Shown here: positions 1 through 64,000 of the stretch, one piece after another
Position numbering within the stretch: the first letter of the stretch is position 1
Layout: every line of letters begins with the position of its first letter
DNA from: Plantactinospora mayteni
Lineage (GTDB): Bacteria; Actinomycetota; Actinomycetes; Mycobacteriales; Micromonosporaceae
NCBI RefSeq assembly: GCF_016862935.1
Contig: NZ_BONX01000035.1
Location: forward strand, 62,001-126,000
Direction: 5' to 3'
DNA: 64,000 nucleotides
Program-made: the position numbers and the translations under genes
The notes under the pieces: generated by a model
Database searches by the model: none
What the model was told of the DNA's origin: nothing
The model's input: only the letters and a program-made list of their open reading frames with translations

Positions 1-570
1 CTGACCGGTCCGATGCGGGACCGGTTCGGCTTCGTCGCGCACCTCGACTTCTACTCCCCGGACGAGCTGGACGTGCTGATCCAGCGGTCGGCGCGGATCC
101 TGGGGGTGCCGAGCACCGAGGGCGGTTCGGCGGAGATCGCCGGCCGGTCCCGGGGTACGCCCCGGATCGCCAACCGGCTGCTCCGCCGGGTACGCGACTT
201 CGCCGAGGTCCGGGCGGACGGGACGGTGACCCGGGAGACCGCCCAGGCGGCGCTGCGGGTCTACGACGTGGACGAACTGGGGCTGGACCGGCTGGACCGG
301 GCGGTGCTGACCGCGCTGGTCGACTCGTTCCGGGGCGGCCCGGTGGGCCTGTCGACCCTGGCGGTGGCGGTGGGGGAGCAGCCGGACACCGTCGAGGAGG
401 TCTGCGAGCCCTTCCTGGTCCGGGCCGGTCTGCTGGCCCGTACCCCCAGGGGGCGGGTGGCCACCGAGGCCGGCTGGCGGCATTTGGGGCGCACACCGCC
501 AAATGGTACATTTGGTGCGAGCGGGCCCGCGGTGCCCGACCTCTTCTCCGCGGGGTCCCAGGAGGTGTGA
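1..570 (+). CDS. ruvB: Holliday junction branch-migration helicase RuvB, C-terminal part (5' end outside window)
   Basis: The reading frame is open from base 1, so the N-terminal Walker motifs lie upstream of the window. What remains is the end of the AAA+ lid and the winged-helix DNA-binding domain. The sensor-2 stretch [19 protein letters not shown] carries the arginine that contacts ATP in RuvB. The C-terminal segment ([10 protein letters not shown], then [13 protein letters not shown]) is the winged helix that grips the junction arms. RuvB drives branch migration with RuvA during recombinational repair. Its place directly upstream of yajC-secD-secF matches the usual actinobacterial order. 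The protein ends in a short Pro/Gly/Ser tail. Identification is firm; only completeness is limited by the window edge. Confidence 0.97.
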
Positions 571-706
571 TCCGTTCGTGATCCGTGCCGCATTCGGCGT
601 TCTCAGGTGCAGGGACTAGACTCGCCGCGGTTTGTACAGGACGTGAGTTCCTGCCTCCGCTCCGGCATGCTCGTGCCGCGACGAGGCCGATGGGAAGGTC
701 ATAACA

Positions 707-1042
707 GTGCCTTTGGCAGCAACGAGCGGCGGTGGAGCCGGGAGTTTCATGCCGCTCCTCATGATTGTCCTGCTCTTCGTCGTCATGTATTTCATGATGA
801 TCCGGCCGCAGCAGAAGCGGCGCCGCGAGGCCGAGCAGATGCAGTCCTCGATCGGCCCCGGCGACGAGGTGGTCACCATCGGCGGGCTCTACGGCACCGT
901 CACCAGCGTGGACGACGAGACCATGATGCTCGAGGTGGCGCCCGGCGTGCAGACGCGGTACGCGCGGCCGGCGATCGCCCGGGTCGTCAAGAACGCGGAG
1001 CGGGTCGAGTCGGTGCCGGAAGAGGTCGACGCGAAGGAATGA
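707..1042 (+). CDS. yajC: Preprotein translocase subunit YajC
   Basis: A 111-residue protein with one N-terminal membrane helix (about residues 14-32) followed by the family signature MIRPQQKRRREAEQM. A small SH3-like cytoplasmic domain follows (GDEVVTIGGLYGTV). YajC associates with SecDF and supports protein export. The start is a GTG preceded by a GGGAAGG-type ribosome site; no ATG in frame fits better. The next gene is secD after about 155 bp, the standard arrangement. The C-terminus is acidic (EEVDAKE), as in other actinobacterial YajC proteins. Confidence 0.96.
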   Translation: MPLAATSGGGAGSFMPLLMIVLLFVVMYFMMIRPQQKRRREAEQMQSSIGPGDEVVTIGGLYGTVTSVDDETMMLEVAPGVQTRYARPAIARVVKNAERVESVPEEVDAKE

Positions 1043-1198
1043 CCCACCCGCCTGACGGGGCAGGTTTGGCATCGAAGATAATAGATCGACGGGCCGGTGG
1101 GACCCCCACCGGTGCGGTACGCATGTCGCCGGACTCCGCCGGCGTCCGACCCGCCGCCCACCACTAGCGGCCGAACCGCGCAGGGAGACAGGACAGCC

Positions 1199-3136
1199 GT
1201 GGCACCACCTCAGGGACAGATGCGACCCGGGCGGCAGCTGGCCGTACTCGGGTTGATCTTCACCGTCCTCTACCTTCTGGTGTTCTTCGCCGCCGGGGCC
1301 AAGGGCAGCTGGATGGACCGGCTTGAGCCGAAGCTCGGCCTGGATCTCATCGGCGGCACCCGGATGACCCTGGAGGCGGCCACCGAGGCCGGCCAGGCGC
1401 CCCCTGCCAGCTCCCTGGAGGAGGCCCGGCAGATCATCCAGGCCCGGGTGGACGGCCGCGGCGTCGCCGAGGCGGAGGTGGTCACCGAGGGCAACCGCAA
1501 CATCGTGATCTCCGTGCCGGGCCAGAACGCCGACCTCAACGACGTCGGCACCCCGGCCGAGCTGCGGTTCCGCAAGGTGCTCAAGACCGTCGACGGTGGC
1601 GGCCCGGTCAACGCCGCACCGTCGCCCGGTGCGTCGGCCAGCCCGGCCCCGTCCGGCAGCCCCACTCCCGACGGCAGCGCCGGCCCGTCCGGCAGCCCGT
1701 CTCCGGCCGTGACCTCGTCGCCGGGTGCCGGTGCCGGTGGCGGTCAGGGTGGCGGTGCCCCGGCCCCAACGCCAACGCCAACGCCAACGCCCACGCCGAG
1801 TGGCAGCGCCTCGCCGGCACCGAGCGCCTCGGCCAGCGCCGCCCCGGCGGCTCCGGCCGACCAGACCCTGGCGGAGCAGCGCGCGGCGGTGGAGCAGAAG
1901 GTCGGCGCCGGGGCATGGGCCGCCGCCACCGCGCTCCAGGCACCGGCCGACTACAGCGCGGACCCGGCGCTCGCCGAGAAGCTCAAGCCGTTCGCCGACC
2001 TGACCCCGCAGGAGATCCGGGTCCTGCCGGCGAGTGTGCAGTTCAACGTCCCGACCATCACCTGCGAGAAACTCGACCAGCGGGCGCCCGGCTCGATCAA
2101 GGAGTCGAAGGAGCAGGTGGTCGCCTGCGAGGGTGGCCAGCAGAAGAACCTGCTGGACGTCGCCAAGGTGGAGGGCACCGACGTCGACAACGCCAGCGGG
2201 GTGCTCGACCAGACCACCAGCCAGTGGGTGGTGAGCCTGGACTTCACCGGCGACGGGCAGGGCAAGTGGACCAACCTGACCCGCGAGGCGTTCAACAACA
2301 CCGAGAGCCAGTGCGACCAGGCCGCCCTGGGTGACGAGGGCCGGTGCCGGGTCGCGGTGGTGATGGACAACCAGATCATCTCCGCGCCGGAGATCCAGGG
2401 TGTGCTGACCGGCGACTCCCAGATCACCGGCAGCTTCACCAACGCCTCCGCCAACGAGCTGGCCAGCCAGCTCCGCTACGGCGCCCTGCCGCTGACCTTC
2501 CAGCCGCAGGAGGCGCAGAACATCACCGCCACGCTCGGCACCGAGCACCTGCGGGCCGGCCTGCTGGCCGCCGGCATCGGCATGCTCCTGGTGATCATCT
2601 ACGCCTTCTTCTACTACCGGCTGCTCGGCTCGGTGATCTTCCTCAGCCTGGTCCTCTCCGGCATCCTGGTCTTCGGTGCGCTGGTGGTGCTCGGCCGGCA
2701 GATCGGCTTCACCCTGACCCTGGCCGGGATCGCCGGCTTCATCGTCTCGCTGGGTGTCGCCGCCGACTCCTTCGTCATCTACTTCGAACGTCTGAAAGAC
2801 GAGATCCGGGACGGCCGCAGCCCGCGTAGTGCGGTACCCCGCGCCTGGGCCCGGGCCCGGCGGACGATCATCTCGGCGAACGCCATCTCGATCATGGCCG
2901 CCGTGGTGCTCTACCTCGTCTCGGTCGGCACGGTGCAGGGCTTCGCCTTCGCGCTGGGCATGGCCACCATCCTCGACCTGGTGGTCGTCTTCCTGTTCCG
3001 GCATCCGATCATGACGATGTTCGCGCGTACTCCGGCGTTCCTGTCGCCGCGGGTCAGCGGGCTGGGTCGGGCGCTGCACACCCGGGACGACGACGAGGCG
3101 CCGACGACCGGCAAGACCCGCGTGAAGGAGGCCTGA
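1199..3136 (+). CDS. secD: Protein translocase subunit SecD with long Pro/Ser/Ala-rich insertion
   Basis: SecD is an RND-type membrane protein that uses the proton gradient to complete preprotein translocation, working with SecF. The start chosen is GTG at 1199, behind an AGGGAGA ribosome site; an upstream in-frame start would add an implausible Pro/Arg leader. The product is 645 residues: first membrane helix at about 13-33, the D1 motif GLDLIGGTRM, a large periplasmic domain, and five C-terminal helices with a GVAADSFVIYFERLKDEI motif. Residues about 135-225 form a low-complexity insertion containing a perfect (PT)n run. SecD is often longer in high-GC actinomycetes because of such insertions. 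The tga stop is followed after one base by the secF ATG, so translation is coupled. Confidence 0.96.
   Translation: MAPPQGQMRPGRQLAVLGLIFTVLYLLVFFAAGAKGSWMDRLEPKLGLDLIGGTRMTLEAATEAGQAPPASSLEEARQIIQARVDGRGVAEAEVVTEGNRNIVISVPGQNADLNDVGTPAELRFRKVLKTVDGGGPVNAAPSPGASASPAPSGSPTPDGSAGPSGSPSPAVTSSPGAGAGGGQGGGAPAPTPTPTPTPTPSGSASPAPSASASAAPAAPADQTLAEQRAAVEQKVGAGAWAAATALQAPADYSADPALAEKLKPFADLTPQEIRVLPASVQFNVPTITCEKLDQRAPGSIKESKEQVVACEGGQQKNLLDVAKVEGTDVDNASGVLDQTTSQWVVSLDFTGDGQGKWTNLTREAFNNTESQCDQAALGDEGRCRVAVVMDNQIISAPEIQGVLTGDSQITGSFTNASANELASQLRYGALPLTFQPQEAQNITATLGTEHLRAGLLAAGIGMLLVIIYAFFYYRLLGSVIFLSLVLSGILVFGALVVLGRQIGFTLTLAGIAGFIVSLGVAADSFVIYFERLKDEIRDGRSPRSAVPRAWARARRTIISANAISIMAAVVLYLVSVGTVQGFAFALGMATILDLVVVFLFRHPIMTMFARTPAFLSPRVSGLGRALHTRDDDEAPTTGKTRVKEA
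1766..1795 (+). repeat. 6-bp microsatellite inside secD (Pro-Thr repeat)
   Basis: Five tandem hexamers, four ccaacg and one cccacg, encode Pro-Thr dipeptides at about residues 189-199 of SecD. They lie in the middle of the disordered periplasmic insertion. The unit is a multiple of three, so copy-number change keeps the frame. Confidence 0.9.
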
Positions 3137-3137
3137 G

Positions 3138-4364
3138 ATGAGCAGGAGTGGGCTCGCCAGCCGCTTGTACCGCGGCGAAGCCGGTCTCGAGATCATCCCC
3201 CGCCGCAAGCTGTGGTTCGGCGTCTGCGGTGGGCTGGTCCTGCTGACCGTGCTGAGCTTCGTGATCCAGGGCTTCGCCCTCGGCATCGAGTTCAAGGGCG
3301 GCAACGAGTTCCAGGTGCCGACCTCGGTCGGCACCATGGAGCGGGCCGAGGCGGCGGTGCACAACGCGCTCGCCGACGAGTCGACGCCGGACGGGCCGGC
3401 CGAGCTGGTCTCCAGCCAGCAGGTCGGCGAGAGGACCTACCTGTTCCGGACCTCGCCGCTCGACCAGCAGCAGGCCACCGACGTACGGACGGCAGTCGCC
3501 GAGGAGTTGGGCATCGCGCCCAACGCCATCAGCGACAACCGGGTCAGCGCGGCCTGGGGTGCCCAGATCACCCAGCGGGCGCTGATCGGTCTGGTGATCT
3601 TCCTCGTGCTGGTCACCGGCTACCTGGTGCTCCGCTTCGAGCTGCGGATGGCGATCGCGGCGGTCTCCGGGCTCGCCCTCGACCTGCTGCTCACCGCCGG
3701 CATCTACTCGGCGGTCGGCTTCGAGGTGACCCCGTCGACCGTCGTCGGCTTCCTCACCATCCTCGGTTTCGCGCTCTACGACACCGTCGTGGTCTTCGAC
3801 AAGATCCAGGAGAACACCCGGGGCATCACCGGCGGCAGCGGCCAGACGTACGCCGAGGCGGCCAACCTGGCCCTGAACCAGACGCTGATGCGGTCGATCA
3901 ACACCTCGGTGGTCGCCCTGCTGCCGGTCGGTGGCCTGCTCTTCATCGGTGCCGGGCTGCTCGGCGCCGGCACGCTGAAGGACCTCGGCCTGGTGCTCTT
4001 CGTCGGTATGGGCGCCGCGTTCTTCTCGTCGATCTTCTTCTCCACGCCGGTGCTGGTGTCGCTGAAGGAGCGGGAGCCGCGGATCCGGCAGCACACCCAG
4101 CGGGTGCTCACCCGCCGGGCCGGCGGTGGCCGGGACGGCTCCGCCACCCGCCGCCCGGCCCGGCAGCCGGGCCAGGCCCGGCCGGCCGCCGAGACGCCGG
4201 CCGACGACGAGCCGGCGGCCGAGGAGGCGACGGTGCCGGCCGCCGAGGCGACCGCGCTGGCCGGGGCCGCGCCGAAGGTCGGCTCCCGGCCGACGGGCAA
4301 GCGGTCCGGTGGCGCCCGGGGCGGTCGCTCCGGCGGCAACCGGCCCGGTGGCAAGCGGCGCTGA
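3138..4364 (+). CDS. secF: Protein translocase subunit SecF
   Basis: SecF pairs with SecD. The 408-residue protein begins with a basic cytoplasmic stretch (IIPRRKLWFG), a first membrane helix, and the SecF hallmark LGIEFKGGNEFQV. Five more helices follow, including the conserved FLTILGFALYDTVVVFDKI segment of the proton pathway. The ATG lies one base after the secD stop. The C-terminal 80 residues are Ala/Arg/Gly-rich and probably disordered in the cytoplasm (ending GGNRPGGKRR), a tail seen in many actinobacterial SecF proteins. A strong hairpin follows the stop codon. Confidence 0.96.
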   Translation: MSRSGLASRLYRGEAGLEIIPRRKLWFGVCGGLVLLTVLSFVIQGFALGIEFKGGNEFQVPTSVGTMERAEAAVHNALADESTPDGPAELVSSQQVGERTYLFRTSPLDQQQATDVRTAVAEELGIAPNAISDNRVSAAWGAQITQRALIGLVIFLVLVTGYLVLRFELRMAIAAVSGLALDLLLTAGIYSAVGFEVTPSTVVGFLTILGFALYDTVVVFDKIQENTRGITGGSGQTYAEAANLALNQTLMRSINTSVVALLPVGGLLFIGAGLLGAGTLKDLGLVLFVGMGAAFFSSIFFSTPVLVSLKEREPRIRQHTQRVLTRRAGGGRDGSATRRPARQPGQARPAAETPADDEPAAEEATVPAAEATALAGAAPKVGSRPTGKRSGGARGGRSGGNRPGGKRR

Positions 4365-4384
4365 GCCGGACGAACGGAACAGAA

Positions 4385-4425
4385 GGCGCCCGACGCGCCG
4401 CCCAGGCGGCGGGTCGGGCGCCTTT
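4385..4425 (+). terminator. Hairpin between secF and apt
   Basis: The arms GGCGCCCGAC (4385-4394) and GTCGGGCGCC (4413-4422) pair perfectly, with inner GCCGCC/GGCGGC pairing, and are followed by TTT. It looks like an intrinsic terminator for the sec operon. It ends only 19 bases before the apt start, which leaves no room for a separate apt promoter downstream of it. Confidence 0.7.
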
Positions 4426-4443
4426 GCCCGGAAAGGACGAAGT

Positions 4444-5007
4444 GTGACGGAGACCCCGACCGAGGTACGCGGCGACAGCGGCCCGGTCACCGCCCAGTTG
4501 GTGGCCAGCCGGGTACTGGACGTGCCCGACTTCCCGAAACCCGGCATCGTGTTCAAGGACCTGATGCCGTTGTTCGCCGACGGTGCCGCCTTCCGGGAAG
4601 TGATCGACGACATCGTCGACCACCACGGCCGGGACTCGTTCGACGTGGTGGTCGGGATCGAGGCGCGCGGCTTCGTGGTGGCCGCCGCGATCGCGTACGC
4701 CACCGGGGTCGGGGTGGTGCCGGTACGCAAGGCCGGCAAGCTGCCCCGAGCCGCGTACGCCGCCTCGTACGCCCTGGAGTACGGCGAGGCCACCCTGGAG
4801 GTGCACCAGGACGCGTTCACGGCCGGACACCGGGTCCTGGTGGTCGACGACGTACTCGCCACCGGTGGGACGGCGCAGGCCACCCTGGATCTGGTCGAGC
4901 GGGCCGGCGGCACGGTGGCCGGGTTCAGCGTGCTGCTGGAGCTGAGCTTCCTGAACGGCCGTGACCGACTGGCGCCTCGGGCGGTTCATGCCCTGTTGAC
5001 CGTTTAG
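4444..5007 (+). CDS. apt: Adenine phosphoribosyltransferase
   Basis: The enzyme makes AMP from adenine and PRPP (purine salvage). The product is 187 residues, the usual length. The PRPP-binding motif is VLVVDDVLATGGTA, and the adenine/hood region is DVPDFPKPGIVFKDLMPLF. The start is GTG at 4444 behind GAAAGGA; an upstream in-frame extension overlaps secF and the hairpin and is Pro/Arg-rich nonsense. The order secF-apt-rel is conserved in actinobacteria and links purine pools to (p)ppGpp metabolism. Confidence 0.95.
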   Translation: MTETPTEVRGDSGPVTAQLVASRVLDVPDFPKPGIVFKDLMPLFADGAAFREVIDDIVDHHGRDSFDVVVGIEARGFVVAAAIAYATGVGVVPVRKAGKLPRAAYAASYALEYGEATLEVHQDAFTAGHRVLVVDDVLATGGTAQATLDLVERAGGTVAGFSVLLELSFLNGRDRLAPRAVHALLTV

Positions 5008-5177
5008 TCCCCGGTGGCCGCCTCGACCGCTCCGTACGTCCGGAGGACGGTCACCAGGCGGTCCGGGCGGGTACGATTGCCATTCGTGGCCGGCCCGGGT
5101 GACAAGCCCGTGACTGGCGCAGCACCGGGTCGACCGGCTACGGTCGGGGCATTCCCGGCGAAGTGTTGAGGAGGCCG

Positions 5178-7934
5178 GTGTCTTCCGATGTCGCCCCTCC
5201 GGCGGAGGGCATGGTGCATCCCACCAACGAGGCTGATACTCCTGCCGACGTCACGACCGGCGCCGGTGGTGCCCAGCCTCCGGCCAACGGGTCCGTCCGG
5301 CCCGGCGGGCTCGCCGAGCCCGCGAAGCCGGCGGCTGCCGCCGAGCAACCCCAGACCGGTTCCGCGCCGGCCGGCGAGCCGCCCCGACCGCTCGGCCCGG
5401 CTCAGTCGGCCGCCGACAGTCAGGCCGCTGGCGTCGCGGTTCCGTCGCCCGGCACCGCGACCGCCCCGCCCCCCGGCGGCCCGGCCGCTCCGGCTGTCGA
5501 TGGCGGCGTTCCGGCCACTCCCGTCGTCGACGGCGGCGTTCTGGCCACTCCCGTCGTCGACGGCGGGGTTCCGGCCGTGCCGGCGGGCATCGGCGCCACC
5601 GTGGGCACCGGAGTGGCCGGCGAGTTCGCCGGGATGGCGGGCGGGGTTCCGCAGCCGCCCCCGACGAGCTTCGCCCTGGCCAACGCACCCACCGGGCGCC
5701 GGGTCCGGGCCCGGCTGGCCCGGTTCAACGCGCCCTGGCAGACCCCGCAGGTGAGCGAGGTGCTGGAGCCACTGATCGCGACACACCGCGCGGCCCACCC
5801 CAAGGCGGACGCGCGGCTGCTGCAACGCGCCTTCGACACGGCCGCCCGGTGGCACTCCGGGCAATACCGCAAGTCCGGCGACCCCTACATCACCCACCCG
5901 CTGGCGGTCGCCACCATCCTGGCCAACCTGGGGATGGACACCACCACCCTGGTCGCCGCGCTGCTGCACGACACGATCGAGGACACCGACTACGGGCTCG
6001 ACCAGATGCGCGCCGACTTCGGCGCCGAGGTCGCGCTGCTGGTCGACGGCGTCACCAAGCTGGACAAGGTCAAGCTGGGCGACGCGGCCAAGGCCGAGAC
6101 GATCCGCAAGATGGTCGTGGCGATGGCCAAGGACCCCCGGGTACTGGTGATCAAGCTGGCCGACCGGCTGCACAACATGCGTACCCTGACCTTCCTGCCG
6201 CCGGCCAAGCGGGAGCAGAAGGCCAAGGAGACGCTGGAGATCCTGGCGCCGCTGGCGCACCGGCTCGGTATGAACACCATCAAGTGGGAGCTGGAGGATC
6301 TGGCCTTCGCCAACCTCTTCCCGAAGCGCTACGAGGAGATCAACCGGCTGATCGGGGAGCACCAGCCGCAGCGTGAGGCGCTGCTCCGGCAGGTGACCCA
6401 GAAGGTGCAGGTCGACCTCCGCGCCGCCAAGATCAAGGCGGAGACCACCGGTCGGCCGAAGCACCTCTACTCGATCTACCAGAAGATGATCGTCCGGGGT
6501 CGGGACTTCAACGACATCTACGACCTGGTCGGGGTACGCATCCTGGTCGACACGGTGCGGGACTGCTACGCGGCCCTCGGTGTGATCCACGCGAACTGGC
6601 AGCCTGTGCCGGGCCGGTTCAAGGACTACATCGCGATGCCGAAGTTCAACATGTACCAATCGCTGCACACCACGGTCATCGGGCCGAGCGGCAAGCCGGT
6701 CGAGATGCAGATCCGGACCTATGCCATGCACCGTACGGCCGAGTTCGGCATCGCGGCGCACTGGAAATACAAGGAGAAGAAGGGCGAGACGGTCGTTGGC
6801 CCGCCGGCCCACATCGACGAGATGACGTGGCTGCGGCAGTTGCTGGACTGGCAGCGCGAGGCGGCCGACCCGAGCGAGTTCCTCGACGCGCTCCGCTTCG
6901 ACCTGTCCAGCCAGGAGGTCTACGTCTTCACCCCCAAGGGGGACGTGATCCCGCTGCCGACCGCCTCGACCCCGGTCGACTTCGCGTACGCGGTGCACAC
7001 CGAGGTCGGGCACAAGTGCATCGGCGCGCGGGTGAACGGCAAGCTGGTGCCGCTGGAGTCGACGCTCTCCAACGGCGACGTGATCGAGATCTTCACCTCG
7101 AAGTCCGACACCGCCGGCCCGACCCAGGACTGGCTGGGCTTCGTCAAGAGCCCCCGGGCGCGGACGAAGATCCGGCAGTACTTCAACAAGGAGCGCCGCG
7201 AGGAGGCGATCGAGGCCGGCAAGGACGCGATCGTCAAGGCGATGCGCAAGCAGGGCATGCCGTTGCAGCGGATGCTGAGCACGGACAACCTGATGACCAT
7301 CGCCCGCGACCTGCACCTGGCCGACGTCGCCTCGCTCTACGCGGCGGTCGGCGACAGCCAGGTCTCCGCCCAGTCCGTGGTGCAGAAGCTGATGGCCGGC
7401 TACGGCGGCGAGGAGGGGGCCGCCGAGGACCTCGCCGAGACCGCCGTCGCCACCCGCCCGCAGCGCCGGGGCAACAGCAACGACCCGGGCGTGGTGGTCC
7501 GGGGCGTCAGCGACGTCTGGATCAAGCTGGCCCGCTGCTGCACGCCGGTGCCGCCGGACACGGTCTTCGGGTTCGTGACCCGCTCCGGCGGGGTGAGCGT
7601 GCACCGGGACGACTGCGCGAACGCCGAGGAACTCAAGGTGCAGACCGAGCGCATCGTGGAGGTGAGCTGGCGGCTCACCTCGGCCTCGACGTTCCTGGTC
7701 GCGATCCAGGTCGAGGCGCTCGACCGGCACAAGCTGCTGGCGGACGTGACCCGGGTGCTCTCCGACGAGCGGGTCAACATCCTCTCCGCGACCGTGACCA
7801 CCACCCGGGACCGGGTGGCGGTCAGCCGGTTCAGCTTCGAGATGGCCGACCCCAAGCACCTGGGGCACCTGCTCGCCGCCGTACGCAAGGTGGATGGCGT
7901 CTTCGACGCCTACCGGGTGACCTCGGGCGCCTGA
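5178..7934 (+). CDS. relA: Bifunctional (p)ppGpp synthetase/hydrolase Rel
   Basis: A long RelA/SpoT-family protein of about 918 residues. In order: a disordered Pro/Ala/Gly-rich N-terminal extension (1-170); an HD hydrolase domain with the LLHDTIEDT motif intact (about 225-330); a synthetase domain with [12 protein letters not shown] (about 425) and the RFKD loop (about 480), the RxKD form typical of bifunctional enzymes; a TGS domain (from about 581); a Cys-containing region ([10 protein letters not shown], about 787); and a C-terminal ACT domain. Both activities should be present. Start choice is uncertain: GTG at 5178 has GAGGAGG only 3 bases upstream, and ATG at 5211 is an alternative. 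The N-terminal extension contains 30-bp tandem repeats. Confidence 0.95.
5491..5580 (+). repeat. 30-bp tandem repeat in the rel N-terminal extension
   Basis: Three 30-bp units (5491, 5521, 5551) encode a ten-residue repeat of the form [10 protein letters not shown]. The second and third differ by only a few bases. They sit in the disordered leader of Rel, outside all catalytic domains. Confidence 0.9.
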
Positions 7935-7991
7935 GCCGCCCCGGGGACTCCTGGGGGTTCCCCGTCCACCGCTTCACCGAGCGCTACGACA

Positions 7992-8036
7992 ACGGCGCCG
8001 CGCCACCCCTGATCGGGGGCGGCACGGCGCCGTTTG
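7992..8036. terminator. Bidirectional hairpin between convergent rel and PPIase genes
   Basis: ACGGCGCCG (7992-8000) pairs with CGGCGCCGT (8025-8033), and inner CGCC/GGCG pairing extends the stem. TTT follows on the plus strand. The position between two convergent genes supports a shared terminator. Confidence 0.7.
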
Positions 8037-8054
8037 CCGACTACGTGTCCGAAC

Positions 8055-8882
8055 TCAGCCGACCGGGGCGCTCATGGTCAGCGACTTGATCTGGACTTCC
8101 TTCTTCGGGTGGCCGCCACCGGCCTGCTGCGCGAACGCGCCGTCGTCACCGGCCGCGCCGACCTGGGCGACCAGGTCCAGGCCGCCGGTGACGGTGCCGA
8201 GCACGGTGTACGAGGCGGGGAGCTGCGAGTCGCCGTACACGATGAAGAACTGGCTGCCGGTGCTGCCCGGCTGACCGGAGTTGGCCATCGCGATCACCCC
8301 GGCCGGGTACGGCGGCCGCTTGTCCGTCGGCAGGTTCTCCTCGGCGAACCGGTAGGCCGGCCCGCCGGTGCCGTCGGTCTCCTTCCACTTGTCGCCGGTG
8401 ACGCTCGGGTCGCCGCACTGGAGGACCTGGAGGCCCTGGGTGACCAACCGGTGGCACTTGGTGTTGTCGAAGAACTTCTTCTCGGCGAGGTGCGTGAAGC
8501 TGGCGGCGGTGCAGGGCACATCGCCGAGGTTGAGCTTGGCGGTGATCGGGCCGAGGCTGGTGTCGATGGTCATCGTCTGGCTGCCGGTGTTCTTCGCCGA
8601 GGTCGGCGGCAGCCCGACATCCTTGGTCGCCTCGTTGCGCTGCTCGGCCGGGATGTCGGTCCAGGCGCAGGTGGCCCCGCCTGCCTGGGTCGAGCTGTCC
8701 TGGTCGTCGCCGATGCTCATCACCAGCCACACCGTGCCGGCGACCACCAGCAGCAACGCCACCCCCGCGCCGATGCTGGCCTGCATTTGCCGGCGCTTGC
8801 GGGCGGCGGCGGCGCGCTCGGCCATCTCCCGTTCCAGCTTGGCCCGCGCCGCGGCGCGCTGCCGCTCTCTGGTGGACGTCAC
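8055..8882 (-). CDS. Membrane-anchored cyclophilin-type peptidyl-prolyl isomerase (downstream copy)
   Basis: A 275-residue protein: a basic, Ala-rich and probably helical cytoplasmic N-terminus (RERQRAAARAKLEREM), one membrane helix (ASIGAGVALLLVVAGTVW), then an extracytoplasmic cyclophilin domain. Cyclophilin motifs visible are FTHLAEKKFFDNTKCHRLV, YPAGVIAMANSG and GSTGSQFFIVYGDS. It should isomerise Xaa-Pro bonds in exported proteins. The start is GTG at 8882, with GGAGGAG upstream on this strand; a longer in-frame Arg-rich extension is rejected. It is the second gene of a two-gene unit with the paralogue ending at 8947. The family matches the PpiB next to rel in mycobacteria. Confidence 0.93.
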   Translation of the reverse strand: MTSTRERQRAAARAKLEREMAERAAAARKRRQMQASIGAGVALLLVVAGTVWLVMSIGDDQDSSTQAGGATCAWTDIPAEQRNEATKDVGLPPTSAKNTGSQTMTIDTSLGPITAKLNLGDVPCTAASFTHLAEKKFFDNTKCHRLVTQGLQVLQCGDPSVTGDKWKETDGTGGPAYRFAEENLPTDKRPPYPAGVIAMANSGQPGSTGSQFFIVYGDSQLPASYTVLGTVTGGLDLVAQVGAAGDDGAFAQQAGGGHPKKEVQIKSLTMSAPVG

Positions 8883-8946
8883 GGTGGCTCCTCCTGGACT
8901 ATGTGCAGCGCGGCCGGGTCCGCGGCTGGGCTGGTCTCTGCGGTTC

Positions 8947-9891
8947 TCAGGACTGTCCGGCGACCGTCGGGCTGGCCGACGGCGGGGTCGGCGTCGGGGT
9001 CGCCGCCGAGGGTACCGCCGTCGGGTCGACCGACGCCGGCTCACCGACGGTGAGGCTCTGGATCACCACGTCGGTCTTCGGCTTGATTTTGACGCCAGAA
9101 CCATTGTCCACGGTTTCCATGGCGCCGATCTTCTTGATCACGTCGAGCCCGCTGGTCACCCGGCCGACGATCGGGTAACTGGGCTGGGTCGGGCTGAAGT
9201 CCTTGACGAAGATCAGGAACTGGCTGCCGTTGGCGCCGGGCGGGTTGCCGATCATCGCGACGGTGCCGACCGGGTAGAGCGGTGCGGCGGGAGTGGTCGC
9301 GGTCGGGCTGGGGGACGGGCTGGCGCTGGCCGACGGGTCGGCGGACGGGCTCGCCGCCGGGGCGTCCGGGGTGTTCTCGCTGAAGAACGTGTACGTCGGG
9401 CCGCCCTGTCCGGTACCGCTCGGGTCGCCGCAGCGCAGCGCCCCCTCGGCGGTCAGCTCGTGGCACTTGGTGTTGTCGAAGAACGACTTCCCGGCCAGGT
9501 GGGTGAAGCTGGCCGCCGCGCACGGGGCGTTCGCCAGGTCCAGTTCGACGGTGACCGGGGCGCCCTGGTCCGTGGTGATCGTCATCGGCCGGGTGCCGGT
9601 GGTGGGCAGGTCCCGGGTGGGCGGGGTGCCGACGTCCTTCAGGTCCGTGTTCGCCTGGGCATCCTGGGTGGTCCAGGCGCAGGTCTCGGCGGCGGCGGTG
9701 TCGTCGGCCGGGTCGCGGTCGAAGCCGCCGAGCGCCCAGAACGAGCCCAGCACGATCAGCAGCAGCGCGACGGCGGAGCCGATACCGGCCCGGATCTGCC
9801 GCTTGCGCCGGGCGGTGGCCGCCCGCCGGGCCATCTGCCGGTCGAGCTTGGCCCGCGCGAGTTTGCGCTGCCGGTCCCTGCTGGAAGCCAC
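8947..9891 (-). CDS. Membrane-anchored cyclophilin-type peptidyl-prolyl isomerase (upstream copy)
   Basis: A paralogue of the preceding gene with the same layout: basic N-terminus (RDRQRKLARAKLDRQM), a membrane helix at about 35-55, and a cyclophilin domain with FTHLAGKSFFDNTKCHEL, YPVGTVAMIGNPPG and NGSQFLIFVKDF. It differs by an Ala/Ser/Pro-rich insertion (DAPAASPSADPSASASPSPS) within the cyclophilin domain and a Pro/Thr-rich C-terminal tail. The start is GTG at 9891 with GGGGAG upstream. The 64-base gap to the downstream copy suggests cotranscription. A tandem duplication followed by divergence is the simplest history. Confidence 0.93.
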   Translation of the reverse strand: MASSRDRQRKLARAKLDRQMARRAATARRKRQIRAGIGSAVALLLIVLGSFWALGGFDRDPADDTAAAETCAWTTQDAQANTDLKDVGTPPTRDLPTTGTRPMTITTDQGAPVTVELDLANAPCAAASFTHLAGKSFFDNTKCHELTAEGALRCGDPSGTGQGGPTYTFFSENTPDAPAASPSADPSASASPSPSPTATTPAAPLYPVGTVAMIGNPPGANGSQFLIFVKDFSPTQPSYPIVGRVTSGLDVIKKIGAMETVDNGSGVKIKPKTDVVIQSLTVGEPASVDPTAVPSAATPTPTPPSASPTVAGQS

Positions 9892-10238
9892 CCGCGCTCC
9901 CCTTTCATGTGCCCCTGGTCGTCGTCTTACTTCTGGCCGTCGTGCCGCCGGTCGTCCTGCCCAACGGCACGATCCACCGCCCCGGCGTCAAGTGCGCCAC
10001 GCCACACGCCCGCCAGAGTGTACGGGTAACGGCTGGGAAAGTGTTGTACGAGGTCACCCCGAAACCATCGGAGATTATCACTGTGTCTCCTGACGCCTCC
10101 CGGGGCAGGTGTATACGGGCGGCCGGTCGCTCGGGCCGCCCGATATGGTGGGGTCGAAACCGTCATTGAGACCTGAGTGCCAAACCGTCGTTGAGAGTGC
10201 CAAACCGTCACTGAGACCGTCGGATGGGAGGAGCGGAC
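9892..10238. other. Divergent intergenic region with threefold direct repeat
   Basis: This stretch of about 350 bases separates the minus-strand cyclophilin pair from the plus-strand MBL gene and must hold promoters for both. The half near the MBL gene carries three copies of aaaccgtcrytgaga (10157-10171, 10182-10196, 10202-10216). The middle part is less GC-rich than the genes around it. A short frame (9909-10169) opens here, but its codon use decays and it is not called. Confidence 0.6.
10157..10216 (+). repeat. Three direct repeats upstream of the MBL gene
   Basis: The 15-mer aaaccgtcattgaga and two near-identical copies (attgaga, gttgaga and actgaga variants) start 25 and 20 bases apart. 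They end about 20 bases before the ribosome site of the MBL-fold gene. Placement suits a regulator binding array or a small duplication; no regulator can be named. Confidence 0.6.
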
Positions 10239-10991
10239 GTGCTCGTCGCCGGCTTCCCCGCGGACGCCTTCGGCACCAACTGCTATGTGCTGGCCACCGC
10301 GCCCGGGGAACAGTGTGTCGTCGTCGACCCCGGCATCGGGGTGCTGGACCGGCTCGACGATCTGCTGGCCGAGCATCGGCTGCGGCCGGCCGCCGTGCTG
10401 CTGACCCACGGTCATCTCGACCACACCTTCTCGGTAGCGCCGGTCTGCGGCGCCCGGGGCATTCCGGCGTACGTGCATCCGGGCGACCGCGAGCTGCTCG
10501 CCGACCCGGCCAAGGCGCTCTCGATGGACCTGACCCAGCTCTTCGGTGGCCGGCTGCCGTACGCGGAGCCGGAGGACGTGGCCGAGCTGACCGACGGGGC
10601 GACCCTGTCGCTGGCCGGGTTGGAGATCACCGTCGACCACGCGCCCGGCCATACCGGCGGGTCGGTGCTGTTCCGGCTGCCGGGCGTGGGCCCGGCCGTC
10701 CGGTCCGACCTGCCCCTTCCACCCGGCGTGGACTGGGCGGCGGAGCAGATCTGCCTGGCGGGCGACGTGCTGTTCGCCGGGTCGATCGGCCGCACCGACC
10801 TGCCGGGCGGCAGCCTGCCGACCATGGTGCGGAGCCTGCGGGAGAAGGTCCTCCCGCTCGCCGACGACACCGTCGTGCTGCCCGGCCACGGCCCCGCGAC
10901 CAGCATCGGCCGCGAGCGGGCGAGCAACCCCTACCTGATCGAGGTCGCCGACCTCGACGGGTCACGGGTCGCGCCCACCCGGGGCTGGTAA
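10239..10991 (+). CDS. MBL-fold metallo-hydrolase (glyoxalase II-like)
   Basis: About 250 residues with the metallo-beta-lactamase metal motif THGHLDHTF (HxHxDH). Later ligands are HAPGHTGGS, an Asp in ICLAGDVLFAGSIGRTDLPGG, and VLPGHGPATSIG. This is the layout of hydroxyacylglutathione-hydrolase-like enzymes; the actual thioester substrate is unknown. The start is taken as GTG at 10239, six bases after GGAGGAG; the ATG at 10224 lies upstream of that site. The gene is followed 40 bases later by hisS, the same pairing as in mycobacteria (Rv2581c-hisS). Confidence 0.92.
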   Translation: MLVAGFPADAFGTNCYVLATAPGEQCVVVDPGIGVLDRLDDLLAEHRLRPAAVLLTHGHLDHTFSVAPVCGARGIPAYVHPGDRELLADPAKALSMDLTQLFGGRLPYAEPEDVAELTDGATLSLAGLEITVDHAPGHTGGSVLFRLPGVGPAVRSDLPLPPGVDWAAEQICLAGDVLFAGSIGRTDLPGGSLPTMVRSLREKVLPLADDTVVLPGHGPATSIGRERASNPYLIEVADLDGSRVAPTRGW

Positions 10992-11031
10992 TCCCCGCTC
11001 GCGCGTTGGCGCGAGATCCGACAGGAGCAAT

Positions 11032-12393
11032 ATGAGCAAGCCAACACCGATCTCCGGCTTCCCGGAGTGGACGCCGCCGCAGCGGATGATCGAGCAGTAC
11101 GTCCTCGAACGGATCCGCCGCACCTTCGAGATGTACGGCTTCGCGCCGCTGGAGACCCGCGCCGTCGAGCCGCTGGAGCAGCTCCTGCGCAAGGGTGAGA
11201 CCTCCAAGGAGGTCTACCTGATCAGCCGCCTCCAGGAGGAGGGGGCGGCGAGTGCCGGCGAGGGCAGCCTCGGGCTGCACTTCGACCTGACCGTGCCGTT
11301 CGCCCGGTACGTGCTGGAGAACGCCGGCCGGCTCCAGTTCCCGTTCCGGCGGTACCAGATCCAGAAGGTCTGGCGGGGGGAGCGCCCGCAGGAGGGGCGC
11401 TACCGCGAGTTCCTCCAGGCCGACATCGACATCGTGGACCGGGACACCCTGCCGCCGCACCACGAGGCCGAGATCCCGCTGGTGATCGGCGACGCGCTCG
11501 GCGGCCTGCCGCTCGGCAACTCCGACGGCGGCCTGCCGCTGGATCGGCCGGCCATCACCATCCAGGTCAACAACCGCAAGATCCTGGAGGGCTTCTACCG
11601 GGGTGTCGGGCTGGCCGACCCGCTGGCGGCGCTGCGCGCGGTGGACCGGCTGGACCGGATCGGGCCGGACCGGGTGGCGGCGCTGCTGGCCGAGACGGCG
11701 GGGGCGACCGAGGCGCAGGCCAAGGCGTGCCTGGCGCTGACCGAGATCGCCACCTCGGATCCGTCCTTCGCCGACGCGGTACGCGGGCTCGGGGTCACCG
11801 ACCCGATGCTGGACGAGGGGCTGGCCGAGCTGGTCGCGGTCATGGAGAACGCGGGGGCGCACGCTCCCGGGCTCTGCGTGGCCGACCTGCGCATCGCCCG
11901 GGGGTTGGACTACTACACGGGTACGGTCTACGAGACCCAACTGCGCGGGTACGAGCGGTTCGGTTCGATCAGCTCCGGCGGCCGGTACGACAACCTGGCC
12001 AGCGACGCCAACGTCCGGTTCCCCGGGGTGGGCATCTCGATCGGGGTCACCCGGCTGCTCGGGCTGCTCTTCGGCGCTGAGGCGCTCTCCATCTCCCGCA
12101 GTGTGCCGACCTGTGTGCTGGTGGCGCTGGCGGCCGAGGAGCGCCGGCCGGAGAGCAACCGGATCGCCGACGCGCTGCGCCGCCGGGGCATCCCGACCGA
12201 GGTGTCGCCGTCGGCGGCGAAGTTCGGCAAGCAGATCCGGTACGCCGAGCGGCGCGGCATCCCGTACGTCTGGTTCCCCGGCGCGGACGGGGTCGGCGAC
12301 GAGGTGAAGGACATCCGCTCCGGCGACCAGGTCGCGGCGGCGCCGGACGTCTGGCAGCCGCCGGTGGCGGACCTCTGGCCGACGGTCGGCTGA
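11032..12393 (+). CDS. hisS: Histidyl-tRNA synthetase
   Basis: Class II synthetase of 453 residues, charging tRNA-His. The signature ARGLDYYTGTVYE is the HisRS histidine-binding motif, and class II motif 2 is seen as RPQEGRYREFLQADIDIV. GGRYDNL and GVGISIGVTRLLGLL (motif 3) follow, then an anticodon-binding domain ending near VKDIRSGDQVAAA. The ATG at 11032 has AGGAG eight bases upstream. Length and motifs are normal. Confidence 0.97.
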   Translation: MSKPTPISGFPEWTPPQRMIEQYVLERIRRTFEMYGFAPLETRAVEPLEQLLRKGETSKEVYLISRLQEEGAASAGEGSLGLHFDLTVPFARYVLENAGRLQFPFRRYQIQKVWRGERPQEGRYREFLQADIDIVDRDTLPPHHEAEIPLVIGDALGGLPLGNSDGGLPLDRPAITIQVNNRKILEGFYRGVGLADPLAALRAVDRLDRIGPDRVAALLAETAGATEAQAKACLALTEIATSDPSFADAVRGLGVTDPMLDEGLAELVAVMENAGAHAPGLCVADLRIARGLDYYTGTVYETQLRGYERFGSISSGGRYDNLASDANVRFPGVGISIGVTRLLGLLFGAEALSISRSVPTCVLVALAAEERRPESNRIADALRRRGIPTEVSPSAAKFGKQIRYAERRGIPYVWFPGADGVGDEVKDIRSGDQVAAAPDVWQPPVADLWPTVG

Positions 12394-12421
12394 TCTTGCG
12401 GCGCCGGGGGTCCGGCCGTAA

Positions 12422-12452
12422 CCTACGCGAACGTAACTTACGCAAGCGTAGG
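12422..12452. promoter_or_regulatory. Overlapping palindromic operator in front of the desaturase gene
   Basis: Three interlocking palindromes occupy 31 bases: TACGCGAACGTA (12424-12435), CGTAACTTACG (12432-12442) and TACGCAAGCGTA (12439-12450). The outer CCTACGC/GCGTAGG arms also pair. The block ends 9 bases before the start codon and overlaps the likely promoter. Symmetric TACG/CGTA half sites of this kind are typical of TetR-family repressors of fatty-acid genes. The cognate regulator is not in this window. Confidence 0.7.
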
Positions 12453-12460
12453 GAGAGTTC

Positions 12461-13408
12461 GTGACCGTCACCCCCACCGCACCGCTCAGCCAGGCTGCCC
12501 TGCTGATCGAGCTGGAGCCGGTCGTCGCGGACAACCTCGACCGGCACCTCCGGCTGGCCAAGGAGTGGTTCCCGCACGAGTACGTGCCGTGGAGTGAGGG
12601 GCGGACCTTCGACGGGATCCTCGACGGCGAGGCGTGGACGTCCGAGCACAGCTCGGTGCCCGAGGTGGCCCGGACCGCGTTGGTGGTCAACCTGCTGACC
12701 GAGGACAACCTGCCGTCGTACCACCACCAGATCGCGAGCCTCTTCGGCCGGGACGGCGCCTGGGGGACCTGGGTGCACCGGTGGACCGCCGAGGAGGGGC
12801 GGCACGGCACGGCGATCCGTGACTATCTCACGGTGACCCGGGCGGTCGACCCGGTGGCGCTGGAGCGGGCGCGGATGACCCACATGTCCGCCGGCTACGC
12901 CAACGCGCACGACGACGAGGTGCTTCACTCGCTGGCGTACGTCTCGTTCCAGGAACTCGCCACCCGGATCTCGCACCGCAACACCGGCCGGGTCACCGGC
13001 GACCCGCGCTGCGAACAACTTCTCACCCGGATCGCCGCGGACGAGAACCTGCACATGGTCTTCTACCGCAACCTGCTCGGCGCCGCCTTCGAGCTGGCAC
13101 CGAGCCAGGCGATGCGGGCGGTCGCCGACGTGGTGGCCGACTTCCAGATGCCCGGCAACGGCATCGAGGGCTTCGCCCGCAAGTCGGTGACGATGGCGCT
13201 GGCGGGGATCTACGACCTGCGCCAGCACCGCGACGACGTGCTGCTGCCGGTACTGCGGCAGTGGGACGTCTGGAACGTCACCGGCCTGGACGCCGACGGC
13301 GAGGCAGCCCGCGAGCAGGTGGCGGCGCAGCTCGACGGGCTGGACCGGGCGGCGGCCCGGTTCGAGGAGAGGCGGGACGCCCGCCAGGCCCGCCGGGCCG
13401 GGGCCTGA
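12461..13408 (+). CDS. Acyl-ACP desaturase (ferritin-like di-iron, FA_desaturase_2)
   Basis: A 315-residue soluble di-iron desaturase that inserts a cis double bond into acyl-ACP (or acyl-CoA). Iron ligands are visible in order: Glu in NLLTEDNLP, EExRH as AEEGRHGTA, Glu in SFQELATRISHRNTG, and DExxH as AADENLHMVFYRN. The substrate-channel start LEPVVADNLDRHL is also typical. Start GTG 12461 follows GGGAG. The gene stands alone behind a palindromic operator and is closed by a strong hairpin, so it is probably a monocistronic, repressor-controlled unit for membrane fluidity. Confidence 0.94.
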   Translation: MTVTPTAPLSQAALLIELEPVVADNLDRHLRLAKEWFPHEYVPWSEGRTFDGILDGEAWTSEHSSVPEVARTALVVNLLTEDNLPSYHHQIASLFGRDGAWGTWVHRWTAEEGRHGTAIRDYLTVTRAVDPVALERARMTHMSAGYANAHDDEVLHSLAYVSFQELATRISHRNTGRVTGDPRCEQLLTRIAADENLHMVFYRNLLGAAFELAPSQAMRAVADVVADFQMPGNGIEGFARKSVTMALAGIYDLRQHRDDVLLPVLRQWDVWNVTGLDADGEAAREQVAAQLDGLDRAAARFEERRDARQARRAGA

Positions 13409-13422
13409 CCCAGCAAGCACGC

Positions 13423-13465
13423 CGGAACGGCCCGGTCCCGGGAGCCCCGGGACCGGGCCGTTCCG
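13423..13465. terminator. Strong bidirectional terminator
   Basis: A perfect 20-bp stem (13423-13442 with 13446-13465) is closed by a three-base loop, between the convergent desaturase and ABC permease genes. TTGT follows on the plus strand. It is the longest perfect hairpin I found in the window. Confidence 0.85.
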
Positions 13466-13475
13466 TTGTGGAGGG

Positions 13476-15815
13476 TCATTCCGTGCGGAGCCCGGTCGGC
13501 CGGAGCAGCCGCCACAGCACCGGCAGACTCGCCCCGGTCACCAGCAGCACCACGCCGGCCGCGATCCCCGACATGGCGCCGATGCTGGACCAGTCGAGGC
13601 GTACGGCCTGGCCGACGAGGGCCAGCAGGATGCCGCCGAGCGCCGTACCCAGCAGGATCGCCAGGGCCAGGCCGAGCAGCACCGGCAGGGCGGTCTGCCA
13701 GAGCACCGAGGCGCCGAGCGTGCCGCGCCGGGTGCCGAACGCCACCAGCACGGCGAGGCTCCGCCGCCGTTCCCGCAACTGTTCCAGGATGCCGACCAGC
13801 AGGCTGGCGCCGAGCAGCAGCAGGGTGGCGACGACTCCGACGTAGAGTCCCCGGCGGAGCTGGGCGAACCGGGTGACCTCCTCGGTGGCGCGCAGCGTCT
13901 GCACGTCGGCTCCCGGACCGATCCCGGCTGCCACGTTGCGGACCAGTTCGATGGTGTCCGGCCGGGCCAGGTCCATGGTGAGGTAGACCGTGGCCCCGAG
14001 CCCGTGCAGCGTGGCCGGGCCGAGTGCGCCGGGGGTGGCGAGCAGGCCGGTGACCCGGCTGCCGGATGGGTCGGTGCGGGTGGGCACGGTCCGCAGTCCG
14101 CTCGGGACGGTCCACCGGGTGGTCTCCGGGTCCCGGAAACCGAGCTCCACCTGCTGGCCGGGTGCCGGCAGGTCGGCCCGGGCCGGTGACTGATCGTCGA
14201 CGATCTGGAACATGTCGCCGTCCACGCAGCGGTCTGGGCTGGCGAGTTCGCGTACGGCCGTGCAGTCGGCGATCCGCAGCAGGGTGCCGGGCCGCTCGCC
14301 GTACTCGTCGGGCACCGAACCGACCGGCGACACGGTGGCGTCCAGGACGCTGACCGCCCGGTCGACCCCCGGCACGCTCCGGAACCGCTCGGCCAGCGAG
14401 CCGGCGTCGGCCCCGGCGAGGTCGCCGCGGACCAGCACCATCGTCTGGGCGCGGCTGACATCCTGGCCGGTGGCCCGGACGTAGTCGTGCTGGACACCGG
14501 CGAAGAGCATCTGTAGGGCGATCCCGCCGGCCACCGCGACCGCGACCCCGCTGACCATCCGGGCCGAGGACTCGCTGTCGAGTTGCAGCCGGCGGATGGC
14601 GAGCTGCCACGAGACGCTGCCGCCGCGCAGCCGGCCGACCACGGCCTCGACCAGCCAGGGCAGCAGCGCGGCGACCCCGACCAGCAGCAGCACCACCCCG
14701 GTGATCACCTGGGCCTGGTTGACCGGGCCGCCGGTCTGGTCGATCCCGCCGCGCAGCGGGGCGAGCAGTGCGACGCCGACGATCGGCACGGTCAGCCGCC
14801 ACCAGAGCCGACGTCGGCGATCGGCGGACCGGCGTACCACGCCGAGCGGTTCGACGACGATCCGGCGCAGCGCGAGTTGGGCGACCGCGACGGCGAGGGC
14901 CGGCACCGCCAGCACGATCAGCACGGTGAGTGCCGGGCTCGGCCGGACGTCCTCGGCGAAGGCGCTGATCCCCTCCAGCGTGACCCGTTCGACGAGTTGC
15001 CGGCCGAGCAGGAAGAGAACCGCACCGGCGAGTAGCCCGAAGACCGCGCCGACCAGCGCCTCGCCGGCCGCGACCCGTCGGGTCGTCACCGTGTCCGCGC
15101 CGACCAGCCGGAGCGCGGCGAGCCGCCGGTCCCGGGCCTCGCCGCCGAAGCGTACGGCGGCGGCGATGAAGACCGCGATCGGCAGCAGCAGCACCACGAA
15201 GATGATCAGGACGAGCAGCATCAGCACCGGGTCCAGGGCCTCGCCGCTCGGCTCGGTACCGAAGCGGTCGATCCGCATCGTGCCGCCGCCCGGTCGGAGC
15301 CGGTCCGTGCCGAGGTAGTAGGCGTATTCGTTGGGGCCGGAGAGGCCCCGGTCGGCGATGGTGCCGACGACGGGATGGGCGAGTCGGGGCCGGAGCAGCG
15401 CCCCGTCCGCCGAGTCGAGCAGCCGGGCCAGCGCGGGGGAGACCACCAGCTCCCCGGGGCCGGGCAGCCGGGTCAGCCCCGGTGGCACCGGCGGGTGCGC
15501 GCCGTCCGGCTGGAGCAGTCGGCCCCGGATCGCCGCGTCCCGATAGGTGGTGTCGGCCGCCATGACCAGCAGGGTCCGGTCGCCGGGCGGCGGCTGGTCG
15601 ACGCCGAAGAACTGGTCGTCGCGGGCGGCGGTCCGCTCCGACCGGCCGCCCAACATGGTGGAGACGGAGGTGCTGGTCAGCAACAGGGCCACCCCGAGGC
15701 CCACCCCGAGCGCGGTCATCAGGGTCCGGAGCAGCCCGTTGCGGCCACCGGCGAAGACCAGCCGGGCGCCGAGGGCCAGGTCCGCCGCCCAGCCCGTGCC
15801 GGAACGCCGGCTCAC
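13476..15815 (-). CDS. FtsX-like ABC transporter permease
   Basis: A 779-residue permease, third gene of a padR-ATPase-permease unit. It starts with a helix after a basic leader (LLRTLMTALGVGLGVALLL), has a large extracytoplasmic domain, and then clusters of helices in the FtsX/MacB pattern (two repeats of three to four helices). Start GTG 15815 overlaps the ATPase stop by 4 bases (GTGA). The unit likely exports a lipophilic or peptide compound; substrate unknown. The 3' end abuts the strong terminator. Confidence 0.88.
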   Translation of the reverse strand: MSRRSGTGWAADLALGARLVFAGGRNGLLRTLMTALGVGLGVALLLTSTSVSTMLGGRSERTAARDDQFFGVDQPPPGDRTLLVMAADTTYRDAAIRGRLLQPDGAHPPVPPGLTRLPGPGELVVSPALARLLDSADGALLRPRLAHPVVGTIADRGLSGPNEYAYYLGTDRLRPGGGTMRIDRFGTEPSGEALDPVLMLLVLIIFVVLLLPIAVFIAAAVRFGGEARDRRLAALRLVGADTVTTRRVAAGEALVGAVFGLLAGAVLFLLGRQLVERVTLEGISAFAEDVRPSPALTVLIVLAVPALAVAVAQLALRRIVVEPLGVVRRSADRRRRLWWRLTVPIVGVALLAPLRGGIDQTGGPVNQAQVITGVVLLLVGVAALLPWLVEAVVGRLRGGSVSWQLAIRRLQLDSESSARMVSGVAVAVAGGIALQMLFAGVQHDYVRATGQDVSRAQTMVLVRGDLAGADAGSLAERFRSVPGVDRAVSVLDATVSPVGSVPDEYGERPGTLLRIADCTAVRELASPDRCVDGDMFQIVDDQSPARADLPAPGQQVELGFRDPETTRWTVPSGLRTVPTRTDPSGSRVTGLLATPGALGPATLHGLGATVYLTMDLARPDTIELVRNVAAGIGPGADVQTLRATEEVTRFAQLRRGLYVGVVATLLLLGASLLVGILEQLRERRRSLAVLVAFGTRRGTLGASVLWQTALPVLLGLALAILLGTALGGILLALVGQAVRLDWSSIGAMSGIAAGVVLLVTGASLPVLWRLLRPTGLRTE

Positions 15816-16504
15816 CGGTCCGCCAGCACGGTCTCGCGGGTGCGGCCGTCCCGCACCACGATCTCCCGGTCGGCGTACGCGGCGACCCGCGGCTCGTGCG
15901 TGACCAGTACGACGGCGGCGCCGGCCTCCCGGGCAGCCCCGGTGAGCAGCCGCATCACCTGCTCGCCGTTGAGCGAGTCCAATGCACCGGTCGGCTCGTC
16001 GGCGAAGATCACCCGGGGTGCGGTGACCAGGGCCCGGGCCACCGCGACCCGCTGCCCCTGCCCGCCGGAGACCCCGCCGGGGCGCTGGCCGGCCACGTCG
16101 GTCACCTCCAGCCGGGCCAGCCACTCCGCCGCCCGGCGCTCGGCCTCGCGCCGGCGTACCCCGGCCAGCCGCAGTGGCAGCGCGACGTTCTCCAGGCAGG
16201 TCAGTTCGGGGACGAGTTGGCCGAACTGGAAGACGAAGCCGAACTCGCCCCGGCGCAGGGCGCTGCGCTCGGCGTCCGGCATCGCGGAGAGTTCCCGGTC
16301 GCGATAGCGCACCGCTCCGGCGTCCGGCCGGACGATTCCGGCCAGGCAGTGCAGCAGGGTCGACTTGCCGGAGCCGGACGGACCCATCACGGCCACCACC
16401 TCGCCGGCCCGGATCGCCAGGCTCGCCCCGTCCAGCGCCGGAGTCGCCCCGTACGCCTTGTGCAGCGCGACCGCGGCCAGCAGCGGCTGTTCCTCGGTGC
16501 TCAT
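15812..16504 (-). CDS. MacB/LolD-type ABC transporter ATP-binding protein
   Basis: A 230-residue ATPase with Walker A GPSGSGKST, Q-loop FVFQFGQL, signature VSGGQGQRVAVARAL, Walker B VIFADEPTGALDS and a switch His in LVTHEPRVAAYAD. It energises the permease downstream. Start ATG 16504 overlaps the PadR stop in an ATGA junction, so the three genes are translationally coupled. Variation VSGGQ for LSGGQ is common in this class. Confidence 0.93.
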   Translation of the reverse strand: MSTEEQPLLAAVALHKAYGATPALDGASLAIRAGEVVAVMGPSGSGKSTLLHCLAGIVRPDAGAVRYRDRELSAMPDAERSALRRGEFGFVFQFGQLVPELTCLENVALPLRLAGVRRREAERRAAEWLARLEVTDVAGQRPGGVSGGQGQRVAVARALVTAPRVIFADEPTGALDSLNGEQVMRLLTGAAREAGAAVVLVTHEPRVAAYADREIVVRDGRTRETVLADR

Positions 16505-17157
16505 GCCGACACCTCGCGTCCGGTCGAACCGCCGCGCCGAGCCGCCGTTCCGGCCTGTGCTGCCGGTGGGCCGCCCTGCGGTGCCGCCGGTCCGGCCTGT
16601 GCTGCCGCCGGTCCGGCCTGCGGTGCCGGCGTGGTGCTGGCGAGCGTGGTGGCGAGCTGGTCGAGGCGGGCGGCGGTCAGCTCCAGCCAGCGCAGGTCGG
16701 CCTCCAGGTGGAAGAGCGCGAAGTCGCAGATGAGCTGGTCGGCGAGGTCGCCGTCGGCCTTGCGCCGGGTCAGGGTACGCATCAGCCGCAGGTGCTCGGC
16801 GCGCTGCACGTCCAGGATGTCGGCGGCGTCGCGGCCGGTGAGCAGCCCGAGCACGACCTTGGCGTAGAGGGTGTTCTGGAGGTAGGCGTCGGGCTTCTCC
16901 GGCTGGGCCAGCCAGCGCCGCACGTCGGTGACCCCGGCCTCGGTGATCGCATAGCGCTTGCGTTCCGGTCCGGCGCCGGGCTCCACCCCGTCGACGGAGA
17001 CCAGACCGCTTTTCAGCAGCCGGGCCAGCGTCGAGTAGACCTGCCCGTAGTGCAGCGGGCGGCCCTGGCCGAACCGTTCGTCGTAGACCCGTTTCAGCTC
17101 GTAGCCGTGCCGTGGGCTGGCCTCCAGGAGGCCCAGGAAAGTCTGTCCGATCGACAT
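16501..17157 (-). CDS. PadR-family transcriptional regulator with repeat tail
   Basis: A 218-residue PadR-like regulator: winged helix at 1-85 (GLLEASPRHGYELKRVYDERF, KRYAITEAG) and a C-terminal dimerising helix (LTRRKADGDLADQLICDF). It probably represses its own ABC operon; members often respond to the drug exported. The last 40 residues are an Ala/Gly/Pro/Gln tail built of seven-residue repeats, absent from typical PadR proteins. First gene of the three-gene unit; ATG at 17157. Confidence 0.9.
   Translation of the reverse strand: MSIGQTFLGLLEASPRHGYELKRVYDERFGQGRPLHYGQVYSTLARLLKSGLVSVDGVEPGAGPERKRYAITEAGVTDVRRWLAQPEKPDAYLQNTLYAKVVLGLLTGRDAADILDVQRAEHLRLMRTLTRRKADGDLADQLICDFALFHLEADLRWLELTAARLDQLATTLASTTPAPQAGPAAAQAGPAAPQGGPPAAQAGTAARRGGSTGREVSA
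16550..16633 (-). repeat. 21-bp tandem repeat in the padR 3' end
   Basis: Four 21-bp units (16550, 16571, 16592, 16613) encode a seven-residue Ala/Gln/Gly/Pro repeat at the C-terminus of the PadR regulator, ahead of its last 15 or so residues. Confidence 0.85.
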
Positions 17158-17253
17158 GCGCGGGACTCTACACCACGCGTATACACCGCAGGTATAGCCG
17201 GGGTGTGTACCGTCTCCGTGACCACCTCGGTCGAGCTGCGTTGTGAGGGTTCG

Positions 17254-17269
17254 TTAACACGACAGACAT
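17254..17269 (+). promoter_or_regulatory. Weak GlnR-like box upstream of urtA
   Basis: TTAAC, six bases, GACAT partly matches the GlnR half-site pair gTnAc-n6-GaAAc. It lies about 80 bases before the urtA start in an otherwise featureless promoter region. On its own it is weak; it gains weight from the better match in front of ureA. Confidence 0.35.
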
Positions 17270-17350
17270 CGATGCACTCAGATTCATGAAATCCTTCATT
17301 CCTACGGTTCGTGGCACTACGCAGCAGCCCTGGCGAAAGGGGAGAGGCGG

Positions 17351-18574
17351 ATGCCACGAGGCGTACGGGACCGGCTGGTCATGCTGGCCGCGGCGGCGAC
17401 ACTGCTGGCCGCGGCCGGATGTGCCGAAGATCCGACGACGGCGTCGGGTGCTGGCAGTGGAAGCACCATCAAGGTCGGCATCCTGCACTCGTTGAGCGGC
17501 ACCATGGCGATCAGCGAGGTGACCGTACGGGACGCCGAACTCCTCGCCGTCGAAGAGATCAACGCGGCCGGCGGGGTACTCGGGAAGAAGCTCGAACCCG
17601 TCGTCGAGGACGGCGCCTCGGACTGGCCCACCTTCGCCGAGAAGGCGCAGAAGCTCATCTCGCAGGACCGGGTCGCCACCGTCTTCGGTGGCTGGACCTC
17701 GGCCAGCCGCAAGGCGATGCTGCCGGTCTTCGAGCGCAACAAGGCGCTGCTCTGGTATCCGGTCCAGTACGAGGGGCTGGAGAGTTCGCCGTACATCTTC
17801 TACACCGGGGCGACCACCAACCAGCAGATCGTGCCCGGCCTGGACTACCTGAGGGAGCAGGGCAAGAAGAGCATCTTCCTGGTCGGCAGCGACTACGTCT
17901 TCCCGCGTACCGCAAACAAGATCATCAAGGCGTACGCGGCGGCGAACGGGATGACGGTGCTCGGCGAGGAGTACACCCCGCTCGGGCACACCGAGTACAG
18001 CACGGTGGTGAACAAGCTCCAGCAGGCCAAGCCGGACGCGGTCTTCAACACCCTGAACGGGGACAGCAACGTCGCCTTCTTCAAGCAGCTCCGCAGCAGC
18101 GGCATCACCGCCGAGGCGATGCCGACCGTCTCGGTCAGCGTCGCCGAGGAGGAGGTCGTCGGCATCGGCCCGGAGAACGTCGCCGGGCACCTGGTCGCCT
18201 GGAACTACTACCAGACCACCAGCGGGGCCCGGAACGAGAAGTTCGTGCAGGCGTTCAAGGCCAAGTACGGCGCCGCCAAGGTCACCTCCGACCCGATGGA
18301 GGCCGGCTACAACGCCGTACACCTCTGGGCCGAGGCGGTACGCAAGGCCGGCAGCGTCGACGTCGAGGCGGTGAAGAAGGCGTCGGCCGGGATCTCGCTG
18401 GAGGCCCCCGAGGGGACCGTCACGATCGACGGCGAGAACCAGCACGTCTTCAAGACCGCGCGGATCGGGCTGGTGCAGCCGGACGGCCAGATCAGGGAGG
18501 TCTGGAACTCCGGCCAGCCGATCAAGCCCGACCCCTATCTGAAGGGCTACCCGTGGGCCGCCGGCCTCTCCTGA
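17351..18574 (+). CDS. urtA: Urea ABC transporter substrate-binding lipoprotein
   Basis: A 407-residue periplasmic-binding lipoprotein: signal peptide with lipobox LLAAAGC (mature Cys at about 25), then the UrtA fold starting [18 protein letters not shown]. Family-typical segments include [26 protein letters not shown], and [16 protein letters not shown]. It binds urea outside the cell and delivers it to UrtBC. ATG 17351 follows GGAGAGG. First gene of urtABCDE; a 95-base gap precedes urtB. Confidence 0.95.
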
Positions 18575-18669
18575 GTACCGGCGGGGGACCGACCGCGACC
18601 GACGACCGGGCACCGACCCGACTGACCACCGACTGACGGCCGCGAAACCGGGACGGAGGCGCCGGCGCC

Positions 18670-19548
18670 ATGGCGACACTCAACCAACTGGTGATCGGGG
18701 CGAGCATCGGAGCGGTGCTGCTCCTGATCGCCCTCGGTCTGACCTTCACGTTCGGCCAGATGGGCGTGATCAACATGGCGCACGGCGAGTTCATCATGGC
18801 CGGCGCCTACACCGCGTACCTGCTGCAACCGCTGGTCGGTACCCAGTCGGTGCTGGTCGCCCTGCCGGTGGCGTTCGCCGTCGCCGGGGTGCTGGGGCTG
18901 ATCCTGGAACGGCTGGCGATCCGGCACTTCTACGGACGGCCGCTGGACACCCTGCTGCTCACCTGGGGGATCAGCCTCGTCCTGCAACAGGTCGCCCGGG
19001 ACATCTTCGGCGCGCCGAACGTGCAGGTACGCGCCCCGGGCTGGCTCACCGGCGGTCTCGACCTCGGCGTACGGCTGCCGTACAACCGGGTCTTCATCAT
19101 GGTGCTCGCGGTCGGCTGCGTACTGGCGATCTGGCTCTATCTGACCCGGCTGCGGCACGGCCGGCGGATGCGCGCGGTGATGCAGAACCGGCAGCTCGCC
19201 GCGGTCAGCGGGGTGGCCACCGAACGGGTCGACCAGCTCACCTTCTTCATCGGCTCCGGCCTGGCCGGGGTGGCCGGGGTGGCGCTGACCCTGATCGGCC
19301 CGGTCGGGCCCACCCTGGGCACCAACTACATCGTGGACGCCTTCCTGGTGGTCGTCGCGGGCGGCCTCGGGCAGCTCCGGGGCGCGGTCATCGCCGCCTT
19401 CGCCCTCGGCATCCTGAACAGCTTCGTCGAATTCTGGGTCGACAACGGGGCCAGCCTCGCCAAGGTGGTGGTGTTCGCCGTGATCATCGGATTCCTCCAG
19501 CTCCGTCCACAGGGGATGTTCGTCGTCCGTACCCGGGCCCTGTCGTGA
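18670..19548 (+). CDS. urtB: Urea ABC transporter permease UrtB
   Basis: A 292-residue LivH-type permease with about eight membrane helices and the family motif GLTFTFGQMGVINMAHGEFIM near the N-terminus; VVVAGGLGQLRGAVIAAF near the C-terminus is the EAA-like coupling region. It forms the channel with UrtC. ATG 18670 follows a GGAGG site. The stop overlaps the urtC start (GTGA). Some UrtB proteins carry a long N-terminal extension; this one is the short form. Confidence 0.95.
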   Translation: MATLNQLVIGASIGAVLLLIALGLTFTFGQMGVINMAHGEFIMAGAYTAYLLQPLVGTQSVLVALPVAFAVAGVLGLILERLAIRHFYGRPLDTLLLTWGISLVLQQVARDIFGAPNVQVRAPGWLTGGLDLGVRLPYNRVFIMVLAVGCVLAIWLYLTRLRHGRRMRAVMQNRQLAAVSGVATERVDQLTFFIGSGLAGVAGVALTLIGPVGPTLGTNYIVDAFLVVVAGGLGQLRGAVIAAFALGILNSFVEFWVDNGASLAKVVVFAVIIGFLQLRPQGMFVVRTRALS

Positions 19549-20699
19549 CCGGGATGGTCGGGACCGCGCCGGCCGGTCCGACCCGGCGCCGGCTGGCCGG
19601 TCCGGCACTCTTCGTCGCGGTCGGCCTGCTGCTGGTCGCGGTCGCGCCGGCGGTGCTGTCGCCGTTCCGGCTGGACCTGCTCGGCAAATACCTCTGCTAT
19701 GCCATCGTGGCGGTCGGGATCGGCCTGGCCTGGGGCCGGGGCGGGATGCTCACCCTCGGCCAGGGCGTCTTCTTCGGCCTCGGCGGCTACGCCATGGGCA
19801 TGCACCTGAAGCTGCGCGAGGCCGGCCCCGGCGGGCTGCCGGACTTCATGGTCTGGAGCGGGGTGGAGAGCCTGCCGGCGCTCTGGCGGCCGTTCGCCAA
19901 CCCGGTCTTCGCGCTCGCCATGGTGGTGCTGCTGCCGGTCACCGTCGCGGTGCTGCTCGGCCTGCTGGTCTTCCGGCAGCGGGTCCGGGGCGCCTACTTC
20001 GCCGTGCTCTCCCAGGCGCTGGCCGCCGCCTTCGTGATCCTGCTGGTCGGCCAGCAGGGGCTGACCGGCGGCACCAACGGGCTGACCAACTTCCAGATGT
20101 TCTACGGCCTCGACCTCTACCAGCCGGGCGACAAGCGGATCCTCTACCTGGTCGTGGTGGGTGTGCTCGGGGCGATGTTCCTGCTCGCCTGGCAGCTCTC
20201 GCGCAGCCGCTTCGGGCAGTTGCTGGTCGCGGTCCGGGACGGCGAGGACCGGGTGCGCTTCCTCGGCTACGAGCCGGCCGTGGTCAAGACCATCGCGTTC
20301 GCCGTCTCCGCCGGGATGGCCGGGATCGCCGGTGCGCTCTTCGTGCCGATGGTCGGCCTGCTCAGCCCGGCCAACCTCGGCATCGTCGCCTCGCTCGAAC
20401 TGCTGGTCGGGGTGGCCATCGGCGGCCGGTTCTCGCTGGCCGGCGCGGTCGGCGGGGCCCTGCTGGTCAACTACGCCAAGACCATCTTCAGCGAGGAGTC
20501 GGCGGACAACTGGATCTATCTCCAGGGCGCGATGTTCGTGGTGGTGATGCTCTGGGCGCCGCGCGGGCTGGCCGGACTCGCCGCCGACCTCCGGACCGCC
20601 GTCCGGCACCGGCGCCGCCGCCCACCCCGGTCCGTCCCGGCCCCGCTCCCATCGGGTACGGCCGCGGTGGTGGCCAATCGGGCGGAGGAGCCGGCATGA
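19545..20699 (+). CDS. urtC: Urea ABC transporter permease UrtC
   Basis: A 384-residue LivM-type permease with about ten helices; GIGLAWGRGGMLTLGQGVFFGLGGYAMGM marks UrtC, seen here in pieces such as GMLTLGQGVFFGLGGYAMGM. The C-terminus carries an Arg/Pro-rich tail of about 35 residues after the last helix. GTG 19545 overlaps the urtB stop and the urtD ATG overlaps its own stop, so B, C and D are translationally coupled. Confidence 0.95.
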   Translation: MTGMVGTAPAGPTRRRLAGPALFVAVGLLLVAVAPAVLSPFRLDLLGKYLCYAIVAVGIGLAWGRGGMLTLGQGVFFGLGGYAMGMHLKLREAGPGGLPDFMVWSGVESLPALWRPFANPVFALAMVVLLPVTVAVLLGLLVFRQRVRGAYFAVLSQALAAAFVILLVGQQGLTGGTNGLTNFQMFYGLDLYQPGDKRILYLVVVGVLGAMFLLAWQLSRSRFGQLLVAVRDGEDRVRFLGYEPAVVKTIAFAVSAGMAGIAGALFVPMVGLLSPANLGIVASLELLVGVAIGGRFSLAGAVGGALLVNYAKTIFSEESADNWIYLQGAMFVVVMLWAPRGLAGLAADLRTAVRHRRRRPPRSVPAPLPSGTAAVVANRAEEPA

Positions 20700-21463
20700 C
20701 CGAGCTGTTGCGGGTGCGCGGGCTGAACGTGGTCTTCTCCGGGTTCCGGGCCATCACCGAGCTGGACTTCACGGTCAGCGGCGGTGAACTGCGCTTCCTG
20801 ATCGGGCCGAACGGGGCCGGCAAGACCACCCTGATCGACGTGATCACCGGGCTGACCAGACCCGCCTCCGGCTCCGTACGCTTCGCCGGCACCGAACTGC
20901 TGGGGCGGCGGGAGCACCAGATCGTCCGGCTCGGCATCGGCCGTACCTTCCAGACGTCGGTGGTCTTCGAGCAGTTGACCGTACTGGAGAACCTGGACCT
21001 GGCGGCGACGTTCCGGCGCCCGCTCGGCACCCTGCTGCGGCGTCGGCGGGGGATCGCCGACCAGGTGGCGGAGGCGCTGGAGACCACCGGGCTGGCCGAG
21101 TTGGCGGACCGGCCGGCGGGGGTGCTCTCGCACGGGCAGCGGCAGTGGCTGGAGATCGGCATGCTGCTCGCCCAGCGGCCCAGCCTGCTGCTGCTGGACG
21201 AGCCGGTGGCCGGGATGAGCCGGGACGAGCGGGCCCGGACCGGCGAGCTGCTCCGGCAGGTGGCGAAGGAGCACACGGTGATCGTGGTCGAACACGACAT
21301 GGACTTCCTGCGCCGGTTCGCCAGCACGGTGACGGTGCTGCACGAGGGCCGGCTGCTCTGCGAGGGGACGGTGGCCCAGGTGCAGGCCGACCCCCGGGTG
21401 CAGGAGGTGTATCTCGGCCGGACCCGCAAGGAGAGCGCCGAACTGGTCAAGGAGGCTTCCTAG
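20696..21463 (+). CDS. urtD: Urea ABC transporter ATP-binding protein UrtD
   Basis: A 255-residue LivG-like ATPase with Walker A GPNGAGKTT, signature LSHGQRQWLEIG, Walker B LLLLDEPVAGM and switch VVEHDMDF. The LSHGQRQWLEIGM variant is characteristic of UrtD and supports urea rather than branched-chain amino acids as substrate. The stop codon is immediately followed by the urtE ATG. Confidence 0.95.
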   Translation: MTELLRVRGLNVVFSGFRAITELDFTVSGGELRFLIGPNGAGKTTLIDVITGLTRPASGSVRFAGTELLGRREHQIVRLGIGRTFQTSVVFEQLTVLENLDLAATFRRPLGTLLRRRRGIADQVAEALETTGLAELADRPAGVLSHGQRQWLEIGMLLAQRPSLLLLDEPVAGMSRDERARTGELLRQVAKEHTVIVVEHDMDFLRRFASTVTVLHEGRLLCEGTVAQVQADPRVQEVYLGRTRKESAELVKEAS

Positions 21464-22159
21464 ATGCTGACCGTGCAGGGCCTGGACGTGGCGTACGGGC
21501 GGGCGCAGGTGCTCTTCGGGGTGGATCTGGAAGCGCCGGCCGGCTCCCTGGTCTGCGTGATGGGACGCAACGGGGTGGGCAAGACCACCCTGCTCAAGGC
21601 GGTCATGGGCGTACTGCCGGTCCGGTCCGGCCGGGTGCACTTCGCCGGGGAGGAGATCACCGGGCTGAAGACCCACGAACGGGTACGCCGGGGACTCGGT
21701 TACGTGCCGCCCGGCCACGAGACCTTTCCGCAGCTCACCGTCGGGGAGAACCTCCAGGTGGCGGCGGAGGCGACCGGCCGGCCCAGCCAGGGGGCGGTGG
21801 ACGAGGCCCTCGACCTCTTCCCGGCGCTGCCGGTGCTGCTGAAGCGCCGGGCCGGCTTCCTCTCCGGCGGGCAACAGCAGCAGCTCGCCATCGCCCGGGC
21901 GCTGGTCGGCCGGCCGAAGATGCTGCTGCTGGACGAGCCGACCGAGGGCATCCAGCCGTCGATCATCCTGGAGATCGAGGAGGCGGTCCAGCGGCTGCAC
22001 CGCGAACTCGGGCTCGCCATCCTGCTGGTCGAGCAATATCTGGAGCTGGCGCTGCGGCTCGCCGACCGGTTCGTGATCCTGGACGCCGGTGAGGTGGTCC
22101 GGTCCGGCGACCGGGCCGAGCTACGCGATCCGTCGGTGCACGCACTGCTCTCGGTGTGA
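21464..22159 (+). CDS. urtE: Urea ABC transporter ATP-binding protein UrtE
   Basis: A 231-residue LivF-like ATPase: Walker A GRNGVGKTT, signature LSGGQQQQLAIARAL, Walker B LLLDEPTEGIQPSII, switch LVEQYLELAL. GIQPSIILEIE is a UrtE family hallmark. The start codon touches the urtD stop with no gap. It closes the transporter operon. Confidence 0.95.
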   Translation: MLTVQGLDVAYGRAQVLFGVDLEAPAGSLVCVMGRNGVGKTTLLKAVMGVLPVRSGRVHFAGEEITGLKTHERVRRGLGYVPPGHETFPQLTVGENLQVAAEATGRPSQGAVDEALDLFPALPVLLKRRAGFLSGGQQQQLAIARALVGRPKMLLLDEPTEGIQPSIILEIEEAVQRLHRELGLAILLVEQYLELALRLADRFVILDAGEVVRSGDRAELRDPSVHALLSV

Positions 22160-22491
22160 CGCCGCCACTCCGGCCTGAGTAGTCCGACCGCGGAGGAATT
22201 GCTCGTCGCGTCGTCCGTACCGCTCGTGTCGGGCATGCCACCCGTGTCGGGCATGCCGCTCCTTTCAAGGGCTCCGAGCTGGCAGCCGAGCCGGACTAAG
22301 ATGCTGTAAATGATCGTCGATGCGTGGCGTCGTCCGATCATTTCTTGTCGTTCCGGTCGATTCGCCATCCGATTCCGCTGACCCGGATCTGGCGTCGACC
22401 AATCCTCCAGAGGGAATCGTCCAATCGTGTTTTCGTGTTCTCTGCCCGTCGGTCCGGTGGACGGGCGGCATCCCGGGTCGGCACGCCGCCG
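22160..22491 (+). other. Intergenic region between urtE and the propeller gene
   Basis: About 330 bases without a supported gene. It contains two copies of cgtgtcgggcatgcc (22225-22239, 22243-22257) and, from about 22290 to 22450, a stretch clearly poorer in GC than its surroundings, which may hold the promoter of the next gene. The frame of the next gene stays open through it from 22324, so a longer N-terminus cannot be fully excluded. Confidence 0.5.
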
Positions 22492-24777
22492 ATGACCGAC
22501 GGGACGGGCCGGCGTACGCCGGAGTGGTTCGCCCGCCGTACCGCCGCCGAACCGGCCTGGACCGGTCAACCGCTCTGGGCCTGGGGTCCACCCGGGCGGC
22601 GACCACGACCGCTGCCGGCGCGACCCGGGCCGTACCAGCCGGTACCGGCCTGGGTGACCGCGCTGCTCGGCTTCACCGACGACCGGACCGGACGGCCCCG
22701 GGCACTGGTGACCAGCTATGCCGGCGCCCGGGTGGTGCTCGACCTGTCCGACGGTGGACTGGTCGGTGCGGTGGACGAGCGGGCCCACGCCCGGGCGTCC
22801 GCGACGACCCGGATCGACGGCGAGCAGTTGGTCGTCTCCGGAGCCGGAGCCGGCTACCTCCAGGTGAGCGACCTCGACAGCGGCCGGTCCCGCTGGCGGC
22901 AGTGGTGCGGCGACGTGCGGTCCCTGGCGACCGTCACCCTGGCCGGCCGCCCGTTCGCGGTGCTGACCGGCGGATCGCCGCACCTGGAGATCTGGTCGCT
23001 CGGCGCCGACCGGGGCGCCCGACTGCACACGTTGCGGACCGGGAGCGAGCGGATTAGCGTGCTGGCCGCGACCGAGGCGGGGGAGGCCGCCGTGCTGGCG
23101 GTCGGCACGAGTACCGGGCGGGTGTCGCTGTGGCGGCTGGAGCCGACGCCGGCCGGCGACGACGTCCGGGTCGAGCCGCTCGGCGAGTACGGCTTCGAGG
23201 TCTCCGGGCTGGTCACCGTGCTGGGGTTCGCGGACTGGCACGGCCGGCCGATCCTGCTCGGCGCCGCCGGCCGGGTGGCCAGGGCCTGGGATCTGCCCGC
23301 CGGGCGACCGCTCGGGCCGGCGTTCGCCGCGCACACCGGCCAGGTCAACTCCGTGCTGGCCGGCCGGCTCGGCGAGCGTACGGTGCTGTGGAGCGGCGAC
23401 GACGCGACCGTACGGGCCTGGCTGCCGGAGACCGGCCGGCAACTGGGCGAGGCGTTCCGTTATCCGTACGAGGCGGCGCCGACCCGGACGATCGGGGTCG
23501 AGATCGGCGGGCGGCCGATGCTGGTCACCGGGGACGGTGCGGGCCTGGTGTGGGTCTGGGACCCGGAGCGGCCGTACCCGTTCCGGCGCGACCTGCCGTC
23601 CGGTGATCAGGACCTGCCATCCAGTGATCGCGACCTGCTGTCCGGTGGTCGCGGCGACCGGGCGCCGGATTCGCTGGGCGTTTCCGGGTATCGCCTCGCG
23701 GTCGCCAGCCCGGCGGGGCAGCCGGTGCTGCTCGCCGCGTTGCCCGGGCACCCGGTACGGGGGTTCGAGCCGGCGACCGGGGCCGAGGTCGAGTTGCCGC
23801 CGCACGGGGTCCCGGACGGGTCGACGCTGGTGCCGGGCGAGCACCCGGTGCTGGCCGGGATCGGGCCGGACCACGTCGAGCTGTGGGACCCGGCCACCGG
23901 GGACCGGATCGGCCCGGTGCCGTTGGGCCGGAACCGGCCGGGCCACCCTGGAACGGCCCTGCCGGACGCGGCCGGCGACTCCGGACCGGTGGGGCCGGTC
24001 GGCGCCGGACTGCTGGGGCCGGTCGGTACCGGACTGCTGGGGCCGGTCGGTACCGGACTGCTGGGGCCGGTCGGTACCGGACTGGTGGACGGCCGCCGGG
24101 TGCTGCTGGTGGCGGACGGAACCGCACTGGTCCGGGTCGACGTCGCGACCGGTCGGCTGGACAGGTCGCCGACCGGGCACTCCGGCCGGATCCGGGGGCT
24201 GGCGCTCGGCGAGCTGGCCGGGGTACCGGTCGGGTTGACCGCCGCCGAGGACGACACCGTACGCCTCTGGCACCTCGACGCCTGGGGGTCGTCCGGGCGG
24301 ACGGTGCTGGACGGGCACGGTGGCGCCGCGTACGCCGTGACGACCGCGACCGTCCACGGGCGTGGCCTGGTGTTCGGGGCCGGCCGGAACGGGCAGGTCC
24401 GCTGCGTCGACGTCACCGACCTGGTCCGGTCGAAGCGGGCCGGTCGGCTCGGCGACGTCGAGCCCGATGCCGGCGGCGAGTCCGACGGCCCGGCCGCCCC
24501 GGTGGCCGACGAACTGCCGCCCGAGCCCGTCGTCGTGCTGACCGCCACCCGGCCGGTACGGTCGTTGGCCGTCGTCCGGGCCGGCCGGACCGACTGGCTG
24601 GTGGCGGCGGACGGGAGCACGCTGCGCTGGCAGCCCGTCGGCGAGCCGGGTACGCCGGGCCAGACGATCGAGGTGGGTGCCCCGGTGACCGACCTCGTGG
24701 CCCTGCCCGGGGTGCTGGTGGTGGCGGCCGGGGACGGACTTCTCGGTTACCGCCCGCCGCCCGACCGGACCGGATAG
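22492..24777 (+). CDS. WD40-like beta-propeller protein
   Basis: A 761-residue protein built of degenerate WD40-type blades. The clearest are AHTGQVNSVLAGRLGERTVL, SGDDATVRAWLPETG, GHSGRIRGLALGELAG and AAEDDTVRLWHLDAW. There is no signal peptide or membrane helix, so it is probably cytoplasmic. Actinomycetes have many such proteins, some linked to kinases or STAND ATPases; no partner domain is present here. Start ATG 22492 (MTDGTGRRTPEWF) is preferred because upstream sequence lacks coding character. Two separate tandem repeats interrupt the blades. Function unknown; likely a protein-binding scaffold. Confidence 0.8.
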   Translation: MTDGTGRRTPEWFARRTAAEPAWTGQPLWAWGPPGRRPRPLPARPGPYQPVPAWVTALLGFTDDRTGRPRALVTSYAGARVVLDLSDGGLVGAVDERAHARASATTRIDGEQLVVSGAGAGYLQVSDLDSGRSRWRQWCGDVRSLATVTLAGRPFAVLTGGSPHLEIWSLGADRGARLHTLRTGSERISVLAATEAGEAAVLAVGTSTGRVSLWRLEPTPAGDDVRVEPLGEYGFEVSGLVTVLGFADWHGRPILLGAAGRVARAWDLPAGRPLGPAFAAHTGQVNSVLAGRLGERTVLWSGDDATVRAWLPETGRQLGEAFRYPYEAAPTRTIGVEIGGRPMLVTGDGAGLVWVWDPERPYPFRRDLPSGDQDLPSSDRDLLSGGRGDRAPDSLGVSGYRLAVASPAGQPVLLAALPGHPVRGFEPATGAEVELPPHGVPDGSTLVPGEHPVLAGIGPDHVELWDPATGDRIGPVPLGRNRPGHPGTALPDAAGDSGPVGPVGAGLLGPVGTGLLGPVGTGLLGPVGTGLVDGRRVLLVADGTALVRVDVATGRLDRSPTGHSGRIRGLALGELAGVPVGLTAAEDDTVRLWHLDAWGSSGRTVLDGHGGAAYAVTTATVHGRGLVFGAGRNGQVRCVDVTDLVRSKRAGRLGDVEPDAGGESDGPAAPVADELPPEPVVVLTATRPVRSLAVVRAGRTDWLVAADGSTLRWQPVGEPGTPGQTIEVGAPVTDLVALPGVLVVAAGDGLLGYRPPPDRTG
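23590..23652 (+). repeat. 21-bp tandem repeat in the propeller gene
   Basis: Three 21-bp units starting gacctgcc encode a seven-residue repeat (DLPSGDQ, DLPSSDR, DLLSGGR) at about residues 367-387, in a loop between blades. Confidence 0.9.
24007..24078 (+). repeat. Perfect 24-bp tandem repeat in the propeller gene
   Basis: Three identical 24-bp units (24007, 24031, 24055) encode GLLGPVGT repeated three times, residues about 506-529. Perfect identity at DNA level, including third positions, indicates recent expansion. Confidence 0.95.
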
Positions 24778-24802
24778 TTCCGGCGGCGGGGCCGCCGGTC
24801 GG

Positions 24803-25372
24803 TCAGCGGACCGGCGTGGTGTCGGGCTGGCCGCCGGACGGGCCCGCGACCGGCCCGGCATGCTGTTCGGTGGTATCGAAGAGCAGGCAGGACGAGGTGG
24901 CGTGTGCGACCAGCCGGCCACTCCCGTCGGTGAGCCGCGCCTCGGCGAGGGCCGTCCGGCGGCCCCGCTGGATCACGGTGCCCTCGCAGCGCAGCATCCC
25001 GCTCTGCACCGTCACCGGGCGGAGGAACTTCACGTTCAGGTCCAACGTCGTGTAGCCCATCCCGGCCGGCAGCGTGGTGTGCACGGCACAGCCGGCGGCG
25101 GTGTCCAGCAGGATCGACAGCACCCCACCGTGCACCGTGCCGAGCGGGTTGTAGTGGAACTCCCGCGCGGTCATCTCGACCGAGACCCGGCCCTCGTCGG
25201 CGGTCATCCGGCCCATCCCGACCAGCTCGGTGACCGGCGGCGCGGCCAGTTCGCCGGCGATCATCGCGCGGAGCAGGTCGAGCCCGGCCCGCTGGCCGAG
25301 CTGGGCCGCGTTGTCCGTCGGATCGGCCCAGGAGAAGGTGCGGTTACGCTCGCCGGCCCCCGTCTTGGTCAT
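24803..25372 (-). CDS. PaaI-type hot-dog thioesterase
   Basis: A 189-residue hot-dog-fold protein with the motif FHYNPLGTVHGGVLSILLDTAAGCAV: HGG plus the catalytic Asp of acyl-CoA thioesterases in the PaaI/hGG-phenylacetyl family. It should hydrolyse an aryl- or acyl-CoA; substrate unknown. Start ATG 25372 has GAGGAG upstream on this strand. It is divergent from the HxlR regulator gene, which may control it. Confidence 0.87.
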   Translation of the reverse strand: MTKTGAGERNRTFSWADPTDNAAQLGQRAGLDLLRAMIAGELAAPPVTELVGMGRMTADEGRVSVEMTAREFHYNPLGTVHGGVLSILLDTAAGCAVHTTLPAGMGYTTLDLNVKFLRPVTVQSGMLRCEGTVIQRGRRTALAEARLTDGSGRLVAHATSSCLLFDTTEQHAGPVAGPSGGQPDTTPVR

Positions 25373-25474
25373 GTCGTCTCCTCGTTCCGCTCATCGTCGC
25401 CATGACCTGGCAACCTGTGCTGATCGGCGACCTCGCACGGCTCGGTCACGTCGTCTCCTCGCACGGCTCGGTCA
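25368..25474. repeat. Duplicated segments in the thioesterase/HxlR intergenic region
   Basis: ggtcaygtcgtctcctcg occurs at 25368-25385, covering the thioesterase start and ribosome site, and again at 25444-25461. cctcgcacggctcggtca occurs at 25431-25448 and 25457-25474. The spacer therefore seems to have grown by small duplications that copied the translation start region. Confidence 0.7.
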
Positions 25475-25530
25475 GGAGGCAGCTTCGCAGGGGGTTGCTG
25501 GGTCTGTCAACAAGACCTAGCCTGGGTCGC

Positions 25531-26007
25531 ATGGTGGCACCGGAGGCGCTGGGCTGGTCGGTCGACAACTGCACCATCGGGCGGGCGATGGCGATCCTCG
25601 GCGAGCGGTGGACCGTCGTGGTGCTGCGCGAGGTGTTCAACGGAGTACGGCGCTTCGACGACATGCGCCAGCGCACAGGGATCCCCCGGCAGGTGCTCAC
25701 GGACCGGCTGGCCATGCTGGTCGACGAGGGGCTGCTCCGCCGCGAGCCCTACCGGGAGCCGGGTGCGCGGCCGCGGCACGAATACCGGCTCACCGTGAAG
25801 GGGCTCGACCTGTGGCCGGTGCTGGTGGCGGTGCTGGAGTGGGGTGACCGCTATCTGGCCGACCCGGAGGGCTCGCCGATGGCCACGGTGCACCGGGACT
25901 GCGCCGCCGAGGTGCGGGTCGTGCTCCGCTGCGCGGACGGCCACGAGGTGACCTCGCCCCGGGACGTGCTGCCCCGCCCCGGCCCCGGCGCACAGCGCCG
26001 GAGCTGA
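25531..26007 (+). CDS. HxlR-family transcriptional regulator
   Basis: A 158-residue winged-helix regulator with the HxlR hallmark NCTIGRAMAILGERWTVVVL and recognition region RFDDMRQRTGIPRQVLTDRL. An effector is not known; HxlR proteins often sense aldehydes or redox signals. ATG 25531 is used because upstream in-frame sequence lies in the duplicated spacer. It is divergent from the thioesterase gene, the usual arrangement of a local regulator. Confidence 0.9.
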   Translation: MVAPEALGWSVDNCTIGRAMAILGERWTVVVLREVFNGVRRFDDMRQRTGIPRQVLTDRLAMLVDEGLLRREPYREPGARPRHEYRLTVKGLDLWPVLVAVLEWGDRYLADPEGSPMATVHRDCAAEVRVVLRCADGHEVTSPRDVLPRPGPGAQRRS

Positions 26008-26073
26008 CCAGGATCGGGGAGGAGGTCGGGCGGGAGCGCCGGACCGGTCTCCGGTACTCCCGCCCGACGGCTG

Positions 26074-26922
26074 CTACCAGCGGAACCCGGCGCCGTACGA
26101 GATCTCGGCCAGCACCTGCTGCCCCGACGCGTTCGGGTGGAAGTAGTCCCAGCCGGACAACTGGCCCAACGTGAACGGATAGCCGAACACCGCGTTGCCG
26201 TCGAAGGCGCAGTTCGACCCGTACGCGGCGCAGGCCTGGGCGAGCTGGCTGTTGTAGTCGACGACCCGTTGGCGTACCCGGCTGCGCCGGTCCACGTCGG
26301 CCTGGGCGTTGGAGGTCGGGCTGGCCAGCATCGACTGGCAGATGCCGAAGAGCGACCACGCGGTACGGGCGGCGAGGTTGCCCCGGCCGACCGACCAGAG
26401 CCGCTGGATGTCGGGCACGCTGATCACGAACACCCGGGCGTTCGGCAGCCCGGAGCGGATCCGGCCGAGCGCGGCGTCGATGTTGTTCCGGAAGGTGCTC
26501 ACCGAGGTCATCCCGGACTCGGAACTGGCGCAGGCGTCGTTCGCGCCGATCAGCATCGTCACGTAGCCGACGCCCTGCGAGACGGCGGTGGCGGCCTGGC
26601 CGGCCATGTCCGAGGAGGTGGCGCCGGTCTCGCCGTCGTTGTGGTTGCGCCCGTTGATCGCCGGGTTCAGCGCGCGGATTCGCAGGTAGTGGCTGTTCAC
26701 TCCGGAGTCGTCGCCGGTGCTGAACGAGCGGGACGGGCAGTCGACGTACCAGCCGCAGGCGTTGAAGCCCCGGGTGATCGAGTCACCCAGGCTGGCCATC
26801 GAGGCGGGCGGTGGACCGGGATCGGCCTGGGCCGGGCTGGCGACGAGCCCGACCGAGGTGACGAGTACGACGGCGGCGACGAGGGTGGACAGGAGGGTGG
26901 CGGTGCGGCGGGGAACGGACAT
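26074..26922 (-). CDS. Secreted SGNH/GDSL hydrolase
   Basis: A 282-residue secreted esterase or lipase. The signal peptide is RRTATLLSTLVAAVVLV with cleavage near AQA-DP. The catalytic blocks are Ser in SLGDSITRGF, oxyanion Asn in MLIGANDAC, and Asp/His in WDYFHPNASGQQ. Cysteine spacing (FNACGWYVDCP and others) suggests disulfides. Start ATG 26922 (MSVPRR) follows GGAGG; a longer in-frame start lacks a ribosome site. The gene is divergent from the secreted protease gene. Confidence 0.92.
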   Translation of the reverse strand: MSVPRRTATLLSTLVAAVVLVTSVGLVASPAQADPGPPPASMASLGDSITRGFNACGWYVDCPSRSFSTGDDSGVNSHYLRIRALNPAINGRNHNDGETGATSSDMAGQAATAVSQGVGYVTMLIGANDACASSESGMTSVSTFRNNIDAALGRIRSGLPNARVFVISVPDIQRLWSVGRGNLAARTAWSLFGICQSMLASPTSNAQADVDRRSRVRQRVVDYNSQLAQACAAYGSNCAFDGNAVFGYPFTLGQLSGWDYFHPNASGQQVLAEISYGAGFRW

Positions 26923-27136
26923 GGGCGGCCTCCGGGTCGCGGTTGCCTGAGCTGGCTGAGGTGGGCGAATCATATAGACCAGCCTGAGTCTCCACAACGG
27001 AGATGACCATAAGGCGAACGCCCCGTTGCAGGAGATATGTCAGGCATCTTGTTCATGATCTTAGATTTCCTGAATACTCGTATCAGATCTGCCAACTCGG
27101 CGCAGACACCTCCAAACCCCCCATGGGAGGCTCTAC
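26923..27136. promoter_or_regulatory. Divergent promoter region of the two secreted hydrolases
   Basis: The 214 bases between the SGNH hydrolase and the protease include an unusually AT-rich stretch (about 27035-27090) for this genome. It must contain both promoters. I see no confident hexamer pair or operator. Confidence 0.45.
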
Positions 27137-28180
27137 ATGCGACCCACAAGGTCATCGGTCCGCCTGGTCGCGATAGCGGCCGCGGCCGGATCCCTCGTCG
27201 CCGGCATGCTGATCGGCGTACCCGCACAGGCGGCCCCCGTCGCCACGCCGGAGGGGGCGACGTCGCTCTCCGAGCGGCTCGGCGCCCGGTCCGCCGGCAC
27301 GTACCTCGGTGCCGACGGCAAGATGGTCGTCACCGTGACCGACGAGGCGGCGGCCCGCCAGGTCCGGGCCTCGGGCGCGACCGCCAAGCTGGTCACCCGC
27401 GGCTCCGCCGAACTGGCCCAGGTCACCACCGAGTTGGACCGGTCGGCCAGGATCCCGGGCACCGCGTGGTATGTCGACCCGGTCACCAACCAGGTCGCGG
27501 TCGACGTGGACAGCACGGTCACCGGTGCCAAGCTCGCCAAGATCAAGGCCGTCACCGCGCGCTTCGGCGGCGCCGTCCGGGTCCAGTCGATCCCCGGCAC
27601 GCTGAGCACCACCATCTCCGGCGGCAACGCGATCTACACCGGCGGCAGCCGGTGCTCGCTGGGCTTCAACGTCCGCAGCGGCAGCACCTACTACTTCCTC
27701 ACCGCCGGCCACTGCACCAACGCCGGCGCGAACTGGTCGGCCAGCTCGGGCGGTTCGGTGATCGGCACCCGGGCCGGCAGCAGCTTCCCCGGCAACGACT
27801 ACGGCATCGTCCGGTACGCCAGCGGTGTCGCCCAGCAGCCGGGTGACGTCTACCTGTACGGCGGCTACCGGGACATCACCGGTGCGGCCAACCCGAGCGT
27901 CGGCCAGTCGGTGCAGCGCAGCGGCAGCACCACCGGCCTGCGCAGCGGCCAGGTCACCGCGCTGAACGCCACCGTCACCTACCAGGGCAGCGGCACCGTT
28001 TCCGGCCTGATCCGGACCACCGTCTGCGCCCAGCCGGGCGACAGCGGCGGCCCGCTCTTCGCCGGCAGCACCGCGCTCGGCCTGACCTCGGGCGGCAGCG
28101 GCAACTGCACCACCGGCGGCACGACGTACTTCCAGCCGGTCGTCGAGGCGCTCAACGCGTACGGCGTGAGCATCTACTGA
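27137..28180 (+). CDS. Streptogrisin-type secreted serine protease (S1E) with propeptide
   Basis: A 347-residue preproprotease. Signal peptide 1-32 (ending AQA), an alpha-lytic/streptogrisin propeptide (about 33-155, [21 protein letters not shown]), then a chymotrypsin-fold mature enzyme starting near [11 protein letters not shown]. The triad is His in LTAGHCTN, Asp in PGNDYGIV, Ser in [10 protein letters not shown]. Two disulfide pairs fit (CSLGF...GHC; VCAQPG...NCTT). The propeptide normally acts as folding chaperone and inhibitor. ATG 27137 follows GGGAGG. It should digest extracellular protein for nutrients. Confidence 0.94.
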
Positions 28181-28557
28181 ACTGATCGGGGCCGATGCTC
28201 GGCGTGATCGGGAACTCGGTGGGTGGCCGGCGAACAGCTGGCACCCACCGCCCCGGTCACGCCGATCGGCGCGCCCGGGACCGGTCGCCCCGGTGCCGGG
28301 CGCGATGCCGCTGTCCCCAGCGTCGGTCCGGTCCGGTCCGGTCCGGTCCGGGGCGGGGCGGGGCGGGGCGCGGTGCCGTCGTCCCCCGGGGTCGTGTCCG
28401 GTCCGGGGCGGCGATGCCGTCGGTTCCCGGTTGGTGCCGTGTTCCCCGGCTGGTGCCGCGTTCCCTGAGTGTGTTCGGTCCCGGGTCGGTGCTGTGGTCT
28501 GCGGGTCGTGTCCGGTCCCGGCTCGGGGCCGCTGTGGCGCGTGCTGGTCTCCGAGAG
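28181..28557. other. Noncoding G-rich region with degenerate repeats
   Basis: About 380 bases between the convergent protease and DUF998 genes. No frame looks coding in any phase. It holds (GTCCG)5 then (GGGCG)4 and, from about 28375 to 28540, many imperfect copies of gtgccg/gttccc/ggtcccgg words. Confidence 0.6.
28326..28370 (+). repeat. GTCCG/GGGCG pentamer repeat with four-tract G-quadruplex motif
   Basis: Five GTCCG units (28326-28350) are followed by four GGGCG units (28351-28370). The junction creates four GGGG runs separated by single C (28350-28369), an ideal intramolecular quadruplex motif on the plus strand. Confidence 0.85.
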
Positions 28558-29256
28558 TCAGCCGGGCGCCGTCGTCGGTCGCCGACGGGTCCAGCGGAAC
28601 AGGACCGACACCACGATCAGCGGCCAGAGTGCCTCCGTGCCGGCGATCAGCCGTTCGGCCAGTCCCGCCGAGCCGCCGTCGGGCAGTTGCAGCGCCAACC
28701 ACAGCCCGAGGCCGAGCATCACCAGCGAGGCGGCGCCGCCGACCGCCGGGCGCAGTACCCAGGGCCGGTCCGCCGCCTGGTCAGCGGGGGAGCGGCGCGG
28801 GGCGGTCCCGCCGGGCCGGTCCTGCCGGGACGCGCCCTGCCGGTGCCCCGACCGGCCGCGCCCGGGTACCGGCAGGGTGGCCAGCGCAGGCCAGGCCGCC
28901 AGCGCCACGAAGGCGACGACGGCGGAGATCCCGTGCACCCGGGGAGTCTGGCCGTCGGTCTTCGGCACCGCCGCCACCAGGATCGTCGCCACCCCGCCGA
29001 GGCCGTACACCACTCGGGCGGCGGTGCGGACCGGGCGCAGTCCGATCGCGGTGACCAGGTGGGCCACCCCGAGCCCGGCGAGGCAGCCGACCAGGATCTG
29101 CCGGTCGAGCATCCCGTACGAGGAGAGTGCGCTGACGGTGTCCGCCCACGGGTCGTACCCGGGCGGTTGCCGTACGGCCGCGCTGGTCCATCCGATCACC
29201 AGCAGCACCGGCAGCGTCGCCGCCGAGAAGACCGCCCACCAGGGCACCGCAGGCAT
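28558..29256 (-). CDS. DUF998-family membrane protein
   Basis: A 232-residue integral membrane protein with about six helices (AVFSAATLPVLLVIGWTSAA; ILVGCLAGLGVAHLV; VVYGLGGVATILVAAVP). The DUF998 pattern GYDPWADTVSALSSYGM and the hydrophilic loop with HGISAVVAFV fit the family. A hydrophilic Arg/Gln-rich loop of about 35 residues lies before the last helices. Function is unknown. It ends against the repeat-rich region and starts about 170 bases beyond the end of ureD. Confidence 0.83.
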   Translation of the reverse strand: MPAVPWWAVFSAATLPVLLVIGWTSAAVRQPPGYDPWADTVSALSSYGMLDRQILVGCLAGLGVAHLVTAIGLRPVRTAARVVYGLGGVATILVAAVPKTDGQTPRVHGISAVVAFVALAAWPALATLPVPGRGRSGHRQGASRQDRPGGTAPRRSPADQAADRPWVLRPAVGGAASLVMLGLGLWLALQLPDGGSAGLAERLIAGTEALWPLIVVSVLFRWTRRRPTTAPG

Positions 29257-29429
29257 GCCGTCACCTTACGTGACAGCATGCCCGGGTACGTGTCGATATG
29301 CCGCTCTGCTCCCTGCCACCGCCAACCCATCCGGCACAGCCGCGGGGGTTCGGCGTGGAGGTGGTCCGATCCCGAGTTGCCGGCGGGATCCCCGCTCGCG
29401 TCACGGTCGGAGTTGGCGTCGATACTCGA

Positions 29430-30452
29430 CTAGGGCGTGCCGGTGGGCCAGGTGAGGGCCCGGTCGAGCCGGGTCCGAACCGCCCGCGCGTCCGCGCCGA
29501 CCGCACTGACCAGCACGGCCGGGCCGCCCGCCAGCGGCAGTACCGCCGCCGCCACCGCCGACTCCGGCCGTGCCGCTCCGACCGACCAGACCGCTGACTC
29601 TGGCCGTGCCGCTCCAGGCGCCCGGACCGCTGACTCTGGCCGTGGCGCTCCGGCCGACCAGGCCGCTGGCTCTGCCCATGCGGCTCCGGGTGCCCGGACG
29701 GCTGGCTCTGGCCGTGCCGGTCCGGGCCCCCGGACCGCCGGCTGCGGCGGTGCGGCGCTGGACGGCCCGACCGGGGCCGGTGTGCCGGGGCCCGGTGGCA
29801 CCGCCGAGTCGTGGGGGGCCGGCCCGGGCGGCGGAGATCCGGTCCAGGCCGGATCGACCACCAGCATCGAGCCCACAGCCCGGCCCTCGCCGAGCACCGC
29901 CGGGCCGGACCAGCCGGCGGCGCCGGGTCCGACCGCGAGATCGTTGCGGAGCAGGGTACGACCGCCGTACCGCGCGGTCATCTCCAGTCGTACGTCGCCG
30001 ACCGGCTCGGCGTGCCGACCGCAGACCAGTTCCTCACGCCAGCACAGTGCTGCCCCCTCGGCAAGCTCGACGACGCAGGTGGTCCGGTGTGCACAGCCGG
30101 CCGCCCCGATCAGCGGCTCGGGCAGCCAACGCAGCCGTGCACCGGCCGCCACCCGGGCCCGTACGACGAGTCGGGACTCGGCACCGTCCCGCGCCGGCAG
30201 CGCCAGCGACGCGGCGACACTCCGTACGCAGAGCCGCGCTCCCGGTCCGATCTCGATCTCGATCCGCAACCGATCCCCGCCGAGCGGGCCGGCCGCCCCG
30301 CCGACGAGGTGCAGTTGGACCTCGCGATCCGGACCCGCCGGGCCGACCGGTCCGGTCCGGCGGAGCAGTAGCGGCGGTTCGCCGCGCAGTACGGTCAGCC
30401 GGGTTCCCCGCAGCGGGTCGGCCTCGGCGACGATCCGGGCCAGCGCCCGCAT
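29430..30452 (-). CDS. ureD: Urease accessory protein UreD (UreH) with C-terminal repeat insertion
   Basis: UreD is the scaffold that docks UreF-UreG onto apo-urease. The N-terminal 230 residues match the family (RLRIEIEIGPGARLCVRSVAASLALP, ARLRWLPEPLIGAAGC, RYGGRTLLRNDLAVGPG). Between about 215 and 300 lies a Pro/Ala-rich insertion of twelve-residue repeats, after which the normal C-terminus resumes (VLPLAGGPAVLVSAVGADARAV). At 340 residues it is longer than typical actinobacterial UreD. The start ATG at 30452 overlaps the ureG stop by one base (TGATG). Last gene of ureABCFGD. Confidence 0.9.
   Translation of the reverse strand: MRALARIVAEADPLRGTRLTVLRGEPPLLLRRTGPVGPAGPDREVQLHLVGGAAGPLGGDRLRIEIEIGPGARLCVRSVAASLALPARDGAESRLVVRARVAAGARLRWLPEPLIGAAGCAHRTTCVVELAEGAALCWREELVCGRHAEPVGDVRLEMTARYGGRTLLRNDLAVGPGAAGWSGPAVLGEGRAVGSMLVVDPAWTGSPPPGPAPHDSAVPPGPGTPAPVGPSSAAPPQPAVRGPGPARPEPAVRAPGAAWAEPAAWSAGAPRPESAVRAPGAARPESAVWSVGAARPESAVAAAVLPLAGGPAVLVSAVGADARAVRTRLDRALTWPTGTP
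29556..29750 (-). repeat. 36-bp tandem repeat in ureD
   Basis: Copies recur exactly every 36 bases (marker positions 29560, 29596, 29632, 29668, 29704, 29740). They encode SAVWSVGAARPE, SAVRAPGAARPE, PAAWSAGAPRPE and PAVRAPGAAWAE, about five and a half units. Confidence 0.93.
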
Positions 30453-31396
30453 CAGCCCGAGTGCCCTGGGTGGTCGTCCACCGACCCGGGCAGGGCGGAC
30501 AACTGCGATGGTGCGGGCGCCGGCAGCAGTGTCCGGACCCAGCCGGCGACGGCCGTCGCGGCCGGGTCCTCCACCAGGGAGAGGAAGACCGTGGGCAGCC
30601 TGCCCCGCCGGGCAGCCGCGTCCCGGGCCATCACCGACAGGTCGGCGCCGACCAGCGGGGCCAGGTCGGTCTTGTTCACCACCAGCAGGTCCGCGCCGGT
30701 TACCCCGGGGCCACCCTTGCGGGGCACCTTGTCCCCGCCGGCCACGTCGACCACGAAGATCTGCCGGTCCACCAGTCCGCGGCTGAAGGTGGCGGTGAGG
30801 TTGTCCCCGCCGCTCTCCACGAGGATCAGGTCCAGCGGCCCGAGCAGGACTTCCAGTTCCTCCACCGCGTCCAGGTTGGCCGAGATGTCGTCCCGGATCG
30901 CGGTGTGCGGGCAGCAGCCGGTCTCCACCGCCCGGATCCGCTCGGCCGGCAGTACGCCATTGCGGAGCAGGAAGTCGGCATCCTCGGTGGTGTAGATGTC
31001 GTTGGTGACCACGGCGAGCCGCAGCTCGTCGGCGAAGGCCCGGCACAGCGCGGCGACCAGGGCGGTCTTGCCCGAGCCGACCGGGCCGCCGATGCCGACC
31101 CGGACCGCTCCGGAGCCGCCCGACCGGTCCACCGGCGGATGAGGGTCGATCTCCGGGTCCGGGTGCCGGTGCGGCACCTCGCCATCGGCGTTGTGCTGCG
31201 GCACCTCGCCAGCGGCGTGCCGGTGCGGCGCCTGGCGGTCGGCGTGTTCGTGCGGCATCCCGCCGTCGGCGTGCTGGCGCGGTGTCCCGCCGTCGGCGTG
31301 CTGGTGTGGCATCCCGCCGTCGGGCTGCTGCTGCGGTGTCCCGCCGTCGGGGTGTCGGTGGATGCCGGTCCCGTGGTCGGGTCGGTCAGGACGCAA
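30452..31396 (-). CDS. ureG: Urease accessory GTPase UreG with His-rich repeat N-terminus
   Basis: UreG is the SIMIBI GTPase that delivers nickel to urease. The core is complete: P-loop [14 protein letters not shown] (about 101-114), [14 protein letters not shown], the CPH nickel motif [25 protein letters not shown] and NKTDLAP. Before it lie about 90 residues with 14 histidines, mostly in nine-residue repeats such as ADGGMPHEH, which replace the usual very short leader. The likely start is TTG at 31396: GGGAGG lies nine bases upstream inside ureF, and no ATG or GTG precedes the repeats. It overlaps the end of ureF by 11 bases. No ureE gene is present. Confidence 0.9.
31163..31351 (-). repeat. 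27-bp tandem repeat encoding the UreG His-rich segment
   Basis: Seven contiguous 27-bp units (31163, 31190, 31217, 31244, 31271, 31298, 31325). Each encodes nine residues of the form ADGGxPHxH. There are no spacers between units, so it is not a CRISPR array. Confidence 0.95.
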
Positions 31397-32426
31397 AGAG
31401 ACGCACCTCCCAGCTCGCGTGAACCTCGGCGCCGATCTCCAGCAGCGGGGTGGAGTCGGCGGGCAGCCGGTCGACCGGATCGTCCGCCCCGGCGACGGCC
31501 AGCGCGGCCAGCCGGTCGCACACCCCGGCCAACTCGGCGAGCAGGGCGTGCACGGCGTACGGGTCCAGGCCGAGCAGCCGTACGGCGGCACTGGCCGGCC
31601 CACTGATCGTCCCGTACGCCCCGGCGACCGCCGCCTCGGCCGGGGAGAGTCCGGCGGCGGCGGCCACCACGCCGAGGGCCACCGGATGGTGCGGATTCCG
31701 GATCGCCGGGTCGACCCGCCACATCGCCCGGCCGGCCCGGAGCAGCGCCCGACCCTGTGCCCGGGAGGCCCGACGCAGCGCCGGGGACGGCGTCCGGGCG
31801 TCCATCCCCTGGTCAAGCGCGTCGATCCTCGACCTGGCTCCGCCGTCACTGGGAACCCCGCCAGACAACCCGGCTCCGCCATCCGCCCTGTCGCCGGCAA
31901 CCCCGCCGGGAGAGCCGGCTCTACCGTCCGCGTCGTAGCCGGAAGCTCCGCCGTCTGCCCTGTCGCCGGCAGTCCCGGCGGGAGAGTCGGCTCCACTGTC
32001 CGCGTCGTAGCCGGAAGCTCCGCCGTCTGCCCTGTCGCCGGCAGTCCCGCCGGGAGAGTCGGCTCCACTGTCCGCGTCGTAGCCGGAAGCTCCGCCGTCC
32101 GCCCTGTCGCCGGAAGCCCCATCGGCCGACGCGTCGCCCGGAGTCCCGCCGGAGGATCCGGCTCCGCCGTGCGCCGGTTTGCGGACGGTGTCGTCGACCG
32201 GTCGGGCGGCGGCGCAGGCGGCTGCGGCGAAGGCTGCGGCCACCCGGCCGGTGCCGGCGAGCCGGCCGTGCAGGAACGCGGCCAACCCGGCCAGGTCCCG
32301 GAGCCGACCGCTGGTCACCGCCGCCTCCAGCCCACCCGAGTGGGCGTGGCCGCCGGCGGGCAGCCGGCCGTCGGCGAGTACCAGCAGGGTGGCGAGTCCG
32401 GTCACGGCGGCGGCAGGCTCGGGCAC
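31386..32426 (-). CDS. ureF: Urease accessory protein UreF with large repeat insertion
   Basis: UreF bridges UreD and UreG and acts as GTPase-activating checkpoint. The N-terminus ([23 protein letters not shown]) and the C-terminal half ([31 protein letters not shown]) are typical UreF. Residues about 75-205 are an acidic, Gly/Asp/Ser-rich insertion made largely of a 24-residue repeat, giving 346 residues where actinobacterial UreF usually has about 220. The insertion falls in the central helical region. Start GTG 32426, seven bases after the ureC stop, has a poor ribosome site and probably depends on coupling. Confidence 0.9.
31881..32113 (-). repeat. 72-bp tandem repeat in ureF
   Basis: Units begin at 31926, 31998 and 32070, with a partial copy before the first. 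The two full copies are nearly identical over 72 bases. They encode [20 protein letters not shown] plus four more residues per unit, about residues 104-182 of UreF. Confidence 0.95.
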
Positions 32427-32432
32427 GGGTGC

Positions 32433-34178
32433 TCAGAAGAGGAAGTAGCGCTGGGCCATCGGCAGCTCGGTCACCGGCTCCGGCTCCACCACCTCGCCGT
32501 CGATCCGTACCGTGAAGGTGTCCGGCTCGACCTCGATGCGCGGCAGGGCGTCGTTGCCCGGCAGGTCGGCCTTGCTCCGCGAGCGGGTGTCGGCGACCGG
32601 GGCCAGCGGCCGGCGGATCCCGATCCGGTCGCCGAGCAGCGCGTCGATGGCGGCCGGGGCGACGAAGGCGAGGCTGGTCGCGGCGGGTGCCGCGCCGTAC
32701 GCGCCGAACATCGGCCGGGGCAGCACCGGCTGCGGGGTCGGGATCGAGGCGTTGGCGTCGCCCATCTGGGCGAGCGCGATCATGCCGCCCTTGAGTACCA
32801 GGTGTGGGCGTACCCCGAAGAAGGCCGGGTCCCAGAGCACCAGGTCGGCGAGCTTGCCCGGTTCGACCGAGCCGACCTCGCCGTCGATGCCGTGCGCGAC
32901 GGCCGGGCAGATCGTGTACTTGGCGACGTACCGCCGGGCCCGCAGGTTGTCGGCGGCCCCGTCACCGGGCAGCGCGCCTCGTCGGGCCTTCATCACGTGT
33001 GCGGTCTGCCAGGTGCGCAGGATGACCTCGCCGACCCGGCCCATCGCCTGCGAGTCCGAGCCGATCATCGAGATCGCGCCGAGGTCGTGCAGTACGTCCT
33101 CGGCGGCCATGGTGCTCGGCCGGATCCGGCTCTCCGCGAACGCCAGGTCCTCCGGCACGGTCGGGTTGAGATGGTGGCAGACCATCAGCATGTCGAGGTG
33201 CTCGTCGAGGGTGTTCCGGGTGTACGGCCGGGTCGGGTTGGTCGACGACGGCAGCACGTTCGGCTGTCCGGCGACGGTGATGATGTCCGGCGCGTGCCCG
33301 CCGCCCGCCCCCTCGGTGTGGTACGCGTGGATCGACCGTCCGCCGATCGCCCGCAGGGTGTCCTCGACGAAGCCGGCCTCGTTGAGCGTGTCGGTGTGGA
33401 TCGCCACCTGCACGCCGGAGGCGTCGGCGACCCGCAGGCAGGCGTCGATCGCGGCCGGGGTGGTGCCCCAGTCCTCGTGCAGTTTGAAGCCGCCCGCCCC
33501 GCCGCGTAGCTGCTCCCACATCGACTCTTCGCTGACCGTGTTGCCCTTGCCGAGCAGCAGGACGTTGATCGGCCAGGGGTCGAGCGCCTCCAGCATCCGG
33601 CCCAGATACCACGGGTTCGGGGTGACCGTGGTCGCCTTGGTCCCCTCGGCCGGGCCGGTACCGCCGCCGATGATCGTGGTGATCCCGCTGGCCAGCGCGG
33701 TCTCCAGGATCTGCGGGCAGATCAGGTGTACGTGGCTGTCGATCGCACCGGCGGTGAGGATCTTGCCGTTGCCGGAGATGATCTCGGTGCCCGGGCCGAT
33801 CACCAGCTCGGGGTGGACCCCGTCCATGGTGTCCGGGTTGCCGGCCTTGCCGAGCGCCACGATCCGGCCGTCCCGGAGGCCCACGTCGGCCTTGACCACG
33901 CCCCAGTGGTCCAGCACCAGCGCGCCGGTGATCACCGTGTCCGGGGCGCCGTCGGCGCGGGTGACCAGGGACTGCCCCATCGACTCGCGGATCACCTTGC
34001 CGCCGCCGAAGACCGCCTCGTCGCCGTACCCGCCTACCCGGGCCGACGGTCCGGGAGCGGATCGGGTGCAATAGTCCTGCTCGACCTCGATCAGCAGGTT
34101 GGTGTCGGCGAGCCGGACCCGGTCGCCGACGGTGGGACCGTAGAGGGCGGCGTACCGGCGCCGGTCCAGGGTGCTCAC
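32433..34178 (-). CDS. ureC: Urease subunit alpha (catalytic)
   Basis: The catalytic subunit, 581 residues, hydrolysing urea to ammonia and carbamate at a di-nickel centre. All ligand blocks are present: HxH in [13 protein letters not shown], the carbamylated Lys in [12 protein letters not shown], His in [10 protein letters not shown], His in [13 protein letters not shown], the flap [20 protein letters not shown], and the Asp in [12 protein letters not shown]. No insertions are seen. GTG 34178 overlaps the ureB stop. The subunit is encoded separately from UreB and UreA, the bacterial three-subunit form. Confidence 0.97.
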
Positions 34179-34582
34179 GCTCCCTCCCGGGCGGCGCTGC
34201 CGGGCGCGTCCGGCGCGGCCGGGGGACCGGGGTCATGGTCGTCGGCGGGTGGGTCGGTCGGGTCCAGTGGGCCGGCGCACTCACCGCGCAGCCCGGGGAC
34301 GATCCGGGCGCCGCCGAGCGGCACGAGGTCGACGTCCCGGCCGATGCCCGGCTCGAACCGTACCGATGTGCCGGCCGGTACGCCGAGCCGGTGCCCCCAG
34401 GCCGCCGCCCGGTCGAACTCCAGCGCCGGGTTCGCCTCGGCGAAGTGGTAGTGCGAGCCGACCTGGACCGGCCGGTCCCCGGTGTTCAGTACGGCCAGGG
34501 TGCGGACGGGTCGGCCGGGGTTGATCGTCACGTCGCCCGTACCGGGCAGCAGTTCGCCGGGGATCACGCCCGCCCCCGTCAC
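34175..34582 (-). CDS. ureB: Urease subunit beta
   Basis: A 135-residue beta subunit: [40 protein letters not shown] and [11 protein letters not shown] are the classic motifs. The last 30 residues form an acidic Pro-rich tail ([19 protein letters not shown]) longer than in most homologues. GTG 34582 overlaps the ureA stop (GTGA) and its stop overlaps the ureC start, so the three structural subunits are translationally coupled. Confidence 0.96.
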
Positions 34583-34881
34583 GGAATCGGCTCGTGTACG
34601 GTCACCAGCTTCGTACCGTCCGGGAAGGTCGCCTCCACCTGCACCTCCGCGATCATCTCCGGCACGCCGTCGAGTACGTCGTCGCGGCCGAGCACGGTCC
34701 GCCCGGTCTCCATCAGTTCGGAGACGGTACGGCCGTCCCGGGCGCTCTCCAGCAGGAACGCCGTGATCACGGCGACCGCTTCCGGATGGTTGAGCCGCAG
34801 CCCGCGCTCACGTCGGCGCCACGCGAGATCGGCCGCGACATGGACCATCAGCCGTTCTTGCTCGTGACGGGTGAGGAACAT
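34579..34881 (-). CDS. ureA: Urease subunit gamma
   Basis: A 100-residue gamma subunit with [40 protein letters not shown] and [23 protein letters not shown] 34881 is chosen because GGAGG (34887-34891) sits five bases upstream; a GTG at 34887 would overlap the ribosome site. First gene of the urease operon, with a GlnR-like box about 50 bases upstream. Confidence 0.96.
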
Positions 34882-34929
34882 CAACACCTCCGCAGCGGGC
34901 GAGGACTCAGCGGATCGTGTCAGTCAGAG

Positions 34930-34945
34930 ATTTCGATGAGGTTAC
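34930..34945 (-). promoter_or_regulatory. GlnR-like box upstream of ureA
   Basis: On the minus strand GTAAC, six bases (CTCATC), GAAAT matches the GlnR pattern gTnAc-n6-GaAAc at nine of the ten half-site positions. A weaker second pair may follow (CTGAC after six bases). GlnR controls urease and urea uptake in actinomycetes under nitrogen limitation, so location and target agree. Confidence 0.6.
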
Positions 34946-35103
34946 GACCACCGCGTGCCGGGGCCGACCCGCCGGACCCCGCCGGTCGGCTCGATCGGGC
35001 CCGGCGGACGCCCGGACGGGGAGCGCCGGACAGGCCGATCGGGGAGCGCCGGGACGGCCGGACGGGGCTCCGGCTTCTTGACGAAATCCTGACGCTTCTG
35101 AGT

Positions 35104-35121
35104 TTTCACAAACTTGTGAAA
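35104..35121. promoter_or_regulatory. Perfect operator palindrome TTTCACAA-AC-TTGTGAAA
   Basis: An 18-base site of two perfect eight-base arms around AC, 19 bases before the ABC ATPase start. It is a typical dimeric winged-helix binding site and is probably bound by the GbsR/MarR-type regulator encoded at 37812. Confidence 0.75.
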
Positions 35122-35140
35122 CGGGCGTACCGTCGGCGGC

Positions 35141-36052
35141 ATGACTACTGCTATCTCGGTCTCCGGCGTGGTCAAGTCCTTCGGCCGGAGCCGCGCGCTG
35201 GACGGGCTGGACCTCTCCGTCGACGTCGGCGAGGTGCACGGCTTCCTCGGCCCGAACGGCGCCGGGAAATCGACCACCATCCGGGTGCTGCTGGGGCTGC
35301 TCCGGGCCGACGCCGGTCAGGTCAGCCTGCTCGGCGGGCACCCGTGGCGGGACGCGGTGGCGCTGCACCGGCGGCTGGCGTACGTGCCCGGTGACGTGAA
35401 CCTCTGGCCGAACCTGACCGGCGGCGAGGCGATCGACCTCTTCGGGGCGTTGCGCGGCGGGCTGGACCGGCGGCGCCGCGACGAGTTGCTGGAGCGCTTC
35501 GAACTCGACCCGACCAAGAAGGCCCGGACGTACTCGAAGGGCAACCGGCAGAAGGTCGCGGTCGTGGCGGCGTTCGCCTCGGACGTCGAACTCTTCCTCC
35601 TCGACGAGCCCACCTCCGGGCTGGACCCGCTGATGGAGGCGGCCTTCCAGGAGTGCGTACGCGAGGTGAAACGGCAGGGCAGGACGATTCTGCTCTCCAG
35701 CCACATCTTCTCGGAGGTGGAGGCGCTCTGCGACCGGGTGAGCATCATCCGGCAGGGGCGGACGGTCGAGTCCGGCACGCTGGCCGAGTTGCGGCACCTG
35801 ACCCGTACGTCGATCTCGGTGGAGACCGCCCGGCCGATCAGCGGGCTGGTCGAGCTTCCCGGGGTGCACGACGCCGAGGTGGCCGGTACGCACGCGAAGT
35901 TCGAGGTCGACTCGGCCGACCTCGACAAGGTGCTCCAGTACCTGCACCGGTTCGAGCTGCGTGCGTTGACCAGTTCCCCGCCCTCGCTGGAGGAGTTGTT
36001 CATGCGGCACTACAGCAACCAGGGCACCCGCGAAGAGCTGGCGGGCGTGTGA
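35141..36052 (+). CDS. ABC-2-type drug exporter ATP-binding protein
   Basis: A 303-residue ATPase: Walker [10 protein letters not shown], Walker [16 protein letters not shown], switch [14 protein letters not shown]. The signature is YSKGNRQKV rather than LSGGQ, the form found in the tetronasin/antibiotic exporter group. A C-terminal regulatory domain follows ([18 protein letters not shown]). ATG 35141 lacks a strong ribosome site. It overlaps the permease start by one base and is part of an exporter plus regulator locus. Confidence 0.9.
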
Positions 36053-37677
36053 TGGGGCAATTCACCGGCACCGGCCGGCTCGTCCGGCTCGCGCTGCGCC
36101 GGGACCGCATCCAGTTGCCGCTCTGGATCCTCGGCACGGCGCTCGTGGTCTTCTCCATGAAGAGCGCCGTGGTGGGACAGTTCCCGACGGAGAAGGACCG
36201 ACTCGGGGCGCTGCGCGCCGTCGTGGACACCCCCGCGATCCTCATGTTCCGTAACTCCCCGACCGGACTCAGCGACGGCGACATGCTGGCCTTCGGGGCC
36301 CTCACCTTCATCGCCGTGGTGGTCGGCTTCATGAGCACCCTCGCGGTGGTCCGGCACACCCGGCAGAACGAGGAGACTGGCCGGACCGAGATGATCGGTT
36401 CGATGGCGGTCGGCCGGCGTGCCCCGCTGACCGCGGCGATGATCGTCGTGACCGGCGCCAACCTGGTGCTGGCCGTACTGAGCACGCTCGCCCTCATCGC
36501 CAGCGACCTGCCGACCGCCGGGTCGCTCGCGTTCGGGCTCGGGCTCGGTGCCGCCGGCCTGACCTTCGCGGCCATCGCGGCGGTCGCCGCGCAGATCGTC
36601 GAGGGTGCGCGATCGGCGAACGGGATCGCCGCCTCCGCGATCGGCGCGGCCTACCTGCTGCGCGGGGTCGGCGACGCGTTCGGCGAGGTCCAGCCGGACG
36701 GTTACACCATGACGACGGCCTGGCCGACCTGGCTCTCCCCGATCGGCTGGGCGACGCTGATGAAGCCGTACGCCGGCAACCGTTGGTGGCTGCTCGTGCT
36801 CCCGGTGCTGCTGTTCGTCGTCCTGCTCTGGCTGGCCTTCGCGCTGGCCGATCGCCGGGACATCGGCATGGGCATGATCGCGGCACGTCGCGGGCCGGCC
36901 CGGGCCGTGCCCAGGCTACTCAGCCCGCTCGGCCTGGCCTGGCGACTCCAGCGGGCCACGCTGATCGGCTGGGCCGTCGCGTTCGGCGTGTTCGGGGCGC
37001 TCATCGGTTCCGTGGCCAGCGCGGCCAGCGAGGCGTTCGACGAGGGCACGGGGGCGGCCCGGACCCTCCGCGAACTCGGCGGCGACGGTGCGCTGACCGA
37101 TTCGTTCTACGCCGCCATGCTGACGATGGTCGGCGGGATGGCGGCCGCGTACGTGGTGCAGGCGATGCTGCGGGTCCGCGCCGAGGAGGCGGGCGGACGG
37201 GCGGAAGCGACCCTGGCCACCGGGGTCGGCCGGCTGCGCTGGTTGGGCAGCCACCTGGTCATCGCGGTGCTGGGCGCGATGTTCCTGCTGTTGTTCACCG
37301 GCCTCCTGGCGGGCCTGCTGGCGGGGCTGAACACCGACGACGTGGGTGGCGCGCTGGGCGACCTCGTCCCCGGCGCGGTGGCGCAGATGCCCGCGACGCT
37401 GATCATGATCGGGTACGTCGTGCTGGTCTTCGGGCTGGTGCCCCGGCTGGCCGGGGCGCTCGGCTGGCTCGGGCTCGGCGTCGCCGTGGCTTTCGGCCAG
37501 TTCGGCGAGCTGCTGAACCTACCCCAGGCGGTGATGGACATTTCACCGTTCAGCCACGTACCGGCGCTGCCGGTCGCCGAGGCCACCGCGACCCCGCTGG
37601 TGATGCTGGCCGTCGTGGCGGTGCTGCTGGGCGGCGCCGGAGTGGCCCTGTTCCGGCGGCGCGACCTGGCGCTCTGA
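36052..37677 (+). CDS. ABC-2-type exporter permease (tetronasin-resistance type)
   Basis: A 541-residue permease with about twelve helices in two halves (LPLWILGTALVVFSMKSAV at the start; LLGGAGVALFRRRDLAL at the end). The topology and the paired ATPase resemble tetronasin/multidrug exporters of actinomycetes. ATG 36052 overlaps the ATPase stop (TGATG). It probably confers intrinsic resistance to a lipophilic antibiotic; substrate unknown. A hairpin follows the stop. Confidence 0.88.
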   Translation: MGQFTGTGRLVRLALRRDRIQLPLWILGTALVVFSMKSAVVGQFPTEKDRLGALRAVVDTPAILMFRNSPTGLSDGDMLAFGALTFIAVVVGFMSTLAVVRHTRQNEETGRTEMIGSMAVGRRAPLTAAMIVVTGANLVLAVLSTLALIASDLPTAGSLAFGLGLGAAGLTFAAIAAVAAQIVEGARSANGIAASAIGAAYLLRGVGDAFGEVQPDGYTMTTAWPTWLSPIGWATLMKPYAGNRWWLLVLPVLLFVVLLWLAFALADRRDIGMGMIAARRGPARAVPRLLSPLGLAWRLQRATLIGWAVAFGVFGALIGSVASAASEAFDEGTGAARTLRELGGDGALTDSFYAAMLTMVGGMAAAYVVQAMLRVRAEEAGGRAEATLATGVGRLRWLGSHLVIAVLGAMFLLLFTGLLAGLLAGLNTDDVGGALGDLVPGAVAQMPATLIMIGYVVLVFGLVPRLAGALGWLGLGVAVAFGQFGELLNLPQAVMDISPFSHVPALPVAEATATPLVMLAVVAVLLGGAGVALFRRRDLAL

Positions 37678-37712
37678 CCCGTAGCGTCCGGCCGGCAGCC
37701 GGTACCCCGTCC

Positions 37713-37744
37713 CTCCAGCCGCGCCTCGACGGGCGCGGCTGGAG
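37713..37744 (+). terminator. Hairpin after the ABC permease
   Basis: CTCCAGCCGCGCC (37713-37725) pairs perfectly with GGCGCGGCTGGAG (37732-37744) around a six-base loop. No T-run follows, as is common in high-GC actinomycetes. Confidence 0.7.
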
Positions 37745-37811
37745 CCGTTGGCCTGCTCACGCGATGTTGAGGCACAATTACACGATCTTCAGAAACTAGC
37801 GAAGGACGGAA

Positions 37812-38312
37812 ATGACGCGAATCGAGGTTCCGCGGGACGAGGAGGCCGTACGCCGCTTCGTCGAGCAGTTCGCGTTGTCCTTCAGCGATGTCGGCGTACC
37901 CCGGATGGCGGCCCGGGTGCTGGGCGCCCTGATGGTGACCGACGAGCCCGGGCTCACCGCCGGGGAGATCGCCGAGCGGCTGGGCGTCAGCGCCGCCGCG
38001 ATCTCCGGCGCACTGCGCTATCTGCTGCACGTCAACCTGGTGCTGCGGGAGCCGGTGCCGAACTCCCGGCGGGACCGCTACCACGCCCCGGACGACATCT
38101 GGTATACGGCGGCGGTGCAGAGCGGGGTCTACCAGAAACTCGGCGAAATGATGCACCAGGGCGTACTCGCGGTCGGCGGCGACGCGTCACCGGCCGGTAC
38201 CCGGATGGCCGATATGCGGGACTTCCTGTTCTTCGTCCAGGACGAGATGGCCGCGCTCGTGGAGCGGTGGAACGAGACCCGGCAGCGCAAGCACGAGGAG
38301 CGGGCCGGCTGA
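37812..38312 (+). CDS. GbsR/MarR-family transcriptional regulator
   Basis: A 166-residue winged-helix protein with AGEIAERLGVSAAAISGALRYL as recognition helix and a wing VPNSRRDRYHAPDD, followed by a C-terminal helical dimer region (QDEMAALVERWNETRQRK). GbsR-like regulators commonly sit next to the tetronasin-type exporter genes they repress. ATG 37812 follows GAAGGA. Likely ligand: the exporter substrate. Confidence 0.87.
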   Translation: MTRIEVPRDEEAVRRFVEQFALSFSDVGVPRMAARVLGALMVTDEPGLTAGEIAERLGVSAAAISGALRYLLHVNLVLREPVPNSRRDRYHAPDDIWYTAAVQSGVYQKLGEMMHQGVLAVGGDASPAGTRMADMRDFLFFVQDEMAALVERWNETRQRKHEERAG

Positions 38313-38566
38313 CTCCGCCGGGCGGACATCACCTGCCCCCCGCCTCCCCGGCGCCACTCTCCTAAGTGGTCACACGCCGAGCGTTTACGCTGGTCGGATG
38401 CCCCGGCCTGTCCGTGATTTGTCTGTGCGAGCAGATGTCTCATGACCGGTACGTCTGTAACATGAGTGATATCCGGGGTGACCGAGTCCGTCGATCATTC
38501 GGCCTGGCGACCCGGCCGGCGGTCTGGGGACTCCGCCGGACTCTCCTCAGGTCACGCCCAGCGGTC

Positions 38567-39220
38567 TCAGGCCACGCCCACCGGCCGGAACTGCACGCTG
38601 ACCCGGGGACCCACCGGCCGGGAGGTCTTCGGGACGGCGTGCTCCCAGGTGCGTTGACAGGAGCCGCCCATCACGACGAGGTCGCCGTGCCCGAGCGGGA
38701 AGCGCAGGCTCGGCCCGCCACCGCGCGGGCGCAGCAGCAGCGGCCGGGGTGAGCCGAAGGAGACGATCGCGACCATGGTGTCCTCGCGGGCCGAGCGGCC
38801 GTGCGTGTCACCGTGCCAGGCGACGCTGTCCCGCCCGTCGCGGTAGAGACACATCCCGGCGGTGACGAACGGCTCGCCCAACTCGTCGGCGTAGTGCCGG
38901 GTGAGCCGCCGCCGGGCGGCGCCGAGCACCGGGTGCGGGAGCGGCTCGTCGCCGGCGTACCAGCGGAGCAGCCGGGGGACGTCGACCACGCCGTCGTACA
39001 TCCGGCGGCGCTCGGCCTGCCAGTCGACCTCGTCGAGCAGGGTGCGGAGTACGGCGTCGGAGCCCCGGACCCAGCCGGGCAGGTGGTCGACCCAGGCACC
39101 GGCACTCAGCTCGTGCCGACGGAGTGCTCCGGCGAGCGGACCGAGCGCGGCACCGTCCCCGGCGATCCCGTCGCCGCTGGCGAGATCCAGCATCGAGGGC
39201 TGGTAGGCGCCGGACGTCAT
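38567..39220 (-). CDS. alkB: AlkB-like 2-oxoglutarate/Fe(II) dioxygenase (DNA repair)
   Basis: A 217-residue AlkB-family protein. Iron ligands HxD in SVAWHGDTHGRS and the distal His in QRTWEHAVPKT are present, with the 2-oxoglutarate Arg in RVSVQFRPV. The nucleotide-recognition part is MYDGVVDVPRLLRWYAGDE. It should remove alkyl lesions from DNA (or RNA) bases. ATG 39220. It stands alone between two regulators on the opposite strand; no Ada box is evident. Confidence 0.92.
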   Translation of the reverse strand: MTSGAYQPSMLDLASGDGIAGDGAALGPLAGALRRHELSAGAWVDHLPGWVRGSDAVLRTLLDEVDWQAERRRMYDGVVDVPRLLRWYAGDEPLPHPVLGAARRRLTRHYADELGEPFVTAGMCLYRDGRDSVAWHGDTHGRSAREDTMVAIVSFGSPRPLLLRPRGGGPSLRFPLGHGDLVVMGGSCQRTWEHAVPKTSRPVGPRVSVQFRPVGVA

Positions 39221-39269
39221 GGGCTCATGCTAGCCCCGCTCGAACGCACGTACGATCGTGCCGGGGTAT

Positions 39270-39295
39270 TTACTCAGTAACTACTTATCGAGTAA
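39270..39295. promoter_or_regulatory. PadR-type operator upstream of the second padR gene
   Basis: TTACTC (39270-39275) and GAGTAA (39290-39295) form an inverted repeat, with further direct AGTAA words between them. It ends nine bases before the padR start codon, so it overlaps the promoter or leader and suits autorepression. Confidence 0.6.
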
Positions 39296-39304
39296 GTTGG
39301 CCGC

Positions 39305-39928
39305 ATGCAGCGGAACGCGGTGCGCTGGGGGCTGCTCGCCCTCTTCGCGGACGGACCCAAGTACGGCTACCAGCTCAGGACCGAGTTCGACGCCCGTACC
39401 GGCGGGACCTGGGCACTCAACGTCGGCCAGCTCTACACCACGCTGGAGCGCCTGGACCGGGACGGCCTGGTCGAGGCGGTCGGCACCAACGACGAGGGGC
39501 GGACCATCTACGCCATCACCGACCGGGGCCGGACGGCCCTGGCCGAGTGGTTCGCCACCCCGGTCACCGACACCGAACGCCCGCGTAGCGAGCTGGCCAT
39601 CAAACTCGGCATGGCGGCGGCCACCGCCGGTGTCGACGTGGCCGCCGTCGTGCAGGCCCAGCGCACCGAGTCGATGCGGCAGATGCGCGACCTCACCGAC
39701 CTGCGCCGGCGGGCCGACCAGCAGGACGACCTCGCCTGGCTGCTCCTCCTCGACCACCTGGTGTTCGGGTTGGAGAGCGAGATCCGCTGGCTCGACCACG
39801 TGGAGGCGACCGTGCTGCGCCGGCGCACCCGACGGCCCGGCCCGACCCCGGCCGGCACCCGGGCGGCGGGGCAGACCTCCGGCACCCCGGCGGCCGGAGA
39901 GCCGGACGCGACGGAGGCGGTCCGGTGA
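39305..39928 (+). CDS. PadR-family transcriptional regulator (second module)
   Basis: A 207-residue PadR protein: winged helix LLALFADGPKYGYQLRTEF, TLERLDRDGLVE, and the DUF4180-like C-terminal helices (QRTESMRQMRDLTDLRRRAD). It should repress the ABC operon that follows; its stop overlaps the ATPase GTG. The Arg/Pro/Gly tail is shorter than in the first PadR and has no tandem repeats. ATG 39305 directly follows the operator. Confidence 0.92.
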   Translation: MQRNAVRWGLLALFADGPKYGYQLRTEFDARTGGTWALNVGQLYTTLERLDRDGLVEAVGTNDEGRTIYAITDRGRTALAEWFATPVTDTERPRSELAIKLGMAAATAGVDVAAVVQAQRTESMRQMRDLTDLRRRADQQDDLAWLLLLDHLVFGLESEIRWLDHVEATVLRRRTRRPGPTPAGTRAAGQTSGTPAAGEPDATEAVR

Positions 39929-40647
39929 GCGAGGTCGTGCTTCGGTTCACCGACGTCTGCCGGACGTACCGGTCCGGCGACACCGACGTACAAGCGCTGG
40001 ACGGGGTGAGCTTCGAGGTCGAGGCGGGCGAACTGGTCGCCGTGATGGGGCCGTCCGGCTCCGGCAAGTCGACCCTGCTCGCCCTGGCCGGCGGGCTGGA
40101 CACGCCGACCCGGGGCGCCGTCGAGGTCTCCGGCGTCGACCTCGACGGGCTGGACGCCGCCGGCCTGGCCCGACTGCGCCGGGACCGGATCGGGTACGTC
40201 TTCCAGGATCTCAACCTGGTCACCGACCTGACCGCGGCGGAGAACGTCGCGCTGCCCCGGGAACTCGCTGGGCTCTCGGCCCGGGCCGCCCGCCGGGAGG
40301 CGATCACCGCGCTGACCCGGGTCGGCCTCGGTGACCTCGCGCAGCGCTTTCCGGACCAGCTCTCCGGCGGACAGCAGCAGCGCGTCGCGATCGCCCGGGC
40401 GCTGATCGGCGAGCGCCGACTGCTGCTCGCCGACGAGCCCACCGGCGCGCTCGACTCGCAGACCGGCGAGGCGGTGCTCTCGGTGCTCCGGGCACAGGTC
40501 GAGGCGGGCGCCGCAGGGGTGCTGGTCACCCACGAGCCCCGGTACGCCGGCTGGGCCGACCGCACGATCTTCCTGCGCGACGGCCGGCTGGTCGACTCCA
40601 CCGGCCCACGCCGCACCCCCGAGCAGTTGCTGGGCGGGCGGGCATGA
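39925..40647 (+). CDS. MacB-type ABC transporter ATP-binding protein (second module)
   Basis: A 240-residue ATPase with Walker A GPSGSGKST, Q-loop YVFQDLNL, signature LSGGQQQRVAIARAL, Walker B LLLADEPTGALDS and LVTHEPRYAG. GTG 39925 overlaps the padR stop (GTGA). Works with the FtsX-like permease downstream, separated by 174 bases that contain two copies of a 27-base repeat. Confidence 0.93.
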   Translation: MSEVVLRFTDVCRTYRSGDTDVQALDGVSFEVEAGELVAVMGPSGSGKSTLLALAGGLDTPTRGAVEVSGVDLDGLDAAGLARLRRDRIGYVFQDLNLVTDLTAAENVALPRELAGLSARAARREAITALTRVGLGDLAQRFPDQLSGGQQQRVAIARALIGERRLLLADEPTGALDSQTGEAVLSVLRAQVEAGAAGVLVTHEPRYAGWADRTIFLRDGRLVDSTGPRRTPEQLLGGRA

Positions 40648-40748
40648 GCGAGCGATGCGAGCGAATCAGCCAGTTCAGCGCGTATGTGCCTCGTGGCGGC
40701 GCCGAGCGAAGTGGAGTGCCGGCATGAGCGGGCGTAGCGAGCGAATCA
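40642..40748 (+). repeat. Two copies of a 27-base repeat between ATPase and permease
   Basis: gcatgagcg-agcgatgcga-gcgaatca occurs at 40642-40668 and, with four differences, at 40722-40748. Each copy spans an ATG in GCATGAGCG context. From memory, very similar short elements are scattered at gene starts across Micromonosporaceae genomes; this needs a genome search. Confidence 0.65.
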
Positions 40749-40821
40749 TCAGGCTCAGCAGGCGGTCCGGGTGCCGGGGGCGACGGGGTCCGGTCGACGG
40801 TCTGGCCGGCGAGGTGTCGGC

Positions 40822-43350
40822 GTGACCGGGGAGTGGCGCGGCTCGTGGCGTACCGCGACGCGGATCGCCCGCCGGTCCGCCCGGCGTAACCGGGGGCGCA
40901 GCGCACTGATCCTGCTGATGCTCTTCCTCCCCGGGTACGCCGCCACCCTGCTGGTGGTCTCCTGGGCGAACGTGGCGGGTCTGGACCGGAGCGTCGAGTA
41001 CCGGATCGGCGCCGCCGACCTGCTGCTGGCGGCGAAGCCGGACGAACTGGCCCGGGTCGCCGGCACCCTGCCGCCGGGCAGCCGCACCGTGCCGCTCGGC
41101 ACCGGCCGTACCGTGGTCTCGCTGCCCGGCGGCGGTCTGGCCGGCTACGAGTACGAGGCCACGGACCCGACTGATCCGCTCAACCGGGGCCGGTACGTCC
41201 TCCGGGCCGGTGTCCCGCCCCGGGCTGCCGCCGAGGTCGCGCTCACCCGTGCCCTGGCCGACCGGCTCGGTGCGCGGCTCGGCGCCGAGATCGAGGCCGG
41301 AATGCCGCAGCGCCGGCTGACCGTCGTCGGGATCGTCGACCTGAGCCGGTCACTCAAGCTCGCCGCCCTGGTGGTGCCGCCCGACACGAGCCTGTCCAGC
41401 GGCGTGAGCCGCAGCCTGCTGGTCGACGTGGCCGGTGACCCGGCGGCCTGGGTACGCCCACCGGTCGGGCCCGCCGAGGTGATCGAGTACCCGAACGGCG
41501 GCAGCATCGGCCTGGGGCAGAACTACTCGGTGACGGATCGGGAGGCGCTCGCCCCGACCCCGCAGTCCCGGGCGTTGCAGGCCGGCGCGACCGCGCTGGT
41601 GGTCAGCTTCGCCGCCGCCCAGGTGGTGCTGCTCAGCGGTGCCGCGTTCCTGGTCGGCGCGCGGCGGCAACGGCGGGAACTCGCCCTGGTCGCGGCGGCC
41701 GGCGGCAGCCCCCGGCAGGTGGCCAGGATCGTGCTGGCCGGCGGGCTGCTGCTCGGTGCCGTCGCGGCGGGCGCCGGAGTCGGCCTCGGACTGGCCACCT
41801 TCGCCCTGGTCGGCCCGACCGTCGAACGGATCGCCGACCACCCGATCGTCGACGTCGGCATCCCGTACGGGTCGGTCCTCCTGGTGGGCGCGCTGACCGT
41901 CGTGATCGGACTGGCCGCCGCGTACCTGCCGGCCCGGTCCGCCGGCCGGACGTCGGTCCGGGACGCGCTCGGCGGCCTGCGCCTGCGACCCGGTGCGGAT
42001 CTCGGCTGGCTGGCCGTCGGGCTCGCGCTGCTCGCCGGCGGTGCCGCGATCCTGCGGTACTCGGCGCACCCGGACGGGCGGATCGAGTTGATCGCGGCCG
42101 GCGGGGTGATCCTGCTGGTCGGCGTCGCCGCCACCGCACCGGCCCTGGTCCGCGGTGTCGGGCGGATCGCCCCGCTGCTGCCGCTGGCCGCACGGCTCGC
42201 CCTGCGGCACGCCGCCCGGCACCACGTGCGTACCGCGGCGGCGGTCGTCGCGGTCGGGGCCGCCGTCGCCGGCAGCGTGGCGTTGACCCTGGTCGGCGCC
42301 GCGCGGGGCGAGGCCGCGGCGGTCTGGCGGGACGCCCGCGACGGGCAGATCCTGTTGCCCGCCGAGGCGGCGACCACGCTCGGCCCGGACGGGATCGGGC
42401 GGTTCGCCGCCACCCTGCCGGCCCGGAGCGCGGTCGCGCTGCGTACGGCGACCGACCCGGAGCGGCCGGGAACCAGCGTGGTCCTGCCCGGGGCACCGGC
42501 CGTCGGGGTGCGGGACGGCGCCATGTCCGTCGCCAGCCAGCAGTACGGCATCGCGGTCGGTGGGGCGGAGACGATCCGCGCCGTCACCGCCCGGGAACCG
42601 ACCACGGCGGAACTCGCCGCCCTCCGGGACGGCGCGGCCGTGCTGTTCAACGACGCCCTGGCGGTGGACGGCCGGGTGGCGATCAGGGCGGGCGAGGACG
42701 GGCCGGAGGCGGTGCCGGCGGTGGTGGCGGTCCGCGGCGAGTACTTCCAGGACCTGCCCGGAATCCTCATCTCCGAGGCCACGGCCCGCCGGGTCGGGCT
42801 GGCGGTCAGCCCGGGGAAGCTGCTGGTGGACACCGTCCGGACACCCCGGGCCGACGAGGTCGCCGCCGCGACCACTGTGCTGCTGCGGGCGCAACTCGCC
42901 GCCGCCCCGGTGCCGTCGGCACCGTTGGCCGTCGAGCCGGCGGCGGTGCGGCAGACCGCGCCGGAGGCGACCCGGACGATGTTCTACCTGCTCGTGGCGG
43001 TGAGCGCGGTGGTGACCGTGGCGGCGAGCATCGTCGCGGTCGGGCTGGCCACGGCCGAGATGCGCGCCGACCTGAGCACGATGACCGCGGTGGGGGCCGG
43101 ACCTGGGACGGGGCGCCGGATCCGGGCCGGTCAGGCCGCCGTGGTGGTCGGGCTCGGTGCCCCGCTCGGCCTGCTCGCCGGTCTCGGCCCCGCCGCCGGG
43201 TACGTCGCGTTCAACAGCGCGGCCGACTGGCACACCCCGTGGGGCCGGCTGCTGCTGGTCGTGCTGGTCCCGCCGGTCGTCGCCACCCTGCTGGCCGGCA
43301 CCCTCGTCCGAACCCGGGTCCGGACCCGGCTGGTCCGCCGACCGGGCTGA
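40822..43350 (+). CDS. FtsX-like ABC transporter permease (second module)
   Basis: An 842-residue permease with an N-terminal helix ([20 protein letters not shown]), a large extracytoplasmic domain, a central group of helices ([18 protein letters not shown] marks the FtsX loop), a second extracytoplasmic part and four C-terminal helices. Architecture matches the first module. GTG 40822 follows GAGGTG; upstream in-frame sequence lies in the repeat-containing spacer. Substrate unknown. Confidence 0.88.
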
Positions 43351-43573
43351 CCACCGGCCGAGGGCACCAGGCGCTCCAGCGTCGCGTCCCGGGTGGCGGC
43401 GGGGCGGGGACGACCGCCGACCGGTCGGGGCGGCGCGGAACGGGGGCGGCCGGTGGCAGTACCGGCCGGTCCGCGGGACCCGACGGGTGGGGCGCCGGGC
43501 GGTCCGGGCCGTCCTGACAGAATGTCGGGGCAGCAGCCCGGACCGCCCGGACAGACGTGAGGAGACACCTGTC

Positions 43574-45400
43574 GTGATCCGTACCCAAGACGCCGGCACC
43601 CTGCGCGCGCCCGATGCCGGCCGCACGGTGACCCTCGCCGGTTGGGTCGCCCGCCGGCGGGACCACGGCGGAGTCATCTTCGTCGACCTGCGGGACGCCT
43701 CCGGCGTCGTGCAGGTGGTCTTCCGCGAGGGGATGGATTCGGCGCACGCGCTGCGCAACGAGTTCTGCGTACAGGTCACCGGCGAGGTGACCCGCCGGCC
43801 CGAGGGCAACGACAACCCCGAGCTGGCCACCGGCGAGATCGAGGTGACGGTCGACCAACTGGAGATCCTCTCCGAGGCGGCACCGCTGCCGCTGCCGGTG
43901 GACGACCAGGTGGAGGCCGGCGACGACGTACGCCTCAAATACCGCTACCTCGACCTGCGGCGCAGCGGCCCGGCGAAGGCGATGCGGCTGCGCTCGACGG
44001 CCAACCAGCTCGCCCGGGGCGTGCTGCACGCCCGCGACTTCCTGGAGATCGAGACGCCGACCCTGACCCGGTCGACGCCGGAGGGCGCCCGCGACTTCCT
44101 GGTCCCGGTACGCCTCCAGCCCGGCACCTGGTACGCCCTGCCGCAGTCCCCGCAGCTCTTCAAGCAGTTGCTGATGGTCGGCGGGATGGAGCGCTATTAC
44201 CAGATCGCCCGCTGCTACCGGGACGAGGACTTCCGGGCCGACCGGCAGCCGGAGTTCACCCAGCTCGACATCGAAATGTCGTTCGTCACCGAGGACGACG
44301 TGATCGACCTCGGCGAGGAGATCGTCGCCACCCTCTGGCGGGAGCTGGCCGGGCACGAGATCAGCCGGCCGATTCCCCGGATCACCTGGCACGACGCCAT
44401 GGACCGGTACGGCTCCGACAAGCCCGACCTGCGCTACGGCGTCGAGCTGACCGAGCTGACCGACTACCTGCGCGGTACCGAGTTCCGGGTCTTCGCCGGG
44501 GCGATCGACGCCGGTGGCTACGTCGGTGCGGTGGTGATGCCGGGCGGTGCCGGGCAGAGCCGCAAGGAGTTGGACGGCTGGCAGGACTGGGCGAAGGCAC
44601 GCGGCGCCCGTGGCCTGGCGTACGTGGTGCTGGACGCCGAGTCCGGCGAGGCCCGGGGGCCGGTGGCCAAGAACCTGTCGGCCGAGCACCTGGCCGGGCT
44701 GGCCGACGCGGTCGGGGCGAAGCCGGGCGACGCGGTCTTCTTCGCCGCGAGCGCGCAGCGGCGGGAGGCACAGGAGCTGCTCGGTGCGGCCCGGATCGAG
44801 ATCGCCAGGCGGGCCGGCCTGGTCGACGAGAGCGCCTGGGCGTTCTGCTGGGTGGTCGACGCGCCGATGTTCGAGCCGGCCTCCGACCAGGAGAACGGCA
44901 GGGCGGGCGGCTGGACCGCCGTGCACCACCCGTTCACCTCGCCGAACGCCGACTGGGTGGACCGGTTCGAGGAGGCGCCGGACCGCGCGCTGGCGTACGC
45001 GTACGACATCGTCTGCAACGGCAACGAGATCGGCGGTGGCTCGATCCGTATCCACCGGGGCGACGTACAGCGTCGGGTCTTCGACCTGCTCGGGATCAGC
45101 CCGGAGGACGCGGCCGACAAGTTCGGCTTCCTGCTGGAGGCGTTCAAGTACGGGCCGCCGCCGCACGGCGGGATCGCGTTCGGCTGGGACCGGGTCTGCA
45201 TGCTGCTGGCCGGGGCCGACTCGATCCGCGAGGTGATCGCCTTCCCGAAGACCCGGGGTGGGTTCGACCCGCTGACCAGCGCGCCGACCCCGATCACCGG
45301 GCAGCAGCGGGCCGAGGCGGGCATCGACGCCAAGCCGAAGCCGGCGGCACCGGTGCACGGCGGCACCGCCGGGGTGGCCGCCCCGGTCGAGCCCTCCTGA
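43574..45400 (+). CDS. aspS: Aspartyl-tRNA synthetase (probably non-discriminating)
   Basis: A 608-residue bacterial-type class II synthetase: N-terminal OB anticodon domain ([19 protein letters not shown]), catalytic core with motif 2 ([19 protein letters not shown]), a GAD insertion and motif 3 ([15 protein letters not shown]). GTG 43574 follows GAGGAGA. Residue 31 is His in RRRDHGG; in studied enzymes His here (Leu in E. coli) goes with non-discriminating activity that also charges tRNA-Asn, needing GatCAB. A 35-residue Ala/Pro tail ends the protein. Confidence 0.95.
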
Positions 45401-45416
45401 GGCATCCGTCCGTTTT

Positions 45417-45442
45417 CCCGGGGCGCCGCGCGGCGTCCCGGG
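45417..45442. terminator. Hairpin downstream of aspS
   Basis: CCCGGGGCGCCG (45417-45428) pairs with CGGCGTCCCGGG (45431-45442) with one G-T pair. TTTT precedes it on the plus strand, which is better placed for the other strand; termination of aspS is still the simplest reading. Confidence 0.55.
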
Positions 45443-45532
45443 AGCCAACGGCCTCGGTCGGTGCGCCACGGCGATCCGGGGTGACCGGGGGTGGGCGGCA
45501 ATCGACTTGCTTCGGATGCTCATACTCGGTCC

Positions 45533-47149
45533 ATGGCGCCCAACCCTGATCTGATGATCGACTTAGACCCGAGCGAGGTGGGATCCGAGGTCGTCAAGAC
45601 CGTCGTCCTGCCTTGGTCGGGCCAGAGCATCCCCCTGAGAATCCCGGCCGGGCTCGGCGACGGCACCGTGCTGCGGCTGCCCGGCATCGGCCCGGCGACC
45701 GTGCCCGGCGGCCCGCCCCGGGACGCGTACGTCCAGATCCGGATCGTGCCGGGCGGAGGCGGTACGGTCCCCGCGAGCTTCGGAGCGGCTCCCTTCGGAG
45801 CGCCCGGGCCGGTCCCGCCGGTGACGTCGGCCCCGCCGACCACCCCGTTCGGTGCTCCGCCGCCGGTCTCGGCCCCGCCGACCGCGCCGTACGGGACGCC
45901 GCCGGTCTCCGCGCCGCCGACCAGCCCGTTCGGTGCTCCGCCGCCGGTCTCGGCCCCGCCGACCACGCCGTTCGGCGCGGGCCCGCCGGTCTCGGGTGCG
46001 CCGGCCGCTCCCTTCGGCACCCCGCCGGTCTCGGCCCCGCCGACCACGCCGTTCGGTGCTCCGCCCCCGGTGTCGGGTCCGCCGACGGCGCCGTTCGGGG
46101 CCGGCCCGCCCGGCCCGCCGTACGGTGGGTCGCCGCAGTTCGGTGCGTTTCCGCCGCAACCGCCCGCCAAGTCGGGGCGCGGCAAGATAATCGCCATCGT
46201 CGGTGGTGCCGTCGCCGTGGTCCTGCTGGTCGCGCTGGCGGTCCCGCTGCTGATCTGGGCCGGTAACCGGGGCTCCGACGGCTCGCCCTCGAACAGGACC
46301 TCCGGCCAGGGCGGGGAGCCGTCGCCGAGCGCCGCGCCGATCACCGCCCAGGAATACCAGGCGCTGCTGGCCGAGGTCGACAAGGCGGTGACGCCGGGCT
46401 TCACCCAGCTCGGTGCGGCCAAGAACCCCAAGGCGGTCGGTACCGCCGCCGGCACCATCGGGCGGGCACTCGACCAGCAGATCACCGCGCTCTCCGACGT
46501 CGTCCCGCCGCAGAACGCCGCGGCGGCACACGCCGACCTGCTGCGCGGGCTGGAGGGCATGGTCGACTCGATCACCGAGACCGGCTCGGCCGCCGGGGCC
46601 GGCGAGGTCTGCCTCGGCTCGTCGGCGCTGGCCAGGCTCAGCCGGGACCCGGCCGCCGAGGACGTACGCACCGCGCAGCAGGCGCTGGCGGCGGCGGACC
46701 CGGCGCAGCCGTACCAGGTCGGCCAGTTCGTACCGAAGAAGACGGCGGACGGCAACCGGCGGCTCGGCAACGGCGTGTACATCAAGCGGGTGCGCAGCGG
46801 TCAGGGGCAGCTCAAGATCGAGAATGGCGGCAGCAGCGACGCCGTCATCAACCTGGTGCTGGGCAACTCCAAGACCCCGACGGTCAGCGTCTACGTCCGG
46901 GCCAAGGGCAAGCACACCGTCTCCTCGATCAAGGACGGCACCTACCGGATCTACATGACCGGCGGCAAGGACTGGGACGCCCGGGCGAAGGCGTTCAGCC
47001 GGAACTGTAACTTCCAGCGGTTCGAGGACACCTTCAAGTTCACCACCACCTCCAGCCAGTACACGATCTGGACGATCACGCTGACTCCGGTCGCGGGTGG
47101 AAACGCGCAGACCAGCGAGGTCGACCCGAACGCGTTCCCGGGCGGCTGA
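45533..47149 (+). CDS. Single-pass membrane protein with DnaJ-C-like N-terminus and Pro-rich repeats
   Basis: A 538-residue protein of unknown function. Residues 1-80 resemble one DnaJ C-terminal substrate-binding repeat (VVLPWSGQSIPLRIPAGLGD, VLRLPGIGP, AYVQIRIVPGG), without J domain or zinc finger. Residues 96-193 are seven proline-rich repeats (VSAPPTTPFGAPPP). A membrane helix follows (IIAIVGGAVAVVLLVALAVP, about 219-242), then a soluble outer domain of about 290 residues. ATG 45533 chosen on coding onset. The topology suggests a cytoplasmic chaperone-like module on an envelope protein. Confidence 0.75.
   Translation: MAPNPDLMIDLDPSEVGSEVVKTVVLPWSGQSIPLRIPAGLGDGTVLRLPGIGPATVPGGPPRDAYVQIRIVPGGGGTVPASFGAAPFGAPGPVPPVTSAPPTTPFGAPPPVSAPPTAPYGTPPVSAPPTSPFGAPPPVSAPPTTPFGAGPPVSGAPAAPFGTPPVSAPPTTPFGAPPPVSGPPTAPFGAGPPGPPYGGSPQFGAFPPQPPAKSGRGKIIAIVGGAVAVVLLVALAVPLLIWAGNRGSDGSPSNRTSGQGGEPSPSAAPITAQEYQALLAEVDKAVTPGFTQLGAAKNPKAVGTAAGTIGRALDQQITALSDVVPPQNAAAAHADLLRGLEGMVDSITETGSAAGAGEVCLGSSALARLSRDPAAEDVRTAQQALAAADPAQPYQVGQFVPKKTADGNRRLGNGVYIKRVRSGQGQLKIENGGSSDAVINLVLGNSKTPTVSVYVRAKGKHTVSSIKDGTYRIYMTGGKDWDARAKAFSRNCNFQRFEDTFKFTTTSSQYTIWTITLTPVAGGNAQTSEVDPNAFPGG
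45821..46111 (+). repeat. 39-45 bp tandem repeat in the Pro-rich membrane protein
   Basis: Seven in-frame units of 13, 14 or 15 codons, each starting gtc/gtg and encoding VSAPPT-PFG-PPP variants. Alternation of 39 and 42 bp shows one-codon indels that always preserve frame. Confidence 0.9.
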
Positions 47150-47364
47150 GCGGAGGCGACGATGCCCTCCGGACGGGGGGGCGGGGGCGGTGCCAGTTGA
47201 CGGCGTACCGGCCGGGTCGACGGACCCGGCCGGTACGCCTGTTCGGTTTCTGGCTCCGCCCCGTACCGCTGTCCGCCGGTAGTCGACGCCGGGCCGGTGA
47301 CGCTGCTGGCGGTGGGTGGCGGTCGGTCACCGCAGTGCAGTCCTGGGCGGAGCCGTCGACCGCC

Positions 47365-47420
47365 TGCACAGATTCTGTGCAGAACTATTGTGCATGGAAT
47401 CTGTGCACAGTTACTGTGCA
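47365..47420. promoter_or_regulatory. Cluster of TGTGCA operators upstream of the ArsR-type gene
   Basis: TGCACAG-ATT-CTGTGCA (47365-47381) is a perfect inverted repeat. TGTGCA (47389-47394), CTGTGCACAG (47401-47410) and CTGTGCA (47414-47420) follow, ending three bases before the start codon. Three dimer sites in 56 bases imply tight autoregulation of the regulator/MFS operon. Confidence 0.75.
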
Positions 47421-47423
47421 TCC

Positions 47424-48086
47424 ATGGAACCTGAGCCGTCACGTCACGACGAGCCATCGCCCTCGGTGGTAGCGCTGGACAGCGCGCAGATCCGGGTCCT
47501 GGCCCATCCGCTGCGCTCCCGGCTGCTGGTCGCACTCCGCTCCGACGGTCCGGCCACCGCGACCACGTTGGCCGGGGTGCTCGACACCAACACCGGGGCC
47601 ACCAGCTACCACCTGCGGCAGCTCGCCGACGCCGGGCTGGTGGTGGAGGAGCCGGACCGGGGGAGCGGGCGGCAGCGCTGGTGGCGGGCGGCGCACCAGT
47701 TCAGCAGTTGGAGCGACGCCGACTTCGCCGACGATCCCGACGCCCGGGCGGCGGCCGACTGGCTGACCCGCAACGCCGTGCGCCTGCACGCCGACCTGGC
47801 CGGGCGCTGGCTGAACGACCGGCACAACTACCCGGCCGAGTGGCAGCAGGCGACGACCTTCTCCGACGTGCTGCTCCGGCTCACCCCGACCGAGTTGCGG
47901 CAGCTCAACGACGAGCTGTGGGCCGTGGTCGGCCGCTACCGGCACGCCGTGCCGCCGATCGACCGGGTACCGGCGGCCGAGCCGGGCGACGGCACCGAAC
48001 ACGTACTGCTCTATCTACAGAGTTTCCCGGTACGTGGCCCGGTCCCCCTGGCCGGCGGCGGCACCGGGCCGGGGGAGGCGTCGTGA
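47424..48086 (+). CDS. ArsR-family winged-helix regulator
   Basis: A 220-residue ArsR-like protein: LDSAQIRVLAHPLRSRLLVAL, TATTLAGVLDTNTGATSYHL as recognition helix, and GRQRWWRAAHQF as wing. It lacks the CVCD metal motif, so it is not a metal sensor of the classic type; the long C-terminal region resembles regulators of MFS efflux genes. ATG 47424 lies just after the operator cluster; an upstream in-frame extension crosses the operators and is rejected. Its stop overlaps the MFS start. Confidence 0.88.
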   Translation: MEPEPSRHDEPSPSVVALDSAQIRVLAHPLRSRLLVALRSDGPATATTLAGVLDTNTGATSYHLRQLADAGLVVEEPDRGSGRQRWWRAAHQFSSWSDADFADDPDARAAADWLTRNAVRLHADLAGRWLNDRHNYPAEWQQATTFSDVLLRLTPTELRQLNDELWAVVGRYRHAVPPIDRVPAAEPGDGTEHVLLYLQSFPVRGPVPLAGGGTGPGEAS

Positions 48087-49366
48087 GCACACTGACCGTC
48101 CGGCAGGTACGCCGGCGTTTCCTGATCCTGCACGGGCTGCGCTGGCTGCCGATCGGGCTGCTGATTCCCGTACTCATTCTGCTGTTGCTGGAACGCGGGC
48201 TCAGCCTGCCGCAGGTCGGCTTCGTCGCCGCGGCGCAGGGACTGGTGGTACTGGCGCTGGAGTTGCCGACCGGTGGGCTCGCCGACGCGCTGGGGCGCAA
48301 ACCGGTGTTGGTCGGGGCCATGCTGGTCAACCTCGGATCGTTGCTGCTCTTCCTGGCCGCCGACTCCTTCGCGCTCTTCCTCCTCGCGTTCGTGCTCCAG
48401 GGGATCTTCCGGGCCCTGGACAGCGGCCCACTCGAGTCCTGGTACGTCGACGCCGCCCTGGCCGCCGATCCGGACGCGCCGATCGAGCGGGGACTCAGCG
48501 CCGGGGGAGTCGTCCTCGGCCTCAGCATCGGCGCTGGCGCGCTGCTCAGCGGTGGGCTCGTCGCGCTCGGCCCGGTCGGCGGAATCAGCGCGCTCACCCT
48601 GCCGGTGCTGGCGTCCATCGTCCTGGAGGTCGTCGCCCTGGCCACCCTGCTCCTGCTGCTGGTGGAGGTGCGCCCGGCCGCCGGTGTCGCCGCGCTGCGC
48701 GGCTCGCTCCGGGCGGTGCCGGGCGCGATCGGCGGCGCGCTCGGGTTGGCCCGCCGCTCCCGGATCGTGCTCGCGCTGATCGCGGTGGAGCTGTTCTGGG
48801 GCTTCGGGATGGTCACCTTCGAGACGTTGCAGTCGGTCCGGCTCGCCGAGGTGCTCGGCGACCCGGACCGGGCGGCGGCGCTACTCGGCCCGACGGCCTC
48901 CGTGGCCTGGCTCGCCTCCGCGGGCGGCGCGGCGCTGATCGGGTACGCGAGCCGGTGGCTGGGCGTACCGCTCAGTGCCGGGCTGCTCCGGATCCTCCAG
49001 GGCGCCACCGTCGTCGGGATGGGACTGCTCGCCGGGCCGGTCGGGATCATCGCGGCCTACCTGCTCTGCTACGCCGTGCACGGCGCGGCCAACCCGCTGC
49101 ACGCCGGTCTGCTGCACCGGCAGGTCGACGGCCCGTACCGGAACAGCGTCATCTCGCTGAACTCGATGGTGGCCCAGCCGGCCGGCGCGCTCGGCGGCGT
49201 GCTGCTCACCTCGCTGGCCGCCGCGACCTCGGTGAGTACGGCGATGGTGGTCGGCGGGATCGTGCTGGCCGTCGCCGCACCGCTCTATCTGCCCGCCTGG
49301 TGGGCGTCCCGCCGCACGGCGCCCCCGGCCCGGCCCGAGCCGGCCGAGCCGGAGCCGGTCGGCTGA
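48083..49366 (+). CDS. MFS transporter (drug efflux type)
   Basis: A 427-residue twelve-helix major facilitator. Motif A-like segment GGLADALGRKPVLVGAM follows helix 2; the second half starts near ARRSRIVLALIAVELFWGFG. GTG 48083 overlaps the regulator stop (GTGA). Paired with the ArsR gene, it probably exports the compound that releases the repressor. Confidence 0.9.
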   Translation: MSTLTVRQVRRRFLILHGLRWLPIGLLIPVLILLLLERGLSLPQVGFVAAAQGLVVLALELPTGGLADALGRKPVLVGAMLVNLGSLLLFLAADSFALFLLAFVLQGIFRALDSGPLESWYVDAALAADPDAPIERGLSAGGVVLGLSIGAGALLSGGLVALGPVGGISALTLPVLASIVLEVVALATLLLLLVEVRPAAGVAALRGSLRAVPGAIGGALGLARRSRIVLALIAVELFWGFGMVTFETLQSVRLAEVLGDPDRAAALLGPTASVAWLASAGGAALIGYASRWLGVPLSAGLLRILQGATVVGMGLLAGPVGIIAAYLLCYAVHGAANPLHAGLLHRQVDGPYRNSVISLNSMVAQPAGALGGVLLTSLAAATSVSTAMVVGGIVLAVAAPLYLPAWWASRRTAPPARPEPAEPEPVG

Positions 49367-49594
49367 CCGACCGCCACCGAGGTCCGGGCGACCGAGCCGG
49401 TGCAGCCGAGCGGGTCGGTGAAGCCGGGCGAGCCGGTGCAGCCGAGCGGCGCGTGGAGCCGGCCGGCTGCCGACGCCCCGCCCTCTGGACACCGTCCGTG
49501 GCGGTCGGGGCACTCACCGGCGCCGGTGGATTGGCCCGGGGCGCTGTCGGGTACATCCTGGCCGACCTACTGGGACCCCCGCCGGGAGGAACAC

Positions 49595-49801
49595 ATGTTC
49601 GCCTACATCGCCGCCGGAGTTTTCGGCTTTGCGCTGCTGCTGGATCTGTTCGACGAGAATCTGGGCGCGCCCGACCTGTTCAACTTCCCCACCCTGGTGC
49701 TGATCGGTCTGCTCTGCCTCGCCCTGTACCTCGCCGGGGTGGGCCGGGGCGCTGGTGGTGGGGGCCGGTGGTCCCGGGGTCGCCGGCCTGGTCGGGGCTG
49801 A
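49595..49801 (+). CDS. Small membrane protein, function unknown
   Basis: A 68-residue protein with two hydrophobic segments ([19 protein letters not shown] and [17 protein letters not shown]) joined by [16 protein letters not shown] 49595 follows GGGAGGA, a strong site. No family is recognised. The upstream sequence contains a 20-base direct repeat (49394-49413, 49430-49449). Confidence 0.7.
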
Positions 49802-49877
49802 TGTCCGTCGGATCCGCGACCGGTCCGGTTATCGGTGCATTTCCGGCACCGGAAACCGGGCCGGTAATGTCTTCCTG

Positions 49878-51521
49878 ATGGAGTCCGACGGCCTATTCTC
49901 TCTCGTCGATCCCGTCGCCGGGCGTACCGCGCCGGCCGGGACCGCCGCCGACGGGTTCACCGTACCCTCCGCCGACTCGCCGCTGCCGGTCCGGATGCGT
50001 CCAGCCAGCCTGGACGAGCTGGTCGGGCAGGACCATCTGCTCGCACCCGGGGCGCCGCTGCGACAGCTCGTGACGGGTACGTCACCGATGTCGGTGATCC
50101 TGTGGGGGCCGCCGGGCAGCGGCAAGACCACCATCGCGCACCTGGTGGCGCACGCCACCGAGCGACGCTTCGTGGCGATGTCGGCGCTCTCCGCCGGTGT
50201 CAAGGACGTCCGTGCGGTGATCGACACCGCCCGTCGGGAGCGGCGGGCCGGCGGGCGTCCGACCGTGCTCTTCATCGACGAGGTGCACCGGTTCAGCAAG
50301 ACCCAGCAGGACTCCCTGCTGGCCGCGGTCGAGGACCGTACTGTCACCCTGCTGGCGGCCACCACGGAGAACCCGTACTTCTCGGTCATCTCGCCGCTGC
50401 TGTCCCGGTGCGTACTGCTCACCCTGCAACCGCTGGACGACGACGCGGTACGCGGACTGCTCCGCCGCGCCGTCACCGACCAGCGTGGACTGGCCGGCGC
50501 GCTCACCCTCGCCCCGGACGCCGAGGAGCACCTGGTCCGGCTCGCCGGTGGGGACGTACGCAAGGCGCTGACCGCGCTGGAGGCGGCGGCCGGCTCGGCC
50601 ACGGCGCTGGACGAGACGGTGATCAACCTGGCCACCGCCGAGCAGGCCGTCGACGTGGCGGCGGTGCGTTACGACCGTGACGGCGACGCCCACTACGACG
50701 TGGTGAGCGCGTTCATCAAGAGTCTGCGCGGCTCCGATGTGGACGCCGCACTGCACTGGCTGGCCCGGATGCTGGTGGCCGGCGAGGACGCCCGGTTCAT
50801 CGCCCGGCGGATCGTGATCTTCGCGAGTGAGGACGTCGGGATGGCCGACCCCAGCGCGCTGAGTGTGGCCACCGCCGCGGCGCACGCCGTCGAGTACGTC
50901 GGTCTGCCCGAGGCGCAGCTCAACCTCGCCCATGCCGTGATCCACATGGCCACCGCACCGAAGTCCAACTCGGCGACCATGGCGATCGGCGCGGCGATCG
51001 GCGACGTACGGGCCGGTCGGGGCGGTTCGGTGCCCCGGGCGCTGCGCGACGCGCACTATTCCGGGGCACGCGGGTTGGGGCACGGCACCGGGTACCGCTA
51101 TCCGCACGACGACCACCGGGGGGTGGTCACCCAGCAGTACGCCCCGGACGACCTCGTCGGGGTGGACTACTACCAGCCGAGCGGACACGGCGCCGAGCGC
51201 GCCGTCGGCACCCGGCTGCCACTGCTGCGCCGGATCGTCCGGGGGCAGCCCACACCGCCGCCGGAACGCGCCGCGACCGGCATAGCGCCAGCAGACACCG
51301 TGTACGGCAGAGCGCCAGCAGGCGCCGCGAACGGCAGAGCGCCAGAAGACGTCCCGACTGGCAGAGCGCCAGAAGGTGCCGTGCACGGCAACACGCCAGC
51401 AGACACCGTGCACGGCAACACGCCAGAAGGTGCCGTGCATGGCAACGCGCCGGAGGATGCCGTGCGGGGCACGGTGACAGCAGATGGCGGCGGTACACCC
51501 GAGGGGGAGGAAGTCCAGTGA
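49878..51521 (+). CDS. rarA: Replication-associated recombination protein RarA with repeat tail
   Basis: RarA/MgsA is a clamp-loader-like AAA+ ATPase acting at stalled forks. Core 1-465: [15 protein letters not shown], Walker [10 protein letters not shown], Walker [11 protein letters not shown], sensor [11 protein letters not shown], and the tetramerisation domain ([29 protein letters not shown]). The last 80 residues are an unusual tail of nine-residue repeats ([18 protein letters not shown]), missing from E. coli RarA. ATG 49878 marks coding onset. The stop overlaps the next gene start. Confidence 0.94.
51282..51470 (+). repeat. 27-bp tandem repeat in the rarA tail
   Basis: Seven contiguous 27-bp units (51282, 51309, 51336, 51363, 51390, 51417, 51444), coding for RarA residues about 469-531. 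Same period as the ureG repeat but different sequence. No spacers, so not CRISPR. Confidence 0.95.
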
Positions 51522-54500
51522 GGCGCGGTTCGGACCGGGGCGAGGACGGCCACGACGAGCGGCGGGAACCACGGGGCAAGGGACGCCGCTGGGGCCGGGG
51601 CAAGGCGGAGGAGCCTCCGCCCGCAGCGCCGGAGGTCAGCGGCGAGGAGCTCGGCTGGATCACCGACCTGCGTACCGCCAAGGAGCAGAAGGTCGACATC
51701 GGCCCGGCCGACGGCACCACGCCGGCCGACCCGCCGGCCCGGGTCCCCGCCGCCTATGAGCGGCTGCCGGAGGCCGGCCCGGACGACACCGGTTCGATGT
51801 CGTCTCCCGGGTCGCCGTCGGCGGATCCCATGGCCGGGCCCGGTCGGCGTCGGGGCGACGAGCCGGAGCCGGGACCAGCGGTACCGCCCCGGCGCGCACC
51901 GGAGTCCCCGGACCCGGCGCAGCCCGTCCGAGGCGGCGCCGGTCCCCAGCCACCGCGGGCCGATCCACGGTCCCCAGCCGTACCGCCGACGCCGCCGTCC
52001 GTGGTCCCGCCGGTCGTGCCGGCGCCACCGCTCGGGCGGCCGGGTCGGGCGGCCGAGCCGGTCCACCCGACGGCCTGGGCCGGGCCGCCGCCGGAGCGCC
52101 GCCCGGGACCGCCGGCGGGTGACCGGGGCGAGCCGGCGATGCGGCCCGGTGCCACACCGTGGCCGGGTGAGCCGGTACCGCCGGCCGGGCACCAGCCAAG
52201 GCACGGCGGCGCGCCGGTCGAACCCGGTCCGGGGCGGCGGGCGGCGGGCGTCCGGGGCGAGGAGCCGTCCCCGGGACGCCGGGCGGCCCCGCCCACCGAA
52301 CCGGGCGACGGTCGACACGGCCGCCCGGCCGGCCCCACCTCCGGTGACTTCCCCGGCCCGGGTGGCCCGGCCGGGCGGTTCGGGCCACCCGCCGCACCCG
52401 ACGGCGGTGAATTCGTCGTACCGGCCTCCGGCAACGCCCCGTCCGTTCCGACCGCTCCGGCCGCACCTGGCCGTCCGGGCGCTCCCGAGCGCGACCCGGG
52501 CGGGCCGGGACGCGGCGGTCCGGTCCTGGGCGCGCGTCGCCCCGGTGCCGCCCCGCCGCCCTCCGGCGCACACGCCGCCGGCGCGGGTACGCACTCCGCC
52601 GCTGGCGGCTACTCCCCGGGAGCCGGTACGCACGCCTCCGGCGGGGCACACTCCGCAGACGGGGGCGCGCACGGCGCCGCTGGCGGTACGCACGCTGCCG
52701 CTGGGGCGTACTCGGTCGGTGGCGGTGCACATGCCGCGGTCAGTGGTCCGACCGGCGCGGGGGCGCATTCCGGCCCGGGTGGCGCACACGTGGCTGGCGA
52801 GCGGGAGAACCGCCCGTCCGGCCATCCGGAGCGGCCGGCGGACTGGATCCGCAAGGCTGGCCGGGGAGGCGTCCGGCCGGTCACCCCGGCCGCCGGATAC
52901 GGGCCACCGGCTCCGGGCCCCGGAGTCGACGCGCCCGGATTTCCGCCGGTCCCGGCTGGTCCGACCGGCCCGGACCCGAGCAGCCGCCCACCCGGCGGAC
53001 CGGGCCCGGTGAGCGGACCGGGTTCGGTATCCGGGCCGGGTTCACTGGGCGGGCCGGGCTCGCTGGGCGGGCCGGGTTCGGTGTCCGGGCCAGGTTCGGT
53101 GTCCGGGCCGGGTTCGGTGTCCGAGCCGGGCAGGGCGGGTAACCGGTCGGCGGGTAACCGGCCACCGTCCGGGCCGGACGGCTTCGACGGCGGGCATCCG
53201 GGCCCGGGTCGGCACGGGGCGCCGCCGACCGAGGACTCCCGGGACGACGGACGGGGTTCCCGGGGCCGCCCCGGCGCGGGTCCGTCCGGTCCGCCGTTCG
53301 GGCCCGACGGTGCCGGCGGCGGGCGGCACGGCGGGTTGCCGCCGGTCGTACCAGGGCGGCACGGCGCGGTCGCACCACCGGCCGGCGCCGGGCCGCGTGG
53401 TGACCATCCGACCACCGGAGGTCCGTCCGGAGCCGGCGCTCCGCCGGTCTCGGGTGCCCCCCGCAGCGCACCGCCGCGCGGCGGTACCCCCCGTCCGGTC
53501 GAACCGGGTGGTGAGCCGGGGTCGCCCCGGGCCGCCGCCGGGCTCGGCCGGCCTCCCGTCGAAGCGGCGGAGCGGCGCGCGGCGCCCGGCGGCAGGTACG
53601 CCGTCGAGCCGGCCGACCGGGTCGGCCCGCCGGTATCGGGACCCGGCCGGGGCGAGGGCCCCGCCGGCCGCCCGGCTGCAGGTCGCGCCGGTACGCCCGT
53701 CGACGGCGGTGCGGCTGCTCGACCGGGTGGTGCCGCCTTCGACGGTGGCGTACCGGGGCGACCCGGTGCAGCCCCGGTGTCCGGTGGCCCGGCTCGGGCG
53801 TCGGCCCGGGGGCCGGCCGCACCGGTGCACCCCGGTTCCGCCCCGCCGGCCGGCCCGACCCGGGACCCGGGCGCCGGTGGACCCGCCCGCCCCATACCGG
53901 CCGACGGCCGGGCGGCCACCACCCGTCCCGCCCCGGGACGGCTGGACGGGCCACCCCGGGACGAAGCGACCCGACCCGACCCGCCGGTCCGGCCCGACGC
54001 CCCGACCCACCCGCCGGTACGCCCGGACGGCGCCGCCCGCCCCGACGGCCCGCCCCGGCCCGACGCGGCGATGCGCTCCGCCGCCATCCCGCCGGCCGGC
54101 GGCCTCGGCTCCGACGGCGGTCCCGTCCGGTCCGATCCGGCGGAACCCCCGGCGGAACCCGCCCGGGGTGCCCGGGCCGAGTTGCGGCATCAGCTCCGCG
54201 AGCAGCGTCGACTGAAGACGATCGCCCTGCTGCTGGCCAGCCTGCTGGTGCTCGGCGCGCTGCCGACGTACTTCGGGGTCCGGGCCGCGACCCGGGATCC
54301 GGTGTTCAACTCGCTCGACGCGCTGGCGGTGCCGGCCTGGGCCGCCACCGACACGGTCGACGGGGTGAGCGGCAGCCGGTGGTGCTTCATCGAGTGCCGT
54401 TTCCGGGAGCGGACCGTCGAGTCGGACCGGAAGTGGGAGGAGACGGCGCAGGCCTACGAGACCGCCCTGGCCCGCGAGGGGTGGCAGCCGTGGAAGGTGG

Positions 54501-54823
54501 CGCTCTGCCCGGAACAGCCGCTCGACGGGCGCTACACCTGCTGGCGCCGGGACGAGCTGACCCTCGACATGTGGGTACGGCAACCCACCTGCCCCGACCC
54601 GGCGGTCACCGCCCCGGGTGCGATCCCGTCACCGGCCGCGACCGGGCCGGACGGGGTGAACTGTGAGGGTGCACTCGTCTCGATCAAGGTCCGCAACGCG
54701 ATCGAGGACGACCGGATCGGCCCGCAGCCGACCACCGACCCGTCGCTGACCGGTGTGGACCCGGATCCGCTCTTCACCGACGATCCGCTCGGCGGGTTGA
54801 CCCCCACACCGACCCCGTCGTGA
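51518..54823 (+). CDS. Large disordered Pro/Gly-rich protein with C-terminal membrane helix and outer domain
   Basis: A 1101-residue protein of unknown function. Residues 1-45 are charged; about 60-880 are Pro/Gly/Ala/Arg-rich and certainly disordered, with several repeat blocks. A charged helix ([20 protein letters not shown]) leads into a membrane helix (about 897-920), then an extracytoplasmic domain with four or five Cys ([31 protein letters not shown]) that looks folded and disulfide-bonded. GTG 51518 overlaps the rarA stop. Antisense and other frames here are long but lack coding features. Confidence 0.78.
52997..53122 (+). repeat. 18-bp tandem repeat in the disordered protein
   Basis: Seven units of 18 bp encode GPGSVS or GPGSLG hexapeptides (residues about 494-535). 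Some neighbouring units are identical at DNA level. Confidence 0.9.
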
Positions 54824-54934
54824 GGTCGGCGTTCGTCACCGACGGTAGGGTTCGGGGTTGGTACTCCGAAGGGCATTCCGGGTAACCGTCGTGACACGGC
54901 GCCGGACGTCCGGGTGAGACGCCTCGCGCGCGAT

Positions 54935-54968
54935 TTCCGAGACGGTGCATATTCCGAGACGGTGCATA
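54935..54968 (+). repeat. 17-bp perfect tandem duplication upstream of the DUF948 gene
   Basis: ttccgagacggtgcata is repeated head to tail (54935-54951, 54952-54968) and ends in front of the GGAGGA ribosome site. It may duplicate a regulatory or leader element. Confidence 0.8.
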
Positions 54969-54981
54969 GAGGAGGACACGG

Positions 54982-55452
54982 GTGGACGCTGGAGAGATCG
55001 GCCAGATCGCCGCGCTCGTCGCGGCCGGGGCGTTCCTGATGCTGGTGTTGGTGCTGGCCAGGCCGATCTGGCGGCTGGGCAACACGGTGGACGCGGCGAC
55101 CCAGGCGATCAACGACATCAACGACCGCACGGCACCGCTGCTCGCCAACATGAACGTCACGGTGGAGAACGTGAACACCGCGCTGGGCCAGGTGCACACC
55201 TCGCTGGACGGGGTGAACATCCAGCTCGCCAAGATCGACACGATGACCGGTCACGCCCAGAACGTCACCGCCAACATCGCCAACCTGAGCACCGTCGTCT
55301 CGGCCGCTGCGGCGAACCCGCTGGTCAAGGTGGCCGCCTTCGGGTACGGCGTACGGCGGGCCGCCGCCGCCCGGCGGCATGCCGAGGAGGAGCGCGAGGT
55401 CCGTACCACCCTCAAGCAGCAGCGTCGGGCCGCCCGGCGCGGCGGGCACTGA
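54982..55452 (+). CDS. DUF948-family membrane protein
   Basis: A 156-residue protein with an N-terminal helix (IAALVAAGAFLMLVLVLARP) and a long amphipathic helical region (NTVDAATQAINDIND, NVTVENVNTALGQVHTSLDG), then a basic tail (RRAAAARRHAEEERE). DUF948 proteins occur at this site upstream of alaS in many actinomycetes. GTG 54982 follows GGAGGA. Function unknown; coiled-coil and envelope localisation are inferred. Confidence 0.87.
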   Translation: MDAGEIGQIAALVAAGAFLMLVLVLARPIWRLGNTVDAATQAINDINDRTAPLLANMNVTVENVNTALGQVHTSLDGVNIQLAKIDTMTGHAQNVTANIANLSTVVSAAAANPLVKVAAFGYGVRRAAAARRHAEEEREVRTTLKQQRRAARRGGH

Positions 55453-55494
55453 CCCGGCGCGCGGGGCGATCCGGTACGGAGGAAGGATGAGGCC

Positions 55495-55800
55495 ATGAAA
55501 CGACTGCTCTGGTTGGGCATCGGGCTGGCCGTCGGTGCGCTGGTCGTCCGCAAGCTGACCCGCACCGCCCAGGCGTACACGCCGGGTGGGATCGCGAGTT
55601 CGGTGGCGGATTCGGCGGGTGGCCTGGTGCAGTCCCTGCGGGACTTCGCGGACGACGTCCGGGACGGCATGGCCGAGCGTGAGCAGCAGATCCACCAGGC
55701 GTTCGCCGAGGGTGTCGCGTTCGACGACCAGTTCGAGGAACTGCGCGAGGACCCCAGGATCGGCGACCGTGAGTTGTTTCCGGAGGAAGGCACCCGATGA
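55495..55800 (+). CDS. Conserved small membrane protein upstream of alaS
   Basis: A 101-residue protein with one N-terminal helix ([18 protein letters not shown]) and an acidic helical C-terminus ([26 protein letters not shown]). It is found next to alaS across related actinomycetes. ATG 55495; the stop overlaps the alaS start (ATGA), so expression is coupled with alaS. Function unknown. Confidence 0.83.
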
Positions 55801-58478
55801 AAACGGCGGAAGTCAAGCGGCGCTACCTGGCGCACTTCGAGGCCAACGGGCACACCGTGGTGCCGTCTGCTCCGCTGCCGGCGATCGACGACCCGAACCT
55901 GCTGTTCGTCAACGCCGGCATGGTGCAGTTCGTGCCGTACTTCCTCGGCCAGCAGACGCCGCCGTTCCGCCGGGCGGTGTCGGTGCAGAAGTGCATCCGT
56001 ACCCCGGACATCGACGAGGTGGGCAAGACCAGCCGGCACGGCACGTTCTTCCAGATGAACGGGAACTTCTCGTTCGGTGACTATTTCAAGGAAGGCGCGA
56101 TCTCGCTCGCCTGGGACCTGGTGACCAAGCCGGTCGCCGAGGGCGGTTTCGGGCTGGACCCGGAGCGGATCTGGCCGACGGTCTACCTGGACGACGACGA
56201 GGCCGAGACGCTGTGGCGCAAGATCGGTGTGCCGGCGGAGCGGATCGTCCGGCGCGGCAAGGCGGACAACTTCTGGTCGATGGGGATCCCGGGGCCGTGC
56301 GGGCCGTGTTCGGAGATCTACTACGACCGGGGCCCGGCGTACGGGGCCGAGGGTGGTCCGGCGGTCGACGAGGACCGCTACCTGGAGTTCTGGAACCTGG
56401 TCTTCATGCAGTTCGAGCGGGGTCCGGGGACCGACAAGGAGAACTTCCCGATCCTCGGTGACCTGCCGGCGAAGAACATCGACACCGGGATGGGTCTGGA
56501 GCGGATGGCCGCGATCCTCCAGGGTGTCGACAACCTCTACGAGATCGACGAGGTGCGGCCGATCCTGGACCGGGCGGCCGAGCTGACCGGGCGGCAATAT
56601 GGTGCCCGCTCGGGGCACGCGGCGAGCGAGTCGCACCCGGACGACGTACGGCTGCGGGTGGTCGCCGACCACGTGCGGACCGCGCTGATGCTGATCGGTG
56701 ACGGGGTGACCCCGGCCAACGAGGGGCGCGGCTACGTGCTGCGCCGGATCATGCGGCGGGCGATCCGGGCGATGCGGCTGCTCGGCTGGCAGGACCGGGC
56801 GCTGCCGGAGCTGCTGCCGGTGGCCCGGGACTGCATGTCCCCGTCCTACCCCGAGCTGGCGAGCGAGTTCGACCGGATCTCGTCGTACGCGTACGCAGAG
56901 GAGGACGCGTTCCTCTCCACCCTGCGGGCCGGTACGACGATCCTGGACACCGCGATCGCCGAGACCCGTACGGCGGGCGGCGCGAAGCTGTCGGGTGACA
57001 AGGCGTTCCAACTGCACGACACGTACGGCTTCCCGATCGACCTGACCCTGGAGATCGCCGCCGAGCAGGGCCTGTCGGTGGACCAGGACGGGTTCCGCCG
57101 GCTGATGGCCGACCAGCGGGCCCGGGCCAAGGCCGACGCGCAGGCCCGGAAGACCGGCCATGTCGACCTCTCCGCCTACCGTTCGGTGCTGGACTCCGGT
57201 GGTCCGGTGCAGTTCACCGGCTACACCGAGGTCTCCCGGGAGTCGTCGGTGCGGGCGCTGCTCGGCGCCGGTGGCGCACCGGTCGAGGTGGCCGGCGAGG
57301 GCGACACGATCGAACTGGTGCTGGACGCGACCCCGTTCTACGCCGAGGGCGGTGGCCAGCAGCCGGATGTCGGCCTGATCACCGTCGGCGAGGGTCAGGT
57401 CGAGGTGCTCGACGTGCAGCAGCCGATTCCGGGGCTGATCGTGCACCGGGCCCGGGTGGTCCGTGGTGAGGTACGCACCGGCGAGGCCGGCCTCGCCGAG
57501 ATCGACGTGGTACGCCGCCGCGCGATCTCCCGCTCGCACACCGCCACCCACCTGGTGCACCAGACGATGCGCAACTTCCTCGGCGAGTCGGCGACCCAGG
57601 CCGGTTCGCTGAACGCGCCGGGCCGGCTCCGGTTCGACTTCAACACCCCGACCGGGGTGGCGCCGAGCGTGCTGCTCGACGTGGAGCAGCAGGTCAACGA
57701 GGTGCTGCTGGCCGACCTGGAGGTGAACGCCTTCATCACCTCCCAGGAGGAGGCCCGCCGGCTCGGCGCGATGGCGCTCTTCGGCGAGAAGTACGGCGAC
57801 GAGGTGCGGGTCGTCGAGGTCGGCGACTACGCCCGGGAGCTGTGCGGCGGTACCCACGTGGCCCGCTCGGCCCAGCTCGGCCTGGTGAAGATCCTCTCCG
57901 AGTCCTCGATCGGCTCCGGGGTACGCCGGGTCGAGGCGCTGGTCGGGCTGGACGCGTTCCGCTTCCTGGCCAAGGAGCACCTGCTGGTCTCCCGGCTCGC
58001 CGAGCTGTACCGGGTCCCCGGCGACCAGGTGGCCGACCGGGTCGAGCAGACCGTCGCGCAGCTCCGGGACGCCGAGCGGGAGTTGGAGAAGCTCCGCGCC
58101 CAGCTCGTGCTCGGCGGTGCGGCGGCGCTCGCCTCGGCGGCCCGGGACATCCGTGGGGTCGCCTTCGTCGGCACCGAGGCACCGGAGGGCGCGGCCGGCA
58201 ACGACGTGCGTACCCTCGCCCAGGAGATCCGGGGCAAGATCGACCCGGCCCGCCCGGCGGTGGTCGCGGTGGCGGCCCGGGCGAACGGCAAGGCGTCGCT
58301 GGTGGTGGCGGTGAACGGCGCGGCCAAGGACCGGGGCGTCTCGGCGGCGGCCCTGGTCAAGGGCGCGCTCTCCGGCCGGGGTGGCGGCAACGCCGACCTG
58401 GCCCAGGGCGGTGGCCTGCCGGCCGGCGAGGCGCCGAGCCTGCTGGCGGCGGTCGAGAAGGCGCTCGCCGAGGCGTGA
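55797..58478 (+). CDS. alaS: Alanyl-tRNA synthetase
   Basis: A complete 893-residue class II synthetase. Catalytic core: [44 protein letters not shown]. The editing domain has [12 protein letters not shown] (HxxxH, about 580) and CGGTHVARS (about 682), so mischarged Ser/Gly can be cleared. The C-terminal C-Ala domain with Gly-rich [14 protein letters not shown] ends the protein. ATG 55797 overlaps the preceding stop. Confidence 0.97.
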
Positions 58479-58639
58479 CCTCGGGCAATGGTTGCTCCCC
58501 GGCGGGCCGTTGTGATTGGATCTTCAGCCACGACGGCTCGCCGGTTCGGGCGGATCTGCCCGGGACCGGCCGACAGGAATCGGATGATCCAGATTTTCTG
58601 GTGGCGTAACACGATGAACCGACCTTTCCCGGGCGGCGC

Positions 58640-58697
58640 GATGATCCGCTCGCACTCCGGCGCGGCACGATGACCCGATCTCACTCCGGCGCGGCAC
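58640..58697 (+). repeat. 29-bp tandem duplication upstream of ruvX
   Basis: Two adjacent 29-bp units (58640-58668, 58669-58697) with a few mismatches end in cactccggcgcggcac. They occupy the 247-base gap between alaS and ruvX. Confidence 0.75.
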
Positions 58698-58725
58698 CGG
58701 CCGCCGACCGACAACGAGACGCACG

Positions 58726-59187
58726 ATGACCGCTCCTCCCCGTGGCGCACGGCTCGGCGTGGACGTCGGCCAGGTACGCGTGGGCGTGGCGCTCTCCGAC
58801 CCGGACGGGATCCTGGCCACCCCACTGGTGACGCTGGCCCGGGACCTGAAGACCGGTATTGAGGCGGTTCCAGCCGATATCTCGGAAATCGCGCGGCTCG
58901 TCGAACTCCACGAGGTGATCACGGTGGTGGTCGGTCTGCCGGTGACACTCGCCGGTGGGCACGGGCCGGCGGCGACCCAGGCGAAGGCGTACGCCAAACG
59001 GCTGGCTGCGGCGATCACGCCGGTGCCGGTCGATCTGGTGGATGAAAGGATGTCGACCGTCGTGGCTTCTCGTAGGCTAGCCGAGCGGGGCGTCCGAGGA
59101 AGGCGTCAACGGGCGGTGGTCGATCAGGCGGCCGCGGTGGAGATTCTGCAGAGCTGGCTAGACAGGCAGCGGAGGCGGACGGGATGA
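58726..59187 (+). CDS. ruvX: Putative pre-16S rRNA nuclease / Holliday junction resolvase-like YqgF
   Basis: A 153-residue RNase H-fold protein: LGVDVGQVRVGVALSDPDG with the first catalytic Asp, VVVGLPVTLAGGHG, VDLVDERMSTV, and the final Asp in RAVVDQAAAVEIL. YqgF matures the 5' end of 16S rRNA; the RuvX name is historical. ATG 58726. The stop overlaps the mltG start (ATGA). Confidence 0.94.
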   Translation: MTAPPRGARLGVDVGQVRVGVALSDPDGILATPLVTLARDLKTGIEAVPADISEIARLVELHEVITVVVGLPVTLAGGHGPAATQAKAYAKRLAAAITPVPVDLVDERMSTVVASRRLAERGVRGRRQRAVVDQAAAVEILQSWLDRQRRRTG

Positions 59188-60404
59188 TCGACGAGTTGGA
59201 GCTCGCGTTCGACGAGCGTGCGGAGAAGGGACGGCACCGGCGCGGCGCGCAACGCAAACGCAACGGCAAGAAGAAGCGTGGCGGGCGGGGTCGTACCGTC
59301 GCGGCCCTGCTGATGACGTTCGTGCTGCTGGGCGTGCTCGGCGGCGCCGGCTGGTACGGCTTCGACCGGGTACAGGGCTACTTCGTCACCCCGGACTACG
59401 ACGGCGGTGGCAGCGGTGAGGTCCAGGTCCAGGTCGAACAGGGCCAGAGCATCGCCGACATCGCCAACACGCTGGTCGCGGCGGGCGTCGTCAAGAGCAC
59501 CAAGGCGTTCATCGAGGCGGCCCAGGAGAACTCCCGGAGCCAGAACATCCAGCCGGGCGTATACAAGGTCCGCAAGGAGATGAACGCGAAGGCGGCGCTG
59601 GGCCTGCTGCTCGACCTGAAGAACAAGCTCGTCAACGGCTTCCTGGTCAAGGAGGGCGCGACCGCCAAGCAGATCTTCAAGGCGCTGGCGGCCGATACGA
59701 AGCTCCCGGTCAAGGACTTCGAGACCGCCGCCAAGGACCTGGAGGGGCTCGGCATCGCCGACTTCTGGTTCAAGCGCGACGACAAGCAGTCGGTTCGGAA
59801 GTCGATCGAGGGCTTCCTCTTCCCGGACACCTACGAGCTTCCGCCGAACGCCACCGCCGAGGCGATCCTCAAGCTGATGGTCCAGCGCTTCCTGTCGGTC
59901 GCCGAGGATATCGACTTCGTCGACCGGGTGCAGAAGGAGCGCGAGATCAGCCCGTACGAGGCGCTGATCGTGGCGTCGCTGGCCCAGGCCGAGGCGGGCA
60001 ACGCCGACGACCTCGGCAAGGTCGCCCGGGTGGCGTACAACCGGATCTACAGCGGGGACCACTACTGCAAGAACGGCAACGGCCTGACCGGCTGCCTGGA
60101 GTTCGACGTCGGGGTCAACTACTACTGGGAGCTGACCGGCAAGAAGACCAAGCGGTCCGGGGACATGACCGACGCGGAACTCTTCGATACGAAGAACCCG
60201 TACCGGATGCACGGCAAGGCCGGTCTGCCCCCGGGGCCGATCAACAACCCTGGTCAGAAGGCCCTGGAGGGGGCGATGAACCCGCCGCCGGGCAAGTGGC
60301 TGTTCTTCGTGGCGGTCGACAAGGAAGGCCACTCGGAGTTCGCGGAGACGAACGAGCAACACGAGCGGAACAAGCAGAAGGCCCGTGAGAACGGCGTGCT
60401 CTGA
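59184..60404 (+). CDS. mltG: Endolytic murein transglycosylase MltG
   Basis: A 406-residue inner-membrane lytic transglycosylase that trims nascent glycan. A basic cytoplasmic N-terminus (RKRNGKKKRGGRGR), one helix (about 38-58), a LysM-like domain (VQVEQGQSIADIANTL) and the YceG catalytic domain (GFLFPDTYELPPNA, LIVASLAQAEAG, VARVAYNRI, PGPINNPG). The motif reads ASLAQAEA where E. coli has ASIVEKET: one of the two Glu is kept, the other is Gln. Length is typical for actinomycetes. Confidence 0.94.
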   Translation: MIDELELAFDERAEKGRHRRGAQRKRNGKKKRGGRGRTVAALLMTFVLLGVLGGAGWYGFDRVQGYFVTPDYDGGGSGEVQVQVEQGQSIADIANTLVAAGVVKSTKAFIEAAQENSRSQNIQPGVYKVRKEMNAKAALGLLLDLKNKLVNGFLVKEGATAKQIFKALAADTKLPVKDFETAAKDLEGLGIADFWFKRDDKQSVRKSIEGFLFPDTYELPPNATAEAILKLMVQRFLSVAEDIDFVDRVQKEREISPYEALIVASLAQAEAGNADDLGKVARVAYNRIYSGDHYCKNGNGLTGCLEFDVGVNYYWELTGKKTKRSGDMTDAELFDTKNPYRMHGKAGLPPGPINNPGQKALEGAMNPPPGKWLFFVAVDKEGHSEFAETNEQHERNKQKARENGVL

Positions 60405-60416
60405 GGTGACGGCGAG

Positions 60417-61250
60417 GTGAGCGCCCAGCGCCGGGCGGCGGTGCTGGGCAAGCCGATCGCCCACTCGCTCTCCCCGGTGATCCACAACGCCGGTTACGCG
60501 GCGGCCGGGTTGACCGGGTGGTCCTACACCGCGATCGAGTGTGCCGAGGCCGAGCTGCCCGACCGGGTGGCCGGGCTCGGCCCGGAGTGGGCGGGGCTCT
60601 CCCTGACCATGCCGCTGAAGGAGGCGGCGCTCGCGGTGGCCACCGAGGTCTCGCCGGTCGCCGCCGCGATCGGCGCCGCCAACACTCTGGTACGCCGACC
60701 GGACGGCTCCTGGGCCGCCGACAACACCGACGTACCGGGGATGGTCGACGTGCTGACCGGCGCAGGCGTGCCAGCCGGTGCCGAGGTGGTGCTGCTCGGT
60801 GCCGGCGGTACGGCCCGAGCCGCGCTCGCCGCCGCGGTCCAGTTGGCCGCCCGCCGGGTCACCTGCCGGGTACGCCGTCCCGCCGCCGGTGCGGAACTCG
60901 CCCGGCTGGCCGGCGCGCTCGGGCTGCGGTTCGAGATCGCGGACTGGGCGGCTCCGGCCGCCGAGCGGGACGGCGCGGATCTGGTGATCTCCACCGTGCC
61001 GAAGGGCGCCGCCGACGGTTTCGCCGGGGCGGCCCGGTCCTGGCGGCCCGAGACGGTCTTCTTCGACGTCGTCTACGACCCGTGGCCGACCCCGCTGGCT
61101 GCGGCAGCGGCGGGGGCCGGCTGCCGGATCGTCTCCGGCCTCGACCTGCTGCTGGCCCAGGCGGTCGGGCAGTTCGCGCAGTTCACCGGGGTACCCGCCC
61201 CGGTGTCCGAGATGCGTTCCGCCCTCGCCGCCGCCCGCGCCGCGCACTAA
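60417..61250 (+). CDS. aroE: Shikimate dehydrogenase
   Basis: A 277-residue enzyme reducing 3-dehydroshikimate with NADPH. Substrate site: GKPIAHSLSPVIHNAG, the catalytic Lys in SLTMPLKEAAL and Asp in ADNTDVPGM. NADP loop GAGGTARAAL, then VFFDVVYDPWPTPL. GTG 60417, 12 bases after the mltG stop. In related genomes aroC follows; here the pathway cluster is cut by an accessory segment. Confidence 0.95.
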   Translation: MSAQRRAAVLGKPIAHSLSPVIHNAGYAAAGLTGWSYTAIECAEAELPDRVAGLGPEWAGLSLTMPLKEAALAVATEVSPVAAAIGAANTLVRRPDGSWAADNTDVPGMVDVLTGAGVPAGAEVVLLGAGGTARAALAAAVQLAARRVTCRVRRPAAGAELARLAGALGLRFEIADWAAPAAERDGADLVISTVPKGAADGFAGAARSWRPETVFFDVVYDPWPTPLAAAAAGAGCRIVSGLDLLLAQAVGQFAQFTGVPAPVSEMRSALAAARAAH

Positions 61251-61301
61251 GCCGGATCCGGGTCGCGCGGACGACGCAGTTCGGATACTCGGGCGGACAA
61301 A

Positions 61302-61348
61302 GGCCCGCCCCGGAACGCCGAGGGGAAGGCGGCGAACCGAGGCGGGCC
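61302..61348. terminator. Possible terminator after aroE
   Basis: GGCCCGCC (61302-61309) can pair with GGCGGGCC (61341-61348) across a 31-base loop that itself contains GC-rich pairing. It lies between convergent aroE and the small minus-strand gene. Loop length makes this uncertain. Confidence 0.4.
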
Positions 61349-61367
61349 GGTTGGGTGATGAGGCAGG

Positions 61368-61658
61368 TCATTGGCGGCGCCGGGGCACCCAGTAGAGGAT
61401 CTGTCCGGCGATCAACGCGGGGTGTGTGTCGGGCATCGCTTGCAGTGCGCGGGTGAGGTGCACACCGAGGTACATCATCAGTCCGACCCGGTTGCCTCTG
61501 AAGCCGATGAGCAGGGCCAGGCGGGCGGGCGCACAGGGCCAGGGGTCCCGACAGGTCTCGCAGTTGTACGACTGCGCCGGAGTGTGCCTGCCGGTCGGGT
61601 AGCGCCGCTGGGCGAGCCGTCGCATGTGCCGGTACCAGCGCTCCTGTGGCCCGATCAC
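61368..61658 (-). CDS. Small actinobacterial protein with CETCRDPWPC motif
   Basis: A 96-residue protein: HTPAQSYNCETCRDPWPCAP then RVGLMMYLGVHLTRALQAMP and GQILYWVPRRR. The pattern Cys-x2-Cys-x4-PWPC followed by helices occurs in small unknown proteins near XRE-DUF397 pairs in actinomycetes (from memory). Start GTG 61658 lies two bases after the stop of the gene before it; ATG 61625 is an alternative. Function unknown. Confidence 0.65.
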   Translation of the reverse strand: MIGPQERWYRHMRRLAQRRYPTGRHTPAQSYNCETCRDPWPCAPARLALLIGFRGNRVGLMMYLGVHLTRALQAMPDTHPALIAGQILYWVPRRRQ

Positions 61659-61660
61659 GG

Positions 61661-62044
61661 CTACATCCGACCGGCTCGCTCGGCGGCTGACTCCCGTTCG
61701 CCGTAGTGGCCCCGGTAGGTCTGGGCTGGTGTCAGCGCGCCGGCCCGGCCGATCTGTTGCCGTCCGGACGGCGAGTTCCAGATCGGATCGTCGCTGCCGT
61801 CCCTGCCCTGCCGCGACCGGCGCACGTTGGCTGGCGGCGGTCCGATCGGAGCCGAGCGCGTCACCTTGGGCGAGAACGCCTCCATGCCGGCCCGATACTC
61901 CGCCTCGGTCATCGGTCGCAGCGGGGGACCGAATGGCAGCGGAACCCGTTTGAGCGAGTCCGGGCAGACCCAGCGGTGGCCACATCGGCAATAGCGCCAC
62001 AGCCGTCGCCAGTCACGTTGGTGGGGCCGCCTTCCGTGCGTCAT
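61661..62044 (-). CDS. Small Cys-containing protein, function unknown
   Basis: A 127-residue protein beginning with a basic, zinc-ribbon-like stretch (WRYCRCGHRWVCPDS) followed by EAEYRAGMEAFSPK and a Gly/Arg-rich end. ATG 62044 follows AGAGGTGA. It is the first gene of a two-gene unit divergent from the XRE regulator. No known family recognised. Confidence 0.62.
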   Translation of the reverse strand: MTHGRRPHQRDWRRLWRYCRCGHRWVCPDSLKRVPLPFGPPLRPMTEAEYRAGMEAFSPKVTRSAPIGPPPANVRRSRQGRDGSDDPIWNSPSGRQQIGRAGALTPAQTYRGHYGERESAAERAGRM

Positions 62045-62167
62045 TGGTTCACCTCTCAGTCGCTTGGTCTGCCCTCCACCCTGGACCGGAAGCCGCGTGG
62101 AGCGGAAGATAAGCGAGCGAGAGTATCGAAGGATATTGACTAGTTGATCTGGAGCCGGGTGGATTAA

Positions 62168-62944
62168 GTGAATGACCTACGCGAGATCCTCAGGACACAG
62201 CGAACGCGGGCGAAGCGAACCCGTGATCAGGTGGGGGCGGCCGTTGGCCTGAGTGGCGCGTCGATCGCGGCGTTCGAGCAGGGCCGGATGATTCCTCAGC
62301 CGGACACCGCCGAACGCCTTGACGAGCATTTCAAGACCGGAGACCAGATCCAGCGTGCGACCAGGGAGGCGCGAGAGGATGCCCGGCCCACCTGGCTGCG
62401 CCCCTGGACGGAGCACGAGCAGCGGGCAACCATGTTGCGCTGCTTCGAACACAGCCTGATTCCCGGACTTCTCCAGACCGAGGGGTACACCCGGGCGCTG
62501 CTGGCCAGCGGCAGGCTGCCCGATGAGGTGATCGACCGGACAACGCAGGTCCGGCGTGAACGGCAGGCCGCAACGATCGACCGGCCCAACCCTCCGATGC
62601 TGTCTGCGGTCATCTGTGAGGTGGCCCTTGGCTATGGGCCTGTCGACGTCATGAAGGGGCAGCTAGAGCATCTGATCGAGGTGAGTCGCCGGCCGCAGGT
62701 GCAAATCCTGGTTGTGCCCCGGGCTGCTGGCCTGCATCCTGGCCTCCAGGGAGCGTTCGTGCTGGCGACCCTTCCGGCCCGAGGGCGGGCCGTCTATCTT
62801 GACGACCAGCTTCGAGGACGTTCGGTGACTGACGGGGCGGACGTGGACGAACTGGAGCGATCGTGGGAGATCGTCCGAGGTCTGGCCCTGCCTGTAAGCT
62901 TGTCGCAAGACCTGATCATGAAGGCGGTCAACAACCATGACTGA
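62168..62944 (+). CDS. XRE-family regulator with DUF5753 domain
   Basis: A 258-residue protein with an N-terminal HTH (LREILRTQRTRAKRTRDQVG, AVGLSGASIAAFEQGRMIP) and a DUF5753 domain (ERQAATIDRPNPPMLSAVIC, RRPQVQILVVPRAAGLHPG). DUF5753 regulators pair with DUF397 proteins as in Scr1-Scr2 of Streptomyces, which influence antibiotic production and development. GTG 62168. The DUF397 gene overlaps its 3' end. Confidence 0.92.
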   Translation: MNDLREILRTQRTRAKRTRDQVGAAVGLSGASIAAFEQGRMIPQPDTAERLDEHFKTGDQIQRATREAREDARPTWLRPWTEHEQRATMLRCFEHSLIPGLLQTEGYTRALLASGRLPDEVIDRTTQVRRERQAATIDRPNPPMLSAVICEVALGYGPVDVMKGQLEHLIEVSRRPQVQILVVPRAAGLHPGLQGAFVLATLPARGRAVYLDDQLRGRSVTDGADVDELERSWEIVRGLALPVSLSQDLIMKAVNNHD

Positions 62945-63122
62945 GCCGAACTGGCACAAGAGCAGCCGCAGCGGCACCAACCAGGGCAACTGCGTGGAGG
63001 TTGCCGAAAACCTTCCGGGCCGGGTGCTGGTCCGGGACACCAAGGATCGGGATGGCGGCACCCTGACGTTCGGCCCGGCCGCTTGGCGGGCGTTCGTCGG
63101 CGAGGTGGCCCGGTTGCCGTAG
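62937..63122 (+). CDS. DUF397 protein (partner of the XRE regulator)
   Basis: A 61-residue protein of the classic DUF397 form: WHKSSRSGTNQGNCVEVAE, VLVRDTKDRDGGTLTFGPAAW, then FVGEVARL. ATG 62937 overlaps the XRE gene by 8 bases. Such small partners bind their DUF5753 regulator; the pair behaves somewhat like a toxin-antitoxin system in S. coelicolor. A hairpin follows. Confidence 0.93.
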   Translation: MTEPNWHKSSRSGTNQGNCVEVAENLPGRVLVRDTKDRDGGTLTFGPAAWRAFVGEVARLP

Positions 63123-63141
63123 CCGCCAGAGGCACGACCAG

Positions 63142-63176
63142 CGCCCCGACCCGGTCGACCGGGTGGGTGGGGCGTT
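63142..63176 (+). terminator. Hairpin after the XRE-DUF397 pair
   Basis: CGCCCC (63142-63147) with GGGGCG (63169-63174) and ACCCGGT (63149-63155) with ACCGGGT (63158-63164) form a two-part stem, followed by TT. Confidence 0.65.
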
Positions 63177-63188
63177 GCGTCGGCTCTA

Positions 63189-63860
63189 GGCCGTGTTTCA
63201 TAGGTGACGGTTATAGCCACTCGTTGATGGCGACGATGTGCAGGGTGGCCAGGTAGCGGACGGCGAGTTTGTCGTACCGGGTGGCCATCCCACGGTGGCG
63301 TTTGAGCCGGTTGATGCCGCACTCCACGGAGTGTCGCTGCTTGTAGATCTCGGGGTCGAAGGCCGGCGGACGGCCGCCCTTCGACCCCTTCTTCCGCCGG
63401 TTGGCCGCCTGGTCGACCTTGATCGGAATCGTGGCCGGGATACCGCGCCGACGCAGGTGCTCACGGTTTGCCCGGGAGCTGTACGCCTTGTCTGCGAGGA
63501 CCCGGTCAGGTCGAGTACGAGGCCGGCCGCAGGCCGGTCTGGGTACTCGAATACCGGCCAGGACCCGGGCGAACTCGGGACTGTCGCCACGGTGCCCAGC
63601 GGTCAGCAGCATGACCAGGGGCTTGCGGCCCTGCTCACACCCCAGGTGCACCTTGGCGGTCCAGCCTCCCCGAGATCGTCCCAGCGCGTGATCGGCAGGT
63701 TCCTCCTGCCCTCCACCTGGCGGCTCCCTCTGCGACTCCGGTTCGGTACGGGCACCAGCGGCATGCTGATGCGCCCGAGTGACGGTGGAATCGATGCTGA
63801 CGTCCCAGCCGATCAGGCCAGCGGCGTCGGCGCGGACCTGCAAGCCGGTCACGATCGGCG
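63189..63860 (-). mobile_element. IS5-family insertion sequence, truncated at its 5' side
   Basis: The 3' terminal sequence ggccgtgtttcatagg at about 63189-63204 is of the type that ends IS5/IS427-like elements. The transposase frame follows on the minus strand. Neither the first transposase frame (DUF4096-type) nor a matching inverted repeat is present upstream of about 63860, where unrelated promoter sequence begins. The boundary is approximate. Confidence 0.7.
63211..63852 (-). CDS. IS5-family transposase, catalytic (second) part
   Basis: 213 residues of a DDE transposase: [18 protein letters not shown] with the first Asp, [29 protein letters not shown] with the second Asp, and [19 protein letters not shown] with the Glu. 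These normally form the second of two overlapping frames; the first frame, carrying the DNA-binding N-terminus, is missing, so this copy is probably inactive. The GTG start shown is formal. Confidence 0.85.
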
Positions 63861-63962
63861 GCGTTGATGTAGTGCGATCGGGGCACCGATGAGAAATGCC
63901 GCCGGCGGTCGTCTAAGTAGGGTCCGATGAACGCGGGGCGCGCATCAAGGGAGAGCAACGAG

Positions 63963-64000
63963 ATGAGACCACTTCGCTACTCGATCAACGTCACGCTCGA
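63963..64000 (+). CDS. Dihydrofolate-reductase-family protein, N-terminal 12 residues (cut by window end)
   Basis: ATG 63963 follows a GGGAGAG ribosome site and reads MRPLRYSINVTL before the window ends. This opening matches the start of RibD C-terminal/DHFR-like reductases common in actinomycetes (MxxLRYSINVTLDG). Only twelve residues are visible, so the call rests on this short match and the ribosome site. Confidence 0.6.
   Translation, partial: MRPLRYSINVTL

Follow-up and report, generated by a model that had tools for sequence, protein, structure and literature searches.

Tandem repeats whose units preserve the reading frame have been described in very different settings. The available part of PMC9879509 reports, for the extrachromosomal Borg elements of archaea, many independent and fast-evolving arrays, with units that are multiples of three within ORFs and fall in disordered protein regions, and a hotspot locus with repeats in homologues; the repeats in Borg ORFs are perfect and the arrays A-enriched. 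In E. coli, the portion of PMC3477136 at hand documents an in-frame minisatellite in the housekeeping gene tolA, with a copy number that varies within the species and whose change alters stress tolerance. A survey of satellites in reference prokaryotes (PMC6749651, as far as accessible) finds long units to be mostly multiples of three and many of them genic, with 4.20 satellites per Mb in S. coelicolor and 2.25 in A. mediterranei, whereas a general model of protein-repeat evolution (PMC5120217, in its accessible part) has copies diverging under strongly relaxed selection and orthologous repeats later being conserved across species. Among the matches listed by a literature search, in which subscription papers were mostly outside coverage, the pattern presented here is unreported for the Micromonosporaceae; PMC8161180, PMC11109965 and PMC4487206 contributed nothing decisive.

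The window analysed here, a stretch of 64 kb, agrees with the VNTR-like, in-frame intragenic minisatellites of bacteria in its tandem copies beyond chance and triplet unit lengths in genes. Its arrays resemble those of Borgs in their independence and fast evolution, their triplet units in ORFs, their association with disordered protein regions and the presence of repeats at the same site in homologues. In contrast to the perfect, A-enriched copies of an archaeal extrachromosomal element, however, they are GC-rich, have adjacent copies that are 77-94% identical and lie on a bacterial contig with many housekeeping genes, and non-coding DNA has roughly six times the array density of coding DNA. 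As in tolA, in-frame minisatellites of variable copy number occur in housekeeping genes, but the variation is here between species and the unit is often replaced. Similarly, the relaxed divergence of copies agrees with the general model, whereas the repeats are mostly lost, resized or replaced instead of conserved. Under a script imitating the rule of the prokaryote survey, and not its original program, the source genome yields 27.5 satellites per Mb (11 in 400 kb) and 32 Streptomycetaceae urease loci yield 6.8; the contrast with the published values is rough, because the program differs and because G078, from another family, reaches 37.5 per Mb (3 in 80 kb).

Tandem Repeats Finder (TRF) detected 15 arrays with scores of at least 80 in the window, and 10 with scores of at least 100 (Table 1). 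Every array named in the preliminary description was recovered at its site or a few bases off. The description had counted at least ten genes with repeats; the 12 genic arrays scoring at least 80 are spread over nine genes, and the secD hexamer is weak. The period is a multiple of three in 11 of these 12 arrays, the exception being the irregular repeat at 53970-54057 in the disordered protein.

Table 1. Tandem arrays of the window and the genes that carry them.
Feature	Position	Strand	Description
secD	1766..1797	+	CCAACG x5.3, (Pro-Thr)n between P1 domain and P1 head; weak, score 57
rel	5474..5576	+	30-bp unit x3.4, N-terminal extension preceding HD domain
padR	16541..16632	-	21/42-bp unit, C-terminal tail
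WD40-like propeller protein	23587..23653	+	21-bp unit x3.2, between blade regions
WD40-like propeller protein	23981..24088	+	24-bp unit x4.5; adjacent-copy divergence 6%
ureD	29554..29756	-	36/72-bp array, precedes conserved C-terminal stretch
ureG	31163..31354	-	27-bp unit x7.1, His-rich N-terminal tail
ureF	31873..32120	-	72-bp unit x3.4, loop between two helices of UreF fold; predicted unstructured
Array in no called gene	35006..35067		Period 23, not multiple of three
Pro-rich protein (gene 45491-47149)	45826..46110	+	39-45-bp units (SAPPTTPFGAPPPV), called as 42/81/123
rarA	51274..51465	+	27-bp units, C-terminal tail past MgsA_C
Disordered protein, whole gene	51518..54823	+	Coding by third-position substitution excess vs three congeners
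Disordered protein	52554..52654	+	39-bp unit x2.6
Disordered protein	52996..53130	+	18/54-bp units x7.6 (GPGSVS)
Disordered protein	53970..54057	+	Irregular RPD/PP repeat, TRF period 31
Array in no called gene	58629..58697		Period 29, not multiple of three

Within genes, a first filter appears to be the reading frame. Across 800 kb from four genomes of the genus, with coding and non-coding DNA assigned by a simple GC-frame gene caller, the period is divisible by three in 61 of 64 coding arrays versus 26 of 60 non-coding ones, the latter being compatible with the one-third expectation (P=0.10). Length differences within the genus at eleven gene sites follow the same rule (42/48 multiples of three); the six exceptions (two each in rel and ureF, one each in padR and the 24-bp propeller array) are partly anchor errors, and the ureF frames stay open in the relatives despite the two non-triplet differences there. 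In the disordered gene, with its three arrays, 8/10 differences are multiples of three, and at an uncertain ORF at 49396 the figure is 3/5. Since genic units are nearly all multiples of three, these arrays differ from phase-variable contingency loci, in which a change in copy number shifts the frame and acts as an on/off switch.

A second filter appears to operate at the level of protein structure. Array density in the source genome is 8.6 per 100 kb in coding and 51.7 in non-coding DNA, and within coding DNA of the genus sample it amounts to 35-102 per 100 kb beside hydrophobic-poor sequence (GC 75.5-77.3%) versus 1.9-4.0 elsewhere, over four cut-offs. A hydrophobic-poor stretch flanks 39-53 of the 64 coding arrays, depending on the cut-off, composition serving here as a proxy for the disorder that also characterizes Borg repeats, and in the predicted structure of UreF the array lies almost wholly at pLDDT <50 inside a confident fold. 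The assertion that all arrays lie in linkers or tails does not extend to ureF, with its array inside the conserved protein in a loop of the fold, nor to ureD. Judged by the conserved C-terminal flank, the UreD array would be internal to a conserved protein, the match to solved structures being limited to residues 41-149 of the 343 given.

On these grounds, we consider it probable that the arrays stem from duplications that are linked to GC and then pass a filter of reading frame and protein fold, and not from a tuned mutator lineage. Duplications would begin where short GC-rich stretches match, by template slippage or by unequal recombination, and more often as local GC rises; selection would afterwards mainly purge frame-shifting and fold-breaking ones, and insertion-tolerant loops would hence receive duplications repeatedly. 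At most sites the repeats would thus be tolerated rather than tuned, with UreG as a possible exception. The preliminary description finds support for repeats that are in frame, far above chance and fast-evolving, but not for a special slippage-prone lineage or for tuning. The duplicated units, of approximately 12-140 bp, are spread throughout the sampled DNA of this GC-rich (72%) genome, which its nearest named urease loci place in the Micromonosporaceae, and their presence in both coding and non-coding DNA allows birth to be separated from selection, providing a countable natural experiment in which the frame filter, the fold filter and drift are visible. Provided that the birth rate is set by GC, protein disorder would respond directly to extreme GC. 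A practical corollary is that the loops of UreF, UreD, Rel and RarA in such genomes are not alignable across species.

The link to base composition is apparent among 24 actinomycete genomes, where array density correlates with GC (Spearman rho 0.69; LR of the Poisson GC term 57.9). Outside the genus, 7 of 20 genomes lie at 11-14 arrays per 100 kb and one more, with a GC of 74.9%, at 30, so that some other GC-rich genomes match or exceed the genus and the notion of a special lineage is not supported. GC is nonetheless not the whole story, since the genus shows a 1.57-fold excess over its GC expectation (LR 10.8, in a model that ignores overdispersion and phylogeny). The wide spread of densities among genomes of equal GC also weighs against our explanation: G106 (73.1%) and G042 (72.1%) have 3.7 and 5.0 arrays per 100 kb, and urease loci of Micromonospora (3) and Pseudonocardiales (7), at a GC of 72.4%, have 3.1 on the same scale.

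A further observation against it comes from the sites themselves, compared between species (one genome each) through 57 array placements in four congeneric species. Relatives carry no array in 31 placements and an array at the same place in 26, as compared with 81 of 1375 random spans. This co-location (46%) exceeds even that of indel-prone spans (119/665, 18%; stable spans 47/2050; control spans overlap one another). In 11 of the 26 co-located arrays the unit is unrelated, its similarity not surpassing 0.23, the 99th percentile among mismatched pairs, as for independent births at shared hotspots of the Borg type; the other 15 retain some unit similarity, and part of the repeats may therefore share ancestry. 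The divergence of the ureD copies counts against our explanation as well. At 20-25%, it is well above the 11.9% fourfold divergence between the source genome and G004, and the five congeners placed, all without the array, have merely 4-46 bp at the site. The two can be reconciled only under a faster clock, that of the disordered gene, which shows 22.7% divergence at third positions.

A bolder reading, which we regard as improbable, has very GC-rich actinomycetes run a chromosomal Borg-like repeat generator that time and again rewrites the same loops of housekeeping enzymes with new repeat peptides, and has selection build useful parts from its output, such as a nickel-binding UreG tail replacing a missing UreE. 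If true, this would imply a specific replication or recombination process, with the genus above its GC expectation.

We deem it unlikely that copy number is a contingency-type switch or rheostat under selection, as the tolA precedent (PMC3477136, in the portion at hand) could suggest. Recurrence at the same position above indel tolerance would be in line with such tuning, and so would the UreG tail. In the source genome, 14 His occur in the 102 residues preceding GGPVGSGKT, and the tails of the six species of the genus with the gene contain 7-15 His in units that differ in sequence, versus a median of 4 and a maximum of 8 in 37 others. No UreE was found in the source genome; G000, G001, G002, G005 and G006 gave no match, and G003 and G004 have one each, distant from the urease cluster; UreG His content and UreE presence show no clean split. 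Since the differing units all keep their histidines, in a genome without detected UreE, we suspect UreG to be an exception to repeats that are tolerated and not tuned, as expected for a putative nickel-binding tail, and this tail is the best candidate for a real function among the arrays. The copies themselves tell against tuning. In nine arrays, excluding those at 45826, 52554 and 53970 because their units vary in length, adjacent copies differ at 58/337, 53/336 and 58/334 sites in codon positions 1, 2 and 3, whereas the differences in seven housekeeping ORFs number 144, 91 and 462. The equal distribution indicates no visible constraint at the protein level. Moreover, shared sites often encode unrelated peptides, as in UreF, with units of 24 residues in the source genome, 12 in G002 and 6 in G006 and no array in G003 and G004, and the same process operates in non-coding DNA. 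Tuning by copy number, as put forward in the preliminary description, hence finds no support in copies without codon-position bias and with units that are often replaced. Copies "identical even at third positions" were also overstated, for the divergence of neighbouring copies in the nine arrays is 6 to 23%, and only ureF and the 24-bp propeller array exceed 90% identity.

That a lost mismatch-repair function has made the lineage prone to slippage seems very unlikely. The source genome has no MutS_V match, and NucS is reported to be unable to correct indels (PMC8228993, in its accessible part). Yet 76 of the 78 genomes examined in the class lack a MutS_V match, and 59 of the 61 in the family have NucS_C, the source genome included in both cases, while densities span 0-30 per 100 kb. 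With MutS_V nearly absent class-wide and NucS_C nearly universal in the family, neither marks the lineage, and no lineage-specific repair loss tracks density for the two genes tested. In addition, mismatch repair acts mainly on bulges of 1-4 bp, and the effect of mutS on the 15-mer of tolA was not significant (PMC3477136, in the part available).

The view of the repeats as old, stable parts of their protein families is hardly credible. It could draw on the Pro-rich protein, whose units resemble those of each of the five congeners placed, and on the UreG His motif, which is also present in sister genera. The arrays of ureD, ureF, rel and the propeller protein and the intergenic ones are nevertheless missing from some or all congeners placed: the rel array is absent in G003 and G004, and the array at 58629-58697 is absent in all four placed. 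The secD site has a shorter (PT)n in the three congeners placed (G002, G004, G006). Array length is kept in only 3 of the 57 placements, as against 725 of 996 control spans. With a length that differs from that of the congener in 54 of the 57 placements, the arrays change fast, and at the species level they do not behave as old, stable features. An assembly artefact is unlikely, because arrays are also present in G003 (8.6 per 100 kb) and G004 (20.0 per 100 kb), whose genomes are single contigs; copy numbers in the source assembly, a 123-contig draft, may be collapsed, and repeat numbers taken from draft assemblies call for caution.

Finally, the proposition that high GC and biased codons create low-complexity segments that TRF then reports can practically be dismissed for arrays scoring at least 80, since 20 order-3 Markov shuffles of the window contain on average 0.05 of them (maximum 1) against the 15 observed, and codon shuffling leaves 0-0.15 against 9. 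The shuffles yield none at scores of at least 100 and 4.8 per window at scores of at least 50, and composition likely still explains many of the weakest TRF rows below 80. The codon figures refer to script-called genes (0.15 arrays after shuffling within genes or 100-codon blocks, 0 within 40-codon blocks), a set that lacks ureD and the disordered gene, both overlooked by the caller, and includes 49396-49449, at the edge of the uncertain ORF. A local hotspot in the window is not supported either (15 arrays versus 9.9 expected, P=0.08). The window is ordinary rather than exceptional, because 62 arrays occur in 400 kb sampled from other parts of the genome, and extrapolation from the sampled stretches gives a genome-wide total of about 1,500.

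Tandem arrays scoring at least 80 in Tandem Repeats Finder (TRF), the threshold used here unless stated, are clearly above chance in the window. TRF returned 86 rows at a score of at least 40; 15 non-overlapping arrays score at least 80, whereas 20 order-3 Markov shuffles average 0.05, and 10 and 7 arrays score at least 100 and 150, respectively, against none in the shuffles. Genes called by a GC-frame script contain nine arrays, one of them in an uncertain ORF, compared with 0.15 after codon shuffling. With that array left aside, and with ureD (Pfam UreD) and a gene for a disordered protein added, nine genes hold 12 of the 15 arrays. Pfam matches assign secD, rel, padR, the WD40-like protein, ureG, rarA, ureF and ureD, and the disordered gene is coding, as seen from its excess of third-position substitutions relative to the congeneric genomes G002, G004 and G006. 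The preliminary description of at least ten genes with in-frame minisatellites is thus upheld far over shuffled expectation, with secD as the tenth on a hexamer run scoring only 57.

The same check extends these arrays to the genome at large, a draft assembly of 9.84 Mb and 123 contigs. Twenty 20-kb stretches (18 on 15 other contigs, two elsewhere on the contig of the window) contain 62 arrays, or 15.5 per 100 kb, and the window, at 23.4, is not significantly above this value; by extrapolation, the genome would hold some 1,500. Three congeneric genomes yield 8.6, 20.0 and 18.3 arrays per 100 kb (140, 140 and 120 kb sampled).

Comparison with congeners reveals that arrays turn over between close species. 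The 15 window arrays could be placed in 57 of 60 attempts in G002, G003, G004 and G006, and array length was unchanged in only 3 of these placements, against 725 of 996 array-free control spans. The orthologous place has no array scoring at least 50 in 31 placements and a co-located array in 26, compared with 81 of 1375 random spans; among further controls, co-location was seen in 119 of 665 spans (overlapping one another) whose length changes in another species, and in 47 of 2050 non-variable ones. In 11 of the 26 co-located arrays, unit similarity does not exceed the 99th percentile for mismatched arrays, another 13 show some similarity and 2 exceed 0.6; therefore, the place is common to species more often than the repeat.

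UreF, found in six of the seven genomes of the genus sample (G000 to G006), is the clearest case of a common place with a different repeat. Its loop carries 3.4 copies of a 24-residue unit in P. mayteni, a 12-residue unit in G002, a 6-residue unit in G006 and a short Asp-Ala run in G001, and has no insert in G003 and G004. Among the UreF loops listed from other Actinobacteria, some loci being unplaced, most (nearly all Streptomyces) have no insert or a short one, and named Actinoplanes (L024), Microtetraspora (L043) and Actinomycetospora (L080) loci have inserts of their own. A profile search with UreF finds solved UreF structures, the best at E 3.7e-10. The AlphaFold2 model, built from 41 sequences and with a mean pLDDT of 72.7, shows a helical fold predicted with confidence, 163 of 346 residues having a pLDDT of at least 90. 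Residues 84-185, between helices 45-74 and 195-210, are nearly all below 50, and the array spans residues 103-185. The model hence places it in a loop inside one domain rather than in an inter-domain linker, an exception to the earlier placement of all arrays in linkers or tails.

With its start guessed at the final Met, the UreG tail ahead of the P-loop in P. mayteni comprises 102 residues, 14 of them His, followed by G002 (98/15), G004 (84/10), G006 (73/12), G003 (59/7) and G001 (58/7). In 37 other UreG tails the median is 4 His and the maximum 8; two of a first set of eleven relatives gave no tail. The units resemble the HEHG-DEVPHTH motif of sister genera, which we take to be ancestral, and a nickel-binding role may be inferred. 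UreE was not found in P. mayteni, G001, G002, G005 or G006; G003 and G004 each have one elsewhere, beside a second UreF-like match, and this pairing suggests that they carry another urease cluster that includes a UreE. Among the 80 matches listed from one genome-contig scan, which may lack near relatives, the best named urease loci are from Jidongwangia, Micromonospora, Actinoplanes and Symbioplanes, all presumably Micromonosporaceae.

Comparing coding with non-coding counts separates mutation from filtering. Across four congeneric samples, called genes hold 64 arrays, 61 of which have a period divisible by three, versus 26 of 60 arrays outside genes, and in P. mayteni density is 51.7 per 100 kb in non-coding DNA and 8.6 in genes. 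Genic arrays adjoining hydrophobic-poor residues, scored on non-array residues at four cut-offs, reach a density of 35-102 per 100 kb; in the remaining coding DNA, the figure is 1.9-4.0. The former values exceed the 21.8 of in-frame non-coding arrays, yet this is no proof of positive selection, because hydrophobic-poor coding DNA is richer in GC than non-coding DNA (75.5-77.3% versus 69.9%) and density between genomes climbs steeply with GC.

Adjacent copies in nine arrays differ by 6-23%, with 58/337, 53/336 and 58/334 differences at codon positions 1, 2 and 3, whereas the corresponding counts for seven housekeeping ORFs, set against G002, are 144, 91 and 462 (share at position 3, P 6e-14). 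The equal differences at all positions indicate that the arrays drift, with no visible peptide constraint. Judging by copy divergence, the ureF (7%) and 24-bp propeller arrays (6%) are young. Measured at fourfold sites (11.9%), the split from G004 looks younger than the ureD array (copies 20-25% different); measured at third positions in the disordered gene (22.7%), it does not. Repeat products in genes look mostly neutral.

The earlier interpretation is half right: the repeat-forming process in this lineage is real, but it is a GC-linked property of several actinomycete families. In 24 genomes (4 from the genus, 15 from the family and 5 from other families; most sampled for 80 kb only), array density rises with GC (rho 0.69, P 0.0002), and genomes of equal GC differ several-fold. 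A simple Poisson fit, free of overdispersion or phylogeny terms, assigns LR 57.9 to GC and LR 10.8 to a genus factor of 1.57. In G092 (L226-L229), an actinomycete of another family with 74.9% GC, 80 kb contain 24 arrays (30 per 100 kb), roughly double the P. mayteni density. Around urease loci of named genomes, grouped by record titles with 12 of 80 in no group, densities per 100 kb are 16.1 in Actinoplanes-like (4 loci), 6.9 in Streptomycetaceae (32), 4.1 in Mycobacteriaceae and Nocardia (6), 3.1 in Micromonospora (3) and in Pseudonocardiales (7), 1.8 in Proteobacteria (14) and 0 in Streptosporangiales (2). Of 78 genomes of the class, 76 gave no match to MutS_V, a profile that was positive in 11 of 14 control genomes; within the family, 59 of 61 genomes carry NucS_C. 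NucS is reported to leave indels uncorrected (PMC8228993), and change in the 15-mer repeat of E. coli tolA is reported to be RecA-dependent, the MutS effect being not significant (PMC3477136).

Coordinates of features (window positions unless a genome is named)
Feature	Position	Strand	Observation
Cyclophilin-type peptidyl-prolyl isomerase genes	8055-9891	minus	Two, adjacent; probably tandem paralogues
Array-bearing padR and second FtsX permease	13476-17157		Permease of 882 residues
PadR regulator, ABC ATPase, FtsX-type permease	39305-43350		Permease of 859 residues
Stretch of ~4.2 kb with that set	39255-43477		Absent from orthologous place in G001-G004, mostly present in G006
Array in uncertain ORF	49396
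Disordered gene	51518-54823		Adjoins rarA; aligned in G002, G004, G006; product of 1,101 residues, Pro/Gly/Ala-rich, no Pfam match, with a hydrophobic segment, then a C-terminal part
Second, distant UreF-like match beside UreE match	G003:C1:5642909-5644122
Second, distant UreF-like match beside UreE match	G004:C1:2059714-2060951
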